Origin: an uncultured Lachnospiraceae bacterium
Lineage (GTDB): Bacteria > Bacillota > Clostridia > Lachnospirales > Lachnospiraceae
Assembly (NCBI GenBank): GCA_947382625.1
Contig: CANDAG010000012.1
Coordinates: 39,451 to 103,450 of the forward strand
Length of the DNA: 64,000 nucleotides
Direction: 5' to 3'
The notes beneath the pieces were generated by a model that searched no databases, had not been told where the DNA came from, and saw nothing but the letters and a program-made list of their open reading frames with translations. The position numbers and the translations under genes were made by a program. Below are positions 1-64,000 of the stretch, piece after piece. Numbering within the stretch: the stretch's first letter is position 1; every line of letters begins with the position of its first letter.

Positions 1-146
1 AGAAGCTTTCCCATACCAATGATGCCGATATAGGGCAGGATCGCTTCCGTCACTCCGAAAACGATCATACTGGCGAACCGCCCCTTTTCGATTCTTAATA
101 TATCCTTCAGCAAAAACCAGATGGATCCCCATTCCTTTTTACTCAT
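1..146 (-). CDS. ABC transporter, N-terminal fragment (runs off window)
   Basis: Only the first 48 or so codons are present; the gene continues past the left edge. The visible protein starts MSKKEWGSIWFLLKDILRIE and goes into a hydrophobic stretch (ASMIVFGVTEAILPYIGIIG), as at the start of the membrane domain of an ABC exporter half-transporter. The start codon overlaps the last 8 bases of the upstream ABC transporter gene, so the two are translationally coupled and probably form a heterodimeric exporter. The function rests on this context and the membrane segment; no ATPase motif is visible in the fragment. Confidence 0.6.
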   Translation of the reverse strand, partial: MSKKEWGSIWFLLKDILRIEKGRFASMIVFGVTEAILPYIGIIGMGKL

Positions 147-2007
147 AAAGCCTCCCCTTTTCCCCCTGCTCTCTGCATCCTTCCTGCTCTCCGCACCTTT
201 CCTGCTGCTCCCTGTGCCTTTCCTGCTCGCGATAATACTTACTCTGCATCTCAAAAAGCTGCCGATAACGGCCATTCTCCGCCATCAGCGTCTCATGAGT
301 CCCTTCCTCTATGATCCTTCCCTTTTCCATCAAAAGGATACGGTCGCAGAACCGGGTGCTGGAAAGCCGGTGGGAAATATAAAGACAGCTCCGCCCTTTC
401 GACGCCTCGCCGAATTTTAAATACATCTCATTTTCTGCAATAGGGTCTAAAGCCGCCGTGGGCTCGTCCAGGATCATCAGGGCAGCTTCCTTATATAAGG
501 CCCTTGCAAAAAGCAGCTTTTGCTTCTCCCCGCCGGAGAAGTCCGCCTCCTGCCCCAGCAAAGACTCGCCTTTCGCCGGAAGGCTCTGATACTTTTCCCA
601 AAAACCGGAAATTTTAAGAGTCCATGCCAGATGCTCTCTGTCAATCTGCTCCGACGCCTTTCCTGTCAGATTAAAGTCCAGCGTCATGGGAAGGAGGGTG
701 GCGTCCTGAAACAGCACGGAGATTAGCTCAAAATATTCCTTCCTGCAAAACTCATGGACCGGAATGCCATTTAACAGGATCTTTCCTTCCGTAGGCGTAT
801 AAAAGCCGCACAAAAGCTTTACCAGAGTGGTCTTTCCCGCACCGTTTAACCCGATCAGCGCCAGCTTTTCTCCCGGCGCTATTTCCAGATCGATCCCGGA
901 AAGGGCCGGATCCTTTACTCCGGGATAGGTATAGCCCACATTTTGAAAGCTGACCCTTACTCCTTCCTGTTTCAGTTCCTTAAGCCTTTCGGCCCCCACT
1001 CCCTGCGCTGACCAGCCGGGGCTCTCAGGCAAGGCAAGGAACTGCCTGATATAGCCTATGGAGATCCCCACCGGATTTAAAGCCGCAAGCTGATTTAAAA
1101 GCTGTCCGAAAAATCCCGAAAGACTTCCTGCAAGCCCCATATAAAGCACAAAATCGGAGGTGCCCATTTCTCCTTTTACTAACAGGCTGATCAGATAAAA
1201 ATAAGAAAATCCGTTTACCAGAAAATTCACCCCGGCTTCCCCTGCCGCCCTCAAAAAAGCGCCATGATGAATCTGCCGGTAAATAGAATCCATTCCCCCA
1301 AGGGCTTCCTCATACCTTTTTAAAAGCCAGTCTGCCATCCGGTAAATGCGGATATCCTTGCCCGCCTGCCTGTCCATGGACTGTCTGTTGATATAAGCCG
1401 TCCTTCTGGAATAAGTCCCCACCTTTTCATGGAGCTTTTCCTGCTTTTTGCGAAGCAGCGACATGAACAGGCTGCTGAGCAGAGTATTGGCCAGCGCCAG
1501 AAGAATGAACACAACGCTTTTCTTTGCAATCAGAGCCCCATACCACAGGATCCCTGCCACCGCACCTAAGATCTTCGGAACTGCACACAGCGCGTTCCGG
1601 AAGCCAAATTCTCCCCGAAGTACATTCCAGGTATTTCCCATCAGCCTTGCGGTTACCGGATCCTCCAGCATTCCGTAATCCAGGCTCATGACCTTATGGT
1701 AACAGAGCTTTTCATAATACATGATATGGGTGGAATAATTCCGGTAAAGATAGGACTCCATTCCCTGATCTGTCATTTTCAGAAGGCACATTACAAAGCA
1801 TATGATCGAAAGACACAGCACAAGCTCCTGAAACTCCCACCCCTCCTCCAGACCCTGCACCAGCTTCGCAGGAAGCAGGATTCCAAGATAGGCAGCGATC
1901 ACGCCGGGCAGCACCGGAAGAAACTGATAATAAAACAGCTTCCGATCCCAGTCCTTTGACGTCTTTATATTATAGAGGATATTGCTTAACCATTGCCCTT
2001 TTTTCAT
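139..2007 (-). CDS. ABC transporter ATP-binding/permease protein
   Basis: A 622-residue half-transporter of the exporter type. The N-terminal part (about 1-320) has several hydrophobic segments typical of the six-helix membrane domain. The C-terminal ATPase shows Walker A (GLNGAGKTT), signature (FSGGEKQ), Walker B (LMILDEPTAAL) and the switch histidine (YISHRLSS). The last 30 residues are a low-complexity tail rich in Arg, Glu and Gln, written by an imperfect 18-bp tandem repeat (about 165-230). It is the first gene of a two-gene exporter operon, next to a GHKL/LytTR locus that plausibly controls it; such pairs often handle peptides, but the substrate cannot be read from the sequence. Start ATG follows an AGGAGC ribosome binding site. 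Confidence 0.88.
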   Translation of the reverse strand: MKKGQWLSNILYNIKTSKDWDRKLFYYQFLPVLPGVIAAYLGILLPAKLVQGLEEGWEFQELVLCLSIICFVMCLLKMTDQGMESYLYRNYSTHIMYYEKLCYHKVMSLDYGMLEDPVTARLMGNTWNVLRGEFGFRNALCAVPKILGAVAGILWYGALIAKKSVVFILLALANTLLSSLFMSLLRKKQEKLHEKVGTYSRRTAYINRQSMDRQAGKDIRIYRMADWLLKRYEEALGGMDSIYRQIHHGAFLRAAGEAGVNFLVNGFSYFYLISLLVKGEMGTSDFVLYMGLAGSLSGFFGQLLNQLAALNPVGISIGYIRQFLALPESPGWSAQGVGAERLKELKQEGVRVSFQNVGYTYPGVKDPALSGIDLEIAPGEKLALIGLNGAGKTTLVKLLCGFYTPTEGKILLNGIPVHEFCRKEYFELISVLFQDATLLPMTLDFNLTGKASEQIDREHLAWTLKISGFWEKYQSLPAKGESLLGQEADFSGGEKQKLLFARALYKEAALMILDEPTAALDPIAENEMYLKFGEASKGRSCLYISHRLSSTRFCDRILLMEKGRIIEEGTHETLMAENGRYRQLFEMQSKYYREQERHREQQERCGEQEGCREQGEKGRLYE

Positions 2008-2040
2008 GCTCCTGTTCCTCCGGCTTATTTTCTTTAAAGA

Positions 2041-2104
2041 ATCTTACCACAAATTCAGGGAATAAAAAAATCCGCGCACGAATGACCTTCCCACGTGCAC
2101 GAAT
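2041..2104 (-). promoter_or_regulatory. Candidate LytTR-type operator and promoter of the ABC exporter
   Basis: Two copies of GCACGAAT (2076-2083 and 2097-2104; 11 bases matching at 10 when extended leftward) are spaced exactly 21 bp start to start, two helical turns, as in LytTR-family direct-repeat sites. Downstream on the minus strand is a -10-like TAAGAT (2041-2046) with no good -35, which would suit an activator-dependent promoter. Assignment to the neighbouring LytTR regulator is inference. Confidence 0.4.
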
Positions 2105-2109
2105 TGTAT

Positions 2110-2145
2110 AGTGAACGACAAAAATTTTTGTTTTTGGCGTTCACT
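2110..2145. repeat. Inverted repeat between the ABC exporter and the GHKL/LytTR operon
   Basis: Arms AGTGAACG (2110-2117) and CGTTCACT (2138-2145) flank an inner A/T palindrome (CAAAAATTTTTG). It lies past the stop of the histidine kinase gene and upstream of the ABC exporter. No T run follows on the minus strand, so it is a weak terminator candidate or a protein-binding site. Confidence 0.35.
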
Positions 2146-2186
2146 GCGCCGATTTTGCTTTTTAATCAAGTTCTTGTCAGATTCCT

Positions 2187-2951
2187 CTACTTTTTATCTT
2201 CAGGCTGCTCATTTGCTCCATCTCCACAGAAGGCAGACACAAGGGGAAGCATTACCTCTGTGGCAAACACGCCGTTTTCCGTCTGCCTGTTTAAATAGCC
2301 ATGATACCTGGAAACGATTCCGTCGATCCTGGGGAGTCCGAAGCCATGGCTTCCTTCCTTTGAAGAAAGAAAGCTTCCTCCTGACCGTCTGGCCTTTCCC
2401 TTCATGGAATTGGTCACGGAGATATAAAGCTGCTTTTTAACGATATCAATATAGATACGGATAAATCGGTCTTTTTCCTCCGGAATCTCCAGACAGGCTT
2501 CCATGGCGTTATCCAGCAGATTGCCGATCAGGACCGACAGATCGATCCCCGACACCGCTATATCCCCCGGTACCATTGCCGTTGCATCCACCGCGATATG
2601 TCTTTCCTGTATCATGGAGAGCTTGCTGTTTAAAATGGCGTCCACCATCACATTCCCTGTCTTTAAGACCTGATCCACCTCTCTTAAATCCTGCTCCAGC
2701 TTATCTAAATAGTCCCGGGCCAATCCATACTCTCCAAGGCTCATGTTGGCCTTGAGTACCTGAATGTGGTTGTGGTAATCATGCCTCCACCCCCGCATCT
2801 TCCGGTACATGATCTCTATCTCATCGTAGTACTTATTTACCAGATCATTCTGGAAGCGGGAGATCTTCCTTTCCACTAATTTCGGCAACAGAAGCCACCA
2901 GAGCAATATATTTATGATAAGGATCGTTGCTGTTACTGAAGCTGCGAACAT
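2187..2951 (-). CDS. GHKL-domain sensor histidine kinase (AgrC/VirS-like output domain)
   Basis: About 254 residues. One N-terminal membrane helix (SVTATILIINILLWWLLLP) is followed by a helical linker, the phosphoacceptor box WRHDYHNHIQ (His about 57), and a GHKL ATPase domain with the N box (LIGNLLDNAMEAC) and G box (GSHGFGLPRI). Unlike AgrC it lacks the usual five to seven membrane helices, so it has almost no sensor domain. I chose the ATG at 2951 because AGGAAAGGG precedes it; an upstream GTG (3014) adds 21 polar residues without hydrophobic character. It lies 85 bp after the LytTR regulator and is probably co-transcribed with it. Confidence 0.85.
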   Translation of the reverse strand: MFAASVTATILIINILLWWLLLPKLVERKISRFQNDLVNKYYDEIEIMYRKMRGWRHDYHNHIQVLKANMSLGEYGLARDYLDKLEQDLREVDQVLKTGNVMVDAILNSKLSMIQERHIAVDATAMVPGDIAVSGIDLSVLIGNLLDNAMEACLEIPEEKDRFIRIYIDIVKKQLYISVTNSMKGKARRSGGSFLSSKEGSHGFGLPRIDGIVSRYHGYLNRQTENGVFATEVMLPLVSAFCGDGANEQPEDKK

Positions 2952-3036
2952 ATCGTTTCCCTTTCCTGCGGCCTGCCACTCATCAGTCTGCTTTCCTGCC
3001 CCCGGGCTCTCCACTGCATGGGCTTTTATAAAAAGC

Positions 3037-3747
3037 TTATCCTCTCACCCCATAGCTTGCAATAAACGCTTCATTCACTGCCCGGTATGCGCCGCGGCTC
3101 ACCGGCAGCCTGCGAAAATCATCCATCACCAGCTCTGTTTTGGTGATCGCCGAGATGTGTCTTAAATTTACCAGATAGCTGCGGTGGCAGCGGACAAATC
3201 CCTTTTGCCCGCTCAGCATTTTCAAAAGCTCCGTGATAGAATGGCGTATCTGGCAGCTTCCCCGGGCCGTAGAAAGGATACACTGGTGCCCTCTGGCTTC
3301 TGCAAACCAGATATCCGACGGGGCCAGCAGAAGAACCCCTTCCCCTGTCAAAAAGGTCAGCTTTTCCTCCGGCTTTCTTTTTCTCTGCAGCCGGTCAAGA
3401 ACCGCAAAGAGCTTTTCCTTCGAGAGCGGCTTAAGCAGATACTGGATGGCCGCCACCTCATAGCCCTGGGCCATATAGGTTTCATACCCTGTAATAAAAA
3501 GAATGGGGATCTCCTCGTCCTCCCCGCGGATCCTTTCCGCCAGCTCCATACCGCTGAGCCTCCCCATCTCAATATCCAGGATCAAAAGGTCAAAGTCCTT
3601 TTCATCCTCCCAGCAAAAGAGCAGGCTCTCTCCATCCGGAAATTCCAGGATATCCAGGATCTGTCCGGATGCCCTGGCCCATTCCTGCAGATAATTTATG
3701 ATCAGCCTTCTCTGAGCTTTTTCGTCATCACATACGGCAATACGCAT
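3037..3747 (-). CDS. LytTR-family response regulator
   Basis: A 236-residue two-domain regulator. The receiver domain (about 1-120) has the acidic pair D7/D8, the phosphoacceptor D58 in LLILDIEMG, and the conserved lysine K106 in YLLKPL. The C-terminal LytTR DNA-binding domain (about 130-232) carries the family pattern FVRCHRSYLVNLRHI. LytTR proteins bind direct repeats spaced by about two helical turns, often upstream of peptide or export genes. It is the only response regulator in a cluster with three GHKL kinases, so it may receive from more than one. Candidate sites lie upstream of the adjacent ABC exporter (2076-2104). Confidence 0.92.
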   Translation of the reverse strand: MRIAVCDDEKAQRRLIINYLQEWARASGQILDILEFPDGESLLFCWEDEKDFDLLILDIEMGRLSGMELAERIRGEDEEIPILFITGYETYMAQGYEVAAIQYLLKPLSKEKLFAVLDRLQRKRKPEEKLTFLTGEGVLLLAPSDIWFAEARGHQCILSTARGSCQIRHSITELLKMLSGQKGFVRCHRSYLVNLRHISAITKTELVMDDFRRLPVSRGAYRAVNEAFIASYGVRG

Positions 3748-3768
3748 CGTCCGTTCTTCCTTTCCGGA

Positions 3769-4551
3769 TCATTTTCGCACTTTTTCTGCCGCCTGTGGCA
3801 GCCAGACCGTAAACTCCAGAAAATTCACGTCACCTTCCCTGTTATTGGATACCACAATCTCTCCCTTCAGGTCAAGGACTATTTTTTTCAGCTTCTTTAA
3901 GCCTATCCCATGGCCTTTTCCTTTGGTGCTGAAATCCTCCTGAAAAAATCTTTCGATCTCATCCGCTGCAAATTCCCTGCTGACATTGGATACGGAAATG
4001 CGAAGTCTGATATTCTCACAGCACATTTCCAGCCGGATCAGCTTATCCCCCTCCCCGCTGCCTGTCAGGGCATCCATGGCATTGTCAAACAAAATACCCA
4101 GGATCTCGATCAATTCATAATCCGGTATTCCTGTTTCCTTTTCCTTAACGGTGATCTGATGCTCCACCCGGATCCGGTATTTTTCCGCCTGCTGGATCTT
4201 CCGGTAAATAAAGCCCACGATCAGCGGATTTTCTATGGATAAAAGAAGCCTCGCCTCCCGGCTTTTCTCCATCACCTCACAGAGATACTTCTGCTGAGAG
4301 CTGACCAGTTCCTCGTAGTTATCAATGGTGTAGATCATTCCCAGGATTGCATTTATGTGATTGTTCATGTCATGCTGCCTTTCCCTGACAAGGGTAAGCA
4401 GCTCATCATAAGCTTCATAATACAGGCTGCTCATTTTTACCTGCCGGACCTTTCTCTCTTCCGCAGCCTTAGATCTCAGCTGACAAAAACCGGCCAGAAA
4501 CAGCAGGATAACAGCCAGGCAGCCCATAACAGACAATGTTTCCAAAAGCAT
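3769..4551 (-). CDS. GHKL-domain sensor histidine kinase
   Basis: A 260-residue kinase with one N-terminal membrane helix (about 5-25), a phosphoacceptor-type box RQHDMNNHI (His60), and a GHKL ATPase domain with N box (ILGILFDNAMDAL) and glycine-rich box (GKGHGIGLKKLKKI). Start ATG follows GGAGGTTTCCC. It lies 21 bp upstream of the LytTR regulator and is likely its cognate kinase. As with its neighbours the multi-helix sensor region of classical AgrC proteins is missing, so it may sense a membrane or cytoplasmic cue or act with a partner protein. Confidence 0.87.
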   Translation of the reverse strand: MLLETLSVMGCLAVILLFLAGFCQLRSKAAEERKVRQVKMSSLYYEAYDELLTLVRERQHDMNNHINAILGMIYTIDNYEELVSSQQKYLCEVMEKSREARLLLSIENPLIVGFIYRKIQQAEKYRIRVEHQITVKEKETGIPDYELIEILGILFDNAMDALTGSGEGDKLIRLEMCCENIRLRISVSNVSREFAADEIERFFQEDFSTKGKGHGIGLKKLKKIVLDLKGEIVVSNNREGDVNFLEFTVWLPQAAEKVRK

Positions 4552-4587
4552 GGGAAACCTCCGAACCCTATCATACTCATTCTTCGT

Positions 4588-5427
4588 TTATCCCACAGAA
4601 GGGACGAACAAAAACACAGTTACCCAAAATTCCTCCGGATCATAATGGATCTCCATATCCCCGTCATATTTTTCTACCATTTTCCGAATGCTTTCAAGTC
4701 CCATGCCATGAGTCTTTGTCTCATCCTTTGAGGTGAGTATCCTCCCATTTTCCTGCTTTAAGACACCATTGTAGGTATTTTTGACCCTGACTGTGAAAAT
4801 ACCTCTGGCATACTCCATATCCACGGACAGTTCTCTCTTGGTACTTTTCTGCATCGCCTCACAGGCATTAAGCAGCAGATTTCCCAATATCACATTCATG
4901 TCAAAGCTGTCCATGATAAGTCCGGGAAGAATCCTTACATTCATTGCAGCGCTCCCGCCGATCCTGTCTGTTTCTTCCATAAAATAATTCAGGATACTGT
5001 CCACGTCACCGTTTCCTGTTTCGATCTGATGTCTGCTGCCTCCGGCGTAAAGCTTCATTTTTTCCATATAAGCCAGCGCCTTATCATTTTGCCCTTCACA
5101 GATATAATCGGCCAGCATTCTCGTATGCTGCTTTATGTCGTGACGAAGGAGTCTTCCCGCATGATTTTGCTCCTCCATAACACCTAACTGCCTCTGGTAC
5201 ATTTTCAGCTGAAGCCTCAGTATTTCCTTTTCTCTTATTTCTTTTTCTCTTATTTCTCTTTCTTTATTATCATCGGCTGTCTGGTCTTTCTCTTTGATTT
5301 CCGGTATCTTCCTGTGGGACTCCTCCAGAGCAAGATAGATCAGGCCAAAAAAGAATAAGCCAAGAGTTCTGCAGAGCATATAGCTCTTCAGAATCTCCAG
5401 CCCCATCGTAATCATGCCGCTATGCAT
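4588..5427 (-). CDS. GHKL-domain sensor histidine kinase with coiled-coil repeat
   Basis: A 279-residue kinase. One hydrophobic segment (about 18-34) leads to a charged coiled coil in which a five-residue unit (R/K-E-K/R-E-I) is repeated about three times; the DNA shows a matching 15-bp tandem repeat near 5222-5267. The phosphoacceptor box is LLRHDIKQH (His96), and the GHKL domain has an N box (ILGNLLLNACEAM) and a G box (THGMGLESIRKM). It is the first gene of the operon (GGGAG ribosome binding site). It is the third GHKL kinase in a row with only one response regulator. The repeat could change coiled-coil length by slippage. Confidence 0.86.
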   Translation of the reverse strand: MHSGMITMGLEILKSYMLCRTLGLFFFGLIYLALEESHRKIPEIKEKDQTADDNKEREIREKEIREKEILRLQLKMYQRQLGVMEEQNHAGRLLRHDIKQHTRMLADYICEGQNDKALAYMEKMKLYAGGSRHQIETGNGDVDSILNYFMEETDRIGGSAAMNVRILPGLIMDSFDMNVILGNLLLNACEAMQKSTKRELSVDMEYARGIFTVRVKNTYNGVLKQENGRILTSKDETKTHGMGLESIRKMVEKYDGDMEIHYDPEEFWVTVFLFVPSVG

Positions 5428-5699
5428 GTCGTGACTCCCTATTCGATCCTTTTATCTGATCGGCCATGTTTTTTTCTCTATCATATTACACCAATCCCCA
5501 AAATCTCCCAATCATTTTGCTCAACAGCTATTAAAATTAGTCGTTTTTCGGTTTGTCATGTGTAATTAACCATTTTAAGCAGTATAAATCCTTTCATATT
5601 TTTATAAACTATTAGCAGAACATACGCCGACATGCTTCAAAAGACAGTTTACTGTAATAAAAAAGGCATACACATTTCCGATTTGAAACAGGAGTTTTT

Positions 5700-6035
5700 A
5701 TGAATGAAAAGTTCGTGAGAGACAGAATTACAGAACTGAGAATGCAAAAAGAAAAGTCCGAATACCAGCTCAGTCTGGAGTTAGGACACAGTAAATCCTA
5801 TATCCAGTCCATCAGTTCCGGCAGAACCTCGCCTTCTATGGCAGCTTTCTTTGAGATCTGCGATTATTTCGATATAAGTCCCGTAGAATTTTTTGACGGC
5901 GCCATGAAAAATCCGGAGCATATCCATCAGATCACAGATAAGCTGAGGCTCTTGTCCGAAGAGGATCTTACCTTTTTTGAGTCAATCCTGGACAGGCTGA
6001 TCGATAAGCCCTGCTCCGGCGGAAACAGAAAATAA
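5700..6035 (+). CDS. Small XRE-family HTH transcriptional regulator
   Basis: A 111-residue protein whose first 65 or so residues form a Cro/CI-type helix-turn-helix (ITELRMQKEKSEYQLSLELG, then HSKSYIQSISSGRTSPSM). The remainder (EHIHQITDKLRLLSEEDLTF) is a short helical tail of the sort that mediates dimer contacts. It is divergent from the GHKL/LytTR operon across a 272-bp gap and could regulate it or itself. Start ATG follows AGGAG with a five-base spacer. A strong terminator follows directly. Confidence 0.8.
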   Translation: MNEKFVRDRITELRMQKEKSEYQLSLELGHSKSYIQSISSGRTSPSMAAFFEICDYFDISPVEFFDGAMKNPEHIHQITDKLRLLSEEDLTFFESILDRLIDKPCSGGNRK

Positions 6036-6040
6036 TGCTA

Positions 6041-6075
6041 AAGGCTCTCACTGTAAAAACACCAGTGAGAGCCTT
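6041..6075 (+). terminator. Rho-independent terminator after the XRE gene
   Basis: AAGGCTCTCACTG (6041-6053) pairs with CAGTGAGAGCCTT (6063-6075), loop of nine, followed by further T on the plus strand. It sits between convergent genes. Confidence 0.85.
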
Positions 6076-6080
6076 TTTCA

Positions 6081-6119
6081 TTAATAAGCCGGCTCGCGAA
6101 GCGTGCTGTCCTTTGATCA
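6081..6119. repeat. Dispersed hairpin repeat, copy A (overlaps the fucI stop)
   Basis: Contains AATAAGCCGGCTCGCGAAGC and ends in TTTGATCA, matching the family at 29976, 34281, 34317, 42685 and 60262. The inner stem CGC-GAA-GCG is intact; the outer stem is weaker here. The fucI stop codon (6117-6119) is inside the unit. Confidence 0.75.
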
Positions 6120-7901
6120 TTTATACATAGGCCCATAAACGGCACAGGCCCTATAGTCTGCGGACTGGATATCCTCCATCCCAAAGGCTGACCATGCATG
6201 AGGCCGGAAAATCTTAGCCTCGTCTACATTATGCATGTTGACAGGAATACGGAGCATGGAAGCAAGAGTGATGATATCTGCCCCCACATGTCCATATACT
6301 GTCACGCCGTGATTTGCGCCCCAGTTCGCCATCACACTGTACACATCCCTGAAGGCGCCTTCTCCTGTAAGCCTGGGCACAAACCAGGTGGTGGGCCAGG
6401 AAGGATCCGTACGCTTGTCGATCACCTTGTGGATCTCATCCGGCAGATCTGCCGTATAGCCCTCTGCCAGCTGGATCACAGGGCCGATGCCGTCGATCAC
6501 GTTTACCCGGAGCATAGTTACCGGCATCTGCGCTTTGCAGCGGAAATGACTGGAAAATCCGCCGCCCCTGAAATACTCATAGTTAGCCCGGCACCAGTCG
6601 GTTGCCTGAAGGCAGGCGTCTATATCATCCTGTGTCATCTCCCAGAAGGGCTTCATGCACCCGTTTCCTTCCGCATTCCTGGCAGCGCCGCTTCCGTCTA
6701 AGGCTGTTGCCCCGGAATTGATCAGATGGATAAAGCCTCCCGCCGCGATACCATCAGGTCTCATGCCCGTTACACGCTCACAGGCCTCCGGACTCCAGTA
6801 GGTGCGCACATCGTGGAAGCAGGGTGCCGTATTGGTGACCAGGGTTCCCAGCATCATTGCCACACCATTTAAGGTATCGTTTTCTGTGGCAAAGGGAGTA
6901 GGTGCCTTAGGACCGTTCCAGTCAAAGGTGGATGCCATGATCGCTTCTGTAAAATCTGCATTGGGAAGCCAGTCTGTCCAGTTTCTCTGCCCCTGGAAGC
7001 CTCCTGCAACCGCATTTTTTCCCAGAGCTTCCTCATGCCAGCCCATTTCATCAAGCTTCGGGTTTCCGTACAGGATATCCCGGACGATCAGCGTCATCTT
7101 CGTGATAAACTCCCAGTCCTTATCCGGTGAAACCACCTTTGACCTGCGGATGATCTCCGGCAGATCCTTTCCCTCATTTAAGTCAAAGCCTTCCTTACAG
7201 TTTTCCTTTATCCAGCCATAAGCCTTTTCATATTCTTCCTGATCATAAATCCCAAGAGTGATCCGGCGCAGGATCTCCGTCATATCCACCCATTCTGCAC
7301 GAATACCGAAATATTTCTGGAACATGTCCGCATTGCAGTAGCTTCCGGCAATCCCCATAGCGATCCCGCCCAGGTTTACATAGGCCTTATTTCTCATCCA
7401 GCCTACCGTCACCGCTCCTCTTGCAAAAGCAATGATCTTCTCCGCCACATCTGTCGGTATTCTCTGATCTCCCATATCCTGTACATCTCGCCCGTAAATG
7501 GAAAAGGCAGGCAGACCCTTTTGGGCATAGGCTGCCATTACCGCTGCAAGGTAGACTGCTCCCGGTCTCTCTGTGCCGTTAAAGCCCCATACCGCCTTGA
7601 TGGTCCCTGGATCCATATCGAAGGTCTCTGAACCATAGCACCAGCAAGGGGTTACGCTCAAGGTTGCCACTACATTTTCTTTCGAAAACTGCTCCGCACA
7701 TTTAGCAGCCTCTGCGCCTCCTCCGATGGTGGAGTCACTGATCACACATTTCACTTTTGTTCCGTCCGGGTAGCGCAGACTGCCCTCGATCAGCTCTGCT
7801 GCCGCCTTCGCCATTCCCATAGTCTGTTCCTCAAGCCCTTCACGCACACCGCCCCAGCGCCCGTCGATCACAGGCCTGATCCCGATTTTTGGATATTGCA
7901 T
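6117..7901 (-). CDS. fucI: L-fucose isomerase
   Basis: A 594-residue protein, the usual family length, recognisable throughout: the N terminus [51 protein letters not shown], and the C-terminal [12 protein letters not shown] that holds the metal-binding histidine. The enzyme converts L-fucose to L-fuculose (and D-arabinose to D-ribulose) with Mn2+, in the cytosol. Start ATG follows GGAGGGAAAAAG. No fuculokinase, aldolase or permease is adjacent, so the rest of the pathway must be elsewhere. The divergent AraC regulator across a shared 183-bp region is the likely local controller. Confidence 0.96.
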
Positions 7902-7948
7902 CTTTTTCCCTCCAACTCTCCTTAGTCAAAATAACCAATTCTTATGCA

Positions 7949-7977
7949 TTGACAAACCTATTTTTGTATGTTATGTG
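7949..7977 (+). promoter_or_regulatory. Promoter of the AraC-family regulator
   Basis: TTGACA (7949-7954), a 17-bp spacer, and TATGTG (7972-7977) preceded by TG in the extended -10 position. It lies in the divergent fucI/araC region. Confidence 0.5.
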
Positions 7978-8084
7978 TTATTATATCTTATTTCTCTTTT
8001 TACTTCTTGGCTGATTATAGCGGAATACTAGGAGAATATTCACTTTCATGGACATCCAGCGTAACTATTGAATCAGAGGGACAT

Positions 8085-8936
8085 ATGTATTACAGCAGTC
8101 TTTATGAAAATAAAAAAAGGGGAACCTTTGATTTCCCTATAGAGCTTTATCAGGTTTCCGCCGCTTCTCCCCGGTATCAGATGCCCTTCCACTGGCACCT
8201 GGAATATGAACTGATCCTGATCCTTAGCGGGAGCTTTGGGCTTTCCCTGAACGGAAAGACCTTTCTTATGAATGCCGGCGACTGTGCATGGGTGGGCAGC
8301 GGCGTAGTCCATGGCGGCATCCCCGATGACTGCATTTATGATTGTGTTGTTTTTGATCTGGGAACCCTTTTGCATGATACGCCTCTTTGTGCCAGAAGCG
8401 CCGCCGAGTTTTTGTCCGACGAGACCGAATACACCGGCGTATTTCCAGCAGGCAGTGTTCAGGCCGGACTTTCCGGCCAGCTCATGACCGCCATGCGGGA
8501 TGAAAAAAAAGGATATGAATGGACCACCGTAGGTCTTATGTGGCAGCTCATGGGCAGCCTGATCGGCAAAGAAAAATCTGCCCCGGTCCTTTCCGTGAAC
8601 CGGGGTAAGATACTGAAGCTGAAAAATGTGCTTTCCTATATTAAAGATCATTATGAGAATCCTATCACCCTGGCAGAGCTTGCGGACCTGGCCGGAATGT
8701 CTCCTAAATATTTTTGCCGGGCTTTTTCCCACATGACAGGCAAAACTCCCATCGAATATCTCAATTATTACCGGATCGAGCAGGCCGGAGAGCAGATCCT
8801 CCTCACAGACCGTTCCATCACGGATATCGCCCTTGGTTGTGGCTTTAATGATATGAGCTACTTCTCCAGGACCTTCTCCAGATACAAGGGAGTGAGCCCT
8901 ACCGGTTACCGGAAACTGCAGGCCCAAAACGCCTGA
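8085..8936 (+). CDS. AraC-family transcriptional regulator with cupin sensor domain
   Basis: About 283 residues from the chosen start. The N-terminal half is a cupin-like sugar-binding domain (FHWHLEYELILILSG, then MNAGDCAWVGSGVVHG). The C-terminal half has the two AraC helix-turn-helix motifs (TLAELADLAGMSPKYFCRAF and ITDIALGCGFNDMSYFSRTF, ending GVSPTGYR). The ATG at 8085 follows AGAGGG; an in-frame ATG at 7968 would add 39 residues with no such site and would overlap the promoter. Divergent from fucI, so a fucose or deoxysugar response is the natural inference; the ligand is not shown by the sequence. Confidence 0.87.
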   Translation: MYYSSLYENKKRGTFDFPIELYQVSAASPRYQMPFHWHLEYELILILSGSFGLSLNGKTFLMNAGDCAWVGSGVVHGGIPDDCIYDCVVFDLGTLLHDTPLCARSAAEFLSDETEYTGVFPAGSVQAGLSGQLMTAMRDEKKGYEWTTVGLMWQLMGSLIGKEKSAPVLSVNRGKILKLKNVLSYIKDHYENPITLAELADLAGMSPKYFCRAFSHMTGKTPIEYLNYYRIEQAGEQILLTDRSITDIALGCGFNDMSYFSRTFSRYKGVSPTGYRKLQAQNA

Positions 8937-8941
8937 TGTCC

Positions 8942-10681
8942 TTACTCTTTCTCCCCGGGCTTTTTGATCTCCACGAAGCTGAAGGTATATCCTCCGTCTG
9001 TTGAACGGTAAAGGGCAAGCCCTGCATTATCTCCGCCGTCATAGTCTCCGTCCGCCCCCTGTCCGCAGAGCACATAGATCACACTGCCCTCCTCATAGAA
9101 GTCCTCCTCCACATAGGGCATCTGAGGGTAATCATAGGGATTGTAGGTATACCCATCCTCCAGGCTCACCGTGTAGCTCTCCATCACCACGGACTGATAG
9201 CTTTCGCCCCCGTCCTTCGTCACATACAGCTCTGCCTCGTCTCCGCCGTTATGCATCAGAGTGGCAAAGCCCACCTTTTCATCCAGAAAGGTAAAGTCAA
9301 TTCCCTGTCCCATCTGCTGGTCGAAGGAATCAGGATTGAACATCTGCCAGCTTTCACCTCCGTCCGTGCTCTTCAAAAGGCCATAGAACCGGCTTCCCAA
9401 AGCGGCGTCCTCCACCACCATCCGGTAGCGCACCTGTCCGTCTCCCACCTGGCATTCCTTCTCGAAGCTGCCGTCGTAGGTATCCATAAAGCTCCATTCC
9501 TGCGTATCACCGGCTCCATCCTCCAGGCTACTGTCCTCCAGACGGCCCTCCTCCGGCTCGCTGCCTTCCTCTCCTTCTGCCGCCTCCTGCTCCTCCAAAA
9601 GCTCTCTGTAGGCCTCCAGATTCTCTCTGTGATCCTGAATGGCTTCGGAAAGCTTTTGCTTCATCCGGTTATAGCGTTCCTCCCATGTGCTTTCATCCGC
9701 AAGGTACTCCTGAGCCTCCATAGAAAACAGGAAATAATCCTCCCCTCTCCCCACATAGATAAAGCGGGGCAGACGATCAGCAATCTCCCCTTTTCCTCCG
9801 GAATACATCACGGCAGTCTTTAAAAACTGCAACCAGTCTGTAAGATCTGCTGCGCAGGCACCGATATCATCTTCCGTATCATAGCAGGCAATATAAAAGC
9901 TCTCCCCCTGAGGCAGCCCCCGGGGTAATTCCTCCCCGATATCCCTTGCCTCCTCAAAAGGAACCTCCCCTCCGGTTCCCAGTCTTACCCACCGGTTCCG
10001 ATTCTGCCAGAAATGCCCGGAGGCGCTGACCAGGATCTGATAATCGCCGTTATTCCTTTTCTCATAGGAATCCGACATATGAAAATAAATATATTTCCCC
10101 TGCGCCACCTGATCCGGCATGCGAAAGACATGCCAGCCTCCCGGCTGTTGCTCCACATATTCTGCCTCCGGCCCGTACTCCTCCTTTACAACGTCTATCA
10201 GCTGCTCTCTGCTCCATCCCGGAAACGGTCTCCTGAAGATTCCTGCCTCTGTTTCATAGTATCCTGTCTGGCTTTCCGAAAGAAATCCCGACCAGGTCCC
10301 CTTCAAATATCCATCGGGCAATCTCTCCTCCTCTACCATTTCCTCAGTGAAGGCATAAAAAATCCCCCGGCAGAAGGAAATCCCCAGGATTGCAATTGTA
10401 AGCAGCACCGTCAGGATCCTCCGCACCAGATGATAAATCCCGGGATCCTCCTTCCATTCATCCAGCTTTACTTTAACCAGTGCGCCAACGGTATACAGGA
10501 TTCCAAGGGGCATGACCAGCCAAAGATAGATCCCCTTGATCTCCTGTGCAAAGCTGCGGAGCTCATAGCCGACCTGCCCTGCCCCGTACTCGATCCCTGT
10601 CATCACCAGTCCCGGCAGAACAAAGGCTACCAGTAGATATAAATATTTTTGTATTTTCATGTTCATTTTTGAACTGTTCAT
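8942..10681 (-). CDS. Membrane protein with extracellular Asp-box (BNR-like) repeats
   Basis: A 579-residue protein of unknown function. Three hydrophobic segments (about 12-32, 50-68, 88-108) are followed by a large region likely outside the cell. That region has a middle domain (about 125-330), an acidic Glu-rich linker (about 350-395), and a C-terminal part with three Asp-box motifs (STDGGESW, TKDGGESY, STDGGYTF), the turn signature of sialidase-type beta-propellers. Three boxes are too few for a full propeller and no catalytic Arg triad is evident, so a binding role is more likely than sialidase activity. Start ATG follows GAGGAG. Confidence 0.7.
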   Translation of the reverse strand: MNSSKMNMKIQKYLYLLVAFVLPGLVMTGIEYGAGQVGYELRSFAQEIKGIYLWLVMPLGILYTVGALVKVKLDEWKEDPGIYHLVRRILTVLLTIAILGISFCRGIFYAFTEEMVEEERLPDGYLKGTWSGFLSESQTGYYETEAGIFRRPFPGWSREQLIDVVKEEYGPEAEYVEQQPGGWHVFRMPDQVAQGKYIYFHMSDSYEKRNNGDYQILVSASGHFWQNRNRWVRLGTGGEVPFEEARDIGEELPRGLPQGESFYIACYDTEDDIGACAADLTDWLQFLKTAVMYSGGKGEIADRLPRFIYVGRGEDYFLFSMEAQEYLADESTWEERYNRMKQKLSEAIQDHRENLEAYRELLEEQEAAEGEEGSEPEEGRLEDSSLEDGAGDTQEWSFMDTYDGSFEKECQVGDGQVRYRMVVEDAALGSRFYGLLKSTDGGESWQMFNPDSFDQQMGQGIDFTFLDEKVGFATLMHNGGDEAELYVTKDGGESYQSVVMESYTVSLEDGYTYNPYDYPQMPYVEEDFYEEGSVIYVLCGQGADGDYDGGDNAGLALYRSTDGGYTFSFVEIKKPGEKE

Positions 10682-10727
10682 TTTTTGGACTCCTCATTTC
10701 TTAGCTGCTCTGTTCCAAACTAAATCC

Positions 10728-10755
10728 ATTATACCCTTTTCCCGGAAAGTATCAA
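10728..10755 (-). promoter_or_regulatory. Promoter of the Asp-box membrane protein
   Basis: On the minus strand TTGATA (10755-10750), a 16-bp spacer, and a consensus TATAAT (10733-10728), about 47 bp upstream of the start codon. Confidence 0.65.
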
Positions 10756-10805
10756 ATTTTTCTTTTTCCTTCCCGAAGTTCCTGTAGAGAAATCAGATTT
10801 ACTAT

Positions 10806-10813
10806 GGTATAAT
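10806..10813 (+). promoter_or_regulatory. Extended -10 promoter of the ParB-like/BMP gene
   Basis: TGG immediately before TATAAT (10808-10813) gives an extended -10 element; no good -35 is seen. The start codon is about 90 bp downstream behind a strong GGAGGGAGG ribosome binding site. Confidence 0.6.
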
Positions 10814-10903
10814 CGAGATGCTAAAAGATTTGAAACAAGAATATTTCCTTAACTTTTTTGATAGAAATAACTTACAACCCAAACATCTGGAGGGAGGTTT
10901 TTT

Positions 10904-12808
10904 ATGGGAAGAGAAGATTACGCAAAAGCATACCGGCTTGGCAAAAAAGATTATCAGGCCAGAATGCTACGGGGCGAAAAGCCCACTTTGGAGGTTTTAG
11001 ATGACATCATGCCGGACAAGGGATCCTATTTCGAGCAGTCCCTGGGTCTGGTACAGATTCCCATCGATCAGATCGTAGGAACCAAAACCGTGGGCAGGAG
11101 CAGCTCCTTTGCAGGAAACTTTATGCCGATCCTGCGGGACGGCACGGAGTTTGCCGCCAAATGGTCGAATTTAAGCACGACCCATGTGGAGGAGGGTATC
11201 CGGGATCCCATCAAAGCATATGAATATATGAATAAATTTTATGTGGAGGAAGGAAACAAGCGGGTAAGCGTCATGAAATATTTCGGCGTGGTCTCCATCC
11301 CCGGAAATGTCACCCGTATCGTGCCCAAGCGCACAGACGAAAAAGAAAACAAGATCTATTTCGAGTTCATGGATTTTTATCAGGCAGCGCCCATCAACTA
11401 TATCTGGTTCACGCAGGAGGGCAGCTTTGCCAGGCTTCAGGAGGCTGTAGGCAAAAAGCCGGGAGAGCTCTGGAACGAGGACGAGCTTTTGAAGTTCAGT
11501 TATATCTACACCCGCTTTACCGCTGAATACAAGGCCAAGGGCGGAAGTAAGCTGTCCATTACCCCTGCAGACGCCTTCCTTGCCTTCATCACCCTGTACG
11601 ACTACGATGAACTGGAAGACAAGACCACCAATGAGCTCAAGGAATTGATCACAAAGACCTGGGAGGAATTTGAGATCCTCCAGGAGGATCAGGAAATCGA
11701 CCTGAGGATGAAGCCCAATCAGGAGAAAAAGCCTCTGATCAACATCCTGCATCCCTTAACCGCTCCCAAGCTGAAGATCGCATTTATTTACGAAAAAACA
11801 CCCGGTACCTCTGCATGGACCTATGCCCATGAGCTTGGCCGGCTTTATTTGGAGCAGACCTTCCCGGAGGAGCTTAATACGATCTTCTATGAAAACGGCA
11901 CCCAGGAGAATATTTCTTCTCTGTTGGATCAGGCCATTGCCGAGGGTTGCAATCTGATCTTTACCACTACCCCGTCTTTCGTACAGGCAAGTGTAAAGGC
12001 AGCCATTGCCAACCCCAATGTTCATATACTGAACTGCTCCTTAAATACCTCCCACAGATACATCCGCACCTACTACTCCCGGATGCATGAGGCCAAATTC
12101 CTGATGGGGGCTATCGCAGGAGCCATGGCTCAGAACGACCGCTTAAGCTATGTGGCAGACTATCCTATTTACGGCTCTATTGCCAATATCAATGCCTTTG
12201 CCCTGGGCGCAAAGATGATCAACCCCAGAGCAACCGTTTATCTGGAATGGTCCTCCTTGAAGGAAGCCGACCTGGAGGAAAGAGTACGGAAGGCAAACGC
12301 TTCCTGTATTTCCGGAAGAGATATGGTGATCCCCGAGGAGGCTTCCCGTTTCTTCGGAATTTATCATCTGGAGGGAGAGCATCCCCGAAGCCTTGCCATG
12401 CCCCTGTATCACTGGGGAAAATTTTATGAGCAGCTGATCCGGACGATCATGGACGGTACATGGAAATACGATGATGATCCTTCCTCCACCAAGGCCATCA
12501 ACTACTGGTGGGGAATGGCCGAAGGCGTGATCGATGTGGTATGCTCCCACCGGCTGCCGATCGGCACCAAACGTCTGGTAGAGCTTTTAAAGGCTACCAT
12601 CAGCTCCGAGGTCTTTAATCCTTTTTCCGGTATTTTGTATTCCCAGTCGGGTATCGTACAGGATGATCCGGACAAGAGCCTGTCTCCCGAGGAGATCATG
12701 ACCATGGACTGGCTGGCTGAAAATGTTGTGGGCTCCATTCCCAAAAAGGAAGAACTGACGGAGCACGCAGAGGCTGTGATCAAGCAGCAGGGAGTAAACA
12801 ACGGATAA
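10904..12808 (+). CDS. Cytosolic ParB-like/BMP-domain fusion protein
   Basis: A 634-residue protein. Residues about 45-130 resemble the ParB/sulfiredoxin fold: VQIPIDQIVG followed by YVEEGNKRVSVMKYFG, equivalent to the DGxHRxxAxxxLG element of ParB N-terminal domains. The second half (from about residue 285: PKLKIAFIYEKTPGTSAWTY, IFTTTPSFVQASVKAA, AKFLMGAIAGAMA) is a BMP/PnrA-type nucleoside-binding fold, normally an extracytoplasmic lipoprotein. There is no signal peptide or lipobox, so it should stay in the cytosol. The B. subtilis regulator Med also uses a BMP fold. A sensor or regulator of nucleosides is one possibility; function is unknown. It is followed at 20 bp by a phosphoesterase. 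Confidence 0.7.
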   Translation: MGREDYAKAYRLGKKDYQARMLRGEKPTLEVLDDIMPDKGSYFEQSLGLVQIPIDQIVGTKTVGRSSSFAGNFMPILRDGTEFAAKWSNLSTTHVEEGIRDPIKAYEYMNKFYVEEGNKRVSVMKYFGVVSIPGNVTRIVPKRTDEKENKIYFEFMDFYQAAPINYIWFTQEGSFARLQEAVGKKPGELWNEDELLKFSYIYTRFTAEYKAKGGSKLSITPADAFLAFITLYDYDELEDKTTNELKELITKTWEEFEILQEDQEIDLRMKPNQEKKPLINILHPLTAPKLKIAFIYEKTPGTSAWTYAHELGRLYLEQTFPEELNTIFYENGTQENISSLLDQAIAEGCNLIFTTTPSFVQASVKAAIANPNVHILNCSLNTSHRYIRTYYSRMHEAKFLMGAIAGAMAQNDRLSYVADYPIYGSIANINAFALGAKMINPRATVYLEWSSLKEADLEERVRKANASCISGRDMVIPEEASRFFGIYHLEGEHPRSLAMPLYHWGKFYEQLIRTIMDGTWKYDDDPSSTKAINYWWGMAEGVIDVVCSHRLPIGTKRLVELLKATISSEVFNPFSGILYSQSGIVQDDPDKSLSPEEIMTMDWLAENVVGSIPKKEELTEHAEAVIKQQGVNNG

Positions 12809-12828
12809 AAAGGAAGGTTAACACAGCC

Positions 12829-13452
12829 ATGAAGATACTGGTGATCGGAGACGAAGAGTCAAAATATTTATGGGATTTCTTCGATAAAAGCAAGGTAGAA
12901 GGGATCGACCTTATCATATCCTGCGGGGACTTGGATCCCCGTTACCTGTCTTTTCTGGTAACCCTCTGTGCCGTTCCCGTGCTTTACGTCCATGGCAATC
13001 ATGACGGCAAGTACGAGAAAATTCCGCCAGAGGGCTGTACCTGTATCGAAGACCAGATTTTTGTCTATGAAGGGATACGGATTTTGGGCTTAGGAGGTTC
13101 CATGCGCTACAGACCGGGTCCCCATCAATATACGGAGAAGGAAATGCAAAAACGGGTAAAAAAGCTGTGGTTCCAGCTCTTTAAGCACAGAGGCTTCGAT
13201 ATCTTAGTGACCCACTCTCCGGCCTACCAGTTAAATGACGGAAGGGATCTTCCTCATCAGGGCTTTCAGGTTTTCCGGACATTGATTGAAAAATATCACC
13301 CCAAATTTTTTCTTCACGGACATGTACACATGTCCTATGGAAGAATGCATAAGCGCTATGACAAATACCAGGACACCCACGTGATCAATGCTTATGAAAG
13401 ATGTGTTTTTGATTTCGAGGATGAGGATCCCAAGGCACATATTTACAAATAA
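12829..13452 (+). CDS. Metallophosphoesterase (calcineurin-like)
   Basis: A 207-residue cytosolic protein with the calcineurin-like motifs CGDLD, GNHD, THSP and LHGHVH. The first motif, normally D-x-H, reads GDEES, so the histidine ligand of the first metal is missing; Asp8 remains. This could lower activity or change metal use. It is 20 bp downstream of the ParB-like/BMP gene and shares its transcript, which ends at a strong terminator. The substrate is unknown; the pairing suggests a nucleotide or phosphosugar, as inference only. Confidence 0.82.
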   Translation: MKILVIGDEESKYLWDFFDKSKVEGIDLIISCGDLDPRYLSFLVTLCAVPVLYVHGNHDGKYEKIPPEGCTCIEDQIFVYEGIRILGLGGSMRYRPGPHQYTEKEMQKRVKKLWFQLFKHRGFDILVTHSPAYQLNDGRDLPHQGFQVFRTLIEKYHPKFFLHGHVHMSYGRMHKRYDKYQDTHVINAYERCVFDFEDEDPKAHIYK

Positions 13453-13476
13453 GCAGTCCATTAACCGCTTTTATGG

Positions 13477-13512
13477 ATCAGGGGAGCCCCTAAGGGCTCC
13501 CCTGATTTTTTA
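13477..13512 (+). terminator. Rho-independent terminator after the phosphoesterase
   Basis: ATCAGGGGAGCCC (13477-13489) pairs with GGGCTCCCCTGAT (13494-13506), loop CTAA, followed by TTTTTT. Confidence 0.92.
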
Positions 13513-13527
13513 GCATAAGGATAACTC

Positions 13528-14319
13528 TCAAAGCCTGTTATCCGTTATTTCCATACCTTCCTCAAGCTCCTCCAGAATATGAAGGATATCCCTGATGGAT
13601 CGTCCCTGCCTGAGCATTTCCTGCATTTTGCGCTCTATCTTAAGATAGCTGATCTTTTCCGGCACCAGTCCCTCCACTGCCCCGGGGAAAAACTCTCTGA
13701 TATTATCCACCATGATCTTCACAATATGCTGATTGAGGATTTCACCATAATGCTCTTCACACACCGCCGCCACCCGGTCGATCATTTCCTGAAAGCGATC
13801 TGTGGGCTGTACGGGATTTGTAACAGGATCTGTATCTTCCGCGGACACGCTGCTTTCCCATAGCAGCTTATCATAAGATAATATCCTGTAAGCGCTTTCC
13901 TTAAGCTCCGGATTATCCTTAAGCCGCAGCACCGGCATCAGCATGCCCGCAGTCTTTGCCAAATCTTTTCTTTTTTGATTCACATAGTCTGTCTTAAGCC
14001 CTTCTATCACACAGGGGATCAGCCCCTTGCCAAATTCCAGAAGCAGCGGCTCTGCAAACAGATTGCTTCTGATCTCCTGCTCCATAAGCATGTTATTGTT
14101 TTCCACCACTTTTCCATCCGTGATCCCAAGCAAAGTGTTCGCACTGATATCCAGGGTCCGACAGATTCCCTTTACAAGAGAGATATCCGGCAGCCCGTTT
14201 CCTCGCTCCCATTTACTCACTGCCTGGGGCGTTACGCCCAGCCGTGAAGCAAACTCCTCCTGAGTCATTTTCCGGTCCTGCCTGCAGCGGCAGATTGTTT
14301 CTCCAATGCTTTCCTTCAT
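13528..14319 (-). CDS. XRE-family HTH regulator with C-terminal effector region
   Basis: A 263-residue protein. The first 65 residues are a clear Cro/CI helix-turn-helix (TQEEFASRLGVTPQAVSKWE, then GLPDISLVKGICRTLDISAN). The rest, about 190 residues, is helical with no recognised domain and no membrane segment. Such regulators are common in Lachnospiraceae and often autoregulate. It is 120 bp downstream of the L-rhamnose mutarotase gene on the same strand, but no functional link is shown. Confidence 0.8.
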   Translation of the reverse strand: MKESIGETICRCRQDRKMTQEEFASRLGVTPQAVSKWERGNGLPDISLVKGICRTLDISANTLLGITDGKVVENNNMLMEQEIRSNLFAEPLLLEFGKGLIPCVIEGLKTDYVNQKRKDLAKTAGMLMPVLRLKDNPELKESAYRILSYDKLLWESSVSAEDTDPVTNPVQPTDRFQEMIDRVAAVCEEHYGEILNQHIVKIMVDNIREFFPGAVEGLVPEKISYLKIERKMQEMLRQGRSIRDILHILEELEEGMEITDNRL

Positions 14320-14439
14320 ACTGATACCTGACCTTTCTGTAAATGTTTAAACCGTCTATGAAAAACCGTCTGTATCCTTATTGTATCAGTAAAAAAGGCA
14401 TTTGTATAACAACGGGCGGTTTGGCGGACTGTCAACTTC

Positions 14440-14751
14440 TTATTCCAAATGAAAAACCATCTGAAGATCCACGGACACCGGGGAATTATCCGGATTGGTC
14501 TCCATAATATCCGCCATAAAATCCCACCATTTCCGGTTGATCTTTGTGTCTGCCCCTGCCTGCCATAAAGCTGCATCCTCTATCTCAATATAACCGAACA
14601 GGGTCAGAGTTTCCCGATCCAGAAAGATGGAATAATTTTTTCCACCGTGTTCATGGATCATATCCTTCATTTCCGGCCAAAGCTGATTGTGCCTCTTTTC
14701 ATATTCCTCTTCCATTCCCGGATACAGCTTCATTTTAAATCCTTTGATCAT
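14440..14751 (-). CDS. rhaM: L-rhamnose mutarotase
   Basis: A 103-residue protein of the RhaM/DUF718 family: KGFKMKLYPGMEEEYEKRHN, LWPEMKDMIHEHGGKNYSIF, and the C-terminal KWWDFMADIMETNP with conserved Trp and Met. RhaM interconverts the alpha and beta anomers of L-rhamnose in the cytosol, feeding rhamnose isomerase. The ATG at 14751 follows GGAGG with a four-base spacer; a longer in-frame reading lacks any such site. No other rhamnose gene is adjacent, but fucI 7 kb away also handles a deoxysugar. Confidence 0.9.
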   Translation of the reverse strand: MIKGFKMKLYPGMEEEYEKRHNQLWPEMKDMIHEHGGKNYSIFLDRETLTLFGYIEIEDAALWQAGADTKINRKWWDFMADIMETNPDNSPVSVDLQMVFHLE

Positions 14752-15099
14752 TTTTCCTCCATTCTCCCGGACCGGACCAGACCCTGCCCCGGACTCCTTG
14801 ATCTTTTTTCTAAAACCTATTTTACCTGTTACAAATCCTTCCTTCAATAAGATTTTGTTAAAAATCCGTAAAGTGATTGCCCTGGAAAGGAAAAAATGGT
14901 AAAATATAACAGTCAATAGTTACGATAAATTACCATGAAAGCTATAATCTGGCTTATGACCTGAATGAATAACAAAATACCATGCGAGCCATCCTAATAT
15001 GGAATGAATAACTCACCTTACAAGACTTGCTTGAAAAGGTATTATTGCCGCAAGGCTTTAATATACCACACTTAATAAATATGAAGGGAGAAATTCATC
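14752..15099. other. Intergenic region between rhaM and the secreted-protein gene
   Basis: 348 bp of AT-rich sequence between divergent genes. It holds an 11-bp direct repeat GAATGAATAAC (14963-14973 and 15002-15012) and a candidate promoter at 15018-15045. Nothing else was recognised. Confidence 0.5.
15018..15045 (+). promoter_or_regulatory. Candidate promoter of the secreted-protein gene
   Basis: TTACAA (15018-15023), a 16-bp spacer and TATTAT (15040-15045), 55 bp upstream of the start codon. The match is moderate. Confidence 0.4.
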
Positions 15100-15684
15100 A
15101 TGAAGAAATTAGTTTTACTGGCCTTAGCAGCTACTCTGGTTTTTTCAGTGCCTGTTTTGGCTAAAGAAGTTGGCGCTCCTGTAGCAGTATATCTTGAGGA
15201 TTCCTCAAATGTAGGCGATCCTTCCATTACGATAGCTGCTATCGAGGAAGACAAATTAGTAGGCGAGTATATGAACAATGCTGTGACAGGTATCTGGGCA
15301 ATGGATAAGGTTGTTCCGGTTGCACAGGGTGACGGCGCTGTGATCGACGGCGTTGAGTCCAACCTTACCTTCTCTGTATTGAAGCCTGAGCTGAGACGTG
15401 TTTATACCGCCAAGGATGCAGCTGCCTCAATGGGCGGCACCGTGTTAAATGTTGTAAAGATCGGCATCCCCGCTGAGCTTAAGTATACAACAGCCATCGT
15501 TAACTTCTATACTCCTGGTATTGTAGACGGACAGAACGTTAAGGTATTCCAGTATTCCTATTCTGATGGCGATGATGATATCTGGACCGAGCTTAATGTA
15601 ACAGAAGTGAGGGAAGACCATGTACTGGTTGATATCCCCAATGACGGCGGCGTGATCGCTTTTATTGAAGTTCCTGCGGAATAA
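15100..15684 (+). CDS. Small secreted protein of unknown function
   Basis: A 194-residue protein with a textbook signal peptide (KK, then LVLLALAATLVFSVPVLA, likely cleaved before KEV). The mature part has no cysteine, no membrane anchor and no lipobox, and is rich in Val, Asp and Gly in a pattern that suggests beta strands. No family is recognised. It has its own candidate promoter, a GGGAG ribosome binding site and its own terminator, so it is a single-gene unit. It is probably released from the cell or kept in the wall by interactions not visible here. Confidence 0.75.
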   Translation: MKKLVLLALAATLVFSVPVLAKEVGAPVAVYLEDSSNVGDPSITIAAIEEDKLVGEYMNNAVTGIWAMDKVVPVAQGDGAVIDGVESNLTFSVLKPELRRVYTAKDAAASMGGTVLNVVKIGIPAELKYTTAIVNFYTPGIVDGQNVKVFQYSYSDGDDDIWTELNVTEVREDHVLVDIPNDGGVIAFIEVPAE

Positions 15685-15716
15685 ACAACGGACAACGTGC
15701 TTCGCGAATTGATCTT
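15683..15716. repeat. Dispersed hairpin repeat, copy B
   Basis: Begins AAACAACGGACAACGTGC, then TTCGCGAA, and ends TTGATC. It belongs to the same family as copies C, D, E and I. It starts at the stop codon of the secreted-protein gene. Confidence 0.65.
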
Positions 15717-15751
15717 ATATTAAACAAAATATTTTCTGTCAAGTGTGGTTT

Positions 15752-15784
15752 AAGCGTACTGCCGTTTTGGGCAGTACGCTTTTG
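15752..15784 (+). terminator. Rho-independent terminator after the secreted-protein gene
   Basis: AAGCGTACTGCC (15752-15763) pairs with GGCAGTACGCTT (15770-15781), followed by TTT on the plus strand. Confidence 0.85.
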
Positions 15785-15787
15785 TAT

Positions 15788-15826
15788 CATAAGGATGTCT
15801 GGCGAAGCCTGGCATCCGTTGATTAT
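15788..15826. repeat. Dispersed hairpin repeat, copy C
   Basis: ATAAGGATGTCTGGCGAAGC continuing to GGCATCCGTTGATT. Outer stem GGATG/CATCC, inner stem GGC-GAA-GCC. It is the reverse complement of copy D over about 37 bases. The stop codon of the zinc-ribbon gene (15823-15825) lies in its edge. Confidence 0.85.
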
Positions 15827-16092
15827 TTATCCCCGCCAGCTGCTTTCCATCTGGAAAGAGTGGGGAAATATGCCATCAGCCCTGCCCTGGCTTCCTCTAA
15901 GGTCTTAGCACGTCCCTGCTCCACCTCGATCGGCGCACAGAAATTCACCATATCCTCCATGGTACACTCTTCCATTTCTCCGTTCTTGTAACAATAGCAG
16001 CAGTAGGTACTGTTCCTGCTCCCGTCCTTCTCTGTTCCGTACTGCTCCTCCTGCATAGGCATTCCGCAGCTCTGACAAATCTTTAAATCCAT
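15823..16092 (-). CDS. Putative zinc-ribbon protein
   Basis: An 89-residue protein with paired cysteine knuckles near the N terminus: CQSCGMPM and, about 20 residues on, YCCYCYKNGEM. It then has EECTMEDMVNFCAPI and a short helical tail. This matches the small putative zinc-ribbon family found widely in bacteria, whose function is unknown. Start ATG follows AAAGGAGC. Upstream is a perfect 12-bp inverted repeat (16193-16222) that may be an operator, and beyond it a WYL regulator. Confidence 0.8.
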   Translation of the reverse strand: MDLKICQSCGMPMQEEQYGTEKDGSRNSTYCCYCYKNGEMEECTMEDMVNFCAPIEVEQGRAKTLEEARAGLMAYFPTLSRWKAAGGDK

Positions 16093-16192
16093 TTTTCTGC
16101 TCCTTTCTCACCCGGCAAAGGTCAACGGCAGCTGACTCTTCCATTTCGGTGATCATCGATTGATCATGTAGTTACAATGCAATGATAGCAGT

Positions 16193-16222
16193 TATAATAT
16201 GACATCTGTTTGTCATATTATA
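16193..16222. promoter_or_regulatory. Perfect inverted repeat, candidate operator
   Basis: TATAATATGACA (16193-16204) and its exact complement TGTCATATTATA (16211-16222) are separated by six bases. It is 10 bp past the WYL gene stop and 100 bp upstream of the zinc-ribbon start. No T run follows on the minus strand, which argues against a terminator. Confidence 0.5.
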
Positions 16223-16231
16223 AATTGGATT

Positions 16232-17209
16232 TTAAAAAATTTCATACATTTTTTCCATGGCACAGATCCGGCGCTTTATTTCCTCTCTGACATTTTCCGG
16301 AGCAAGTACCTTTGCAGAAGGCCCGAAAGAAAGGATCATCCCGTACACCCAATCATCCAGCCTGCATCTCATATGGACCTGAAAATGGCCATCCGAAAGT
16401 ACAGTGATCTCCTCCTCCTCAAACCGGTCATAGACACGATAGGCTTCCTTTTGGTGGATCCACATTACAATATCGCTGATGCTTCCTGCAGCTTCCTGCT
16501 GTGAATATGAAGCACCTCTTTCCGGTTCTCCCTCTAAAGTCATAGCTTCCATCTGTCCTACAGAACTGCTACATAAATTCACTGCCGGAAGGTCTTCCTC
16601 CTTTCGTGGAATAAAGCCTTCCTCCAGCATCTGCACCCGCTTCATCCGAAGTACCTTGAACAGACGCATTTCCTGCCTTGTCCTGCAAAAAGCCCGCAGA
16701 TACCAGGTATATTCCTTAAAAAGGAGTTGCAAGGGCTCTGCCTCCCTGTGACTCATGCCTCCATACTGTCCATAATAGTCAAAGATAAGCACCTTATGGG
16801 AAAGGATCGACTCCCTTAACTGCTCATACAGCTCCGCCCTTCTTCCGCTCCAATCCGAAAAATCGATGGATACCCAGTTTAAAGGCTTTGTCCTGAAAAA
16901 ATCGCCCAGCTTCAGAAGGATTTCCTCTTCCTTAAAAGCCCCTGTTTCCTTAAGACTCTCAAGAGCCGACAGGATCCGGGTCTGCTCTTCCTTTGTGACC
17001 AGCATTTTGTCCAGCACAAACTGCTCTGTGAGGCTGATCCCTCCGTTCTTCCCTTTCCTTGTATAAACAGGGATCCCTGCCATGCTTAAGGTCTCCACAT
17101 CCCGATACACGGTGCGGACAGACACCTCAAACCGCTCCGCCAGCTCTGTGGCCGTGACAGTACCCCTGTTCATCAAAATATAGATCATGCCAAGCAAACG
17201 GTTCAGCAT
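16232..17209 (-). CDS. WYL-domain transcriptional regulator (YafY/DeoR-type HTH)
   Basis: A 325-residue protein. The N-terminal winged helix is clear (LLGMIYILMNRGTVTATELA, then VSVRTVYRDVETLSMAGIPV). The middle WYL domain includes EYTWYLRAFCRTRQEMRLFK, and a C-terminal extension ends near REEIKRRICAMEKM. WYL regulators bind small ligands or nucleic acid and control many pathways. The start ATG overlaps the stop of the upstream DUF4091 gene (ATGCTGA), so the two are translationally coupled. Regulation of that enzyme is possible. Confidence 0.9.
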   Translation of the reverse strand: MLNRLLGMIYILMNRGTVTATELAERFEVSVRTVYRDVETLSMAGIPVYTRKGKNGGISLTEQFVLDKMLVTKEEQTRILSALESLKETGAFKEEEILLKLGDFFRTKPLNWVSIDFSDWSGRRAELYEQLRESILSHKVLIFDYYGQYGGMSHREAEPLQLLFKEYTWYLRAFCRTRQEMRLFKVLRMKRVQMLEEGFIPRKEEDLPAVNLCSSSVGQMEAMTLEGEPERGASYSQQEAAGSISDIVMWIHQKEAYRVYDRFEEEEITVLSDGHFQVHMRCRLDDWVYGMILSFGPSAKVLAPENVREEIKRRICAMEKMYEIF

Positions 17210-18858
17210 TGTTCTTTCAGTCTCTCTCCGATCTTCTCCCGCAGCTCATACAGATAGGAAGCCTCTTTGGGATAACTTGTAAAGCTAAAAGGCCCATCCT
17301 GCCCCTCATAGATCATCTCTTCCACGGCTTTTCTGCCGATTCTGTCCTCTAAGGCTTCCAGGGCTCTCATATCATAGATTGCCTGCCTCTGCACCTCCGC
17401 CCGGATGGAAGACCATGGCTCTTTGTCAGTACCGGGATAGACCAGGAAGGAATCCCCTGAAGGGAAGGCGTAGCTGGCATGGGTATCAAGGAAGGGATCA
17501 ATATGCTCTTTAGAGAGGCATGAATTATAAAAATTAAAGCCCCAGTGCAAAAAGCCCTTGATATCATATAAATACATCAAAACTCCCATGATCCGGTTAC
17601 GGGCGCTGGGCATGGCAAAGAAACGGTTGGGCACCAGATTCTTCTGGCTACAGCAATAGTATGTCCACAGATCCTTGATCTTATGGTCTGCAAAGGGCTG
17701 GATGTGATTATTGGAAGGGATCGGCCTCTCCACCAGACCCTTTTCATAAAAATCATAATCACTCAGGGCATCGATCACGATCCATCCCTCCAGCAGATCC
17801 TTCACTGCCGCTTTTGCCGCCTGATAGCTCTCTAAATGCTCTACTGAAGGCTCGTCAGATATATGGAAATAAATCTGATCCCTGGTATAGCCAAGGGAGA
17901 GAAGCTTTTGTTGCAAAGCCGGCAAAAATGCCTGCATCAGATCACGATAGGAAGGATCGTCCGCCTTTACATGCCAGCCGAACAGCTTTTCCGTCCCGTT
18001 TTCTGTTTCCACCAGGATCTTAGGCGTTGCCTTTGCCCCCCACTGGGTAAAAAGATGAGGGATTTCTATGTAAGAAACACCATATTTTTTACAGAAACCG
18101 CACCACTTTTCCAGCTTATCAAATCCAAAGCTCCATTTTCCTTCCTTCAGGGAAATATCCACCAGCTGGACCGTAGTGCGCTCTCCTCCCACCTCTGTGT
18201 CCAGAGGCGGCGTAAATACCGGCGTCAGAAGCATGTTGATCCCCAGCTCTCCTGCAATCTTTATCTGCTTCTCAATGACCTCCCAGTGAAGCTCACTGAA
18301 CACCTCTGTATGGTAAAAATCCGCCAGGCAGTCTGTGTGGAACCACTGAGTATGGATCAGCTTCTGAGCCGGAAGCTGCACCGGCAATACCTCCAGCAAA
18401 AAGCTTAAGGTCACCTGCTCCTCCTCATCTGATAACAGGATCTCTATGGGATAAACCCCTGCCTCCACCTGCTCCGTATCCGGAAAATCGATCCACAGGG
18501 AACGGAACTGGCAAAAGATCGGAACAATCCTGTTGTTCTTTTTGGGTTTCAAAAGATCCGGAAACATCCCCGGCTCTTTGGACAGATAATTGTCGTCCAC
18601 TTCGCCGTTGACCGGAAAGGCAGACGGCACCGGCTCCACATCCCGCAGTCTCGCTGCTGTAGGAAAGCCCTTGATCTCACAGCTGACCTCCGGCTTTTGC
18701 CCCTCCTGGGGCGTCGGCTCTCCCCGATAGACCAGCTGCAGAGCCGGGATCTCTCCCTGCAGGACGGAAATCTTCTCTCCCGCCTTCATTACCTCCGGCA
18801 TCCGGTTAAAGAAAACCTTCTCAAGGCTCCCGGCCAGATAAAATTCATAGTTTTTCAT
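17203..18858 (-). CDS. DUF4091 glycoside hydrolase-like protein
   Basis: A 551-residue protein with no signal peptide. The N-terminal 170 residues look like beta-sandwich sequence. The rest resembles a (beta/alpha)8 glycosidase barrel, with strands such as GINMLLTPVFTPPL and an acidic motif FHISDEPSVEHLESY at a usual catalytic position, then the C-terminal DUF4091 region with HWGFNFYNS and PSGDSFLVYPG. Members are thought to act on carbohydrates, but the substrate is not known to me. The only upstream purine run (AAAGGGG) is 14 bases from the ATG, longer than usual. Coupled to the WYL regulator. Confidence 0.75.
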   Translation of the reverse strand: MKNYEFYLAGSLEKVFFNRMPEVMKAGEKISVLQGEIPALQLVYRGEPTPQEGQKPEVSCEIKGFPTAARLRDVEPVPSAFPVNGEVDDNYLSKEPGMFPDLLKPKKNNRIVPIFCQFRSLWIDFPDTEQVEAGVYPIEILLSDEEEQVTLSFLLEVLPVQLPAQKLIHTQWFHTDCLADFYHTEVFSELHWEVIEKQIKIAGELGINMLLTPVFTPPLDTEVGGERTTVQLVDISLKEGKWSFGFDKLEKWCGFCKKYGVSYIEIPHLFTQWGAKATPKILVETENGTEKLFGWHVKADDPSYRDLMQAFLPALQQKLLSLGYTRDQIYFHISDEPSVEHLESYQAAKAAVKDLLEGWIVIDALSDYDFYEKGLVERPIPSNNHIQPFADHKIKDLWTYYCCSQKNLVPNRFFAMPSARNRIMGVLMYLYDIKGFLHWGFNFYNSCLSKEHIDPFLDTHASYAFPSGDSFLVYPGTDKEPWSSIRAEVQRQAIYDMRALEALEDRIGRKAVEEMIYEGQDGPFSFTSYPKEASYLYELREKIGERLKEQC

Positions 18859-18934
18859 AGCTTTTGTTTAACCCCTTTCGTTCTTAAGATATTATCTGAA
18901 TTCTATCATGCCCTTATCCTTCCGGCAAGCATTA

Positions 18935-19762
18935 TCAGCCTCTTTCCCGCCCTTTCATCAGATCATAATAAAATATGTACTGCTGCAAAGTCCCTTCATA
19001 CCCTCTGTACTTTTCAAAAGGAAAGCCCTGAGGATACCAGGCAGCCAGTGCCTTATTAATATGAGTATCTATGGGAAAAGCCTCCGTCTGGTGCAGGGCA
19101 AAAAGACAGATGCACTCTGCCACCTTCACTCCCACTCCGCACAGCTTCATAAGCTCCTTTTTAGCCTCCTCGTGGCCCATAGCCTTCACTGCTTCCAGAT
19201 CCACCTCACCCCTTACCACACTTAAGGATGTCTCATGGATATATCTGCTGCGATAGCCCAGATTACAGGCATACAGCTCCTCCAAAGGAACCGCTGCAAG
19301 CGCCTGGGCATCAGGGAAATCAAAGTAGATCCGGCCTTTTGGGGTCTGTCTTTTCTCCCCGTATTTTTCACACAGATTCGTAATACACTTCCTGATCCGT
19401 TTGATATTATTCTGTTGAGAAATCAGAAACGAGACGATCATTTCCCATAAATCCTGGCGCAGGATCCGTATCCCCTGTCCGTAGTCCGCCGCCCTTAACA
19501 GATATTCATCTTCTCTGTCTATGGAGCCTATGATCTTTTCGTAATCCTCTTCCAGATCAAAATAATTTTTCCAAATCTGCTCAAATTCCTGCTCTGAGCA
19601 ATCAAAGGTTATGCTGTTTCCTGCCTGTCTGATCTCCAGATATCTTCCCATGGCAGTCAGCCCGTAAATCTCCTCTTCCCCCTCCAGCCTTTCCAGCCGG
19701 AAACACTGTCCCGATCCGCAGATCTGCGGGATAGAAAAATAGTCCTTTGTAATATTTACCAT
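18935..19762 (-). CDS. OGG1-type 8-oxoguanine DNA glycosylase/AP lyase
   Basis: A 275-residue protein with an N-terminal OGG domain (GQCFRLERLEGEEEIYGLTA) and an HhH-GPD domain. The hairpin with catalytic lysine is CGVGVKVAECICLFALHQ (K213), and the catalytic aspartate is in FPIDTHINKAL (D232); the layout equals that of eukaryotic OGG1 and of clostridial Ogg. It removes 8-oxoguanine and cuts the abasic site. Bacteria more commonly use MutM; this is the clostridial alternative. An AP endonuclease (nfo) lies 2 kb upstream on the same strand. Confidence 0.9.
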   Translation of the reverse strand: MVNITKDYFSIPQICGSGQCFRLERLEGEEEIYGLTAMGRYLEIRQAGNSITFDCSEQEFEQIWKNYFDLEEDYEKIIGSIDREDEYLLRAADYGQGIRILRQDLWEMIVSFLISQQNNIKRIRKCITNLCEKYGEKRQTPKGRIYFDFPDAQALAAVPLEELYACNLGYRSRYIHETSLSVVRGEVDLEAVKAMGHEEAKKELMKLCGVGVKVAECICLFALHQTEAFPIDTHINKALAAWYPQGFPFEKYRGYEGTLQQYIFYYDLMKGRERG

Positions 19763-19870
19763 GGATGCTCCTTTAATTTAATTACTTTAAAACATCGCTG
19801 CACAGCGCATCACCACGCCCGAAAGACGATTGTTCCGTGCTATACGCTGCCGTGAATGCTACCGTTTTAT

Positions 19871-19900
19871 AAAAAAAGCATCAACCTATATGGCCGATGC
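19871..19900 (-). terminator. Terminator after the JAMM/42-aa gene pair
   Basis: GCATCAACC (19878-19886) pairs with GGCCGATGC (19892-19900) with two G-U pairs in the minus-strand RNA and a five-base loop, followed on the minus strand by seven T. Confidence 0.8.
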
Positions 19901-19907
19901 CTCTTTT

Positions 19908-20036
19908 TTAATTTATATTATCTTTTCCATCTCTTACAAGTTGCTCACTGATTCTTTTTTGTAATTCTTCTTCTGTCATCTCTAAATATTCTTCCGGAAT
20001 GATTACCCTATCTTCCAATATATATTTTTCATTCAT
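19908..20036 (-). CDS. Small 42-residue protein coupled to the JAMM-like gene
   Basis: A 42-residue acidic protein: begins MNEKYILEDRVIIPEEYLEM and continues with EEELQKRI and SEQLVRDGKDN. The ATG at 20036 follows a strong GGAGG with a nine-base spacer, inside the end of the upstream JAMM gene, whose TGA is one base from this start (TGATATG). A terminator follows. The strong ribosome binding site and tight coupling make it a real gene despite its size. It is probably a helical partner of the JAMM protein; an antitoxin or immunity role is a guess. Confidence 0.72.
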   Translation of the reverse strand: MNEKYILEDRVIIPEEYLEMTEEELQKRISEQLVRDGKDNIN

Positions 20037-20037
20037 A

Positions 20038-20610
20038 TCAGCGCACCTCCTCAAAATCCATATTGTAGTTTATCTGTATTTTTCTTAATGCCTCCAATTG
20101 CGCCTCTTCTTCATTATATCCTTTTTTAAGGTAAAATGCCATATACAATTTTTGCAAATCCTCTTCCAGTTTTTCTCTGGCATAGTATTTATAAATTCGG
20201 CCATCATGACACACAATAATTCCAAAACGATACTGATTACTGAAAACAGAATTAAAATCCGCAATACTTGGTGGCATACTTAAAGGATGGGTATGTATTG
20301 TTATCAAATCTTTACTCTGGCCCACTAACCTTTTAACATGATCAGGATAAATAATTTTCTGTTTATCCTTTGAATCCACCACACTCGCAATAATCTCTCC
20401 CGACTCCATATCTACCCAATACATATCCTCAAGCAAAGTACCACTTCTATGTAGCAACATTTCCTTTGCTTTTTGGTATAAAAGCTTATTAATGTTCTTA
20501 TTTTCAGTTAACTTGTCAAATTTCTTCCGATAATTTCCACTTTGAATATATGCATGATTTACTATACTTTCTTTATTTCTGCCATAACGTTGTTCCTCTT
20601 TTAAAATCAA
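20038..20610 (-). CDS. JAMM/MPN-fold protein (toxin-tip or phage-derived domain)
   Basis: A 190-residue AT-rich gene. The JAMM signature is complete: HTHPLSMPPSIAD (His106, His108, Ser115, Asp118) with a candidate Glu61 in LLEDMYWVD. The upstream segment (YIQSGNYRKKFDKL, YQKAKEMLLHRSGT) resembles sequence I associate with the C-terminal tips of polymorphic toxins and phage head proteins, from memory and untested. The start is a TTG behind AAAGG, and no delivery domain is present, so it may be an orphan tip. Its GC content is clearly below that of its neighbours, which suggests recent transfer. It ends one base before the start of a 42-residue partner. Confidence 0.65.
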   Translation of the reverse strand: MILKEEQRYGRNKESIVNHAYIQSGNYRKKFDKLTENKNINKLLYQKAKEMLLHRSGTLLEDMYWVDMESGEIIASVVDSKDKQKIIYPDHVKRLVGQSKDLITIHTHPLSMPPSIADFNSVFSNQYRFGIIVCHDGRIYKYYAREKLEEDLQKLYMAFYLKKGYNEEEAQLEALRKIQINYNMDFEEVR

Positions 20611-20624
20611 TATACTAATCCTTT

Positions 20625-21977
20625 CTATATATCAGACCGCTCTCTCCTCAAACCGTAGCCTCCAACCTTCCCGAGGCACATGATCCCCGCCAGATCCGCC
20701 AGAAACCATCCGATGGGAATAGCCCACCAGATTCCAAGAACACCGATCCGGGGGACAGGTGAGAGCAAATAGGCAAGCAAAACTCGCGTTCCCAAAGAGA
20801 TTACCGTAAGCACCAGGGACATTTCCGGCTTTTCCACCCCCCGGTAAAAACCGTATAAAAGGAACAGTAATCCAATTCCGCAATAAAACGCGCCTTCTAT
20901 CCGCAGATAAGCAGCACCCGTCTCTATGATGGCCGTCTCACCCTTTTCCACAAAAAATCCCATCAGCCAGGGAGCCGACACAAAGATCACCCCTGAGATC
21001 ACGATGCAGAAAACAATGGAAAGCGTTGCGGCTTTTTGCATCCCCTGCCGGATCCGCTCTCTTTTCCCCGCTCCATGGTTTTGGGAGATAAACAAGGAGA
21101 AAGCGTTCCCGAATTCCTGGGCAGGCATATAAGCAAAGGAATCGATCTTCACAGCCGCCGCAAAGGCCGCCATCACAATAGTGCCAAAGCTGTTTACCAG
21201 CCCCTGGATCATCAGGATACCGAAATTCATCACCGACTGCTGAATGCTGGCGGCAAAGGAATGACGGATCACCTCCGTCATGGTTCTTTTATCCAGGGCA
21301 AATTCCTCTCTGCCCGGGCGGAGCCGGGGCTCCCTTATCCACACATATACCGCGATCCCCACCCCGGATGCTGCCTGGGACAGGACCGTGGCAAAAGCGG
21401 CGCCTCCTGCTCCCATATGAAAGCTCACCACAAACAAAAGGTCAAGACCGATATTCATCACGGCCGCCGCTCCCAGAAAGCACAGCGGCGTTAAGGAATT
21501 TCCCATAGAGCGCAGGAGAAAGGCAAAATAATTATAAAGAAAAACAAACCCGATCCCCCAGAAGATCATCCACACATACTCATACATCAGCCCGTAAATA
21601 CTCTCCGGCACCTGCAGAATATGCAGAATAGGGTGGATAAAGCCAAAGGCAAGAATGCTCAGCAATACCGCAATGGCGGCAATAAACAAAAAAGAAGCCA
21701 GCATGCTCCTTTTCATCTGCAGGGTTTCTTTCTTTCCATAATAGACAGAAAAAACAGCGCCGCTTCCCATGCACAGGCCGATCAGGATCGAAGTTAAAAA
21801 TGTCATCAATGTATAGGCGCTGCCCACTGCCGCAAGAGCATCCTTCCCCAAAAATCTCCCTACGATCAGCGTATCTGCAATATTGTAGCACTGCTGGAGC
21901 AGATTCCCCAATATCATGGGACCTGCAAATTTCAGTATGGTTCCTGTTACATTTCCTCTGGTCAGATCTTTTTCCAT
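20625..21977 (-). CDS. MATE-family multidrug efflux transporter
   Basis: A 450-residue membrane protein with about 12 hydrophobic segments in two repeated halves. It starts MEKDLTRGNVTGTILKFAGP, with the typical PMILGNLLQQCYNIADTLIV helix. MATE proteins export drugs or metabolites in exchange for Na+ or H+. The substrate is unknown. The start lies 67 bp from the end of nfo on the same strand, and the JAMM gene follows 14 bp after its stop. Confidence 0.92.
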   Translation of the reverse strand: MEKDLTRGNVTGTILKFAGPMILGNLLQQCYNIADTLIVGRFLGKDALAAVGSAYTLMTFLTSILIGLCMGSGAVFSVYYGKKETLQMKRSMLASFLFIAAIAVLLSILAFGFIHPILHILQVPESIYGLMYEYVWMIFWGIGFVFLYNYFAFLLRSMGNSLTPLCFLGAAAVMNIGLDLLFVVSFHMGAGGAAFATVLSQAASGVGIAVYVWIREPRLRPGREEFALDKRTMTEVIRHSFAASIQQSVMNFGILMIQGLVNSFGTIVMAAFAAAVKIDSFAYMPAQEFGNAFSLFISQNHGAGKRERIRQGMQKAATLSIVFCIVISGVIFVSAPWLMGFFVEKGETAIIETGAAYLRIEGAFYCGIGLLFLLYGFYRGVEKPEMSLVLTVISLGTRVLLAYLLSPVPRIGVLGIWWAIPIGWFLADLAGIMCLGKVGGYGLRRERSDI

Positions 21978-22035
21978 TTTTATAAACCGCCTTTCATGCC
22001 GTGGTTGTGCGCCGACAGGCGCATGGAAGTTTGCC

Positions 22036-22068
22036 GGTAACTATTCAGCCTTCGGCTTCATAGTTACC
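22036..22068. repeat. Hairpin with UUCG loop across the nfo stop
   Basis: GGTAACTAT (22036-22044) and ATAGTTACC (22060-22068) flank AGCC-TTC-GGCT. No T run follows on either strand, so it is more likely an RNA processing or stability element than a terminator. It differs from the dispersed CGCGAAGCG family. Confidence 0.45.
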
Positions 22069-22905
22069 CTGTCTGTCCTCCAAAAGCTCCCTGATCCTGC
22101 GGATCTCTTCCTTATGCCCTGCATCATCCAGGGGCGTTTCCAGATAAAAGGGTAATTCCTTAAGCCGGGGATGCCTAAGAACCCCAAGCAACGCTTCCAT
22201 TCCTATTTCCCCATTACCAAAAGTTGCATGACGGTCCTTACGGGAGGCGAAGGGCATCATGCTGTCGTTTAGATGAATGGCCCGCAGAAGGTCAAGGCCC
22301 AGGATACGGTCAAATTCCTCAAGAACGCCGTCCAGGTCATGGACAATATCATATCCTGCTGCAAAAACATGACAGGTGTCCAGGCATATGCCGATCTTCT
22401 CCGGATGCTCAACCCCATCCCGGATGGCCTTCAGCTCCTCAAAGCTGGCGCCGATCTCCGTCCCCTTCCCGGACATGGTTTCCAAAAGCACCGTAATATG
22501 TTCTTCGCCGGTGATCGCCCCGTTCAACCCCGCGATGATATTTCTGATGCCCTCCTCTGTGCCGATCCCTGTATGGCTTCCCGGATGGAACACAAGATTT
22601 TCCATTTCAAGAGCATCCATCCTTGCAATATCCTCCTTTATGACCATACAGGCAAATTCATAGACTGTCTCCCTGGGACTTGCAAGGTTCATGGTGTAGG
22701 GTGCGTGAGCCAGAAGGGGACCGAATCCTTTATCTCTTTTGATGTCAAGGAAGCGTTCCGTCTCTTCGGCGCTATAGCTCCGATAGCCTGAGCCTCTGGG
22801 ATTACGGCTGAATATCTGCATGGTATTCGCTTCCATTTTAACCACATTCTCTGCGGTTTTTACAATTCCCTCTGCAATGGACATATGGGTTCCTATTGTA
22901 AGCAT
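22045..22905 (-). CDS. nfo: Deoxyribonuclease IV (AP endonuclease)
   Basis: A 286-residue TIM-barrel protein with the endonuclease IV signatures: HMSIAEGIVKTAENV, FSRNPRGSGYRS, HAPYTMNLASP, NLVFHPGSHTG, GICLDTCHVFAAGYD, and the C-terminal FYLETPLDD. The three-zinc site uses these His, Asp and Glu residues. It cuts 5' of abasic sites in base excision repair. It starts 18 bp after the ParB-like (IbrB) gene and probably shares a transcript with it, and it lies near an OGG1-type glycosylase. Start ATG follows AAGGAAAGG. Confidence 0.95.
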   Translation of the reverse strand: MLTIGTHMSIAEGIVKTAENVVKMEANTMQIFSRNPRGSGYRSYSAEETERFLDIKRDKGFGPLLAHAPYTMNLASPRETVYEFACMVIKEDIARMDALEMENLVFHPGSHTGIGTEEGIRNIIAGLNGAITGEEHITVLLETMSGKGTEIGASFEELKAIRDGVEHPEKIGICLDTCHVFAAGYDIVHDLDGVLEEFDRILGLDLLRAIHLNDSMMPFASRKDRHATFGNGEIGMEALLGVLRHPRLKELPFYLETPLDDAGHKEEIRRIRELLEDRQGNYEAEG

Positions 22906-22923
22906 ACTGATTTTCCTTTCCTT

Positions 22924-23478
22924 CTAGATCATGCCATCATCATCATAGCCATAATCGCCTTCCTCTTCCACCGGACGCCAGGCCTCTCCAAATTTAATAT
23001 CTTTAAAAAGCGCCGCCAGACCCGTGATCTGTTTCAGGCGCAGTATTTCGTCCCGATCCATGCCAAGATGCTTGGAGATCCATGCATCCGAACGCCCCAG
23101 CTCATGAAGCTCCTTCACAATATTGCTCATCAGATCCACATTGTGGCTTCCTCTGGCCCGGTTATGGCGGATGGTACTGGCCATTCTCTGATCAAGGGAC
23201 TTATTGATCACAGAAACCGGAAGCATTCCCTTTTCTCTTTCATAAATATCGGGATGCTCCAACATGACCCTGTAACGGTGAAAGCCATCCACGATCACAT
23301 ACACATCATTTTCCTTGCTGTAATAGCAGACAATGGGCATGGTATAACCATCGATCCTGATGCTCTCATAAAGCAGCTTCATCTCCGGCGGCGCCACTGC
23401 GTTGGGATTGTAGGTATTGGGTTTTATTTTTTCTATGGGAACCCGGATAATATTATAAACAGGACTTTTATATTCCAT
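22924..23478 (-). CDS. ParB-like nuclease-fold protein, IbrB-like
   Basis: A 184-residue protein. The ParB/sulfiredoxin-fold domain (about 8-105) holds the motif VDGFHRYRVM (Asp64, His67, Arg68), followed by STIRHNRARGSHNVDLMSNI, which I associate with IbrB-type proteins. An HTH-like segment (DAWISKHLGMDRDEILRLKQ) and an acidic C-terminal tail complete it. In E. coli, IbrA and IbrB together raise expression of prophage immunoglobulin-binding genes; the biochemistry is not settled. The gene overlaps the 3' end of the IbrA-like gene by 11 bp and is followed by nfo at 18 bp. Confidence 0.83.
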   Translation of the reverse strand: MEYKSPVYNIIRVPIEKIKPNTYNPNAVAPPEMKLLYESIRIDGYTMPIVCYYSKENDVYVIVDGFHRYRVMLEHPDIYEREKGMLPVSVINKSLDQRMASTIRHNRARGSHNVDLMSNIVKELHELGRSDAWISKHLGMDRDEILRLKQITGLAALFKDIKFGEAWRPVEEEGDYGYDDDGMI

Positions 23479-24799
23479 ATTCCATCTCCTCTATGCTTTC
23501 GTATTTACGCTTGATCACATCAATATGCTTTTTCTGCTGCTTGCTCATGCCAAATCCCATAAAACGGCAGATATGATCGTTTTTCAGGATACAATAACAC
23601 ATTCTTTTCCAGCTTGGGATATCCTTGGTGGATTTGATGTCGTCCGTATCATCAGGAATTTTACCGATGAAGATCACCCGGGTCTTTTTGTTCAGGGTAT
23701 AGTTGGAAACCCCGTTCCGCCGGATCTGATAGCCATGCCGCTCCAGCTCCCGGATACTTTCTTCATCCAGCCCACCGCCGGTCTTATGCCAGAATTCAAT
23801 GGATGTCTTGAATTTCTTGATGTAATTATTACGCAGCCTTGCCGGCAGAGTATCCAGCAAAAATAAGGTATAAGACTTCCAGGTATGCCCCTCCGGCAGC
23901 GCGATGTTCCGGTATCCCATAGCCTTGGTCCTGCCGTAAATGCTGGCAAAATTGGCTCCCTGCACTCTGCCCACCAGCTTTACCCAGATTTCCGGATCGA
24001 TCACGCGATATAAATTTAAGGAATCCTTGGAATAATCGTTAAAGGGTGATGCCACCCGCATCTGTGAGACCTTAAGACCTGCCATATAATAAAGATCATA
24101 CAAACGGTTATAATCATAGCCAAACAGATAGTTGGCATGCCACACATCCTCCGATGACCAGTCAAATAAGGGAGAAGCACACCACACATCCTTAAACTGC
24201 TGGGTGATCCAGCACTCACCCTTGTATCCGTATTTTTTATTCAAAAAACCGCTGTATCGCTGAAGGGACTCTGCGGCGCGCATGCCCAGAAGACAGACCG
24301 TTCTCTTATTCTCATGAGATATTTTGTACCAGCGTCCGAACTGCTTGGCCAAATCCTCCTGGTGCATGCGATACCGGTAGGTCGTGATCGGATTATGATC
24401 CAGGTTGATCACATACTTCTTCTGAGGCATCGGCCTTACCCAGCTCTCCTTCTTGGTATCATCCCATGGATACCAGAACATCTCATAGCTGCTCAACGCT
24501 GTGCGTGTCGCCATGGGAAGGCATACCCAGTATGGCTCCACCTGATCCCTCACCCTCTCAAAGGTTCTCTCCACATATTCGCTCGTCACCGTATACTGGG
24601 CCTCAAAGTCCTGATGAAAGACTCCGATGGTCCTGTCCGGATAATATTTATTCCGGTAATCCAGCGTAAGGTTCAACAAAAGTCCACTGTCCTTCCCGCC
24701 GGAAAAAGAGATATAGATATTATCAAATTCCTGAAAAACAAACTCCATCCGCTCCAAAAAAGCATCATATACATTCTTCTGTAAGTACTCTCTTACCAT
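23468..24799 (-). CDS. IbrA-like PAPS-reductase/PP-loop ATPase (DUF3440)
   Basis: About 443 residues. The PP-loop SFSGGKDSG (near residue 33) marks an N-type ATP pyrophosphatase as in PAPS reductase and DndC. It is followed by VFHQDFEAQYTVTSEYVERT and the C-terminal DUF3440 region (GVSNYTLNKKTRVIFIGKIP, SWKRMCYCILKNDH). It is not a plain assimilatory CysH, which is about half this length. With its ParB-like partner it matches the IbrA/IbrB pair, and the fold combination recalls DndC plus DndB of DNA phosphorothioation. The chosen ATG (24799) follows AAGGTGAAGGGC; earlier ATGs have no site and abut a hairpin repeat. Confidence 0.85.
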   Translation of the reverse strand: MVREYLQKNVYDAFLERMEFVFQEFDNIYISFSGGKDSGLLLNLTLDYRNKYYPDRTIGVFHQDFEAQYTVTSEYVERTFERVRDQVEPYWVCLPMATRTALSSYEMFWYPWDDTKKESWVRPMPQKKYVINLDHNPITTYRYRMHQEDLAKQFGRWYKISHENKRTVCLLGMRAAESLQRYSGFLNKKYGYKGECWITQQFKDVWCASPLFDWSSEDVWHANYLFGYDYNRLYDLYYMAGLKVSQMRVASPFNDYSKDSLNLYRVIDPEIWVKLVGRVQGANFASIYGRTKAMGYRNIALPEGHTWKSYTLFLLDTLPARLRNNYIKKFKTSIEFWHKTGGGLDEESIRELERHGYQIRRNGVSNYTLNKKTRVIFIGKIPDDTDDIKSTKDIPSWKRMCYCILKNDHICRFMGFGMSKQQKKHIDVIKRKYESIEEMEYGI

Positions 24800-24820
24800 G
24801 CCCTTCACCTTCATCCTATG

Positions 24821-24861
24821 CAATCAACGGATGCCAGGCTTCGCCAGACATCCTTATGATA
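24821..24861. repeat. Dispersed hairpin repeat, copy D
   Basis: AATCAACGGATGCCAGGCTT, then CGCCAGACATCCTTATGA. It is the reverse complement of copy C, 9 kb away, over about 37 bases. It sits directly upstream of the IbrA-like gene. Confidence 0.85.
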
Positions 24862-24994
24862 AACAACCGTCCCCAAAAAACCGGGCGGTGCTCTGAATTT
24901 CCATTTTCTGGAAAACCTTACTTGTGAATTTAGCACAGAAAAAAGGTTATTTCAATAAATATCACGATTTTTAAGATTTACAGCAAATAAATAT

Positions 24995-25016
24995 GCGGTC
25001 CAGCAAGCTGAACCGC
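24995..25016 (-). terminator. Probable terminator after the second MATE gene
   Basis: GCGGTCCAGC (24995-25004) and GCTGAACCGC (25007-25016) form a near-perfect stem. The minus strand continues ATATTTATTT, a weak T-rich tail. Confidence 0.5.
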
Positions 25017-25033
25017 TACTTTACTTCAAATAA

Positions 25034-26422
25034 TCATCCGGCATTCTTCGCCTTATCCCCGGCTCCCTGATCCAGGATCCTGTTAAGCCGCGTAAAGAGC
25101 ATGGTTGCGGTTACCGTGGCTGCCACGATATCGCTGACCGGTTCTGCCACAAATACACCGAATACCTTGTTTGAGAAGAAATAAGGTAAAATAAAGATCA
25201 ACGGAATGAGCAGCACCAGCTTCCGCAGACATGCCATAAGCAGACTGATCTTTGCCTGGCCAAGAGCCATAAAAGTCTGCTGACAGGCAATCTGCACGCC
25301 TGTTGAAAAGATACCTGCCATATAGATCCTCATGGCCCAGACCGTATAAGTTACCAGAGAAGAATCACTGCTGAAGATCCCTGCAAAAACCTGGGGAACG
25401 ATCATCAAAAGAAGCCACAAGAAAGAGGCATATCCTACGCAGGCGCCGAACTGGCAGCGGAAAGCCTGCTTCACTCTCTCCTTCTTTCCGGCGCCGAAAT
25501 TATAGCTCATGATCGGCTGGCCGCCCTGGCAGATTCCCTGCAAAGGCAGTGTCACCAGCTGACTGCAGGAGGAAATGATCGTCATTGCCCCCACTGCCAC
25601 ATCACCGCCGAAACGTGACAAACTGCTGTTAAAGCTGATATTCAAAATACTTTCCGTACTGAGCATTACAAATGTAGAAACTCCAAGTCCCAGACAGGGA
25701 AGAATGACACCGGGAACGATCTTCATATCCGGCAGGGTCAGCCTGAGCATTGTCTTTGACCCCCGCAGGAACCAGAGTACCCATATGGCGCTGATCGCCT
25801 GGCTGGCCACAGTCGCCACTGCCGCTCCACGCACGCCCATCCTAAATCCAAATATCAGAATGGGATCAAGGATAATATTGCACACCGCGCCTACTACCGT
25901 TGTGATCATGCTGAATTTTGCAAATCCCTGAGTGGTGATAAAGGGATTCAGTCCCATAACGATCATCACAAAGACCGTTCCCAATATATAAATACGGGCA
26001 TAGGAAAGGGCGTATGGCAATGTCACATCACTTGCACCGAAGAGCCGCAGAAGCTGGGGTGCAAACACATAAAACAGCACTGTCAAAAGAGCCGCCAGGA
26101 TCATAAGAACCGAAAAACAGTTCCCCAGTATTTTTTGCGCGCCTTCCCTGTCCTGCTTTCCCATGGCAATGGCCGCCCGAGGAGCTCCGCCGGAGCCTGC
26201 CAGCATGGCGAATGCGTTGATCATCATCAGGATCGGCAAAAATAACCCTACCCCCGTCAGAGCCGATGCTCCCGCATCCGGTATATGCCCGATATAGATC
26301 CTGTCTACAATGTTGTACAGCATGTTGATCAGCTGCGCCACTACTGCCGGTATCGCAAGATTCAACATCAATTTCGGGATACTGCTGCTTCCCATATCCT
26401 GTTTTGGCTTTTGTTCTGACAT
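25034..26422 (-). CDS. MATE-family efflux transporter
   Basis: A 462-residue membrane protein with about 12 helices. The N terminus has SIPKLMLNLAIPAVVAQLIN and MLYNIVDRIYIGHIPDAGAS, the usual first helix of the clostridial MATE branch, with APRAAIAMGKQDREGAQKIL after helix 2. It exports cationic compounds with an ion gradient; the substrate is unknown. It is distinct from the MATE at 20625. A small Cys-rich gene ends 38 bp upstream on the same strand. Confidence 0.92.
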   Translation of the reverse strand: MSEQKPKQDMGSSSIPKLMLNLAIPAVVAQLINMLYNIVDRIYIGHIPDAGASALTGVGLFLPILMMINAFAMLAGSGGAPRAAIAMGKQDREGAQKILGNCFSVLMILAALLTVLFYVFAPQLLRLFGASDVTLPYALSYARIYILGTVFVMIVMGLNPFITTQGFAKFSMITTVVGAVCNIILDPILIFGFRMGVRGAAVATVASQAISAIWVLWFLRGSKTMLRLTLPDMKIVPGVILPCLGLGVSTFVMLSTESILNISFNSSLSRFGGDVAVGAMTIISSCSQLVTLPLQGICQGGQPIMSYNFGAGKKERVKQAFRCQFGACVGYASFLWLLLMIVPQVFAGIFSSDSSLVTYTVWAMRIYMAGIFSTGVQIACQQTFMALGQAKISLLMACLRKLVLLIPLIFILPYFFSNKVFGVFVAEPVSDIVAATVTATMLFTRLNRILDQGAGDKAKNAG

Positions 26423-26460
26423 AATTCCACCTGTTCCTTTCTATTCTGTAATCATCCTTC

Positions 26461-26661
26461 TCACATCTGTCTGCGCACTACCAGATACTCATCTCCGGGC
26501 TGATAATAAGGACAATCCCTGAATTCATCAGCCAGGAACCTTGCCATCTCATCCTCGTCCAGATCCACTTCACAGATGTAACACTCATAGTCATCGTCAT
26601 ACACATAATTATTACACTGCTCACAGGAGCCATGTCTTTTCTTTTTTACTGCTGTGGCCAT
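26461..26661 (-). CDS. Small cysteine-rich (possible metal-binding) protein
   Basis: A 66-residue protein with CEQCNNYVYDDDYECYICEV and, further on, FRDCPYYQPGDEY. The five cysteines and the C-x2-C pairs suggest a zinc knuckle; the middle is acidic. Similar short proteins are common in Lachnospiraceae with no known role. The ATG at 26661 follows GGAGG with a five-base spacer, which itself uses bases of an in-frame ATG at 26673. It probably shares a transcript with the MATE gene downstream. Confidence 0.75.
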   Translation of the reverse strand: MATAVKKKRHGSCEQCNNYVYDDDYECYICEVDLDEDEMARFLADEFRDCPYYQPGDEYLVVRRQM

Positions 26662-27013
26662 CACTGCCTCCATTGCTCTGAGGTTTATGCTTTTGGGATT
26701 TATGCTTTTCCTGTCAGCTTCTATTATATGCTATTTTGGAGAGGGCATCAAGGCATTAAAAACCTTATCTCAAAACAGGCAGCGGTTCGTCTTTACAACT
26801 TTATTATGAACTTTCTCCGGCTCTATTGATAAGTTGATAAATTTGTGACATACTATACAAGAAAGTAACGACGCATTCGTCGCAAGTACGAGGTGGTCGG
26901 TACAGACATTTTTGACATTACACTTGCATCATTTACAAACACTGCATCGCTCATAAACAGTATCTCTATCCAAAATTGCTTTATAAAATTTTCCGCACTA
27001 ATATCCTGTTCTG
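26662..27013. other. Intergenic region after the AbiE module
   Basis: 352 bp, AT-rich, with no convincing gene. A short hairpin CGACG-CATT-CGTCG lies near 26870. A minus-strand reading frame after the AbiEii stop (about 26860-27020) has no ribosome binding site and may be decayed sequence. Confidence 0.4.
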
Positions 27014-27856
27014 TCAATGTATATCAAGCACTTTTGCAACCTCTTCCACTGTATCCAAAACAGCATGAAATGCAAGATTACCAATGTACCTGTTATCATC
27101 AACATACTTTTTCCACAAAAAAGATAATTGCTGTTCTTTACAGATATCCTTCAAAATATCTTCCCAGTCCCTCATCTCCTCCATGGATTCTCTTTTTTCC
27201 GCAGTATGTATAACAGCCAGTCTAAAAATATCCATACGAATTTCATCCCTACGGCTATGATATAAAACATATAGGTCATAAAAATCTCTCATCCTCGTGT
27301 TTCCTATGTTACGCCGAATGATTGTCTCATATTTCTCCGCAAGCACAGTCTCAAGGGAATACGCCATAACAGGAACCGTCTTTTCTTCAAAAACAAATGG
27401 AAAATCGTATCGGACAGCAGTGGGAGTAATGACATCCCCAGTAGTAACATCGATTTTCATCGGACTGTCAATCCTGCCATATTTTGCACGTAAATGCACG
27501 CGGAAATTATTATAAGCATCCTCTTCATGAATCGGTTCGATTTTCTCAAATTCAAAAATAACCCCGTCTCCCACGTCCACAGCAAGAATCTCCTTCACGG
27601 CTTCAAGTACTTCATCTTCCTCCATCTGAATTCCTCTGACAGTTGTATCCATATCCATGGTTGTTCTTTCACTGATGCCAATCATGGATGAAATCAGCAG
27701 ACCTCCCTTCAAAATGAAATTATTACGGAAAGCGGAATTAGCCAGACGCTCCAAAATCCTTTCAAACAGATACATCTGCAGCACTTCCTGCGCCCGAAGA
27801 TTTTTCTTCGCCGCAATATTGCGGATTGCCCCTTTCAGCTGTTCCGGTGTCTTCAT
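27014..27856 (-). CDS. AbiEii-type nucleotidyltransferase toxin
   Basis: About 280 residues of the AbiEii/AbiGii (DUF1814) family. The nucleotidyltransferase core is visible: FILKGGLLISSMIGISERTT followed by MDMDTTVRG, the DxD metal site. Downstream are KIDVTTGDVITP and ETVLAEKYETIIRRN with RMRDFYDLYVL. In AbiE systems this protein is the bacteriostatic toxin, which transfers nucleotides, blocks growth and gives abortive phage infection. The ATG at 27856 sits in TGATG with the AbiEi stop; a GTG three bases earlier is also possible (GGAGG upstream). Confidence 0.88.
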   Translation of the reverse strand: MKTPEQLKGAIRNIAAKKNLRAQEVLQMYLFERILERLANSAFRNNFILKGGLLISSMIGISERTTMDMDTTVRGIQMEEDEVLEAVKEILAVDVGDGVIFEFEKIEPIHEEDAYNNFRVHLRAKYGRIDSPMKIDVTTGDVITPTAVRYDFPFVFEEKTVPVMAYSLETVLAEKYETIIRRNIGNTRMRDFYDLYVLYHSRRDEIRMDIFRLAVIHTAEKRESMEEMRDWEDILKDICKEQQLSFLWKKYVDDNRYIGNLAFHAVLDTVEEVAKVLDIH

Positions 27857-28452
27857 CACAATACCTCCATATATATTCTGATTTTATCTTCTATTTCAAA
27901 TACTTTTCCATATTTCAGCAGTTTCCGGTTATTTGGTCTGTGCTTAAAGTACTCCTTGATTGCCTGCGTATAAATCTCAATGTCTACCTGATCTTTATCC
28001 CGAATCAAATCGCAGACACAGCGTTCTTTATCATACAGACAAACAGTTCCTCCCTGAGGCGACTGCGTCTGTGTTATCCCCAGTTCATAAAGACATTTTC
28101 GTACATAATGACACCGCAGATTTGGATTCTCGCGCCGCAGACGTGCCGGATTCAATCCACGAGGTATGGTTATATCAATCACATGCGGGGTTCGGTCCGA
28201 CAGCCCCCATAAATATAATGCGGTTCCATAGGAATACACTGCTCTGGAACACTGGGCCTGTAAAAGGACATATTCATCCGCCAAGCCATCTTTGAGCACA
28301 TACAGTCCTTTCCGTATCCGCTCCAGCTGCCCGCTGTCCGTATATTTTTTCAACATTGGCCTGCTGATTCCAGCTTCCTCTACCTGACTTGTCCTGATAT
28401 AGCCGTCACCCTTTTCAGTTATTGTCCTTATTTGTTCCCAAATCATGTCCAT
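27856..28452 (-). CDS. AbiEi-type antitoxin/transcriptional repressor
   Basis: About 198 residues. The N-terminal winged helix (GYIRTSQVEEAGISRPMLKK, then SGQLERIRKGLYVL) is the DNA-binding part, and the C-terminal domain (TALYLWGLSDRTPHVIDITI, RCVCDLIRDKDQVDIEIYTQ) is that of AbiEi type IV antitoxins. AbiEi represses its own promoter by binding an inverted repeat and neutralises AbiEii without contact. The ATG at 28452 follows GGAGGCGGGAAC; a longer reading frame crosses the operator. The operator and promoter at 28474-28520 fit autoregulation. Confidence 0.9.
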   Translation of the reverse strand: MDMIWEQIRTITEKGDGYIRTSQVEEAGISRPMLKKYTDSGQLERIRKGLYVLKDGLADEYVLLQAQCSRAVYSYGTALYLWGLSDRTPHVIDITIPRGLNPARLRRENPNLRCHYVRKCLYELGITQTQSPQGGTVCLYDKERCVCDLIRDKDQVDIEIYTQAIKEYFKHRPNNRKLLKYGKVFEIEDKIRIYMEVL

Positions 28453-28473
28453 GTTCCCGCCTCCATAATTCTT

Positions 28474-28520
28474 TTTACATTCATACTTCATATTGTATAT
28501 TATTGAAGTACGAATGTAAA
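28474..28520 (-). promoter_or_regulatory. AbiE promoter embedded in an inverted-repeat operator
   Basis: TTTACATTCATACTTCA (28474-28490) and TGAAGTACGAATGTAAA (28504-28520) are complementary at 16 of 17 positions, spacer 13. On the minus strand TTTACA (28520-28515), 17 bp and TACAAT (28497-28492) form a good promoter inside the palindrome, so AbiEi binding would cover both elements. Confidence 0.8.
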
Positions 28521-28561
28521 CAGTGTGATAAAAAAATTTTACCCTATTGCAAAAAATATCC

Positions 28562-28589
28562 AAAAGGGACGTCGCCAAAACGACATCCC
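28562..28589 (-). terminator. Terminator after spoIVB
   Basis: GGGACGTCG (28566-28574) pairs with CGACATCCC (28581-28589) with one G-U pair in the minus-strand RNA, six-base loop, followed on the minus strand by TTTT. Confidence 0.75.
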
Positions 28590-28653
28590 TCAATCTCGGT
28601 ATTATGAAATTTTCCTGTTCAATGTCATACCACACCGGACCATTGCCCGGCCT

Positions 28654-29952
28654 TTAGTGCACCAGCATATTTTCAATAAATATCCCATATCCCTTCGCCG
28701 GATCCTGCACCAACACATGAGTTACTGCGCCTATCAGCTTGTTGTCCTGAATAATGGGGCTGCCGCTCATCCCCTGAACGATCCCTCCGGTTGCCGCAAG
28801 AAGATCCGGATCCGTTATCTCCAATACGATCCCCCGGTTGACATTGTCATTTTCCAGGTTGATATCAATGATTTCCACGTCATAGGCCTGAGGCTCCTCT
28901 CCCAGAGAGCATATGATCTGGGCAGGGCCTTTTTTGATCTCCTGCTTCAGTCCAAGGGAGAGATATTCATAATCAGCGCTTTTTGCAATATCAGGAGTAC
29001 ATATCCCGAAAATTCCCCGGGGGGTATTGGCGGTGATATCTCCCATGATATTTTTGTCATCATACTCTATAAATCCGGTCAGTTCTCCCGGCGTTCCATT
29101 GGTTCCCCTTGTGATACCTATGATCTCTGTATGGTAAAGCGTTCCTTTGGATAAAGACATAAGGGTACTGGTGTCCACATCGTTGATCCCGTGCCCTAAT
29201 GCCCCGAAGCATCCGCGCTCATCAATATAGGTCATGGTTCCAACTCCCTGTGCGTTGTCCCTGACCCAGATCCCCATCTTGTATTCTCCGTTTTGATTGG
29301 CTTCAGGCCGGGCCTTCACTTCAATCTCAGAGCCTCCCCGCCGCACCTTAAACACCATCTCCTGACCATCACTGTGTGCAATCTTCTCGATCAGTTTCTT
29401 TTTTTCATTGACTGCCTCATCGTTGATCTCCAGTATATAGTCCCCCACCTGAAAAATAAACTTTCCCGGGCTGCATTTCTGTCCGTCCTCTCCCTCAAAC
29501 TCTCCCACTCCTACCACCAGCACCCCCTGGGTTTTCACATAAATACCTATGGGGATCCCTGCAGGCTTCAGCCTGAGATCCTGTATTACCTCAACATCCA
29601 CTTCCTTAAAGGGGATCATCCCGAAAAGCTTCAGTTGAAGCTTGTACTGATCCACCTGGTTAGCCTTAATGGTAACCGGACGGCTTAAATTGATATAAAC
29701 GCTGCTTCCTGTTTCCGGAGATGCGCTAACACTTCCGCTGACTTCGATCGCATCCTTGTACAGCTCACCGGCAGCCGGTACTTTAAAATCCAATTCCTGA
29801 TCCACCCCCGCTTTGATCATGATGGTGGATGGAACGCTGAGCCATACAAAATAATAAACCGAAACCACGATCCCCAGTATGCCCAGGGTCAGCAAAAGAT
29901 ACAAAAATTTTTTATAGGCCAAAAGCTGGCTATGATCTGGTTCTTTTAACAT
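28654..29952 (-). CDS. spoIVB: SpoIVB peptidase (sigma-K checkpoint signal)
   Basis: About 432 residues: one N-terminal membrane helix (about 15-40), a PDZ domain (GDYILEINDEAVNEKKKLIE) and a chymotrypsin-like serine peptidase domain with the catalytic serine in IVQGMSGSPIIQ (about residue 396) and a likely His in GALGHGIND. SpoIVB is secreted from the forespore into the intermembrane space and triggers pro-sigma-K processing in B. subtilis. The ATG at 29952 follows GGAGACTTGGA. It is the last member of the conserved recN run; spo0A, its usual downstream neighbour, is not found, and an AbiE module occupies that place. Confidence 0.95.
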   Translation of the reverse strand: MLKEPDHSQLLAYKKFLYLLLTLGILGIVVSVYYFVWLSVPSTIMIKAGVDQELDFKVPAAGELYKDAIEVSGSVSASPETGSSVYINLSRPVTIKANQVDQYKLQLKLFGMIPFKEVDVEVIQDLRLKPAGIPIGIYVKTQGVLVVGVGEFEGEDGQKCSPGKFIFQVGDYILEINDEAVNEKKKLIEKIAHSDGQEMVFKVRRGGSEIEVKARPEANQNGEYKMGIWVRDNAQGVGTMTYIDERGCFGALGHGINDVDTSTLMSLSKGTLYHTEIIGITRGTNGTPGELTGFIEYDDKNIMGDITANTPRGIFGICTPDIAKSADYEYLSLGLKQEIKKGPAQIICSLGEEPQAYDVEIIDINLENDNVNRGIVLEITDPDLLAATGGIVQGMSGSPIIQDNKLIGAVTHVLVQDPAKGYGIFIENMLVH

Positions 29953-29975
29953 TCCAAGTCTCCACATCCTTTATT

Positions 29976-30045
29976 ATCAAACGCCGTTGCGCTTTGCGTT
30001 CCGGCTTATTAACAAACGCTGTCGCGCTTCGCGTTCCAGCTTATT
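29976..30045. repeat. Dispersed hairpin repeats, tandem copies F1 and F2
   Basis: F1 (29976-30010) has GCCG/CGGC and F2 (30011-30045) has GCTG/CAGC as outer stem; both have the inner CGC-TTT/TTC-GCG stem and end GCTTATT. The two lie head to tail between recN and spoIVB. Confidence 0.85.
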
Positions 30046-30048
30046 GTT

Positions 30049-30078
30049 GAAAAAAGGGGCATACACATAGTATGTCCC
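30049..30078 (-). terminator. Terminator after recN
   Basis: GGGGCATAC (30056-30064) pairs with GTATGTCCC (30070-30078), one G-U pair, five-base loop; seven T follow on the minus strand. It would separate spoIVB from the upstream operon. Confidence 0.8.
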
Positions 30079-30173
30079 TTTTAGTATGCGGAGAACCCGG
30101 ATTTTTAATTGCATAATTTTATTTTTTTACTTCCAATTTGTAACAGTTAAGCATACCCTCTGCAGCCCTCATC

Positions 30174-31871
30174 TCAACGCTGATCAGCGCTATCCTTCAC
30201 TCTGCAGGCTGTCTGCCTCATTTCCCTTGCATTGCCTAAAACTGCCTCGGTCAGCTCGCCGCTGCCAAGAAGCCTTGCCAGCTCCTTCAGGCTTTCCTCA
30301 TCGGAAAGCTCTCTGATATCCGTCACAGTCCTGTCCTTTTTCAACCCCTTTTCAATCAGAAAATGGGAATCGGCCATAGAAGCGATCTGTGCCAGATGGG
30401 TAATACAGATGATCTGATGATTTCTGGAAAGCCTTCCCAGCTTCTCCGAAACCTTCCATGCGGTTCTTCCGCTGATACCCGTATCAATCTCATCAAACAC
30501 CAGAGTATCTGTCTCATCCCTGTCTGCAAAAACGGTTTTAAAGGCCAGCATAATACGCGACAGCTCGCCACCGCTGGCAATCTGCCAGAGAGGCTTAAGG
30601 GCTTCGCCTGGATTGGTGGAGATCAAAAATTCCACCTTATCATGGCCCTCTGCCGAGAATTCCTCTTCCATGGGGGTAACCGAAACGCTAAATTCCACAT
30701 CCAGAAAATTCAGATCCGCCAGCGCCTCCTTGAGCTTATGAGTAAGAGGCTCTGCCGCCCCTTTCCGTAGCTTTGACAGATCTCTGCAAAGCTTTTGGAT
30801 CTCTTTTTCCCTCTGTTTTATTTTTTCCTGGAGCTGCTGTCTGTATTCTTCAAAATTTTCAAGTCTTAAAAGAGCCTGCTGCTTTTCTTCTTGATTTTTT
30901 AAAATATCCTCAATAGTACTTCCATATTTATCCTTCAAATGATTCAGAAGGTTCAGTCTCTCCTCCAAAAGAGCAAACTCCTCCCCGTCAAATTCAAGGC
31001 TGTCCTCGTACTGCGCCATAGCGCGGTTAAAATCATTGAGCAGATCGTCAATATCTGTAAGCTGTGCGATCAGCGGCATGCTTTCCTCGTCATAGGCGCT
31101 TAAGGTCTTCAGCTCACGCAGTGCATGTCCTATGATCGGTCCTGCACTTCCCTCTTCCTCATATCCCGTAAGCCCATGAACCCCATAGACCACTTCCTTC
31201 ATCCGTTTTGCGTTGACAAGCCGCCGGTATTTCCTTTCTACCTGCTCGTCCTCCTCCGGATCCAGCGCCGCAGCCTCGATCTCATCGATCTCAAATGCCA
31301 GAAGCTTTGCCTCCCGCTGGCGCATTGCTTCATCGGAATTCTGCTCCTCTAGCTCTTCCTTCCACTTTCTGTAATCCAGAAGCTTTTCTTTAAGAAGGGC
31401 CTTTATATCCTGTGCCTTGTTTCCCACATACTCATCCAGCATTTTTCTGGCGGCCTGCGGCTTTAGCAGCGACTGATGCTCATGCTGCCCGTACATATCC
31501 AAAAGATATCCGGAAAGACTTTTGAGCTCACCGGCACTGATGGTCTCTCCGTTTACCCGGCAGACGCTTCTTGTGGCCATGATCTTCCTCTGAAGGATCA
31601 AGGTTCCGTCCTCCTCTATGGGAATATCCAGTTCCCTGATCCTGGCGCACTGTTGCTCATTTAGCGAAAACATCAACTCAACCAGCGCATATTCAGCGCC
31701 GGAACGGATATAATCCTTACCTGCTTTTGCCCCTAAAGCCAGATTGATCGATCCGATGATAATGGATTTTCCTGCGCCGGTCTCCCCGGTAAGAATATTC
31801 ATCCCCGGCGAAAAGAACACCTCCTGCTCATCGATCAATGCCAGATTCTTCACATGTAAACTTTCAAGCAT
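30174..31871 (-). CDS. recN: DNA repair protein RecN
   Basis: A 565-residue SMC-like ATPase: Walker A (GETGAGKSIIIGSI) at the N terminus, a long coiled coil in the middle (LYDMYGQHEHQSLLKPQAAR to about 390), the ABC signature (ASGGELSRIMLAFK) and Walker B (TLVFDEIDTGISG) at the C terminus. RecN acts at double-strand breaks. Length is normal. Start ATG follows GAGAGG. It is downstream of argR in the conserved clostridial order and is followed by a terminator. Confidence 0.97.
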   Translation of the reverse strand: MLESLHVKNLALIDEQEVFFSPGMNILTGETGAGKSIIIGSINLALGAKAGKDYIRSGAEYALVELMFSLNEQQCARIRELDIPIEEDGTLILQRKIMATRSVCRVNGETISAGELKSLSGYLLDMYGQHEHQSLLKPQAARKMLDEYVGNKAQDIKALLKEKLLDYRKWKEELEEQNSDEAMRQREAKLLAFEIDEIEAAALDPEEDEQVERKYRRLVNAKRMKEVVYGVHGLTGYEEEGSAGPIIGHALRELKTLSAYDEESMPLIAQLTDIDDLLNDFNRAMAQYEDSLEFDGEEFALLEERLNLLNHLKDKYGSTIEDILKNQEEKQQALLRLENFEEYRQQLQEKIKQREKEIQKLCRDLSKLRKGAAEPLTHKLKEALADLNFLDVEFSVSVTPMEEEFSAEGHDKVEFLISTNPGEALKPLWQIASGGELSRIMLAFKTVFADRDETDTLVFDEIDTGISGRTAWKVSEKLGRLSRNHQIICITHLAQIASMADSHFLIEKGLKKDRTVTDIRELSDEESLKELARLLGSGELTEAVLGNAREMRQTACRVKDSADQR

Positions 31872-31975
31872 GTACTACCTCTCTTCATTATTTTGGACGG
31901 GCCAGAGCCGCTCGCTCCCCGGCTCCCATACCCACTCCTGCAGTAATCTGTATTTATTCCTGCAACAGCCTGCGC

Positions 31976-32428
31976 TCACTCCTCCAGCATATTACGTATC
32001 TTCTCCATGACATGCTCCGTATCCTCCACCGTTCTGACTGCCATCATGATGGTGTCATCACCTGCGATGGAACCCACGATCTCCTTCAGCTTCATGGCAT
32101 CTATAGCAGCCGCCACCGCCATAGCCATCCCGGAAACCGTTTTTACCACCAGGATATTCTGAGCCATATCCATGGAAACAAATCCGTCCTTCAGCACCCG
32201 GATATATTTGTCACTGAGATAGTGATCGCTCTGCACCAAAATCGTATATTTCTGTCTCCCATCTCCTATGGGGACCTTAGAGAGCTTAAGCTCCCTGATA
32301 TCTCTTGACACTGTGGCCTGGGTTACCGGGTAGCCATCCTCCTTGAGCCTCTCCGCCAGCTCCTCCTGGGTTTCAATCTCAAACTGCTCCACCAGTTCCT
32401 TGATCCTCTGATGTCTGCTCTTTTTCAT
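31976..32428 (-). CDS. argR: Arginine repressor ArgR
   Basis: A 150-residue protein, normal for the family. The N-terminal winged helix has EELAERLKEDGYPVTQATVS and RDIRELKLSKVP; the C-terminal hexamerisation domain has the arginine-binding GSIAGDDTIMMAVR. With arginine bound it represses arginine synthesis. The ATG at 32428 (GAGG upstream) replaces a longer frame starting at 32461. No ARG box was searched systematically. Confidence 0.96.
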   Translation of the reverse strand: MKKSRHQRIKELVEQFEIETQEELAERLKEDGYPVTQATVSRDIRELKLSKVPIGDGRQKYTILVQSDHYLSDKYIRVLKDGFVSMDMAQNILVVKTVSGMAMAVAAAIDAMKLKEIVGSIAGDDTIMMAVRTVEDTEHVMEKIRNMLEE

Positions 32429-32456
32429 AGTAGCCTCACTCCCAATTACTCTTATT

Positions 32457-32494
32457 AACATAAGGATGTCTCGCGAAGCGTGGCATCCGTTGTT
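32457..32494. repeat. Dispersed hairpin repeat, copy E
   Basis: ACATAAGGATGTCTCGCGAA followed by GCGTGGCATCCGTTGTT. Outer stem GGATG/CATCC, inner CGC-GAA-GCG: the clearest copy. It lies between nadK and argR. Confidence 0.88.
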
Positions 32495-32502
32495 TTTTCC
32501 GG

Positions 32503-33357
32503 CTAATCGCTCATTTTACGGTGGAGTACCTCCAAAAAGCTGACCTGGCTCAGCTTCACGATCCCGGTAGTCTTGCCGGATTTACGGATTTCAATCCTCT
32601 CGCCGGTGCGCAAAGCCTTCTTATGACATCCGTCAAAGATTGCTTCCACCTCTTGTATCTCCCCGTCTCTGCTGCTTTCTATCTCTACTGTGACCAGATC
32701 CTCGCAGGAAAGTATGATGCTTCTGCTCTGCATGGAATGGGGGCAGATTGGCGTAAGCACGATCAGCTCGGCTTTAGGCTCCACAATGGGTCCTCCCGCA
32801 GAGAGGCTGTAGCCGGTAGAACCGGTAGGTGTAGCCACTATGATCCCGTCACCGTGAAATCTATGAAGAAGCTGCCCATTCACATAAATGCTGAAATTGA
32901 TGATCTGCAGTGAGCCTTTCCTTGTGATGACAATGTCGTTTAATGCCCTTGCCTCATCCCCCGGGCCATCCGCCCCATGGCATCTGCCCAGGAGCATCAT
33001 CCGCTTTTCGATGGTAAATTCTTCACGGATCAGCTTTTGCAGCGCATTCTCAACCCCGTCTCTGTTCACCTCAGCCAGGAACCCCAGGGTTCCCATATTG
33101 ATCCCCAAAAAGGGAATATCCCTGTCTGCCAGATCCACAGCTGCCTGGAGAAGGGTTCCGTCCCCTCCCAGTACAATGATGCAGTCCACCTCAGGACTTA
33201 CCTGCTCCCGGTAGGTGTAACCGTCCCTGTCAGGCTTCTGCGTCCCTTCATCCACAAAGCACGTCATACCCAGCTTTTCAAGATACGCCTTAATAAATCC
33301 AGCTGTGGATAAAGCCCCCTCCCTGGTTGAGTTCGCAATCACATAAAAATACTTCAT
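32503..33357 (-). CDS. nadK: NAD kinase
   Basis: A 284-residue protein with the NAD kinase motifs GGDGTLLQAAVDLAD, LNDIVITRKG and VATPTGSTGYSLSAGGP. It phosphorylates NAD to NADP with ATP. Start ATG follows GGGAGGGAAC and overlaps the stop of tlyA (ATGA). Position between tlyA and argR is the conserved clostridial one. Confidence 0.97.
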   Translation of the reverse strand: MKYFYVIANSTREGALSTAGFIKAYLEKLGMTCFVDEGTQKPDRDGYTYREQVSPEVDCIIVLGGDGTLLQAAVDLADRDIPFLGINMGTLGFLAEVNRDGVENALQKLIREEFTIEKRMMLLGRCHGADGPGDEARALNDIVITRKGSLQIINFSIYVNGQLLHRFHGDGIIVATPTGSTGYSLSAGGPIVEPKAELIVLTPICPHSMQSRSIILSCEDLVTVEIESSRDGEIQEVEAIFDGCHKKALRTGERIEIRKSGKTTGIVKLSQVSFLEVLHRKMSD

Positions 33358-34253
33358 GATCTGTTCCCTCCCAGCTCTCCATGAGCCTTCTCAACGGTTT
33401 GTGTGATCAGCAGAGCGATCTCCTCCCGCTGGGAATACCCGCTTTTTTGCTCAGTGATCTCCAGAAGTGCACTTTCACCTTCACTTTCCGTGATGGCAAG
33501 AGTATTTTGCATCTTATGTATATCCTTCCGTAAATGAAGCAGATATTCGATATTTCCCTCCGGGCCCTTGATAGGAGAAAAATCCAGATGCAGAATAAGA
33601 AATCCGATATGATCCGCATAGTCAATGATCTTCCGGATCACCTCCTCGTGGATCTTCGGTTCCCGGACAACACCCTTTTTTCCAACTTTTTCGCGTCCGG
33701 CTTCAAATTGGGGTTTGATCAGACAGACCATCTCGCCCGAATCATCCAAAAGCGCTCTGGCCGGCAGAAGAATTTTAGTAAGTGAAATAAAGGATACGTC
33801 TACAGAAGCAAAATCCGGCTTTTCCTCTATATCCGCCGGCGTCATAAATCTGAAATTGGTCTTTTCCATGCAGACCACTCTGGGATCATTGCGCAGTTTC
33901 CAGTCCAGCTGGCCATATCCCACATCCACAGAATACACCTTACTGGCTCCATTCTGCAGCATGCAGTCGGTAAATCCTCCTGTAGACGCGCCGATATCCA
34001 TGCAGATCCTTCCTTTTAATTCCAGGCCGAACCCGTCCATTGCCTTTTCCAGCTTAAGGCCGCCCCGGCTCACGTACCGGAGCGCCATGCCCTTTACCTC
34101 TATATGAACCTTGTCCGGATCAAAGAATGTGCCCGCCTTATCCTCGCGCTGTCCATCCACGAACACATTCCCTGACATAATGACCGCTTTGGCCTTTTCC
34201 CTGGTAGACGCCAGGCCCTCCCGCACAAGCAATAGATCTAACCGTTCTTTCAT
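33354..34253 (-). CDS. tlyA: TlyA-family rRNA 2'-O-methyltransferase
   Basis: About 299 residues. An N-terminal S4 RNA-binding domain (ERLDLLLVREGLASTREKAK) is followed by an FtsJ-type Rossmann methyltransferase with the SAM motif MDIGASTGGFTDCML and the catalytic-region motif PQFEAGREKVGKKGVV. The mycobacterial homologue methylates 16S and 23S rRNA and affects capreomycin sensitivity; some homologues have been called hemolysins, which is probably misleading. The ATG at 34253 has only a weak upstream purine run; the longer frame to 34319 runs through a hairpin repeat. Overlaps nadK by four bases. Confidence 0.93.
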   Translation of the reverse strand: MKERLDLLLVREGLASTREKAKAVIMSGNVFVDGQREDKAGTFFDPDKVHIEVKGMALRYVSRGGLKLEKAMDGFGLELKGRICMDIGASTGGFTDCMLQNGASKVYSVDVGYGQLDWKLRNDPRVVCMEKTNFRFMTPADIEEKPDFASVDVSFISLTKILLPARALLDDSGEMVCLIKPQFEAGREKVGKKGVVREPKIHEEVIRKIIDYADHIGFLILHLDFSPIKGPEGNIEYLLHLRKDIHKMQNTLAITESEGESALLEITEQKSGYSQREEIALLITQTVEKAHGELGGNRS

Positions 34254-34280
34254 GATCAGTTTTCCATTTCTTTTTAAATT

Positions 34281-34351
34281 CAATAAGCTAACTCGCAAAG
34301 CGTGATAGCGTTTGATCAATAAGCTGGCCCGCGAAGCAGACAGCGTTTGAT
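34281..34351. repeat. Dispersed hairpin repeats, tandem copies G1 and G2
   Basis: G1 (34281-34316) has outer stem GCTA/TAGC with inner CGC-AAA-GCG; G2 (34317-34351) has GCTG/CAGC. Both begin CAATAAGCT and end GCGTTTGAT. G2 is translated: it encodes the last residues of Dxs (RCLLRGPAY). Confidence 0.88.
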
Positions 34352-36187
34352 CTTCTCCGCAATGGTTTCCGCATCAATGCCAATTTCCTGTTTCAGCTGT
34401 TCCACGTTGCCATGCTCCACATACTCATCCGGTATTGCAATCTGCAGAAAGCTCGCCTCTGTGTCTAATCCGTCCACCACGGCCCGGACCTTTTCTCCGT
34501 ATCCGCCGCTGGCAACATTTTCTTCCATGGATACCACCAGCCTGTGATTTTCGCAGGCCCATTTCACCGCTCTTTCATCAATGGGCTTCACAAATCTGGC
34601 ATTGATCACGCTGCACTTATATCCTGCCTGATTCAGCAGATCCTTCACCGCCTCTGCTGTTTTTACCATGCTTCCCACTGCCATAAGGCAGACCTCGCCT
34701 TCCGCATAGAGAAGCTCCGCTTTTCCCATTTCAATGGGACTGCGGTACTCCTTCAATCCTCCATAGGCTTCCCCTCTGGGATACCGGATTGCCACCGGTC
34801 CGTCAAATGCAATGGCAAATTTCATCATATCGGAAAGCTCCCATTTATTCTTCGGAGCCATAATGTGCATATTAGGAATAGATGATAAATAGGACAGATC
34901 AAAAATCCCCTGGTGAGTCTCGCCGTCGCTTCCCACCAGACCGGCCCTGTCAACGGCAAAGACTACCGGCAGATTCTGGATACATACATCATGAAGGATC
35001 TGGTCATAGGCTCTCTGTAAAAAGGAAGAATAAATAGCTACAACAGGCTTCAATCCTCCCGCGGAAAGCCCTGCCGCAAAGGTGACAGCATGCTCCTCCG
35101 CAATTCCCACATCAAAGAATCGATCCGGATACATATTTCTGAAGCGTTTCAGACCGGTTCCATCCGGCATGGCTGCCGTAATGGCCACAACCTTTTCATC
35201 TCTTGCCCCCAGCTTGGTCATAACCGTTGAAAAAATATCCGTATAGTTAGCCGTTGTCCGGGGTTTCGACGGAAGTCCCGTCTCGATATCAAAGGGTTCC
35301 GCCCCATGGAATCTTGCCGGATGACGCTCTGCCGGTGCAAACCCCTTGCCTTTCTCGGTGATCACATGGACGATCACTGCATTTCTGGTTCTTTTGGCCT
35401 CCTGGAACACCTTCAGCATTGCCGGAATATTATGACCGTCCACAGGTCCTAAATAGGTGATCCCCATATCCTCAAAAAACATTCCCGGCACCACCAGGTG
35501 CTTGAAGCTGCTTTTGGCCTTCCGGATCCCTTCTACCACCCTGTTGCCTCTCGGGATCTCCTTTAGTGTATTATATACCCCTTCCTTGATATCCAGATAA
35601 GTATTGGCTGTCCGGATATTATTCAGATATTTGGACATACCTCCTACATTTTCGGAAATGGACATGTTGTTGTCATTGAGTACAATGATAAAATTGGTTT
35701 CCAGCTTTGCCGCATTATTCAGGGCTTCATATGCCATACCACCTGTCAGGGAACCGTCTCCGATCACGGAAACTATGGTATTGTTCCCGCCCTGGATATC
35801 TCTTGCCTTCACAAGACCAAGCCCGGCTGAAATAGAAGTAGAGCTGTGCCCGGTGTCAAAGCAGTCGCAATCGCTTTCTTTGCGCTTGGGGAAACCGCTT
35901 AAGCCTCCCTGCTTACGCAGCTTCTCAAAGCCCTCCCGTCTGCCTGTGAGCAGCTTATGGGTATAGGACTGATGTCCTACATCCCAGATCAGCTTATCCT
36001 GGGGCAGATCCAGAAACAAATGGAGAGCCATGGTAAGCTCCACCGCTCCCAGATTAGACCCCAAATGGCCGCCGCTGCGGGATATTTTTTCAATCAAAAA
36101 GCTACGGATCTCCTGGGCAAGCTCCTGATAATCCGAAGGGTCTATATTCTTAATATCATTGGCACCTTTAATCGCATCAAGCAACAT
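34316..36187 (-). CDS. dxs: 1-deoxy-D-xylulose-5-phosphate synthase
   Basis: A 623-residue thiamine-diphosphate enzyme. Visible motifs: HLGSNLGAVELTMALH, DVGHQSYTHKLLTGR, the ThDP motif GDGSLTGGMAYEALNN with NDNNMSISENVGG, and FDVGIAEEHAVTFAAGL. It makes DXP from pyruvate and glyceraldehyde 3-phosphate, the first step of the MEP isoprenoid pathway and a source of thiamine and pyridoxal. It lies next to ispA. The last dozen residues are written by a dispersed hairpin repeat (34317-34351), so the native C terminus has been replaced or extended. Confidence 0.97.
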   Translation of the reverse strand: MLLDAIKGANDIKNIDPSDYQELAQEIRSFLIEKISRSGGHLGSNLGAVELTMALHLFLDLPQDKLIWDVGHQSYTHKLLTGRREGFEKLRKQGGLSGFPKRKESDCDCFDTGHSSTSISAGLGLVKARDIQGGNNTIVSVIGDGSLTGGMAYEALNNAAKLETNFIIVLNDNNMSISENVGGMSKYLNNIRTANTYLDIKEGVYNTLKEIPRGNRVVEGIRKAKSSFKHLVVPGMFFEDMGITYLGPVDGHNIPAMLKVFQEAKRTRNAVIVHVITEKGKGFAPAERHPARFHGAEPFDIETGLPSKPRTTANYTDIFSTVMTKLGARDEKVVAITAAMPDGTGLKRFRNMYPDRFFDVGIAEEHAVTFAAGLSAGGLKPVVAIYSSFLQRAYDQILHDVCIQNLPVVFAVDRAGLVGSDGETHQGIFDLSYLSSIPNMHIMAPKNKWELSDMMKFAIAFDGPVAIRYPRGEAYGGLKEYRSPIEMGKAELLYAEGEVCLMAVGSMVKTAEAVKDLLNQAGYKCSVINARFVKPIDERAVKWACENHRLVVSMEENVASGGYGEKVRAVVDGLDTEASFLQIAIPDEYVEHGNVEQLKQEIGIDAETIAEKIKRCLLRGPAY

Positions 36188-36215
36188 TTTATCAACCTTC
36201 TTTTCTTTCGTCCCG

Positions 36216-37115
36216 TCATTTTTCTCTGGTGATCAGAAATACAGCGAGTTCCTCCAAAAATTCGTTTTTCCCCGGAAAGGACTGAAGGATCCTGATGGCC
36301 TCTCCGGACATTCTCTCCACTTCCCTCCGGGAGTCTTCGAGTCCATGGAGGGTAACATAAGTAAGCTTCTGGTTTTTGGCGTCACTTCCTACCGGCTTTC
36401 CCAAAACCTCCAGGCTGCTGGTCACATCCAAAATATCATCCTGGATCTGGAAGGCGATCCCTATCAGGTAAGCCGCCTGCTCCATGGCCTTCACTGCCTC
36501 TTCCTCTGCTCCTGCCAGGACTGCCCCGATCATCATGGCTGCCTGGATCAGCGCGGCAGTTTTATTTTCGTGGATAAACAAAAGCTCCTCCTGGGTGATC
36601 TGTTCTTTGGTCTCTGCTTCTATATCAGCTGTCTGACCACCGATCATACCATAAATTCCTGCTTTGTGCCCAAGCACCTTAAGCGCTCTTGCCACCCGCT
36701 TCAGGGTATCTGCATCCTCTGCCATATCAAAAGCACGGGCAGCTGTTTCATAAGCCAGATTAAGAAGCCCGTCCCCGGCCAAAACCGCCATGCCGTCTCC
36801 ATAAACCTTCCAGGTAGTCTTACGCCCTCTCCGATATTCATCATTATCCATAGCTGGAAGATCATCATGGATCAGGGAATAATTATGGATCATCTCAAGA
36901 GCCGCCATAAATGGTTCTATCAGCTCTCCCTCTCCGCCAAACAATAGAAAGCTTTCTTTCATAAGGAGAGGCCTGAGACGCTTTCCTCCTGCCATAGCAC
37001 TATAATTCATTGCCTCTATCACTCTCTTCTGGAAGCCGCTTTCCTCCGGCAGATATTTCTCTAACACCTGCTCCGCATAAGTGGTTTTTTCATCCAGTAT
37101 TTGCCTAAAATTCAT
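36216..37115 (-). CDS. ispA: Farnesyl/geranylgeranyl diphosphate synthase
   Basis: About 299 residues of the trans-prenyltransferase family. The first aspartate-rich motif is DDLPAMDND and the second DDILDVTSS; GGKRLRPLL and GMIGGQTADIEAE are the flanking conserved blocks. It condenses IPP with allylic diphosphates to make farnesyl diphosphate for undecaprenyl and other isoprenoids. The ATG at 37115 follows GGAGAAACC; two earlier in-frame ATGs lie inside xseB. Exact chain length cannot be read reliably. Confidence 0.93.
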   Translation of the reverse strand: MNFRQILDEKTTYAEQVLEKYLPEESGFQKRVIEAMNYSAMAGGKRLRPLLMKESFLLFGGEGELIEPFMAALEMIHNYSLIHDDLPAMDNDEYRRGRKTTWKVYGDGMAVLAGDGLLNLAYETAARAFDMAEDADTLKRVARALKVLGHKAGIYGMIGGQTADIEAETKEQITQEELLFIHENKTAALIQAAMMIGAVLAGAEEEAVKAMEQAAYLIGIAFQIQDDILDVTSSLEVLGKPVGSDAKNQKLTYVTLHGLEDSRREVERMSGEAIRILQSFPGKNEFLEELAVFLITREK

Positions 37116-37323
37116 TGGTTTCTCCATTCTCATTTAAAACCAGTACCTTTTTTTCTACCATATCAATGGAGCTGTTGCATTTCTTTAAAAGCTCCATTCC
37201 CTGTTTATAAATCTGAAAGGACTCTTCCAGCGAAATGTCCTCTCTCTCAAGAGCTGCCACCGTCTCCTCCAGCATTTCAAAAGCCTCTTCCAGCTTCAGC
37301 TCTCTGCTTTCTTTCTCTTCCAT
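37105..37323 (-). CDS. xseB: Exodeoxyribonuclease VII small subunit
   Basis: A 72-residue protein, the usual length, with the family pattern LKLEEAFEMLEETVAALERE and SLEESFQIYKQGMELLKKCN. It forms a helical hairpin that binds the large subunit in the single-strand-specific exonuclease VII. The ATG at 37323 follows AAAGG; an earlier TTG at 37371 lies in a tandem repeat and would add 16 unconserved residues. It lies after xseA and overlaps ispA slightly. Confidence 0.92.
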   Translation of the reverse strand: MEEKESRELKLEEAFEMLEETVAALEREDISLEESFQIYKQGMELLKKCNSSIDMVEKKVLVLNENGETNEF

Positions 37324-37340
37324 CCTAACCTTTCCCTTTC

Positions 37341-37412
37341 CCCGCGGATATTCCCCCAGGATACTTTCCAAAGATATTTCCTCAGGATATTTCCCTGGGA
37401 TATTTCCTCATA
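37341..37412. repeat. Imperfect tandem repeat across the xseA/xseB junction
   Basis: On the minus strand a unit close to GGAAATATCC plus 3-5 bases is repeated about five times. The first two units encode the end of XseA (RKYPREIS) including its stop codon; the rest fill the gap to xseB. Confidence 0.65.
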
Positions 37413-38590
37413 ACCTCTGCTTCTACTCTTCCGTTTTTGACATAGACATGAAGCCTGTCCCCGATGGAAACCTTGTTTACATCTGTGAAAGTCCTCCCCT
37501 CCTCATCCGAGACATAGGAATATCCCTGATTCAGTTTATCAAGAGGTGAAAGTCCCTTCAGCTTTTCTATATAGATGGCAAGCCTGTGCCTGCTCATTGT
37601 TATCCTGTCATTCATTGCCGCTCCAAGCCTCTCTTCCAGGCTTACGGCATAGGCTCTCTTTTCCCGTATCCTGCCCATAGGACTGTTTGCCCTGATCCTG
37701 GCCTCAAATGCCTCCAAATCTGCCCGGCACAATCTGATACGTCCCCGCATCTGCCGGTTCAATGCTGCCCTGATCCCCTCGAGCTGTGCAATAAAATGAA
37801 AAATATCACACACTGCAAGCTCTGCCGCCGCCGAGGGCGTGGGTGCCCGCAGATCTGACACATAATCGATGATCGTAGTGTCCACCTCATGACCTACCGC
37901 AGAAATAATTGGGATACTACAGTCAAAAACCGCCTGCGCTACCACTTCTTCATTAAAAGCCCACAGATCCTCTATGGATCCGCCGCCCCGTCCTACGATG
38001 ATCACATCCACATTCTGACGTTCTAATTCCCGGATCCCTTTTACAATGCTGGCAGCTGCCGCTTCTCCCTGAACGATGGCCGGATACAAAAGGATCTGCA
38101 CAAAGGGATTCCTTCTCGTGGCTACATTGATAATGTCCCTGACTGCCGCTCCGGTAGGCGCCGTAACAACTCCAAGGGTTCTGACAAATGGCGGAATGGG
38201 CTTTTTGTACTCAGGGGCAAACATTCCTCTCTCAAGGAGCTCTCTTTTCAGCTGCTCGAACCGCTCATAAAGCGCTCCGGCCCCTTCCTGGGTAATGCGT
38301 TTGGCATACATCTGGTATTTGCCGTCCCGCTCATACACATCGATACTGCCTCTTACTACCACCTGCATTCCTTCCGCCATCCGAAAGGTAAGGCCGGAAC
38401 GGTTCCCTGCAAACATCACACAGGCAATCGTTCCCTTTTCATCCTTTAAAGTAAAATAAATATGCCCGGAGGAATGATATTTGCAGTTGCTGACCTCTCC
38501 TTTCACAGAAAGCTCCTGAAGCAAAAAATCCTGTGCGAACATATTTTTAATGTATGAGTTTACCTGACCTACTGTGTAAATATTCTGCAT
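37382..38590 (-). CDS. xseA: Exodeoxyribonuclease VII large subunit
   Basis: About 402 residues: an N-terminal OB fold (YTVGQVNSYIKNMFAQDFLL, VKGEVSNCKYHSSGHIYFTL) and the catalytic domain with TSPTGAA-type block VVTAPTGAAVRDIINVATRR and VIIVGRGGGSIEDLWAFNEE, then VGHEVDTTI. It degrades single-stranded DNA with XseB. The ATG at 38590 follows GGAGAACGGA; the longer frame to 38656 has no site. The C terminus ends in a minisatellite-like repeat. Confidence 0.95.
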   Translation of the reverse strand: MQNIYTVGQVNSYIKNMFAQDFLLQELSVKGEVSNCKYHSSGHIYFTLKDEKGTIACVMFAGNRSGLTFRMAEGMQVVVRGSIDVYERDGKYQMYAKRITQEGAGALYERFEQLKRELLERGMFAPEYKKPIPPFVRTLGVVTAPTGAAVRDIINVATRRNPFVQILLYPAIVQGEAAAASIVKGIRELERQNVDVIIVGRGGGSIEDLWAFNEEVVAQAVFDCSIPIISAVGHEVDTTIIDYVSDLRAPTPSAAAELAVCDIFHFIAQLEGIRAALNRQMRGRIRLCRADLEAFEARIRANSPMGRIREKRAYAVSLEERLGAAMNDRITMSRHRLAIYIEKLKGLSPLDKLNQGYSYVSDEEGRTFTDVNKVSIGDRLHVYVKNGRVEAEVMRKYPREIS

Positions 38591-38676
38591 TCCGTTCTCC
38601 GCCCTAAAGTCTGCTCTAAGGTCTGCGTCGATTCTGTCATGAATCCTGTATGTCATCAGACGCTGATCTGCCTGAT

Positions 38677-39084
38677 CTACTGTGCAAACTTCGCCAGCAC
38701 TCCGTTTACAAAGGCCGATGAAGAGTCCTGCCCGAATTTTTTGGCTAACTCCACCGCCTCGTTAATGGCCACACCGGCAGGTATCTCATCATCAAACATA
38801 ATTTCATAGACTGCCAGCCTTAAAATAGTAAGATCCACTTTGCCCATACGGCCGGTCTCCCAACCCTTTACCTTATCATTTAACGCGGCGTCAATATCAT
38901 CCAACTTATTGATGATCCTGTTAAATTTTACACTGATCTGAGCACTATCCTTCTCTGTTATTTCGTTTTCGTCATCCCTGAAGAAAAATTCCTCCTGCTC
39001 GGCAATTTCTTCCCTGGGATTAAATTCCACACGAAACAACAGCTTGAAGACCTGCTCTCTCATTTCTCTTCTGCTCATGCTCAT
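38677..39084 (-). CDS. nusB: Transcription antitermination factor NusB
   Basis: A 135-residue all-helical protein, normal length: SRREMREQVFKLLFRVEFNP at the start and VDLTILRLAVYEIMFDDEIP, AINEAVELAKKFGQDSSSAFVNG at the end. It binds boxA RNA with NusE and promotes rRNA antitermination. The ATG at 39084 follows AGGA. It lies between asp23 and xseA, the conserved order. Confidence 0.95.
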   Translation of the reverse strand: MSMSRREMREQVFKLLFRVEFNPREEIAEQEEFFFRDDENEITEKDSAQISVKFNRIINKLDDIDAALNDKVKGWETGRMGKVDLTILRLAVYEIMFDDEIPAGVAINEAVELAKKFGQDSSSAFVNGVLAKFAQ

Positions 39085-39100
39085 ATAATTTGTCCTGTAC

Positions 39101-39481
39101 TTATTTTTCTTTTTGCATGCAGACCCCGGCAATACGGATATCCACATCGGATACCTCCAGCCCGGTCATATTCTCTACGGTGGATTTTACTTTTTCCTGT
39201 ACTCTCTGGGAAATCGCAGGAATGTTGTAGCCATATTCCACGATAAGGGCAAGCTCTGCCTTTACCTTCTTGCCAAGCACCTCTACCCTGACGCCTCTGG
39301 CCAGATTCTTCATTCCCATTTTGCTCTTTAACTCATTGCCGATGTTTCCTGCCATAGCGGCAACACCCTTCACATCACTGGCCGCAAGTCCTGCGATCAT
39401 TGCCACTACATCATCCGCAATCTTCACAGTACCAAGCTCCTCCTGCAATACATGCATGTTCTGTTCTGCTGCTTTTTCCAT
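39101..39481 (-). CDS. Asp23/Gls24 family envelope stress protein
   Basis: A 126-residue protein of the Asp23 (YqhY/YloU) family: GTVKIADDVVAMIAGLAASD, VKGVAAMAGNIG, and VRVEVLGKKVKAELALIVEYG with IRIAGVCMQ at the end. Family members associate with the membrane and respond to envelope stress; in B. subtilis YqhY affects acetyl-CoA carboxylase. It is the first gene of the nusB-xseA-ispA-dxs operon. A long inverted repeat and two -10 elements lie upstream. Confidence 0.92.
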   Translation of the reverse strand: MEKAAEQNMHVLQEELGTVKIADDVVAMIAGLAASDVKGVAAMAGNIGNELKSKMGMKNLARGVRVEVLGKKVKAELALIVEYGYNIPAISQRVQEKVKSTVENMTGLEVSDVDIRIAGVCMQKEK

Positions 39482-39514
39482 GATCTATACCCTTCTTTCC
39501 TGTTATTTCCAATT

Positions 39515-39595
39515 ATTATACCACATCCCCGCCAATACTATGCCCTGGCCGCTGTGCCAAAAATCTGTTTCCCAGGGGTTATACTGGCGGATGTG
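39515..39595 (-). promoter_or_regulatory. asp23 promoter region with long inverted repeat
   Basis: An extended -10 TGGTATAAT lies on the minus strand, with TATAAT at 39520-39515. Just upstream an imperfect inverted repeat spans 39522-39548 and 39572-39595 (shared blocks CACATCC, GCCA, CCCTGG). A second extended -10 TGGTATGAT lies further upstream near 39620, so RNA from it would carry the hairpin. Confidence 0.55.
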
Positions 39596-39684
39596 CCTAA
39601 CCATTATCACTTATCATACCAAAAAATCCGCTTTTTGCATAGCCCGCAAAAACCACATTTCACAGTTATTTTTGCACAGGACGC

Positions 39685-40962
39685 CTACAGCCAGAAGCTC
39701 AGGCTCAGCTGTTCTTCGTTTTCCGCATAGGAAACCGTCCCCTCCTGGGTATTTAAGTAATTAAAAATCCCCTGCTCTTCTATCATATGTCTTATCATTT
39801 CGTCATAAACCGTCAGGTCAGAGCATTTCAGGGTTACATAGGTGCTGCCCTGTGCATAGGAGGAAGCAAACACCTCCCCAAGCTTTTCTTTGTCCACTCC
39901 GGTAAAATACAGACCTTCACGGACATAATAGTTATCCTCCATAGATTCGCAGACCGGAACCGGCACGATAGGATCAATGATGTGGGTTCTTGTAAGCTGG
40001 TTTGTGGTAACACACAGATAGTCATAATTGATCGGCGGGATGCTGCCGATGGTCTGGTCCACACTTCCTCCTATGATCTGGTAGGATGCATCTCCCCAGG
40101 TAGTATCCACATAATAATAGCTTCCATCCAGCCTTACCAGATTCCATGCATGTCCTTCTCCGCCGGAGACTCTGCCCATCACCAGGGTAGCCTCGATCCC
40201 CGCTTTTCTGAGAAGATACTGCGTAGCCTTGGCATACCCCTGGCAGACACTCTTACGGTGGATGAATACGGAGCAGATATTTTGATTGTCAGGTATCTGG
40301 GCGTCATATTCTGTATGATTGATGATATATTCGTAAATATACTTTACTTTTTCGTAATCTCCGCATCCTGCCTCCATTCCTCCAAGGCATTCCTCTGTAT
40401 ACTGCAGGATCTGTGCCCTGCGCTGTGCGGCCTCCTCCTCTGTAATATTATAGGTTCCGGAGAAGGTGATCTTTTTGACCACCTCTCCTAAGGTATATCT
40501 GGTGAAGGTATAGCCATCCACATAAAAGATCTCCGGATGATCGTTCAGCACACATTGAAAAACCTTCTCGATCTTGTCTGCATCCATGCAGGATAACGCC
40601 GTACTCTCTCCAAACTCACTGAGGACCTTCAGTATTTCCGCATAGATCACCTGTTCCTCTTCATCAAGCCTGTCATAATGAAAAAGCCCTCTCTGCTGCT
40701 TCCTGATCAGATCCGTCTCCTCCGGCGGAATCCCCGGGATATCCTTTACTTCTTCCGAATCTGCTTCCTGCCCCTCTCCTGCAGAGTTTTCCTCCTGCTG
40801 CTCCTTTGGCTCTTCCTGCCCCTCGTCAGATCCTTCCGCAGTTTCTCCGATGTTCAGTTGTGTTTCATTTTGATCCGGCTTGTCCTGTTCCTCTAAATGG
40901 GCACATCCCGCAAAGAGCAGCATCCAGAAAAGAAGCAGTCCTATGCATTTTCTTTTTTTCAT
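39685..40962 (-). CDS. Lipoprotein with transglutaminase-like cysteine protease domain
   Basis: About 425 residues. A lipoprotein signal peptide ends in LLFAGC (lipobox). An acidic Glu/Gln-rich linker (about 25-80) leads to a transglutaminase-like domain with the triad Cys ([17 protein letters not shown]), His ([10 protein letters not shown]) and Asp ([10 protein letters not shown]). Such surface proteins act on peptides or cell-wall components; the substrate is unknown. The ATG at 40962 follows AGGG. It lies between asp23 and prfC, a place usually without such a gene in the clostridial order. Confidence 0.87.
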
Positions 40963-41039
40963 ATCCCTACGCCTGTTAATCCTATCCGCCATATCTGAAT
41001 CGATCCTGTCTGATCGGTTGTCTTTGTTTCTATATCAGT

Positions 41040-42632
41040 TTAGTTACGTCCAAATTCCGAAAGCTCTAATCCCTTGTTGCGATCCAGTGTCATCCCCACG
41101 CTCCACGCATTGATGAACAAAAGAAGAGGATTTCCTTTCAGATCCTTTATTTTTTTCATATCAGAGGTGCCTGTGAGCTTGTCCAGATCGATATCTTTAT
41201 TCTCAATCCACCTGATATGCTCATAAGGAAGATTTTCCAGTTTGATCTCCACGTTGTATTCGTTTTCGAGACGATATTTCAACACGTCGAACTGAAGCAC
41301 GCCAACCACCCCTACGATGATCTCTTCCATACCGGTATTGAATTCCTGAAAGATCTGGATAGCGCCCTCCTGGGCGATCTGTGTGATCCCTTTGACAAAC
41401 TGCTTTCTCTTCATGGTATCCATCTGCCTTACCCTGGCAAAATGCTCCGGGGCAAACGTAGGGATCCCTTCATAGCAGAACTGTTCTTTAGGCATGCACA
41501 GAGTATCTCCAATGGAAAACTGTCCCGGATCAAAAACGCCAATGATATCCCCGGCATAAGCCTCCTCCAATACCTTTCTTTCGCTTGCCATGATCTGTTG
41601 GGGCTGGGAAAGACGCATTACCTTCCCTCCCTGCACGTGTCTGACCTCCATGCTGGCCTCATATTTACCGGAGCAGATCCGCATAAATGCGATCCTGTCT
41701 CTGTGAGCCTTATTCATATTCGCCTGGATCTTGAACACGAAGGCCGAAAAATCATGTTCGGCAGGGGGAATAACCCCTATATCCGCTTTCCGCGGAAGCG
41801 GTGTCGTAGTCATTTTGAGAAAATGCTGCAAAAAGAATTCCACACCGAAGTTAGTAAGCGCCGACCCGAAAAAGACAGGGGTCAGATCACCAGCGCGGAC
41901 CAGCTCCAGATCGAACTCTGCGCTTGCCCCGTCTAAAAGCTCGATCTCATCCTTGAGAGTGTCCGCCGCTTCTTCCCCGATCACGGACAGGAGCTTCTCC
42001 TCATCGCTTACCGGGATTTCCACGCTTTCCCCCTCTTTGGTTCCCTTTTCTGTATCAGAGTAAGTGATCACACACTTTCGCTCCCTGTCATAGACCCCTT
42101 TAAATCTCTTTCCGGAGCCTATAGGCCAGTTCACCGGACAGGTGGCGATCCCCAGCTCCTTTTCAATCTCGTCTAAGAGCTCAAAGGTATCGTTGGCATC
42201 TCTGTCCATCTTGTTGATAAAAGTAAATATAGGGATCTTCCGCATAACACAGACCTTAAAGAGCTTACGGGTCTGAGCCTCCACCCCCTTAGAGGCATCG
42301 ATGACCATGACGGCAGAATCCGCCGCCATCAGGGTACGGTAGGTATCCTCAGAGAAATCCTGATGCCCCGGCGTATCCAGGATATTAATGCAGAAATTAT
42401 CATATTCAAACTGTAGTACCGATGAGGTGACAGAGATACCTCTCTCCTTTTCAATCTCCATCCAGTCGGATACGGCATGTCTCGCCGTTGCCTTCCCTTT
42501 TACACTTCCTGCCAGGTTAATGGCTCCTCCGTAGAGCAGGAACTTTTCTGTCAACGTGGTCTTCCCTGCATCAGGGTGGGATATGATGGCAAAGGTTCTT
42601 CTTCTGTTTATTTCATGTTCATAGCTTTTCAC
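41040..42632 (-). CDS. prfC: Peptide chain release factor 3
   Basis: A 530-residue translational GTPase: G1 (HPDAGKTTLTEKFLLYGGAI), switch I with RGISVTSSV, G3 (DTPGHQDFSEDTYRTL), G4 (INKMDRDANDT), then the RF3 C-terminal block FQEFNTGMEEIIVGVVGVLQ. It recycles RF1/RF2 from the ribosome after termination. Length matches the family. It has a single start and lies downstream of the spoIIIA operon. Confidence 0.97.
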   Translation of the reverse strand: MKSYEHEINRRRTFAIISHPDAGKTTLTEKFLLYGGAINLAGSVKGKATARHAVSDWMEIEKERGISVTSSVLQFEYDNFCINILDTPGHQDFSEDTYRTLMAADSAVMVIDASKGVEAQTRKLFKVCVMRKIPIFTFINKMDRDANDTFELLDEIEKELGIATCPVNWPIGSGKRFKGVYDRERKCVITYSDTEKGTKEGESVEIPVSDEEKLLSVIGEEAADTLKDEIELLDGASAEFDLELVRAGDLTPVFFGSALTNFGVEFFLQHFLKMTTTPLPRKADIGVIPPAEHDFSAFVFKIQANMNKAHRDRIAFMRICSGKYEASMEVRHVQGGKVMRLSQPQQIMASERKVLEEAYAGDIIGVFDPGQFSIGDTLCMPKEQFCYEGIPTFAPEHFARVRQMDTMKRKQFVKGITQIAQEGAIQIFQEFNTGMEEIIVGVVGVLQFDVLKYRLENEYNVEIKLENLPYEHIRWIENKDIDLDKLTGTSDMKKIKDLKGNPLLLFINAWSVGMTLDRNKGLELSEFGRN

Positions 42633-42684
42633 GTGTTTTTCCTCCGAATTCTTTTTTCTATGGCATATGGGGCAGAAGCTTTTT

Positions 42685-42723
42685 AATCAATAAGCCGGCT
42701 CGCGAAGCGTGGCGGCGTTTAAT
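42685..42723. repeat. Dispersed hairpin repeat, copy H
   Basis: AATCAATAAGCCGGCTCGCG, then AAGCGTGGCGGCGTTTAAT. Outer stem GCCG/CGGC, inner CGC-GAA-GCG. It lies in the 268-bp gap between spoIIIAH and prfC, which otherwise shows no gene. Confidence 0.85.
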
Positions 42724-42900
42724 GCGGAGCGCAGGATACATTTCCCGTCTCCCGGCCGTCTGCTGCATTCATCGCTGCTCCCGCCGCCATATGCCCTGAG
42801 GTGATCGTTTTCTTCATCAGGGTATCCCTTTCTTGTTTTTACTAAAATCTTTTGATTTCCTGTACTAGGATACCACATTTTTCTAAATATAGCATTAAGA

Positions 42901-43644
42901 TTATTCTTCGTTCAGTGTGCTGATCACAATAGCGTCCGGCGACACTCCTGTTTTGCGGATGATAATATCCTCGATCTGGGCCCTCTGGGCTTCTGTAAGC
43001 TCTACGGCATTTACCACCACGTCCACTGTTTCATCGGTGATACTGACCACCACATCATCAAAGCCCTTGCTTTCCAGCAGGATCTCCGCCGCTGTCTCCT
43101 TCTCTGCCACATCGGTAATGGCTATCATATTATCTACTGCTTCCTGTTTTTGTTCCTCACTGATATTCACATTATTGATGATCTCCAGCAGCGTTTCCTT
43201 ATTTCTCGCCCTGGTCTGCTCTTTTAAGAGTCTTGCCCCCGAAAGTGTATTTAAACTGCTTGCAGAGGTAAAAACCGCCTCTCCCGGCGTTTCCCCGTCG
43301 GAAATCTGATTTTCTGTATTCTGGGCCAGATCCCCTGTCATGTTCTCCGCAAGAAGCTCCTCCATGCTCTCATCCAGATAATTCTCCTCCTCCAGCACTA
43401 CCTCTGAGTCCAGGCTTTCAATATCGCTGTAGGCAGCCTGCTCCATATCCTCATCGGATATCTCAAACAAAGCAGCCACATCCGTGTCCATAGTCTCATC
43501 CCCGGCTACCACGGTATCGGACCCTGCCGTCATGATCTCCTCATCTGTGATTTTGCTGCCGGCAAAATTCAGGTAACCTGCAACTGCGATCATGATTGCC
43601 AGCGCTGTGATCATGATCTGATTCTTTTTCACCATATTCTTCAA
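42901..43644 (-). CDS. spoIIIAH: Stage III sporulation protein AH
   Basis: A 247-residue protein: one N-terminal membrane helix (about 9-26), a long acidic Glu/Asp-rich linker (about 35-130), and a C-terminal YscJ/FliF-like ring domain (about 150-245, including ENVNISEEQKQEAVDNMIAI-type helices and VELTEAQRAQIEDIIIRKTG). In B. subtilis SpoIIIAH in the mother-cell membrane pairs with SpoIIQ to form the channel to the forespore. Last gene of the operon. Confidence 0.93.
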   Translation of the reverse strand: MKNMVKKNQIMITALAIMIAVAGYLNFAGSKITDEEIMTAGSDTVVAGDETMDTDVAALFEISDEDMEQAAYSDIESLDSEVVLEEENYLDESMEELLAENMTGDLAQNTENQISDGETPGEAVFTSASSLNTLSGARLLKEQTRARNKETLLEIINNVNISEEQKQEAVDNMIAITDVAEKETAAEILLESKGFDDVVVSITDETVDVVVNAVELTEAQRAQIEDIIIRKTGVSPDAIVISTLNEE

Positions 43645-43662
43645 ATCCGTTTCTCCTTCTTA

Positions 43663-44313
43663 TTATGGTATCATTTTAACTATTTTAATTTTATGTGCCT
43701 CAATGCCAAATAATGCCTGAATTGCTTCTGTTATATTCCGGACGATCCCGGCATCTCCACCTCCCTGGGCAGATACCGCCACACCCTCCACCTTAGGCGC
43801 TAAGACCTGCTTCACATAGGGACCTGCGCTGCTCCCCTGCCTTTTGTCAAATACGGTTTCCTCACTGAAGCCGGTATCCATTGTCTTCCTGCTCCCTCCT
43901 GCGGAATCCGTCTCATCCACAGAGTTCCTTTCCCTGCTTTGATCCTTTTCCACTACAGACACCCCTGACCCCTCCAGGGTCACCATTACCCGGACACGCC
44001 CCACACCATCCATTGTAGCAAGCAGCTCTTCTAAGGAATGCTCCAGCATTGCAGCGTAGGAGATCAATTCCCCTTCGTAAGCAGCATCCGGATCTGCTGT
44101 TCTTCCTCCGGTGTCTGACTGTAATTTTATTATATCAGCTCCACTGTCCCATTGTTCGGACTGTGTTTTTGTTTTTTTATCCTCCACGGGCCATACAATT
44201 ACCAGAAGAAGAATCCCTACAAGGATCACGATCAGAAAATTATCCTTCGACAGCTTTCCCGTGAATTTACGGGCTATGCCCATTTCCTGTCTTTGCTCTT
44301 TTTTTTCCTGCAT
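43663..44313 (-). CDS. spoIIIAG: Stage III sporulation protein AG
   Basis: About 216 residues. One membrane helix (NFLIVILVGILLLVIVWP) is followed by an Asp/Ser-rich linker and a C-terminal ring-forming domain containing YAAMLEHSLEELLATMDGVG, RVMVTLEGSG and APKVEGVAVSAQGGGDAGIV. SpoIIIAG forms the large ring of the feeding-tube channel. The ATG at 44313 follows AGGTGGCAGAT; the longer frame overlaps spoIIIAF. Confidence 0.93.
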   Translation of the reverse strand: MQEKKEQRQEMGIARKFTGKLSKDNFLIVILVGILLLVIVWPVEDKKTKTQSEQWDSGADIIKLQSDTGGRTADPDAAYEGELISYAAMLEHSLEELLATMDGVGRVRVMVTLEGSGVSVVEKDQSRERNSVDETDSAGGSRKTMDTGFSEETVFDKRQGSSAGPYVKQVLAPKVEGVAVSAQGGGDAGIVRNITEAIQALFGIEAHKIKIVKMIP

Positions 44314-44344
44314 ATCTGCCACCTCTCTTTCCGGATCCTGCCCC

Positions 44345-44899
44345 TTACCGATCCCATATGATTTCGATCCTTCCGGCCTCAACCCCCAGACAGCTTCCAT
44401 AAAGCGCCTTCAGCTGCTCTTTTTCAGGATCCTCCTTTGCAGCATCATCTCTGTCTCCGGCTTCTCCCAGCTTAACAGGCTCGATGCGGATCTTATCTCC
44501 GTCTTCTCCTCTGCCTTTTTCAGATATGGTGATAATGATATTTTCCTTTTCCCGGTCAAAATCCACGCTCTCGATCCTGTGTACATCGTCGCATTCCTCC
44601 AATCTGCCTTTTAATTCCTCCCCAATGCCTTTGCTGACCAGATCTGCAGCCTCCTCCAGCACAAGCTCCCCGCTCTGTGCATGGACTGCCTGTTCCAGCT
44701 CCCATATCCTTTCCCGGATCTCCTGCTGTTTTTCCTCCTTTATCACAAAGCCGAATAATGGCTCTATAAGACGCAGGATCAGCATCACTCCCACCAGCAG
44801 TCTCACATACTTTCCATAGGTGTTGCCCGGCACAAAAAAAAGGATTGCCTGGGCAACGATCATAAAAATACATATCTCCTTTATAGCAAGGATCACCAA
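44345..44899 (-). CDS. spoIIIAF: Stage III sporulation protein AF
   Basis: A 184-residue protein with two N-terminal membrane helices (ICIFMIVAQAILFFV and YVRLLVGVMLILRLIEPLF) and a cytoplasmic ring-building domain (about 75-184). The start is non-ATG: TTG (44899) or GTG (44896) right after GGGGGGAGA, which lowers certainty on the exact first residue. Nine bases separate it from spoIIIAE. Confidence 0.9.
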   Translation of the reverse strand: MVILAIKEICIFMIVAQAILFFVPGNTYGKYVRLLVGVMLILRLIEPLFGFVIKEEKQQEIRERIWELEQAVHAQSGELVLEEAADLVSKGIGEELKGRLEECDDVHRIESVDFDREKENIIITISEKGRGEDGDKIRIEPVKLGEAGDRDDAAKEDPEKEQLKALYGSCLGVEAGRIEIIWDR

Positions 44900-44908
44900 T
44901 CTCCCCCC

Positions 44909-46087
44909 TTATGAAACAGATGTGCAGGATATTACCGCGATCACGATCAAAAACAGAGCTACCGCAGTAAACATACATTTAAAAAGCAGAAAACAGCCTT
45001 CCCCCACCCGGTCCGTACAGACTGATATCCTTTTATCGCTGACAATTCCCGTAATGGCAGCTCCCAGCTTAACCACTCCTGTGACGATCAGAATTTTAAG
45101 AAGAGGAAGGATGCAGGCACCTGTGATCAGAACAAAGAGAAGCACTCCCATACTGTTTTTGATCAAAACCGCTGACCCCAGCATCAGCTCGGTCATCCCC
45201 TCCGCAACACCTCCTATCCCCGGAATGGCAGAGAGCGCCTTGCGCAGGGCAGAGATCCGCAGGCTAGAAGCCACCGGCACGATCACGGACTGTACCAGGC
45301 TTAAGCCGGTCACGGCACCAACAGAAACCTTAAGCAAAAGTCCGATCACCCTGGCAATAAAATCCAAAAGGAGCGAGAGCTTCTCCTCAGACCAGAGCCC
45401 GTTTAAAAGGGATAACATTACATAGCTGTAGATCAGAGGGACCAATACCTTATTTAAAAAGGTCTCTGCCAGGTAGGCAAGCACCAGCATCAGCTGATAA
45501 TAGTATGATGCTGCCGCTGTCCCCTGGGCAGTCCCTACGGCAATAAAATATGTAGGGATAAACAGTCTGATAAACAGCACAATATTTTCTATCGCTCCTG
45601 CCACCACCTCCGATACAAAAAGAAATACCTTTGTAAGTATGACCATCAAAAACAGATATAAAAAGTAAAATCCCGCCTGGGCGATCTGTTCCCCTGCAAA
45701 CAGATCGGAGAATTCTGCAAAAAGAGCGGAAACCACCCCAAGCACCAGGATATAGACCAGGATCTGCCTGATCCCTCCGAGCTCTCCCTTCAACGATCCC
45801 CCGACCTGTTCGATCAGCAGCCTGAAAGCATCCCCTGCCCGCCCATCCATGATCATCCCCAAAAGCTCCTTTCCATCCAGATGGAAGCCCGGGAAAAGCT
45901 GATCCATCCCCTCATTGACAGCCCCCATATCGCAGGCGGCAAGCCAGCTGTCTATATAAGAAAGCTCCTGCCCCTGCTCTTCCGGTTCTGAATCCCTTTT
46001 TTCCTGAGCCTGTGCTTCCTTTTCCCACAAAAAGAGGGCTAACAGCAGAATCGCCAAAAAGAATAGCATCCTCCGTCTTTTCATCAT
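44909..46087 (-). CDS. spoIIIAE: Stage III sporulation protein AE
   Basis: A 392-residue membrane protein with an N-terminal signal-like helix (MLFFLAILLLALFLWE) and about eight further helices. The conserved blocks include LRISALRKALSAIPGIGGVA and VGAVTGLSLVQSVIVPVASS. It is a core membrane part of the SpoIIIA-SpoIIQ complex that keeps the engulfed forespore active. It lies between spoIIIAD and spoIIIAF. Confidence 0.95.
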   Translation of the reverse strand: MMKRRRMLFFLAILLLALFLWEKEAQAQEKRDSEPEEQGQELSYIDSWLAACDMGAVNEGMDQLFPGFHLDGKELLGMIMDGRAGDAFRLLIEQVGGSLKGELGGIRQILVYILVLGVVSALFAEFSDLFAGEQIAQAGFYFLYLFLMVILTKVFLFVSEVVAGAIENIVLFIRLFIPTYFIAVGTAQGTAAASYYYQLMLVLAYLAETFLNKVLVPLIYSYVMLSLLNGLWSEEKLSLLLDFIARVIGLLLKVSVGAVTGLSLVQSVIVPVASSLRISALRKALSAIPGIGGVAEGMTELMLGSAVLIKNSMGVLLFVLITGACILPLLKILIVTGVVKLGAAITGIVSDKRISVCTDRVGEGCFLLFKCMFTAVALFLIVIAVISCTSVS

Positions 46088-46105
46088 CTCTGCCCCGCTT
46101 TCTTC

Positions 46106-46492
46106 TCATCCGGCTATGGCGTTGATATTTTCGATCACAGCTGCCAGAACCGGAAGCCCCATAAGCAGCACCGACAGTTTCCCGAAGATCTCGATCTGTC
46201 CGGCCACCGCTCCGTAACCTGCATCCTTACATATAGAAGCACAGAATTCACAGACATAAGTGATACCCACTGCCTTAAACAAAAATCCAAGATAATCCGT
46301 GCTTCCACTTAAGTTCTCCTGCAGCCCCTTTATCCGTATCAGCAGAGTCTCCAGACCGCTTACCGAAAAAGTAAAGATCAACAGACAGACTGCAGCGCCC
46401 AGATAAAGGGCATATTCCGGCCGGCTGGACTTAAACTGCAGGGCCAGCATCACTCCTGCCACGCCAAGCATTCCGATTTTTATAATTTCCAT
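46106..46492 (-). CDS. spoIIIAD: Stage III sporulation protein AD
   Basis: About 128 residues with four hydrophobic helices; EIIKIGMLGVAGVMLALQFK at the start, then SRPEYALYLGAAVCLLIFTF and YVCEFCASICKDAGYGAVAG. A membrane component of the channel complex, related to SpoIIIAC. The ATG at 46492 follows AGGGG; a longer frame to 46519 has no site. Confidence 0.94.
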   Translation of the reverse strand: MEIIKIGMLGVAGVMLALQFKSSRPEYALYLGAAVCLLIFTFSVSGLETLLIRIKGLQENLSGSTDYLGFLFKAVGITYVCEFCASICKDAGYGAVAGQIEIFGKLSVLLMGLPVLAAVIENINAIAG

Positions 46493-46534
46493 ACTTATAC
46501 CCCTGCAATCCTTTCCCAAACAGTGCTTCGCTTT

Positions 46535-46729
46535 CTATAAGCTGAACAGATCCTGGATCATAATGAACAGATCATAGATATAGGGCAGGATCCAGGTCAA
46601 CACCAGGATCAGGCCTGCCAGACTGATCAGGAAGGCGTGCTCCTCCCGCCCGCTATGCTTTAAGATCTGTCCTAAAATGGTGATCAGTATCCCTACCGCC
46701 GCTATTTTAAAAATCAGGTTTATCTCCAT
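46535..46729 (-). CDS. spoIIIAC: Stage III sporulation protein AC
   Basis: A 64-residue protein of two membrane helices (IFKIAAVGILITILGQILKH and FLISLAGLILVLTWILPYIY) in the family layout. It is the smallest member of the SpoIIIA complex. Start ATG follows AAGGAGC. Confidence 0.95.
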   Translation of the reverse strand: MEINLIFKIAAVGILITILGQILKHSGREEHAFLISLAGLILVLTWILPYIYDLFIMIQDLFSL

Positions 46730-46749
46730 ACTCCGCTCCTTAACAGTCC

Positions 46750-47265
46750 CTAAAGGAGCAGAATGGAAATCAGGATTCCCACACTCACCCCAAGACTCAT
46801 GATCATTTTGTTCTTATTTCTCTTCTCCTGCTCCAGTTGTTCAATCTGCAAAGCAGTTTCGTGTAAAAGTGCCTCCAATGCCTTAGCCTGGGCATTTTCC
46901 TCCATGAATCCCAGGCAAAACGGAAAATCATAAAGCAGCTTTTTCTCCTGTCTTTTTAAGGGGGTCCGAGTCAGTACCTTGTCCATCTGCTCCTTCCAGA
47001 GAAGGGGCAGATTTTCCTTCCCTTCATAAATACCTGTATAAACCGCCTCAAAGGCCTCACCGAAGGGTTCCGGCTCCTTTCTGGAAAGCTCCAGCAAGGC
47101 GTCCGGAACCGCCGCCTTCTGATAGGCAATATAGTACTTTAAGCTTTCATAGATCCCCTGTATCTGCTTCAAAAGTGCAAGGCGCAGGCTTATATCTCTG
47201 CAAAGGCTGCCTGCGAAACCAATACATCCGCCTATCACCATAAAACATCCTGTCAGCTGCAGCAT
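46750..47265 (-). CDS. spoIIIAB: Stage III sporulation protein AB
   Basis: A 171-residue protein with a membrane helix at each end (TGCFMVIGGCIGFAG and MIMSLGVSVGILISILLL) and a cytoplasmic helical domain between. The fold is related to GspF of type II secretion, and it is thought to work with the ATPase SpoIIIAA. It overlaps spoIIIAA by 13 bases. Confidence 0.94.
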   Translation of the reverse strand: MLQLTGCFMVIGGCIGFAGSLCRDISLRLALLKQIQGIYESLKYYIAYQKAAVPDALLELSRKEPEPFGEAFEAVYTGIYEGKENLPLLWKEQMDKVLTRTPLKRQEKKLLYDFPFCLGFMEENAQAKALEALLHETALQIEQLEQEKRNKNKMIMSLGVSVGILISILLL

Positions 47266-48290
47266 ACACCCTCCCTGCCGGCGGAAAACAACCGCTCTCC
47301 TCTGCCGTCACAAATTTCTCTGACTCTGCATTTTCCATCGTTTTTTTCAAGAAACACAAACCGCTGGAATAACTTCTCCGGCCGGTAGTCCAAAAAAATT
47401 TCCTCTTTTCCGCCGGACTGCATGCGACATTTCACATCCTCCATGGAATTGCCATGCATCGTTGCCGCCACACTGCTTCCGCATTGCAGCACCTGAAAAA
47501 CCGCCTTCATATCCTCCGTGCCACCAATCTCATCCACGGCCACCACCTCCGGCGCCATAGAACGCATCAGAAGCATCATCCCCTGAACCTTAGGACATCC
47601 ATCCAGCACATCGGTACGGATCCCCAGATCATTCTGAGGAATCCCCATAAAGCTTCCGCCAATCTCAGACCGCTCGTCCACCACTCCCACCTGCCGCCCC
47701 GGGCCATAAGCATTTCCAACCGACACCTGCCGGACGATATCCCGAAGCAGAGTGGTTTTGCCGCATCCCGGGGGAGAGACTAAAAGGGTATTCAAAAAAC
47801 GGGTTTTCTCATACAAATAGGGCATAACCTCACCGGCTGCGCCGATCACCTCGTGAGATATCCTGATATTTAAAAAGCGGATACGGGTAATGTTCCTTAC
47901 CATTCCCTTTTCGTTCAGGACCACCTGTCCCGCCAGACCGATCCTGTGCCCTCCCGGCACTGTCAGAAATCCCTGCCGGATCTCATTTTCAAAAGCGTAG
48001 GGAGAATACCGGCAGATATGTCCGATGATCTCGTCCAGCTCTCTCTCCGTCACATACCAGGCCCCCTCCGGGCCCTGGCACAGCTCTCCCTTAGATGATA
48101 AAAATCTTTCCTTCCCGGAAACCCGAAGTCTTACCGGCTGCCCTGCTCCCATCCGGATCTCCTGCAATTTGTCTCCCTTTAAAAGCACCTGGCCCCATTT
48201 ATCCCTCATGGACTCCGGAAATATCCCTGTGATCTCTTTTTGCCTGGTAAGCTCTTTTTGCAAAGCAAGTTCTTTCTGCTTTATCATCAT
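47253..48290 (-). CDS. spoIIIAA: Stage III sporulation protein AA (secretion-type ATPase)
   Basis: About 345 residues with Walker A (VSPPGCGKTTLLRDI), the block VVDERSEIGGSFMGIPQNDL, Walker B region APEVVAVDEIGGTEDMKAVF and MHGNSMEDVK. It is the ATPase of the SpoIIIA complex. The first ATG behind GAGG is at 48290. The N terminus carries a charged Lys/Glu/Gln stretch (QKELALQKELTRQKEITG) that I do not see in the family core. It is the first gene of the operon. Confidence 0.95.
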   Translation of the reverse strand: MMIKQKELALQKELTRQKEITGIFPESMRDKWGQVLLKGDKLQEIRMGAGQPVRLRVSGKERFLSSKGELCQGPEGAWYVTERELDEIIGHICRYSPYAFENEIRQGFLTVPGGHRIGLAGQVVLNEKGMVRNITRIRFLNIRISHEVIGAAGEVMPYLYEKTRFLNTLLVSPPGCGKTTLLRDIVRQVSVGNAYGPGRQVGVVDERSEIGGSFMGIPQNDLGIRTDVLDGCPKVQGMMLLMRSMAPEVVAVDEIGGTEDMKAVFQVLQCGSSVAATMHGNSMEDVKCRMQSGGKEEIFLDYRPEKLFQRFVFLEKNDGKCRVREICDGRGERLFSAGREGVCCS

Positions 48291-48334
48291 CTTCACCTCT
48301 TATCCCAATATATGACGGTTTGTCCGGATTATGA

Positions 48335-48411
48335 CTAAACAACGGATAACACGCCTTGCGAGTTATCCTTATGCCAAACAACGGACAGAACGCTCCGCGA
48401 ACTGTCCGTAT
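48335..48411. repeat. Dispersed hairpin repeats, tandem copies I1 and I2
   Basis: I1 (48335-48373) has outer stem GGATAAC/GTTATCC; I2 (48374-48411) has GGACAG/CTGTCC with inner CGC-TCC-GCG. Both start with AAACAACGGA. They lie between pnp and spoIIIAA. Confidence 0.85.
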
Positions 48412-48413
48412 CT

Positions 48414-48446
48414 AAAAAGGCGCCGCCCGATTCCGGGCAACGCCTT
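48414..48446 (-). terminator. Terminator after pnp
   Basis: AAGGCG plus CCGCCCG pairs with CGGGCAACGCCTT (to 48446); the minus strand continues with five T (48418-48414). Confidence 0.85.
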
Positions 48447-48486
48447 CTTTTATAAAAATACTACTGTTACTAAATTTCCGCTGTAC

Positions 48487-50586
48487 TTATCTTGTGGCAG
48501 CCTGAGCCACATCCTTCATGGAGAAGCTCATTCTGCCCATCTTATCCTTGCCAAGGCAGACTACCGTCACCTTATCACCCAGGGTAAGTACATCCTCCAC
48601 CCGGTTGATCCTGTTCTTGGCAATCTTGGAAATATGAACCATTCCCTCCTTGCCGGGGGCGAACTCTATGAAAGCGCCAAATTCCTTGATGCTCACCACA
48701 ATCCCCTGGAAGATCTGTCCTTCCTGGTAATCCGTTACGATGGTCTTGATATATTCTACTGCCTTGTCCATCATAGCAGGATCGGTACCGCATACAGACA
48801 CATTTCCGTCATCTGTGATATCGATCTTAACGCCGGTACGGGCAATGATCTCATTGATGGTCTTGCCTCTCTGTCCAACCACATCCCCGATCTTTTCAGG
48901 ATCGATCTGGATGGAAATGATCTTGGGTGCATAAGGGCCAACCTCCGGCCTGGGCTCTGCGATGGCCTTCTTCATACAGGTATCCATGATAAACATTCTT
49001 GCTTCCCTGCATCTTGCGATGGCGCCTTCCACCATAGATCTGGTCAGACCATGGATCTTAATATCCATCTGAATCGCGGTAATACCTTCCGTGGTACCTG
49101 TTACCTTAAAGTCCATATCTCCGAAGAAATCCTCAAGCCCCTGGATATCCGTAAGAAGTACATAGTCCTCATCCTCTTCTCCGGTTACAAGACCGCAGGA
49201 AATACCGGCCACCATCTTCTTAATGGGCACGCCTGCTGCCATCAGTGACATACAGGAGGCACAGGTAGACGCCATGGAGGTTGAGCCGTTGGACTCAAAG
49301 GTTTCGGATACGGTACGGATCGCATAAGGGAATTCTTCCTCGGAAGGAAGTACCGGGATCAGCGCTCTCTCAGCCAATGCCCCGTGACCGATCTCTCTTC
49401 TGCCGGGTCCTCTGGAGGGCTTGGTCTCTCCTACAGAGTAGGAAGGGAAGTTGTAGTGATGCATATAACGCTTGCTCACCTCGTTCTCATCGAGCCCGTC
49501 GATCTTCTGCTGTTCAGACAAAGGAGCCAGGGTACATACATTGCAGATCTGAGTCTGTCCTCTGGTAAACATAGCGGAGCCATGGACTCTGGGGATGATA
49601 TCAACCTCTGCTGCCAGCGGACGGATCTGAGTGATCTCACGGCCGTCAGGACGCTTGCGATCCTTCAGGATCATCTTCCGCACGGTTTTCTTCTGATACT
49701 GATAAACAGCCTCGCCAAGCACTGCAAGCCACTCTTCGTTCTCTGCAAAGGCCTCCTCTAACTTCTCTGTGATGTTTTTGATATTTTCCTCACGCACCTG
49801 CTTCTCGTCTGTGAAGACTGCCTCCTCCATCTCTGCCGGAGGTACGATCTCCCTGATGGCGGCAAACAGCTCTTCAGGCACGGCACAGCTTGTATAGGTG
49901 TGCTTGGGCTTGCCAACCTCTGCCACGATCTGATCGATAAAAGCAATAATGGTCTGGTTGATCTCATGGGCCTTATAGATCGCCTCGATCATCTTGTCCT
50001 CAGGAACCTCATTGGCGCCTGCCTCTATCATGATCACCTTCTGTGCCGTGGATGCCACGGTCAGGTTTAAGTCTCCGTTTTTCCATTGTTCCTGGGAAGG
50101 ATTTACCACGAACTCACCGTCCACCATTCCCATCTGAGTCATGGCGCAGGGGCCGTCAAAGGGAATATCTGAAATACTGGTGGCGATCGCCGCACCGATC
50201 ATGGCTACCAGCTCCGGACGGCACTGAGGGTCAACGCTCATAACCATATTGTTCAAGGTCACATCATTTCTGTAATCCTTGGGAAACAGAGGACGCATAG
50301 GCCTGTCGATCACACGGCTGGTGAGAACGGCGTTCTCCGAAGCCTTACCCTCTCTCTTGTTGAATCCCCCGGGAATCTTGCCTACTGCATACATCTTTTC
50401 TTCAAATTCTACGCTCAAAGGGAAAAAGTCGATTCCCTCTCTTGGCTTGTCCGATGCGGTAGCAGTAGATAATACCGTAGTATCACCGTAATGCATGAAC
50501 GCGCATCCGTTTGCCTGCTTGCCTACCCTGCCGATGTCTACGCTTAAGGTACGCCCGGCAAGCTCCATTGAAAATGTCTTGTACAT
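48487..50586 (-). CDS. pnp: Polyribonucleotide nucleotidyltransferase (PNPase)
   Basis: A 699-residue protein with two RNase PH domains (first about 1-210, second with GQTQICNVCTLAPL and SFETFESNGSTSMASTCASC-type blocks), a KH domain (IGDVVGQRGKTINEIIARTG) and a C-terminal S1 domain (GQIFQGIVVSIKEFGAFIEF). It degrades RNA 3' to 5' by phosphorolysis. The ATG at 50586 follows GGAGAGAG; the longer frame to 50724 runs through the rpsO terminator. Downstream of rpsO, the usual order. Confidence 0.97.
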   Translation of the reverse strand: MYKTFSMELAGRTLSVDIGRVGKQANGCAFMHYGDTTVLSTATASDKPREGIDFFPLSVEFEEKMYAVGKIPGGFNKREGKASENAVLTSRVIDRPMRPLFPKDYRNDVTLNNMVMSVDPQCRPELVAMIGAAIATSISDIPFDGPCAMTQMGMVDGEFVVNPSQEQWKNGDLNLTVASTAQKVIMIEAGANEVPEDKMIEAIYKAHEINQTIIAFIDQIVAEVGKPKHTYTSCAVPEELFAAIREIVPPAEMEEAVFTDEKQVREENIKNITEKLEEAFAENEEWLAVLGEAVYQYQKKTVRKMILKDRKRPDGREITQIRPLAAEVDIIPRVHGSAMFTRGQTQICNVCTLAPLSEQQKIDGLDENEVSKRYMHHYNFPSYSVGETKPSRGPGRREIGHGALAERALIPVLPSEEEFPYAIRTVSETFESNGSTSMASTCASCMSLMAAGVPIKKMVAGISCGLVTGEEDEDYVLLTDIQGLEDFFGDMDFKVTGTTEGITAIQMDIKIHGLTRSMVEGAIARCREARMFIMDTCMKKAIAEPRPEVGPYAPKIISIQIDPEKIGDVVGQRGKTINEIIARTGVKIDITDDGNVSVCGTDPAMMDKAVEYIKTIVTDYQEGQIFQGIVVSIKEFGAFIEFAPGKEGMVHISKIAKNRINRVEDVLTLGDKVTVVCLGKDKMGRMSFSMKDVAQAATR

Positions 50587-50652
50587 ATCTCTCTCCTTTT
50601 CTCTTCTACCGGCTGCTCCTTTGGCAGCTATCTCACACTCTTCCAAAAACGG

Positions 50653-50685
50653 AAAAAGGCGGAGTCTCTTTTTCTGCTCCGCCTT
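50653..50685 (-). terminator. Terminator between rpsO and pnp
   Basis: AAGGCGGAG (50656-50664) pairs with CTCCGCCTT (50677-50685), followed by T on the minus strand. Partial readthrough would feed pnp. Confidence 0.85.
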
Positions 50686-50698
50686 AAAACTGCCGTTT

Positions 50699-50965
50699 TT
50701 ACTTTCTGATTCCCAGTTTTTCAATCAAAGCACGGTACCTTTCAATGTCCTTATCCTTAAGATAATTAAGAAGACCACGTCTCTGACCTACCATCTTGAA
50801 CATACCTCTTCTGGAGTGATTATCCTTGGGATGCTGCTTTAAGTGCTCTGTAAGCTCTGCGATCCTTGCGGAAAGCACTGCGATCTGCACCTCCGGCGAT
50901 CCTGTATCTCCTTCGGTTCTTGCATATTCCTGCATGATGGCTGTTTTCTTTTCCTTAGAAATCAT
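50699..50965 (-). CDS. rpsO: 30S ribosomal protein S15
   Basis: An 88-residue protein, exact family length: [60 protein letters not shown]. It binds 16S rRNA early in assembly. The ATG at 50965 follows AAGGAGGAAATTCAA. In many Firmicutes S15 represses its own leader; the short leader here ends in a possible degenerate hairpin repeat (50992-51024). Confidence 0.98.
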
Positions 50966-50991
50966 TTGAATTTCCTCCTTATTTTTCAAAC

Positions 50992-51024
50992 GCCGGATGC
51001 CAGGAGCTGGTCGGAGTATCCATA
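50992..51024. repeat. Possible degenerate copy of the dispersed hairpin repeat
   Basis: ACGCCGGATGCCAGG matches the left half of copy D, and the unit ends in ATCC, but the inner CGC-GAA-GCG part has changed. It lies just upstream of rpsO. Confidence 0.35.
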
Positions 51025-51141
51025 GCTCTGAGCAACGGCTATTTTTCATACCGATTTATGATAGCATACTTGAAGAGAGGTGTAAAGTGTTTTTTGATGC
51101 CTTATTGCTTCCTTATTGCTTCCTTAAAAAGCAAACTATTA

Positions 51142-52674
51142 TCACAGCACAAAAAACGTACAGCTTCCCGGTGCCAGTTCCACTTCTCCTGCTGCCTGGG
51201 TAACAGGTGCAAGCTCGGGAAGCGCATTATCATCCCCCAGCACCAGCGGATTTCCGTTTAATGTCATCACGGTAGCACGCATATTGCCGTTTTCTCCGGC
51301 TAAGGTGTAGCGCTCTGCTTCCTTAGGCAGGGTAACGGTAGTGGTTTCCGTCAGGGAATTATTGATCACAAGATAGACAACGCCATCCTTGCCATCTTTG
51401 CGGGAGTGCACATAAACATGAGCTCCCTCTCTGATCTGTTCTTCGGAATCATAAACAGTAGTTCCCATCAAACGGTTCCACAAAAGAACAGCAAAATAAT
51501 TGGGCCGGGGATCAAATACCTGGCGGGCAAGGAAACCATAGTCTGAAGAGGCCAGGGTATTGTGGAAGATCACCCCATTGGTAATGGATGCAAATCCTCC
51601 CAGTTCATTTAAGGTTCTCAGCACATCCAGATAAGTAGAAGCCCAGGTATCGCCACCGCCGCCTGCATCTCCGGATTCCGTCACCCACATTTCCCCGCCG
51701 GGGCAATATTTGTCGCGCATAGGCACATAGGTATTGGCAAAATTAAGGGCTGTCATAAGATAAGGCTCGCTGCTCGCCTCCTCTGCCGACCAGTGTGCAT
51801 TCGGCATTACAGAGGCAAGACGGTCTGAAACGCCATTATAATAATGATAGCTGAATACATCCAATGGCTCTTTCGTTCCCTCCATCAGATCCGCACAGTC
51901 GCAGGTACCCTTCACAAGCTGCTCCACTCCGCCGCTCTTCTTATCTGAGCTTCCCCTTCCAAAGGAAATATTATCTCCACCAGTGGTGCTCGGTCCTACA
52001 CAGATGCAATCCGGGTAGTTGGCACGCAGCCAGCCAAAGAACAGATCCTGATCTCTACGGTAATCTGCCGGAGTGTAGCCCTTGGGAAATCCTGTCTCCT
52101 CCATCATGTTGGGCTCATTGGCAAATTCCGCAGCATTGATGGGTACTCCATACTCTTTGCTTAAAGAGAAAAGCTTCTCGGCCTCCGCCGGATGCCATGG
52201 TTCATCCGCCGAGTGAAGTCCCGGGCAGTTAGCTACGGAAACGATCAGCTTTGCGCCGATGGCTTTCACAAAATCCAACACTCCGATCCACTGCTCTCTG
52301 GTCAGTACATTCAAATATCCTTCCGGCACCTGGCCATTTGTGCTCCCGTCAAAATCATAATAAGTCTTGGTAGCCCATGTGCCGGAAACACGCACCCAGG
52401 CAGGACCTAAATACTTCGCAAGCTTGCGGAGTTTTTCATTGTAAAGGTCGATGGGAGGATAAACCTGCATCAGATCTTTGTACATAGAAGTGATGCCGTC
52501 ACCGGAGGCTTCCACCTTAAATTCCTCTGTGCCTGCGATCTGCTCCGGGGTGTAAGCTTTCCAGAAGGTTCCCCCTGTCACTTCCGCAAATTCCACATTG
52601 TAGGACATGAGCATGGGATTCATTTCACGTAAGGGAGTCAGTCCCCCTGCTTTTAATTTGACAAATTCAGCCAT
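51142..52674 (-). CDS. GH79-like glycoside hydrolase (heparanase/beta-glucuronidase type)
   Basis: A 510-residue protein with a (beta/alpha)8 barrel and a C-terminal beta domain. The acid/base glutamate is in AAEFANEPNMM (Glu187) and the nucleophile candidate in EMWVTESGDAGGG (Glu333), the spacing and motifs of clan GH-A family 79. Family 79 enzymes act on glucuronides and heparan-type glycans. There is no signal peptide, so it should act on imported oligosaccharides in the cytosol. It lies between rpsO and carB, in an operon that normally has neither. Start ATG follows GGAGAAAGGG. Confidence 0.82.
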   Translation of the reverse strand: MAEFVKLKAGGLTPLREMNPMLMSYNVEFAEVTGGTFWKAYTPEQIAGTEEFKVEASGDGITSMYKDLMQVYPPIDLYNEKLRKLAKYLGPAWVRVSGTWATKTYYDFDGSTNGQVPEGYLNVLTREQWIGVLDFVKAIGAKLIVSVANCPGLHSADEPWHPAEAEKLFSLSKEYGVPINAAEFANEPNMMEETGFPKGYTPADYRRDQDLFFGWLRANYPDCICVGPSTTGGDNISFGRGSSDKKSGGVEQLVKGTCDCADLMEGTKEPLDVFSYHYYNGVSDRLASVMPNAHWSAEEASSEPYLMTALNFANTYVPMRDKYCPGGEMWVTESGDAGGGGDTWASTYLDVLRTLNELGGFASITNGVIFHNTLASSDYGFLARQVFDPRPNYFAVLLWNRLMGTTVYDSEEQIREGAHVYVHSRKDGKDGVVYLVINNSLTETTTVTLPKEAERYTLAGENGNMRATVMTLNGNPLVLGDDNALPELAPVTQAAGEVELAPGSCTFFVL

Positions 52675-52721
52675 ACTTTTCCCTTTCTCCTTTCATTTTG
52701 TGTGTTTTTATGTTAACAATA

Positions 52722-55700
52722 TTACTTTTCATGGATCTCCCCGTGCAGCTCCTGCAGAGACTTCACCTCGCTGCTTTTATGAGTCTTCAGATAATGGATT
52801 CCCTCGGCAGTCACTCTTGCGGCAGCTACCGTTGTAATGTACGGCGCTTTTGCCTTGATAGCCGCCTTGCGCAGATAGCTGTCATCATGTACGCTGTCCT
52901 TACCCACCGGTGAATTGATGATCAGGTCAAAATCGCCGTTGGTGATCATATCTCCCACGTTAGGTCGTCCTTCATAAAGCTTCTTTGCCTTCACGGCGGG
53001 AATGCCGGCAGCCGTGATCAGATTATAGGTTCCTTCCGTAGCCACGATCGAAAATCCGTCCTCAGCCAGGCTTCTGGCCACCTCTACCACTTCGTCCTTA
53101 TCCTTTTTGTTTACGGAAATAAGCACCCTGCCTTCCAGAGGCAGCTTGGACTGAACTGCTTCCTGGGCCTTAAAGAAGGCCTCTCCGTATGACCGGGACA
53201 GACCCAGCACCTCGCCGGTGGAACGCATCTCCGGCCCTAAAATGGGGTCTACCTCTGGGAACATATTAAAGGGGAATACCGCCTCCTTTACCCCGTAATT
53301 GGGGATCACCTGTTCCTTCAGCTCCGGTACAGGGGAGGGACGTCCTGTCAGCTCTGAAGTGATGATATCTGTGGCGAGGGGCACCATACGGATATTGCAC
53401 ACCTTGGATACCAGAGGTACTGTACGGGAAGCTCTGGGATTGGCCTCCAACACAAATACCTTGCCGTTTTCGATGGCGTACTGCATATTCATCAGTCCTT
53501 TTACATGCATTTCCTCCGCGATCCTTCTGGTATATTCCTTGATGGTCTCCACACTTTCCTCGGGGATATGGACGGAGGGAATGATGCAGGCAGAATCTCC
53601 GGAATGGATACCGGCAAGCTCAATGTGTTCCATCACTGCAGGCACAAAGGCATGGGCACCGTCACTGATGGCATCCGCTTCGCATTCTAAGGCATGGTTC
53701 AAAAACCGGTCGATGAGAATCGGCCGGTCCGGCGTCACCCCCACTGCGGCCTTCATATATTCGGTCATACTTGTCTCGTCATAAACCACTTCCATTCCCC
53801 TGCCCCCAAGCACGTAGGAAGGGCGCACCATTACCGGATATCCGATGCTCTCCGCAATGGCAAGAGCCTCCTCCACGGTAGTGGCCATACCGGATTCCGG
53901 CATGGGAATATCCAGCTTCTCCATCATGGCGCGGAACTGATCCCGATCCTCTGCCAGATCGATGACAGAAGGCGAAGTTCCCAGGATCCTGACGCCGTTC
54001 TTTTCCAGCTCGGACGCCAGGTTTAAAGGTGTCTGACCGCCAAACTGAGCGATCACGCCCAGAGGCTTCTCTTTGTTATAAATACTCAGAACATCCTCCA
54101 ATGTAAGAGGCTCAAAATACAGCTTGTCTGAGGTATCATAATCAGTGGATACCGTCTCCGGATTACAGTTGACAATGATGGTCTCAAAGCCCAGCTTCTT
54201 AAGTGCCATGGCCGCATGGACGCAGCAGTAGTCAAACTCGATCCCCTGTCCGATGCGGTTGGGGCCGCCTCCTAAGATCATGATCTTCGGCTTTTCCTCA
54301 TTGATCGGGTTCTTATCAGGAGCATTATAGGTAGAATAAAAATAGGCGCTGTTCTCTGTACCGCTGACATGAACGCCCTCCCAGGCTTCCTCCATGCCCA
54401 GGGCGATACGGCGGCTTCGGATCTCATCCTCCGGGATCTCAAGGAGCTGGCTTAAATATTTGTCGGCAAATCCGTCCTTCTTGGCCGCGATCAGCATTTC
54501 ATCTGTGGGCAGGCTTCCCTTATATGCAAGGAGCGCCTCTTCCTCCTCCACCAGTTCCTTCATCTGTTCGATAAAGTAAGCCTTCACCCTGGTGATCTCA
54601 TGGATCTCATCCACGGAAGCCCCCTTGCGCAGCGCCTCGTACATCAGGAAATGACGCTCACTGGAGGGTGTGATCAGCCTTTTTAGCAGCTCTTCTTTCG
54701 ATAATGTATCAAAATCTTTGGCGTGTCCCAATCCGTAACGCCCTGTCTCCAGGGAACGGATCGCCTTCTGAAACGCTTCCTTATAAGTCTTGCCGATACT
54801 CATGACCTCGCCTACTGCCCGCATCTGGGTTCCCAGCTTGTCCTCCACGCCCTTGAACTTCTCAAAGGCCCAACGTGCAAATTTGATCACCACATAATCG
54901 CCGTCCGGCACATACTGATCCAGGGTGCCATACTTACCACAGGGAATCTCCTTCAGGGTAAGGCCCGCTGCCAGCATGGACGATACCAGTGCAATGGGAA
55001 AGCCTGTAGCCTTGGAGGCCAGCGCGGAAGAACGGGAGGTCCGGGGATTGATTTCAATGACAATGATCCTGTCCGTCACCGGGTCATGAGCAAACTGCAC
55101 GTTGGTCCCGCCGATCACCTGTACGGATTCCACGATCTTATAGGCCTGTTCCTGCAGCCGCTTCTGGCACTCCTCTGAAATGGTAAGCATGGGCGCTGAA
55201 CAGAAGGAATCCCCGGTATGTACTCCAAGAGGATCGATATTTTCAATAAAGCATACGGTAATGATATTGTTATCCGCATCCCGCACCACCTCGAGCTCCA
55301 GCTCCTCCCAGCCGAGAATGGATTCCTCCACCAGAACCTGCCCTACCAGGGAGGCCTGAAGCCCTCTGGCACACACGACCCTCAGCTCATCCCGGTTGTA
55401 TACCAGGCCGCCTCCGGCTCCGCCCATGGTATAGGCAGGACGAAGAACCACCGGATACCCCAGCTGTTCTGCAATGGCAAGGGCTTCCTCCACAGAATAG
55501 GCCACTTCGCTGCGGGCCATCTCGATCCCCAGCTCATTCATGGTCTTCTTAAACTCGATCCTGTCTTCTCCCCGCTCAATGGCATCCACCTGTACACCGA
55601 TAACCTTCACGTTGTATTTATCCAGAACGCCTGCCTTATTTAATTCTGCGCATAAATTAAGCCCTGACTGCCCTCCCAGATTTGGGAGCAGTGCGTCGGG

Positions 55701-55946
55701 GCGTTCCTTTGCAATGATCTGCTCCAGGCGTTCTACATTAAGAGGCTCAATATAGGTCACATCCGCTGTTTCCGGATCTGTCATGATCGTTGCCGGATTG
55801 GAATTGACAAGCACGATCTCATAGCCCAGCTTACGAAGGGCCTTGCATGCCTGTGTTCCCGAATAGTCAAACTCACATGCCTGTCCAATAATGATAGGAC
55901 CGGAACCAATGATCAATACCTTATGAATATCTGTTCTTTGTGACAT
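52722..55946 (-). CDS. carB: Carbamoyl-phosphate synthase large subunit
   Basis: A 1074-residue enzyme, full length: two ATP-grasp halves (GSGPIIIGQACEFDYSGTQA and GGGPNRIGQGIEFDYCCVHA), with GYPVVLRPAYTMGGAGGG and GYPVMVRPSYVLGGRGME, and a C-terminal MGS-like allosteric domain (about 935-1074). It makes carbamoyl phosphate for pyrimidines and arginine. carA, which supplies ammonia from glutamine, is not adjacent. The ATG at 55946 follows GGAGG with six bases between. Confidence 0.97.
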   Translation of the reverse strand: MSQRTDIHKVLIIGSGPIIIGQACEFDYSGTQACKALRKLGYEIVLVNSNPATIMTDPETADVTYIEPLNVERLEQIIAKERPDALLPNLGGQSGLNLCAELNKAGVLDKYNVKVIGVQVDAIERGEDRIEFKKTMNELGIEMARSEVAYSVEEALAIAEQLGYPVVLRPAYTMGGAGGGLVYNRDELRVVCARGLQASLVGQVLVEESILGWEELELEVVRDADNNIITVCFIENIDPLGVHTGDSFCSAPMLTISEECQKRLQEQAYKIVESVQVIGGTNVQFAHDPVTDRIIVIEINPRTSRSSALASKATGFPIALVSSMLAAGLTLKEIPCGKYGTLDQYVPDGDYVVIKFARWAFEKFKGVEDKLGTQMRAVGEVMSIGKTYKEAFQKAIRSLETGRYGLGHAKDFDTLSKEELLKRLITPSSERHFLMYEALRKGASVDEIHEITRVKAYFIEQMKELVEEEEALLAYKGSLPTDEMLIAAKKDGFADKYLSQLLEIPEDEIRSRRIALGMEEAWEGVHVSGTENSAYFYSTYNAPDKNPINEEKPKIMILGGGPNRIGQGIEFDYCCVHAAMALKKLGFETIIVNCNPETVSTDYDTSDKLYFEPLTLEDVLSIYNKEKPLGVIAQFGGQTPLNLASELEKNGVRILGTSPSVIDLAEDRDQFRAMMEKLDIPMPESGMATTVEEALAIAESIGYPVMVRPSYVLGGRGMEVVYDETSMTEYMKAAVGVTPDRPILIDRFLNHALECEADAISDGAHAFVPAVMEHIELAGIHSGDSACIIPSVHIPEESVETIKEYTRRIAEEMHVKGLMNMQYAIENGKVFVLEANPRASRTVPLVSKVCNIRMVPLATDIITSELTGRPSPVPELKEQVIPNYGVKEAVFPFNMFPEVDPILGPEMRSTGEVLGLSRSYGEAFFKAQEAVQSKLPLEGRVLISVNKKDKDEVVEVARSLAEDGFSIVATEGTYNLITAAGIPAVKAKKLYEGRPNVGDMITNGDFDLIINSPVGKDSVHDDSYLRKAAIKAKAPYITTVAAARVTAEGIHYLKTHKSSEVKSLQELHGEIHEK

Positions 55947-55987
55947 AAACATCCTCCAATCTGAATTCTTTGACAGCTTACCCAACA

Positions 55988-56030
55988 AACGGCGAAATTG
56001 GCTCTCCCCTGATCACCGAATTTCGCCGTT
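55988..56030 (-). terminator. Strong hairpin between the NlpC/P60 gene and carB
   Basis: AACGGCGAAATT (55988-55999) and AATTTCGCCGTT (56019-56030) are exactly complementary, loop of 19 bases. The following minus-strand sequence has only TTTGTT, so it could be a terminator of the upstream gene or an attenuator ahead of carB. Confidence 0.6.
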
Positions 56031-56098
56031 CCTTATTTTATCATCAGATATGCAAAGGTGTCAATTCTGACTCTCATGCATACCATAATAAATTTCAA

Positions 56099-57184
56099 TT
56101 AATCCTGCAGGATCCTCACCATCTTATGAGGCGTCCTGTAATTATAAGAAGAAATCTTGATCCCTGTCTTGGGACTGCTGGCATGGATCACCTGACCGCC
56201 TCCGATATAGATGGCTACATGGTTGACCGTACCGCCCTTTGCATAAAATACCAGGTCTCCCGGCTGAAGCTCTGAAGCGCTGATGCTTGTCCCCATTCCG
56301 GACTGCGCTCTTGAAGAGTGAGGCAGGGAAACGCCGTACTTACTGAATACGCTCAGGACAAAGCCGGAGCAGTCTGCACCCTTTGTAAGGCTTGTGCCGC
56401 CCCACACATAAGGATTACCCAAAAACTGCTTTGCATACTGACACAGATCCACTCTCACATCCGAGACGCCCTGACCATACATAAGCTCCGTCATGGTGAT
56501 GGCCGTATTCAGATCGGACTTCACTTCCACATAATCGGCGGAAACAAAAACCTCCTCGTCATCTAAGTACACCCTGATCCATCCGTCATCCTGGATCTCC
56601 ACGATGTCAAGGATCTCACCGGAGGCCACCTGAGTCACTACCTCTGCATCCGTGTTAGGCTCCTCCCGGATATTGAGTCCGTCTGCCGTGGATACGGCAA
56701 TGGCGGAAGCCAGCTCCTGCCCTTTCTTCTTGGCGTCAAAGCCTGTCAGAAGGTATTCCTCCTTTACATAACCCTCCACCTTGCCGGACTTGATGTAAGC
56801 CCATCCGTTCTCACTGCTTATGATCTCGCAGGCAGCATTCTTAGGAAGCTTCCCTACCAGCTTTCCGGATTCATCCGGCTCCTGCCGGATGTTCAGGTTA
56901 TTTTCTTCTACATTACAGATTCCCAGATGAGTGTATCCCCACAGAGCTCCCTCTGCATTTTTGGCGATCTCTACATACTCTACCTTTGTCAGGGGAGAGA
57001 TAAATAAATCCCCGATCCCTGCAGTCAGGAAATCCTGCGTATCGTCAATTTCTTTTGTTTCTTCATTATATATGGTGTTATCATATGTATGTTCATTTAA
57101 TTCTGCAGCCTGCACACATAAAGGCTCTCCCAAAAGCATCAGAGTTGTAAGTACACAGGCGCCGCGCATCATATTCTTTTTCAA
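56099..57184 (-). CDS. Secreted SH3/NlpC-P60 cell-wall peptidase
   Basis: A 361-residue protein. A signal peptide (MRGACVLTTLMLLGEPLCVQA) is followed by two bacterial SH3 domains (about 85-145 and 160-215; e.g. LNIRQEPDESGKLVGKLP and LNIREEPNTDAEVVTQVASG) and an NlpC/P60 domain with the triad Cys272 (GADCSGFVLSVF), His322 (VNHVAIYIGGG) and His334 (VIHASSP). It should cut D-glutamyl-diamino acid bonds in peptidoglycan peptides. The start is TTG, six bases after GGAGG. A consensus promoter and a WalR-type box lie upstream. Confidence 0.92.
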   Translation of the reverse strand: MKKNMMRGACVLTTLMLLGEPLCVQAAELNEHTYDNTIYNEETKEIDDTQDFLTAGIGDLFISPLTKVEYVEIAKNAEGALWGYTHLGICNVEENNLNIRQEPDESGKLVGKLPKNAACEIISSENGWAYIKSGKVEGYVKEEYLLTGFDAKKKGQELASAIAVSTADGLNIREEPNTDAEVVTQVASGEILDIVEIQDDGWIRVYLDDEEVFVSADYVEVKSDLNTAITMTELMYGQGVSDVRVDLCQYAKQFLGNPYVWGGTSLTKGADCSGFVLSVFSKYGVSLPHSSRAQSGMGTSISASELQPGDLVFYAKGGTVNHVAIYIGGGQVIHASSPKTGIKISSYNYRTPHKMVRILQD

Positions 57185-57199
57185 AGCAAACCTCCATAG

Positions 57200-57236
57200 C
57201 TGTCACAATTGTTACAGATATTACAAAATTGTTACA
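57200..57236 (-). promoter_or_regulatory. WalR-type boxes in the leader of the NlpC/P60 gene
   Basis: On the minus strand TGTAAC-AATTT-TGTAAT (57236-57220) fits the WalR consensus TGTWAH-N5-TGTWAH exactly. A second, imperfect copy TGTAAC-AATTG-TGACAG follows (57216-57200). Both lie downstream of the -10, a repressing position in B. subtilis. Confidence 0.6.
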
Positions 57237-57249
57237 AACCAACAATGCC

Positions 57250-57278
57250 ATTATAACAAGTAACTCTATGGATGTCAA
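57250..57278 (-). promoter_or_regulatory. Consensus sigma-A promoter of the NlpC/P60 gene
   Basis: TTGACA (57278-57273), a 17-bp spacer and TATAAT (57255-57250) on the minus strand: a perfect match, about 65 bp upstream of the start codon. Confidence 0.85.
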
Positions 57279-57308
57279 ATATCTCCCTTTGATTTTTTCA
57301 GGAATTTT

Positions 57309-58250
57309 TTAGGAATTAGTCAAGTCCCCATTTTTTGTGTGAAAAATCCGCCCTTCGGCGATATCCGCCTCCATCTGCCTCTTTAAGCCGGACACGTCCG
57401 CAAATTTCTGTTCCGGACGTTTAAACTGTAACAATTCCGTCACAATTTCTCTTCCGTACATATCTCCCTCAAAGTCATAGAGATAGGTTTCCACACTGAC
57501 CGTATCCGTATCATTGACCGTGGGCTTTTGGCCGATATTGGTAATACCGGGATAACGGCCTTCCTCAGTACATACCATGGCATAATACACGCCTTTTGGC
57601 GGCAACAGCTTTTCCTTTGGCGGATAGAGATTCAGGGTGGGCATTCCAAGACGCCTGCCTAATTTTCGTCCCTCCTCCACTCTTCCCTCAAAGCTGTAAT
57701 ATCTGCCAAGCAGCTTTTGCACTGTTTCCATATGGCCTTTTTCCACTTCCTCCCGGACATAGGTGGAGCTGATCTCCCGGCTGCCTTCCCTCATTTTTTT
57801 GATGATCTGGAGCCGATAGCCATAACGCTCTGAGAGCCTCTCCAAAAGTCCCCGGTTTCCTTCTCCTCCGCGTCCAAAGGTAATGTCCTCCCCCGCCGCC
57901 AGGTAAGCTGTCCGCATCTGTGCTGCCAGATATTGTTTGACGAATTTTTCCGGCTCTGTAGCCGCCGTTTCCCGATTCAGAGGAAATTCGATCAGGATAT
58001 CAACCCCTGCTTCCTCAAAAAGCTTTCTCTTTTCCTGCCTGGTGGTGATCTCCTCCCCGGAGGACTGTCCAAAAAAGACCGCCGCTGAAGGATGGAAGGT
58101 AAAAACCACCGCCTTAAGCCCTTGCTCCTTTTGCTTCAGGATGCAGGAAAGCAGCTCTCGATGCCCTCTGTGGATCCCGTCAAACTTCCCGAGAGTAACA
58201 GCGGAGGGCTTCTCCAGCCAAAATTCTGTGGTATCGCAAATTATCTCCAT
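57309..58250 (-). CDS. ribF: Bifunctional riboflavin kinase/FAD synthetase
   Basis: About 313 residues. The N-terminal FAD synthetase domain has VTLGKFDGIHRGHRELL and AAGEDITFGRGGEG; the C-terminal flavokinase domain has GRRLGMPTLNLYPPKEKLLP, GVYYAM and GITNIGQKPTVND. It converts riboflavin to FMN and FAD. The ATG at 58250 follows GGAGGAAGCC; an ATG four codons earlier overlaps the truB stop (TAATG). Last gene of the infB-rbfA-nrnA-truB-ribF operon. Confidence 0.96.
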   Translation of the reverse strand: MEIICDTTEFWLEKPSAVTLGKFDGIHRGHRELLSCILKQKEQGLKAVVFTFHPSAAVFFGQSSGEEITTRQEKRKLFEEAGVDILIEFPLNRETAATEPEKFVKQYLAAQMRTAYLAAGEDITFGRGGEGNRGLLERLSERYGYRLQIIKKMREGSREISSTYVREEVEKGHMETVQKLLGRYYSFEGRVEEGRKLGRRLGMPTLNLYPPKEKLLPPKGVYYAMVCTEEGRYPGITNIGQKPTVNDTDTVSVETYLYDFEGDMYGREIVTELLQFKRPEQKFADVSGLKRQMEADIAEGRIFHTKNGDLTNS

Positions 58251-58261
58251 GGCTTCCTCCA

Positions 58262-59206
58262 TTACCCTTCCGGCAAAAACATTTTCACCGGCACAAGCAA
58301 TCCTCTCTCTCCATCATATCTGTAGACCCCATAAAAAACCCCTTCATGGCTGTACACCCTGAATTCCTGTCCCGGACCGGGCTTTTGTCTCTCCCTCAAA
58401 TCCTGCTCCGAATGAGGCTTCTGATTCCCGACAGCAAGGGGCCCTGGATTTAACTGATTTCCGTTTTTAAGTGCCTTGAAATCTGCCTCACGGGCCTGAA
58501 ACATCGGTAACTGCCCAAACATCTCTTCCACCGGGATCACAGCTTCCGAAAGCCTGCCTTCATCAGCCAGCTCCTGCAGCTTTTCCAGCGGATAAGAGTC
58601 CTCTATCTTAAATTCCCCTGCTCTGGTCCTTTTCAGGGATGTCATCACCCCGCCGCAGCCAAGAGCCTGTCCCATGTCATGGCACAGCGTCCGGATATAG
58701 GTTCCCTTAGAGCAGGAGACCCTGATGGTGTACTCAGGATGGTTCTCCTCCAGAAGGTCAATGGCATAAATAGTGACCGGTCTCGGCGCTCTCTCCACTT
58801 CCTTCCCTGCTCTTGCAAGATCGCACAGCTTTTTCCCATTTACCTTGAGAGCCGAGTACATGGGAGGAACCTGCATGATCTCCCCCGTAAAGGAAGCGAT
58901 CACCTTTTTAACCTCCCCGACAGATACAAAAACTTCCCTTTCCTCCAGCACCCTGCCGGAAATATCCTGGGTGTCGGTGACCAGCCCCAGACGAAAATCA
59001 GCAATATATTCCTTCTGTCTGTCCGTCAGCATATCGCAGAGCCTGGTGCCGTTTCCAAGACATACAGGAAGAACCCCTACCGCATCCGGGTCAAGGGTTC
59101 CTGTATGTCCGATCCTTTTCTGTTTACAAATACCGCGAAGCTTCGCCACCACATCATGAGATGTGAAGCCTGCTTCTTTATATACATTGATGATTCCGTG
59201 GTACAT
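58262..59206 (-). CDS. truB: tRNA pseudouridine(55) synthase TruB
   Basis: A 314-residue protein with the catalytic aspartate in GHTGTLDPDAVGVLPVCLG, then YIADFRLGLVTDTQDISG and VPPMYSALKVNGKKL, and a C-terminal PUA-like region. It isomerises U55 of tRNA. Start ATG follows GGAAGG. It ends one base into the ribF reading frame. The insertion between the catalytic and PUA parts (about 255-290, KPHSEQDLRERQKPGPGQ) is polar and may be a loop. Confidence 0.96.
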   Translation of the reverse strand: MYHGIINVYKEAGFTSHDVVAKLRGICKQKRIGHTGTLDPDAVGVLPVCLGNGTRLCDMLTDRQKEYIADFRLGLVTDTQDISGRVLEEREVFVSVGEVKKVIASFTGEIMQVPPMYSALKVNGKKLCDLARAGKEVERAPRPVTIYAIDLLEENHPEYTIRVSCSKGTYIRTLCHDMGQALGCGGVMTSLKRTRAGEFKIEDSYPLEKLQELADEGRLSEAVIPVEEMFGQLPMFQAREADFKALKNGNQLNPGPLAVGNQKPHSEQDLRERQKPGPGQEFRVYSHEGVFYGVYRYDGERGLLVPVKMFLPEG

Positions 59207-59229
59207 TCTCTTACCTTCCGTCCAAGCTG

Positions 59230-60186
59230 TTACTCTGTCTTTATCTGTACTGCGATCCGGCTGGAAAGATTGTTCACAATATCATGGAAGGTTCCCCGCA
59301 TGGTAGCTCCTGCCGCCCTTACATGACCGCCGCCGCCAAAGAACTCTGCAACCTTCGCCACATCCACCTGACCGTTAGAACGCAGGCTCACCTTATATTC
59401 CATCACATCCGTCTGGTACATAAAAATGGCGCATTCCACACCTTTGGTATTCTTAAGCTGACTCACGATCCCGTCAAGGTCATGAGGCTCCGCCCTGTAA
59501 AAATTCATGGTCTTTTTGTCCAGCATACTGACCACGCATTTGCCGTTCATGAACAGAATGCTCTCAAGCAGGGCTCTTCCCAGAATCTGATTTTGGATGT
59601 AGGTCTTCTCGTAAAAGGTTTCCTCGATCAGTCTGGAAAAATCAAGCCCATAGGAGATCAGCTCTGCCGCCGCCTTTAAGGTAGACGCTGCTGTATTGGA
59701 GTACTGAAAAACTCCTGTATCATGGATAATACCTATGTATAGAGCTCTGGCAATGTCCTCGTCCAGATCCGACTTATCCTCTATCAGATCATAGATCAGC
59801 TCGCTGGTGGAGCTTGCCCCGGGCACAATATGATTCAGATCCCCGCAGCCGCTGTTGCTCACATGATGATCGATATTGATCCTCTTTCCGGCTCCGTCAA
59901 AATATTTCTCACCTTCCCCCAAACGTTCCTTTGAGGTATCCAGTGCAAAAAACACGTCGAATTTTTCCACATCTGTGACAAAATCCGTATGTATCTCATC
60001 AATATCCTTTATGCAGGAAAAAATATCCGCAGGTTTTTCAAGCAGCACCTGCACCTTCGCGTCCGGACATACCTTTTTCAGATAAAGATAAAGCCCCATC
60101 ACAGACCCGACGCAGTCGCCATCAGGCCGTATATGACCGCTGATCCCAATGGTCAGCGCATCTTTTACTTCTTCGTATAATTTCAT
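59230..60186 (-). CDS. nrnA: DHH-family bifunctional oligoribonuclease/PAP phosphatase NrnA
   Basis: About 318 residues with the DHH motifs: GISGHIRPDGDCVGSVMGLY, FALDTSKERLG, RINIDHHVSNSG, IIHDTGVFQYSNT, and the DHHA1 block FGGGGHVRAAGA. It degrades short RNAs and dephosphorylates pAp with Mn2+. The ATG at 60186 follows GGAGGGTTGAAT. It lies between rbfA and truB as in other clostridia. Confidence 0.94.
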   Translation of the reverse strand: MKLYEEVKDALTIGISGHIRPDGDCVGSVMGLYLYLKKVCPDAKVQVLLEKPADIFSCIKDIDEIHTDFVTDVEKFDVFFALDTSKERLGEGEKYFDGAGKRINIDHHVSNSGCGDLNHIVPGASSTSELIYDLIEDKSDLDEDIARALYIGIIHDTGVFQYSNTAASTLKAAAELISYGLDFSRLIEETFYEKTYIQNQILGRALLESILFMNGKCVVSMLDKKTMNFYRAEPHDLDGIVSQLKNTKGVECAIFMYQTDVMEYKVSLRSNGQVDVAKVAEFFGGGGHVRAAGATMRGTFHDIVNNLSSRIAVQIKTE

Positions 60187-60261
60187 ATTCAACCCTCCAT
60201 GCATCTACTCGCTCCCAACTGCGCATCTTCCGATACGCATACTACTATAAAAATCATGAGC

Positions 60262-60300
60262 TGATCAAACGCTGCCTCGCTTAGCGTGACAGCTTATTGA
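60262..60300. repeat. Dispersed hairpin repeat, copy J
   Basis: TGATCAAACGCTGCCTCGCT, then TAGCGTGACAGCTTATTGA. Outer stem GCTG/CAGC, inner CGC-TTA-GCG. It lies between nrnA and rbfA. Confidence 0.85.
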
Positions 60301-60305
60301 ATTTT

Positions 60306-60342
60306 GTTACTCTGAAACGTCGTTTTGCCGTTTCAGAGTAAC
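60306..60342. repeat. Perfect 14-bp hairpin between nrnA and rbfA
   Basis: GTTACTCTGAAACG (60306-60319) and CGTTTCAGAGTAAC (60329-60342) with a nine-base loop. No T run follows, so in this operon it may act in mRNA processing rather than termination. Confidence 0.6.
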
Positions 60343-60354
60343 CTTATCTCAGCT

Positions 60355-60708
60355 TCATTTCTTATTGACCTCATCAATCAGCTTAGACATCCTTATTCCA
60401 TGCTCAATGGACTGATCCACAATAAAGCGGATCTCCGGAGTGTTCCTTAAATTTATTCTGGAGGCTAATTCCCTGCGGATATACCCTTCTGCGCTTTTTA
60501 GCCCGTCTAAGGTATCCTTCTGCACCTTTTCATCCCCGTAAACACTGATATAAGCCTTACAGGTCTTTAGATCCGGCGCCACCTCCACAGAAAGCACTGA
60601 GGTGAGAGGCCCCACCCTGGGATCCTTCAGATCCCCTCTTATGATCTCTGCCAGTACTCTCTGCACCTCCCCGTTGATACGGGTATTTTTCATGCTGTTT
60701 TTTCTCAC
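60355..60708 (-). CDS. rbfA: Ribosome-binding factor A
   Basis: A 117-residue KH-fold protein: [40 protein letters not shown], and [18 protein letters not shown]. It matures the 30S subunit at low temperature. The start is GTG (overlapping the infB stop as GTGA) seven bases after GGAGG; an ATG five codons later is the alternative. Confidence 0.95.
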
Positions 60709-63700
60709 CTTGGAACCTCCACCATAATATAGGCTTCCACAATATCAAGCTCCTGCATCTGGTCAAAGCCGTCAAATACAAGACCGCATTCAAAGCCCGC
60801 TCTTACTTCCTTCACATCATCCTTAAAGCGCTTTAAGGAGGCAAGGGCGCCCTCGTAGATCACGCCGCCGTTTTCGGCCACATCTGCTCTGGTGATGCGT
60901 ACCTTACAGTCTCTCTGCAATGTTCCGTCAAGCACATAAGAGCCTGCGATATTTCCCACTGCAGAAGCCTTGAAGATCTGTCTCACCTCTGCATGGCCAA
61001 TCACCTTTTCTTCAAAGACAGGATCCAGCATACCCTTCATGGCCGCTTCAATATCCTCAATCGCCTGGTAGATCACCCTGTAAAGCCTGATATCCACGCC
61101 TTCCCGTTCGGCAATGGTCTTTGCCATGGTATCCGGGCGGACATTAAATCCGATAATGATGGCGGATGACGCAGAGGCCAGGGATACGTCGGACTCATTG
61201 ATGGCGCCTACACCGCCGTGGATACATTTCACTACCACTTCCTCGTTGGAAAGCTTCATAAGGCTCTGTTTTACAGCCTCCACGCTGCCCTGTACGTCTG
61301 CCTTGACGATAATATTCAATTCTTTCAGATTACCTGCCTGTATCTGGCTGAAGAGATCATCCAGAGACATTTTGGCCTTGGTATCCTCCAGCATCCTCTC
61401 CTTGTTCTGGGCAAGGTAGGTTTCTGCATAGGACTTGGCTGTCTTGTCATTTTCATGGGCAATGAATACTTCTCCGGCGCTTGGTACATCGGAAAGACCC
61501 AAAATCTCAACAGGTGTGGAAGGATAAGCCTCCTTTACCCGTTTCCCCTTATCATCTATCATAGCCCTTACCTTGCCATGGCTTGCGCCTGCGGAAATAA
61601 AATCTCCCACATGCAGGGTTCCCTTTTGTACCAGCACAGTGGCAACCGGTCCCCGTCCCTTATCTAACTCGGCTTCGATCACCAGACCTCTTGCACGTCT
61701 GTTGGGATTGGCCTTTAATTCCATGATCTCCGCTGTAAGCAGGATGGTCTCAAGAAGAGTATCAAGCCCTTCCCCGGTCTTGGCCGAAACAGGCACGAAC
61801 TCTGTGGTTCCGCCCCAATCTACGGGGATCAGCTCATATTCTGTCATCTCCTGCTTCACCCTGTCAATATTGGCTCCCGGCTTATCGATCTTATTCACGG
61901 CAACAATGATCTCCGTCCCTGCCGCCTTGGCATGATTAATGGCCTCAACGGTCTGAGGCATCACGCCGTCATCTGCAGCTACCACAAGGATGGCAATATC
62001 CGTGGAATTGGCTCCCCGCATACGCATAGCGGTAAAGGCCTCGTGTCCCGGCGTATCCAAAAAGGTAATGGACTGGCCGTTAACATTTACAGTATACGCA
62101 CCTATGTGCTGTGTAATACCTCCTGCTTCCTTATCCGTCACATTTGTTTTGCGGATGGCATCCAAAAGGGAGGTTTTTCCATGGTCAACATGCCCCATAA
62201 CACAGATGACAGGCGGCCTGTTCTTTAACTTGCCTTCCTCTTCTTCATCCTCCTTAAGCAGCTCCTCGATCACATCCACCTTTTCTTCCTTCTCGCAGAT
62301 GATCTCGTATTCAATGGCAATATTTTCCGCATCCTCAAAGGAGATCTCCGAGTTAACCGTCATGATCTGCCCTTTCAGGAACAGCTTCTTGATAATAACG
62401 GAGGGCTGCAGCTTCATCTTATCTGCCAGCTCCTTGATGGTCAGAGACTCCGGAATGGTGATCACCTTGATCTGCTCCTCCGCTGCCTCTTCCTGTTTCT
62501 TTTCAGGCTTGATGAACCGCCCGGCTTTGTTTTTGTTCTTTAACGCAGCGTCATCCTCCTCGTAGATAAAATCCTTTTTGGACTTTTTATCTCTCTCCTG
62601 ACCAATCCTGCGCTTTTCTTCATCCCTGCGCTTCTCATCCTTAACCGGGGCCTCCGGAACGAAGCTCTTACCCTGCTTTTCGCCCCGCTTAAATCGATTG
62701 TCCTGCCCCTTATCGCCTCTTTCAGGGCGGTTATTATTGCTGCCAGGCCGGTTATTATTCCTTTCAGAGCTATTACCCCGGAAATCATTCCTGCCACCCT
62801 GATTGCCCTGACGATTACCTCCATCAAATCTGCGGGAGTCATTTCTCTGATTCCTTTCGCCCTGACCGCCAGAAGCACCTCTCTCATTTCCCTGAGTTCT
62901 CTCATTTCTCTGACGCCTATCCTCTCTCTGCCCTGATCTTGCAGAAGCATTGTCTCTGCCGGATGTTGCGGACTGTCTGCTTCTCTCGCCGCCTCCTGCG
63001 CTGCCGGTCTGACCGCCTGCTGCAGAACCGTTTCCTCTGTTGCCTGCTCCCGCATTTACACCTGCACTGGTTCTGGCATTGGCGCTTCCGTTTGCACCGG
63101 CACCGGCTAATGCGCCGGTACCCGGGGTTCTTCTTGCACCGCTGTTATTCATGTCCGCATTTGCATTTGCAGCTGTACCTGCCAAAGCGCCCGTACTGCC
63201 GGCCGCATTCATACCGGCTTTCTCTGCTGCTTTTTCAGCCTCACTCTGTGCCTTAGCCTGAGCATTCCTTGCAAGCCTTTCATTCTCCAGCTTCCGTGCA
63301 TTCTGCTTAAAGTCCACCTGCATGGTTTCCGGTATGGAAGGCGCTGTCAACGGACGGATGATCTTATGAGGCACCTCCTGCCTGAAGCTCCCCTGTCCTG
63401 ATCTGCCCTGGCCACCATTCCTGCCGTTTGCAGCGTTCCTGTTTCCTTCACCCTGACGGTTCTGACGGTTTCCGCCGCCCTCTCCCTGACGGCCTCCCTG
63501 GCGATTATTGCCTCCCTGAGGCGCTCTCTTTTCGCCCTGGGGCCGCTGAGCTATATTGCTGTTGTGAGGATTGCTCACAAAAATGATCTTCTTTTTCTTT
63601 TTGGGCTTTTCTGCTCCCTGGGGAGCCTTTGCCTCTTTATTTTCCTGTCCGGCTTCGGTTCTTGCCCCTGCCTTTGCCTCTGGGCCGGCCTGGGCCTTTG

Positions 63701-63980
63701 CTCCTTCTATTGTTTCCGGCTTGCTGTCTTTTATCTCTGCTTTCGTCTCCATCTTCTCCTCTGCCCTGACTTCGGGCTTTGCTTCTTCTTTTTTGTTCGG
63801 TACTGCTCTCTGTGCGCTTCCCGCGCCGCCCAGAGTTTTTCTGACCATGTTGGCCACGTCCTCCTCAAGGGAGCTTTGAGCCGCTTTCACTTCGATCCCT
63901 TTCCCCTGCAGAAAAGCAATGATCTCCTTGCTTTGCTTATCCAATTCCTTTGCTATTTCATGCACTTTTATTTTGGCCAT
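60705..63980 (-). CDS. infB: Translation initiation factor IF-2
   Basis: A 1091-residue protein. The C-terminal two fifths hold the GTPase with G1 ([15 protein letters not shown]), G2 ([11 protein letters not shown]), G3 ([11 protein letters not shown]), G4 (NKIDKPGAN) and G5 (SAKTGEG), then domains II-IV. The N terminus has the short IF2N domain ([20 protein letters not shown]), then about 400 residues of Ala, Gly, Asn, Gln, Arg repeats, longer than in most bacteria. IF-2 brings initiator tRNA to the ribosome. Start ATG follows GGAGG with six bases between. First gene in the window of an operon that continues past the right edge. Confidence 0.97.
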
Positions 63981-64000
63981 TCCAATCCTCCATGCCGCCG

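Follow-up and report, generated by a model that had tools for sequence, protein, structure and literature searches.

Short hairpin repeats that appear to move and to land behind intrinsic terminators in a Lachnospiraceae gut bacterium

The genome of an uncultured Lachnospiraceae gut bacterium, of the same genus as Parablautia intestinalis, carries a family of hairpins with a unit of 38-39 nt that are probably miniature non-autonomous mobile elements; that they are mobile and that they target terminators we hold with high confidence. At least 254 pattern matches to the family were counted genome-wide, as against none in reversed-pattern controls. An ungapped scanner trained on copies of the family gave, at a score of 15 or more, 107 matches in 454,616 bases of the genome and none in the same bases reversed. 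In the window, by which we mean the whole 64-kb stretch of DNA analysed, it gave 13 matches, as against none in 30 first-order Markov windows, where the top score was 10.6. The 107-copy set is without the copy at 34317, whose 1-nt deletion in the inner stem makes it invisible to an ungapped scanner.

A preliminary description of the window had listed 13 copies of a covarying hairpin repeat, and we found all of them at the places given, together with one at 13515-13547 (+) that had been overlooked (Table 1). Its placement of the copies between genes or at stop codons is mostly right, the exceptions being 34318-34349, inside the end of dxs, and 13515, at a gene 3' end. The genome-wide search, which it had named as one way in which the family could fail, produced the further copies counted above, and with compensation in the stems upheld the family stands. 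What that description lacks is the landing site in the T-tract of a terminator, and this is what sets these hairpins apart.

Table 1. Hairpin elements and neighbouring terminator-like hairpins in the window.
Feature	Coordinates	Strand	Remarks
Intrinsic terminator-like hairpin (host), landing site of element 6083	6040..6076	+	score 38.5
Element, type A left arm and type B right arm, outer stem partly broken	6083..6115	+	convergent gap; terminator-like hairpin directly 5'
Intrinsic terminator-like hairpin (host), landing site of element 13515	13477..13506	+	score 42.5
Element type B, with mismatches	13515..13547	+	overlaps 3' end of called minus-strand gene 13528-14319
Element type B, diverged, with mismatches	15686..15718	-	edge abuts stop codon of gene 15100-15684
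Intrinsic terminator-like hairpin (host)	15752..15781	+	score 36; kept in relative G012 without element
Element type B, ATC/GAT edges	15789..15821	+	scanner match
Element type B	24825..24857	-	core identical to element 15789
Element type A, second of head-to-tail pair	29978..30010	-	scanner match
Element type A, first of pair with 29978	30013..30045	-	directly 3' of terminator-like hairpin
Intrinsic terminator-like hairpin after SMC/RecF/RecN-domain gene 30174-31871	30054..30080	-	score 27.5; similar hairpin in several relatives without element
Element type B between arginine-repressor gene 31976-32461 and 32503-33357	32460..32492	+	scanner match
Element type A, first of head-to-tail pair	34282..34314	+	site empty in 26/26 relatives read
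Element type A, 1-nt deletion	34318..34349	+	encodes last codons of dxs (34316-36187)
Element type A, upstream of RF3 gene 41040-42632	42689..42721	+	scanner match
Element type B, second of head-to-tail pair, between PNPase and SpoIIIAA genes	48340..48372	-	scanner match
Element type B, first of pair with 48340	48379..48411	-	scanner match
Intrinsic terminator-like hairpin (host) after PNPase gene, landing site	48418..48445	-	score 36
Element type A, TAA loop, A.A replacing T.T mismatch	60266..60298	-	scanner match

Each unit comprises, in order, an edge triplet, ATAA, a GAA-closed hairpin with a conserved mismatch, GTT and a second edge triplet that is usually able to pair with the first, the consensus feet being ATAA / GTTG on one strand and CAAC / TTAT on the other. 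Two subtypes were distinguished, A (AATAAG-CYG.., four outer pairs) and B (ATAAG-GAYG.., five outer pairs). The mismatch adjoining the inner stem is conserved, as T.T in 80 of 107 copies. With wobble allowed, the edge triplets pair in 52 of 65 type B copies (shuffled mean 37.6) and in 28 of 42 type A copies (shuffled mean 23.5), the type A excess being weak outside arrays, where 21 of 1000 shuffles reach it. Since the unit itself ends in a hairpin and a T-rich tail, it looks like its own landing site.

Covariation was assessed in 25 copies (250 cells, 10 pairs, 500 shuffles). Paired cells made up 88.8% of the 250 as against 74.8% shuffled, both sides had changed in 39 cells as against 15.1, and the covariation score was 0.414 as against 0.199 shuffled and at most 0.162 slid; no shuffle was as high on any of these measures. 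Neither double changes (seen in 6 of 10 pairs, a number reached by 112 of 500 shuffles) nor further pair types (14, reached by 307 of 500) exceeded shuffling. The stems thus covary as first described, except that not every copy stays paired: the outer stem of 6083 is partly broken, and 13515 and 15686 have mismatches. Read on the ATAAG strand, G.T cells outnumber A.C cells by 72 to 21.

Mobility is seen in a comparison of relatives. When 18 copies of one relative (G018) were checked in its sister species (G007), 14 sites were empty, 3 filled and 1 ambiguous, and in the window the element site at 34254-34350 is empty in all 26 relatives read. At the cleanest site, GCAGCATTTTTTTCATGG (empty) corresponds to GCAGCATTATTAAC-element-TTTTTCATGA, a net gain of 39 nt or one period, and a two-copy site has gained 76 nt, again whole periods (both by hand count). 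The landing target is T-rich with AAC/ATC. The left flank at 34254 is not exactly what a simple insertion would leave, and junctions elsewhere are blurred. Viewed as candidate MITEs with TIRs, the cleanest sites have no clear duplication beyond the unit, and the unit is a single hairpin. A terminator lay within 15 nt of the G007 empty site in 11 of 14 cases at a score of at least 18 and in 8 of 14 at 22, in a search (+/-15 nt) looser than the fixed-position test below and without a control of its own.

First-in-array copies often lie about 7-12 nt past an intrinsic terminator stem, inside the T-tract and in one orientation. In this genome 40 of 78 such copies have a terminator-like hairpin and T-tract directly 5' at a score of at least 22, whereas the same search gave 0 of 76 when directed outward at the opposite end and 21 of 772 at random places between genes. 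Public loci gave the same picture (56 of 92 first copies, as against 0 of 92 at the opposite end and 47 of 4734 positions taken at random), in a count covering 80 of the 92 public stretches found. The T content is 59-76% at positions -10 to -4; about half of the first copies are without a strong hairpin upstream. One of the 80 public loci, labelled Alphaproteobacteria (L190), is probably a chance match, as neither the scanner nor R1 finds a copy there. Because single-strand transposition might predict a lagging-strand preference, this was examined, and none was found (an element follows 16 of 92 terminators on the majority strand and 4 of 19 on the minority strand, p 0.75; 3 of the 21 stretches, having genes on mixed strands, were left out). 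Landing behind a terminator would harm few genes, and most copies probably have no job for the cell.

The same position, the hairpin with its T-rich tail and an ATAAG strand that coincides with the sense strand in 40 of the 56 copies flanked by co-directional genes might be expected of a host RNA or DNA element kept by selection, such as a back-up terminator, an mRNA 3'-end stabiliser or a protein-binding site. We consider this unlikely, since sites are mostly unshared, as the dxs copies and the empty sites of the sister species illustrate, since 8 of 36 genomes of the genus gave no match at the chosen threshold, and since one apparently orthologous copy (L313/L333) has a decayed right arm.

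Copies are frequently arranged in arrays. Among 34 neighbour pairs no more than 200 nt apart, 29 are on the same strand at 35-39 nt, 1 is on the same strand at 88 nt and 4 are inverted at 72-140 nt. Array neighbours are identical in only 2 of 29 pairs, and same-type neighbours have a mean identity of 0.78 as against 0.74 for random ones, a value equalled or exceeded in 144 of 2000 samples. Simple tandem duplication is not favoured, as adjacent copies usually differ in sequence. Arrays may grow because each unit supplies a new landing site.

The best explanation for the movement, though unproven, is mobilisation in trans by an IS200-type Y1 enzyme, a reading that we regard as about evenly balanced. 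The ATAAG strand, folded as a single DNA strand, would be the moving form, and the enzyme would be an IS200/IS605-type Y1 (HUH) transposase. We infer such an enzyme because one IS200-type group of the genus shares the terminator landing place, lies in one case behind an element array and has a similar hairpin foot. At that locus (L100) a terminator is followed by two head-to-tail elements and then at once by an IS200-type left end in the same orientation. All five IS200-type copies with a GGGC-type left end, four selected by motif and one (L118) by eye, have a terminator scoring 26.5-36.5 with its stem 9-11 nt away. Seven IS200-type copies have right ends of the form hairpin-NNTGATT, and the ATC/GAT subfamily of elements has a similar hairpin-GTTGATT; the right-end search required TGATT, and five of the seven copies had already been seen. 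In E. coli REPs the transposase requires a stem bulge, according to portions of PMC8266576, and such a requirement would fit the conserved mismatch of these hairpins.

The preliminary description was correct that the window has no Y1 gene, as the sole PF01797 match of the genome (88% complete) sits on another contig. This only Y1 gene found matches the IS200/IS605 model and lies beside ORFs that are TnpB-like by eye, and the 2.7 kb of surroundings seen with it contain no repeat copy. Among 30 genus Y1 loci scanned (34 listed places), copies lie beside the IS in L100, on one side only; one further locus has a marginal match that the scanner did not pick up. Of 21 genus genomes in which at least 10 copies were counted, 7 yielded no Y1 gene, one of them G007, whose recorded completeness is 100%; none was found in G064, G065 or G070 either (24, 15 and 25 copies). 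Across the genus, copy number shows no association with the presence of Y1 (Fisher p 0.18). Comparison of R1 with the IS ends gave no match.

Other ideas about these IS were dropped. A general terminator preference of Y1 elements is not seen in 15 left boundaries drawn from alignments, of which 7 have a terminator scoring at least 22 no more than 20 nt away and 8, among them L098, L110, L101 and L103, have none. A supposed IS200 group starting with AATAA and a hairpin like type A dissolved when the motif proved internal to the IS in L100 and L102. Descent of the elements from IS200 right ends was set aside because the likeness is confined to the foot.

The family had been likened to REP/BIME elements, and in size, position and mobility the likeness holds. 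In PMC6006769, PMC3116915 and PMC8266576, REP, REPIN and BIME sequences appear as hairpins of 20-40 nt, mostly intergenic, present in hundreds of copies, with a stem mismatch or bulge and with evidence of mobility, all of which is comparable here. Membership is another matter: the family has no GTAG foot (GT[AG]G) and no CGTC, consists mostly of single head-to-tail hairpins and not of inverted pairs, and lands behind terminators. The suggested search for a REP-associated tyrosine transposase turned up no RAYT when 8 Y1 proteins of the genus were classified, and no repeat-flanked RAYT; 7 match IS200/IS605 (NF033573) above cut-off and RAYT (NF047646) weakly or not at all, and the other matches nothing. 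A RAYT-like gene is present in each of two distant genomes with 7 and 8 copies, scoring 68.9 and 71.2 bits (under the 80-bit cut-off) and with no element in the surrounding ~3.3 kb, and draft genomes suggest element-rich species without any RAYT. It therefore seems improbable to us that these are true REP/BIME elements with a RAYT (TnpA-REP) enzyme dedicated to their movement. The CGTC-tagged REPs of PMC3733652 are likewise abundant palindromes without an adjoining dedicated transposase; they differ from this family in the CGTC tag, found at neither consensus edge here, their head-to-tail dimers are called negligible and the main text of that paper never uses the word "terminator".

Equally improbable is a retroelement-like origin, in which the reverse transcriptase of a group IIC intron or a relative would insert units behind terminators. 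Excerpts of PMC8919778 describe bacterial-C introns as inserting immediately 3' of rho-independent terminators in one orientation, the same place and orientation as here, but the unit, hairpin DNA of 38-39 nt, falls far short of intron length, and a search of the window against Rfam gave nothing at the gathering threshold and two matches of chance level at E<=1. No RVT_1 match came from this genome or from G001, G020, G023, G031 and G034, all rich in elements, and copy number shows no association with the presence of RVT_1 (Fisher p 0.74). Least probable is enzyme-free spread by host polymerases switching template between hairpin-plus-T-tract sites, for although the unit looks like its own target and G020 and G031 have at least 10 copies with no Y1 or RVT_1 match, edge-triplet pairing and the conserved mismatch point to specific recognition, and arrays whose adjacent copies usually differ are not explained by simple slippage.

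Other short repeats also invite comparison. PATE and other ends-only IS200/IS605 derivatives, as presented in sections of PMC7290912, are non-autonomous, hairpin-bearing, without target duplication and supposedly mobilised in trans, and one genus IS200 group has the landing site of our family; PATE have two ends, whereas this unit is one hairpin whose likeness to resident IS200 elements lies in the foot alone. The pneumococcal SPRITE/BOX/RUP repeats, from what parts of PMC10969869 say of them, are short and clustered and one is terminator-like; there the repeat itself resembles a terminator, whereas here the host terminator is the target, a distinction drawn from descriptions of the repeats.

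Tentatively, and with clearly less confidence than for mobility itself, we propose a distinct class of mobile hairpins for which terminators are landing pads. Such an element would choose its T-tract site partly by its own edge-triplet pairing (AAC/GTT, ATC/GAT, AGC/GCT) and remake a terminator-like target at its 3' end, giving head-to-tail arrays on which an IS200 can also land (L100); with no dedicated transposase, it would borrow IS200-type enzymes or host functions. Terminator landing would seem to offer tiny parasitic DNA a new route to harmless sites. It also suggests why such repeats cluster at gene ends, with no RNA role needed, and the same preference in one genus IS200 group suggests a common targeting rule. 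The family unites REP-like miniature hairpins with insertion behind terminators, known separately until now (the latter for group IIC introns); in the open-licence PMC literature we recognised neither this family nor a REP that targets terminators. How REP-like repeats spread when no transposase is visible can be tested directly on such a family, whose target is exact and measurable and which has inserted recently at many places in gut bacteria, a cultured species among them. Viral contigs gave no exact match to one pattern of the element. A distant hit labelled Anaerolineaceae probably carries a wrong bin or name, its purC region being, by eye, closely like that of a Clostridiales genome.

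All 13 copies listed in the preliminary description are present in the window, and a 14th was found there (table). From an alignment of 25 copies, taken from the window and other contigs, we derived pair counts and a covariance model (R1). The covariation proposed for the stems was borne out: standard pairs filled 88.8% of 250 cells, both-sided changes occurred in 39 cells and the covariation score was 0.414. None of 500 shuffles reached the observed paired cells, double-changed cells or covariation score, and slid versions gave far lower values; in the same alignment double changes were seen in 6 of the 10 pairs and further pair types numbered 14, neither count being above shuffling (112 and 307 of 500 shuffles, respectively, reach the same). 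The family also proved to extend through the window's own genome (4.18 Mb in 113 contigs, with 88% completeness), with 112 matches to a type B pattern (at most 3 mismatches), 142 to a type A pattern and 139 to R1 at E≤0.01 among 150 candidates scored. Reversed-pattern controls gave no matches in this genome, and no sampled copy matched both types. Since the patterns recover 79 of the 107 copies found in 21 stretches by a more sensitive ungapped scan, the genome perhaps holds about 340 copies, a rough figure as these stretches were chosen for containing copies. An inverted-repeat search of the window also gave GTGCTTCGC...TATAAG, under the scan threshold and possibly a decayed copy.

Type B copies read ATAAGGAYGNCT-CGC-GAA-GCG-TGNCRTCCGTTG and type A copies AATAAGCYGRCT-CGC-GAA-GCG-TGRCRGCGTTTG, with a mismatch next to the inner stem that is T.T in 80 of 107. 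On the ATAAG strand, G.T cells outnumber A.C cells (72 versus 21 of 1,070, the cells not being independent because copies are related), which suggests that this is the folding strand. The triplet 5' of ATAA can pair with that 3' of GTT (AAC/GTT, GAC/GTT, ATC/GAT, AGC/GCT). With wobble allowed, all three positions pair in 52 of 65 type B copies (shuffled mean 37.6; reached by 0 of 1000 shuffles) and 28 of 42 type A copies (23.5; 1 of 1000), the excess being weak for type A copies outside arrays (21 of 1000). Among 34 neighbour pairs at most 200 nt apart, 29 lie on the same strand at 35-39 nt (21 of the same subtype, 2 identical), one on the same strand at 88 nt, and four are inverted.

With a simple custom gene caller, the 107 copies fell into co-directional gaps (56), convergent gaps (27), divergent gaps (11), stretch edges (7) and called genes (6). 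Of the 27 copies in convergent gaps, 24 have their GTT edge turned towards the nearer gene, in many cases touching its stop codon. The ATAAG side often carries the intrinsic terminator of the other gene, the element beginning directly after its T-tract, which likely accounts for this orientation. We scored terminators, the element's other end and random intergenic positions by one function. In the own genome a score of at least 22 was reached directly 5' of 40 of 78 first-in-array copies, versus 0 of 76 when the other end was scored outward and 21 of 772 positions drawn at random between genes; at 18 or more the counts were 47 of 78, 2 of 76 and 47 of 772, and in the window alone 7 of 11 first copies. 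Public genome stretches (80 of at least 92, none used in training the scan) gave 56 of 92 first copies, 0 of 92 other ends and 47 of 4734 random positions at 22 or more. T-rich sequence tends to precede even those copies that have no clear upstream hairpin.

Comparison of relatives revealed empty sites. Among the 29 loci read for one window site, each of the 26 relatives that have the two flanking genes lacks an element. In the window the copies replace the last codons of dxs, so that the element supplies the end of the gene, and in these 26 relatives the dxs ends are element-free. Another site carries a pair at a terminator, found at the same terminator in one of ten relatives (G034) and in none of the other nine. 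Genomes G018 and G007 share 81-90% identity in 13 aligned blocks, and the scan gave 14 hits in 110 kb of G018 versus 4 in the corresponding 135 kb of G007. Another 20 G018 loci with high scores were taken from the best-scoring matches, so that recent copies are over-represented; 18 of them were matched in G007 (L319 weakly), with 14 sites empty, 3 filled (L313, L315, L324) and 1 undecided (L309). Within 15 nt of the empty sites a terminator scored at least 18 in 11 of 14 and at least 22 in 8 of 14. Clean junctions show a gain of 39 nt for one copy and 76 nt for two; others are blurred by substitutions and do not fix the exact ends.

In a search of 60 genomes, relatives together with the own genome, R1 matched 28 at E≤0.001 (no more than 106 candidates being scored in each). 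All 28 belong to the window's genus (28 of 36), and none of 24 genomes from other families of the order matched. A survey of 200 family genomes, one per genus, with strict filters and 32 candidates scored per genome, gave four matches at E≤1e-6, including the own genome. Scanning public genomes for an exact pattern gave at least 92 stretches; among the 80 matches listed, 71 were named Lachnospiraceae, Roseburia, Parablautia or Acetatifactor. Shared coordinates identify genus genomes G028 (G067) as Parablautia intestinalis D8-82 and G018 (G071) as UBA7199, as well as G069 with G013 and G068 with G008; this puts the window in the same group. Copies also occur under Clostridiales AS10 (7) and AS21 (1), and in records labelled Anaerolineaceae (8), Gastranaerophilales (24) or only "bacterium" (15). 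The label or bin of the Anaerolineaceae MAG4 record (L146/L354) is doubtful, because its purC region closely resembles that of AS10.

The family works like REPs, and its landing resembles that of a group IIC intron, but by the tests made it is neither. Type C group II introns are described as inserting directly after terminators (PMC8919778); RVT_1 is missing from the own genome and several element-rich genomes. REPs are described with a GT[AG]G foot and generally one tnpA-REP gene, which in many cases has REPs on its flanks (PMC6006769), the Pseudomonas unit being inferred as an inverted pair (PMC3116915), and CGTC REPs as lacking a transposase and having negligible head-to-tail dimers (PMC3733652). 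Y1 proteins of two distant genomes (G061, G063) match a RAYT model just under cut-off, and no element lies within the ~3.3 kb around these genes. In two distant genomes a RAYT-like gene (L354, L355) has purC on one side and a helix-turn-helix gene on the other; RHRTW or VPGT repeats close the ORFs in and beside the gene of L354 and may be the actual REP family of that RAYT. A lagging-strand preference of the elements was looked for and not seen.

The likelier candidate, though unproven, is an IS200-type Y1 enzyme acting in trans. Of 37 genus genomes, 21 carry PF01797; it is missing from 7 of 21 with at least 10 counted copies, including G007 (recorded 100% complete), and from G064, G065 and G070 (24, 15 and 25 copies). 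Seven of eight genus Y1 proteins match the NCBIfam IS200/IS605 model above cut-off; that of L112 has no NCBIfam match. Each of the five IS200-type copies with a GGGC-type left end (four chosen by motif, L118 by eye) is preceded, at a distance of 9-11 nt, by the stem of a terminator scoring 26.5-36.5. The terminator-adjacent group, ~10 nt behind the stem, comprises L095, L096, L102, L113 and L118. Within 20 nt of Y1 left boundaries, drawn from alignments, 7 of 15 reach 22 and 8 do not; terminator proximity is a trait of one IS200-type group, a targeting possibly interesting in its own right. At L100 two head-to-tail elements stand behind a terminator, and the left end of an IS200-type element in the same orientation comes immediately after them; its landing site was thus an element array. 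In seven IS200-type elements the right end is hairpin-NNTGATT (TGATT being demanded by the search motif), which is similar to hairpin-GTTGATT in one subfamily of the repeats. GGGC-group landing, L100 and these right ends tie the repeats to IS200-type elements and suggest action in trans, falling short of proof; L100 counts for a Y1 step and the eight boundaries without a terminator against it, leaving the odds as before. We rate the family as a new form within the miniature non-autonomous elements of single-strand type.

The window also encodes a predicted 263-aa protein with an odd combination of an N-terminal helix-turn-helix and a C-terminal FHIPEP match (63.6 bits, profile 449-536).

Coordinates of the features discussed
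Feature	Sequence	Position	Strand
14th copy	window	13515	
Helix-turn-helix/FHIPEP protein	window	13528-14319	-
Terminator site with pair	window	29976	
Site empty in 26 relatives	window	34254-34350	
dxs	window	34316-36187	-
Possible decayed copy	window	46508-46549	
IS200-type element	L100	from 1214	-
RAYT-like gene	L354	1447-2085	
RAYT-like gene	L355	1435-2040
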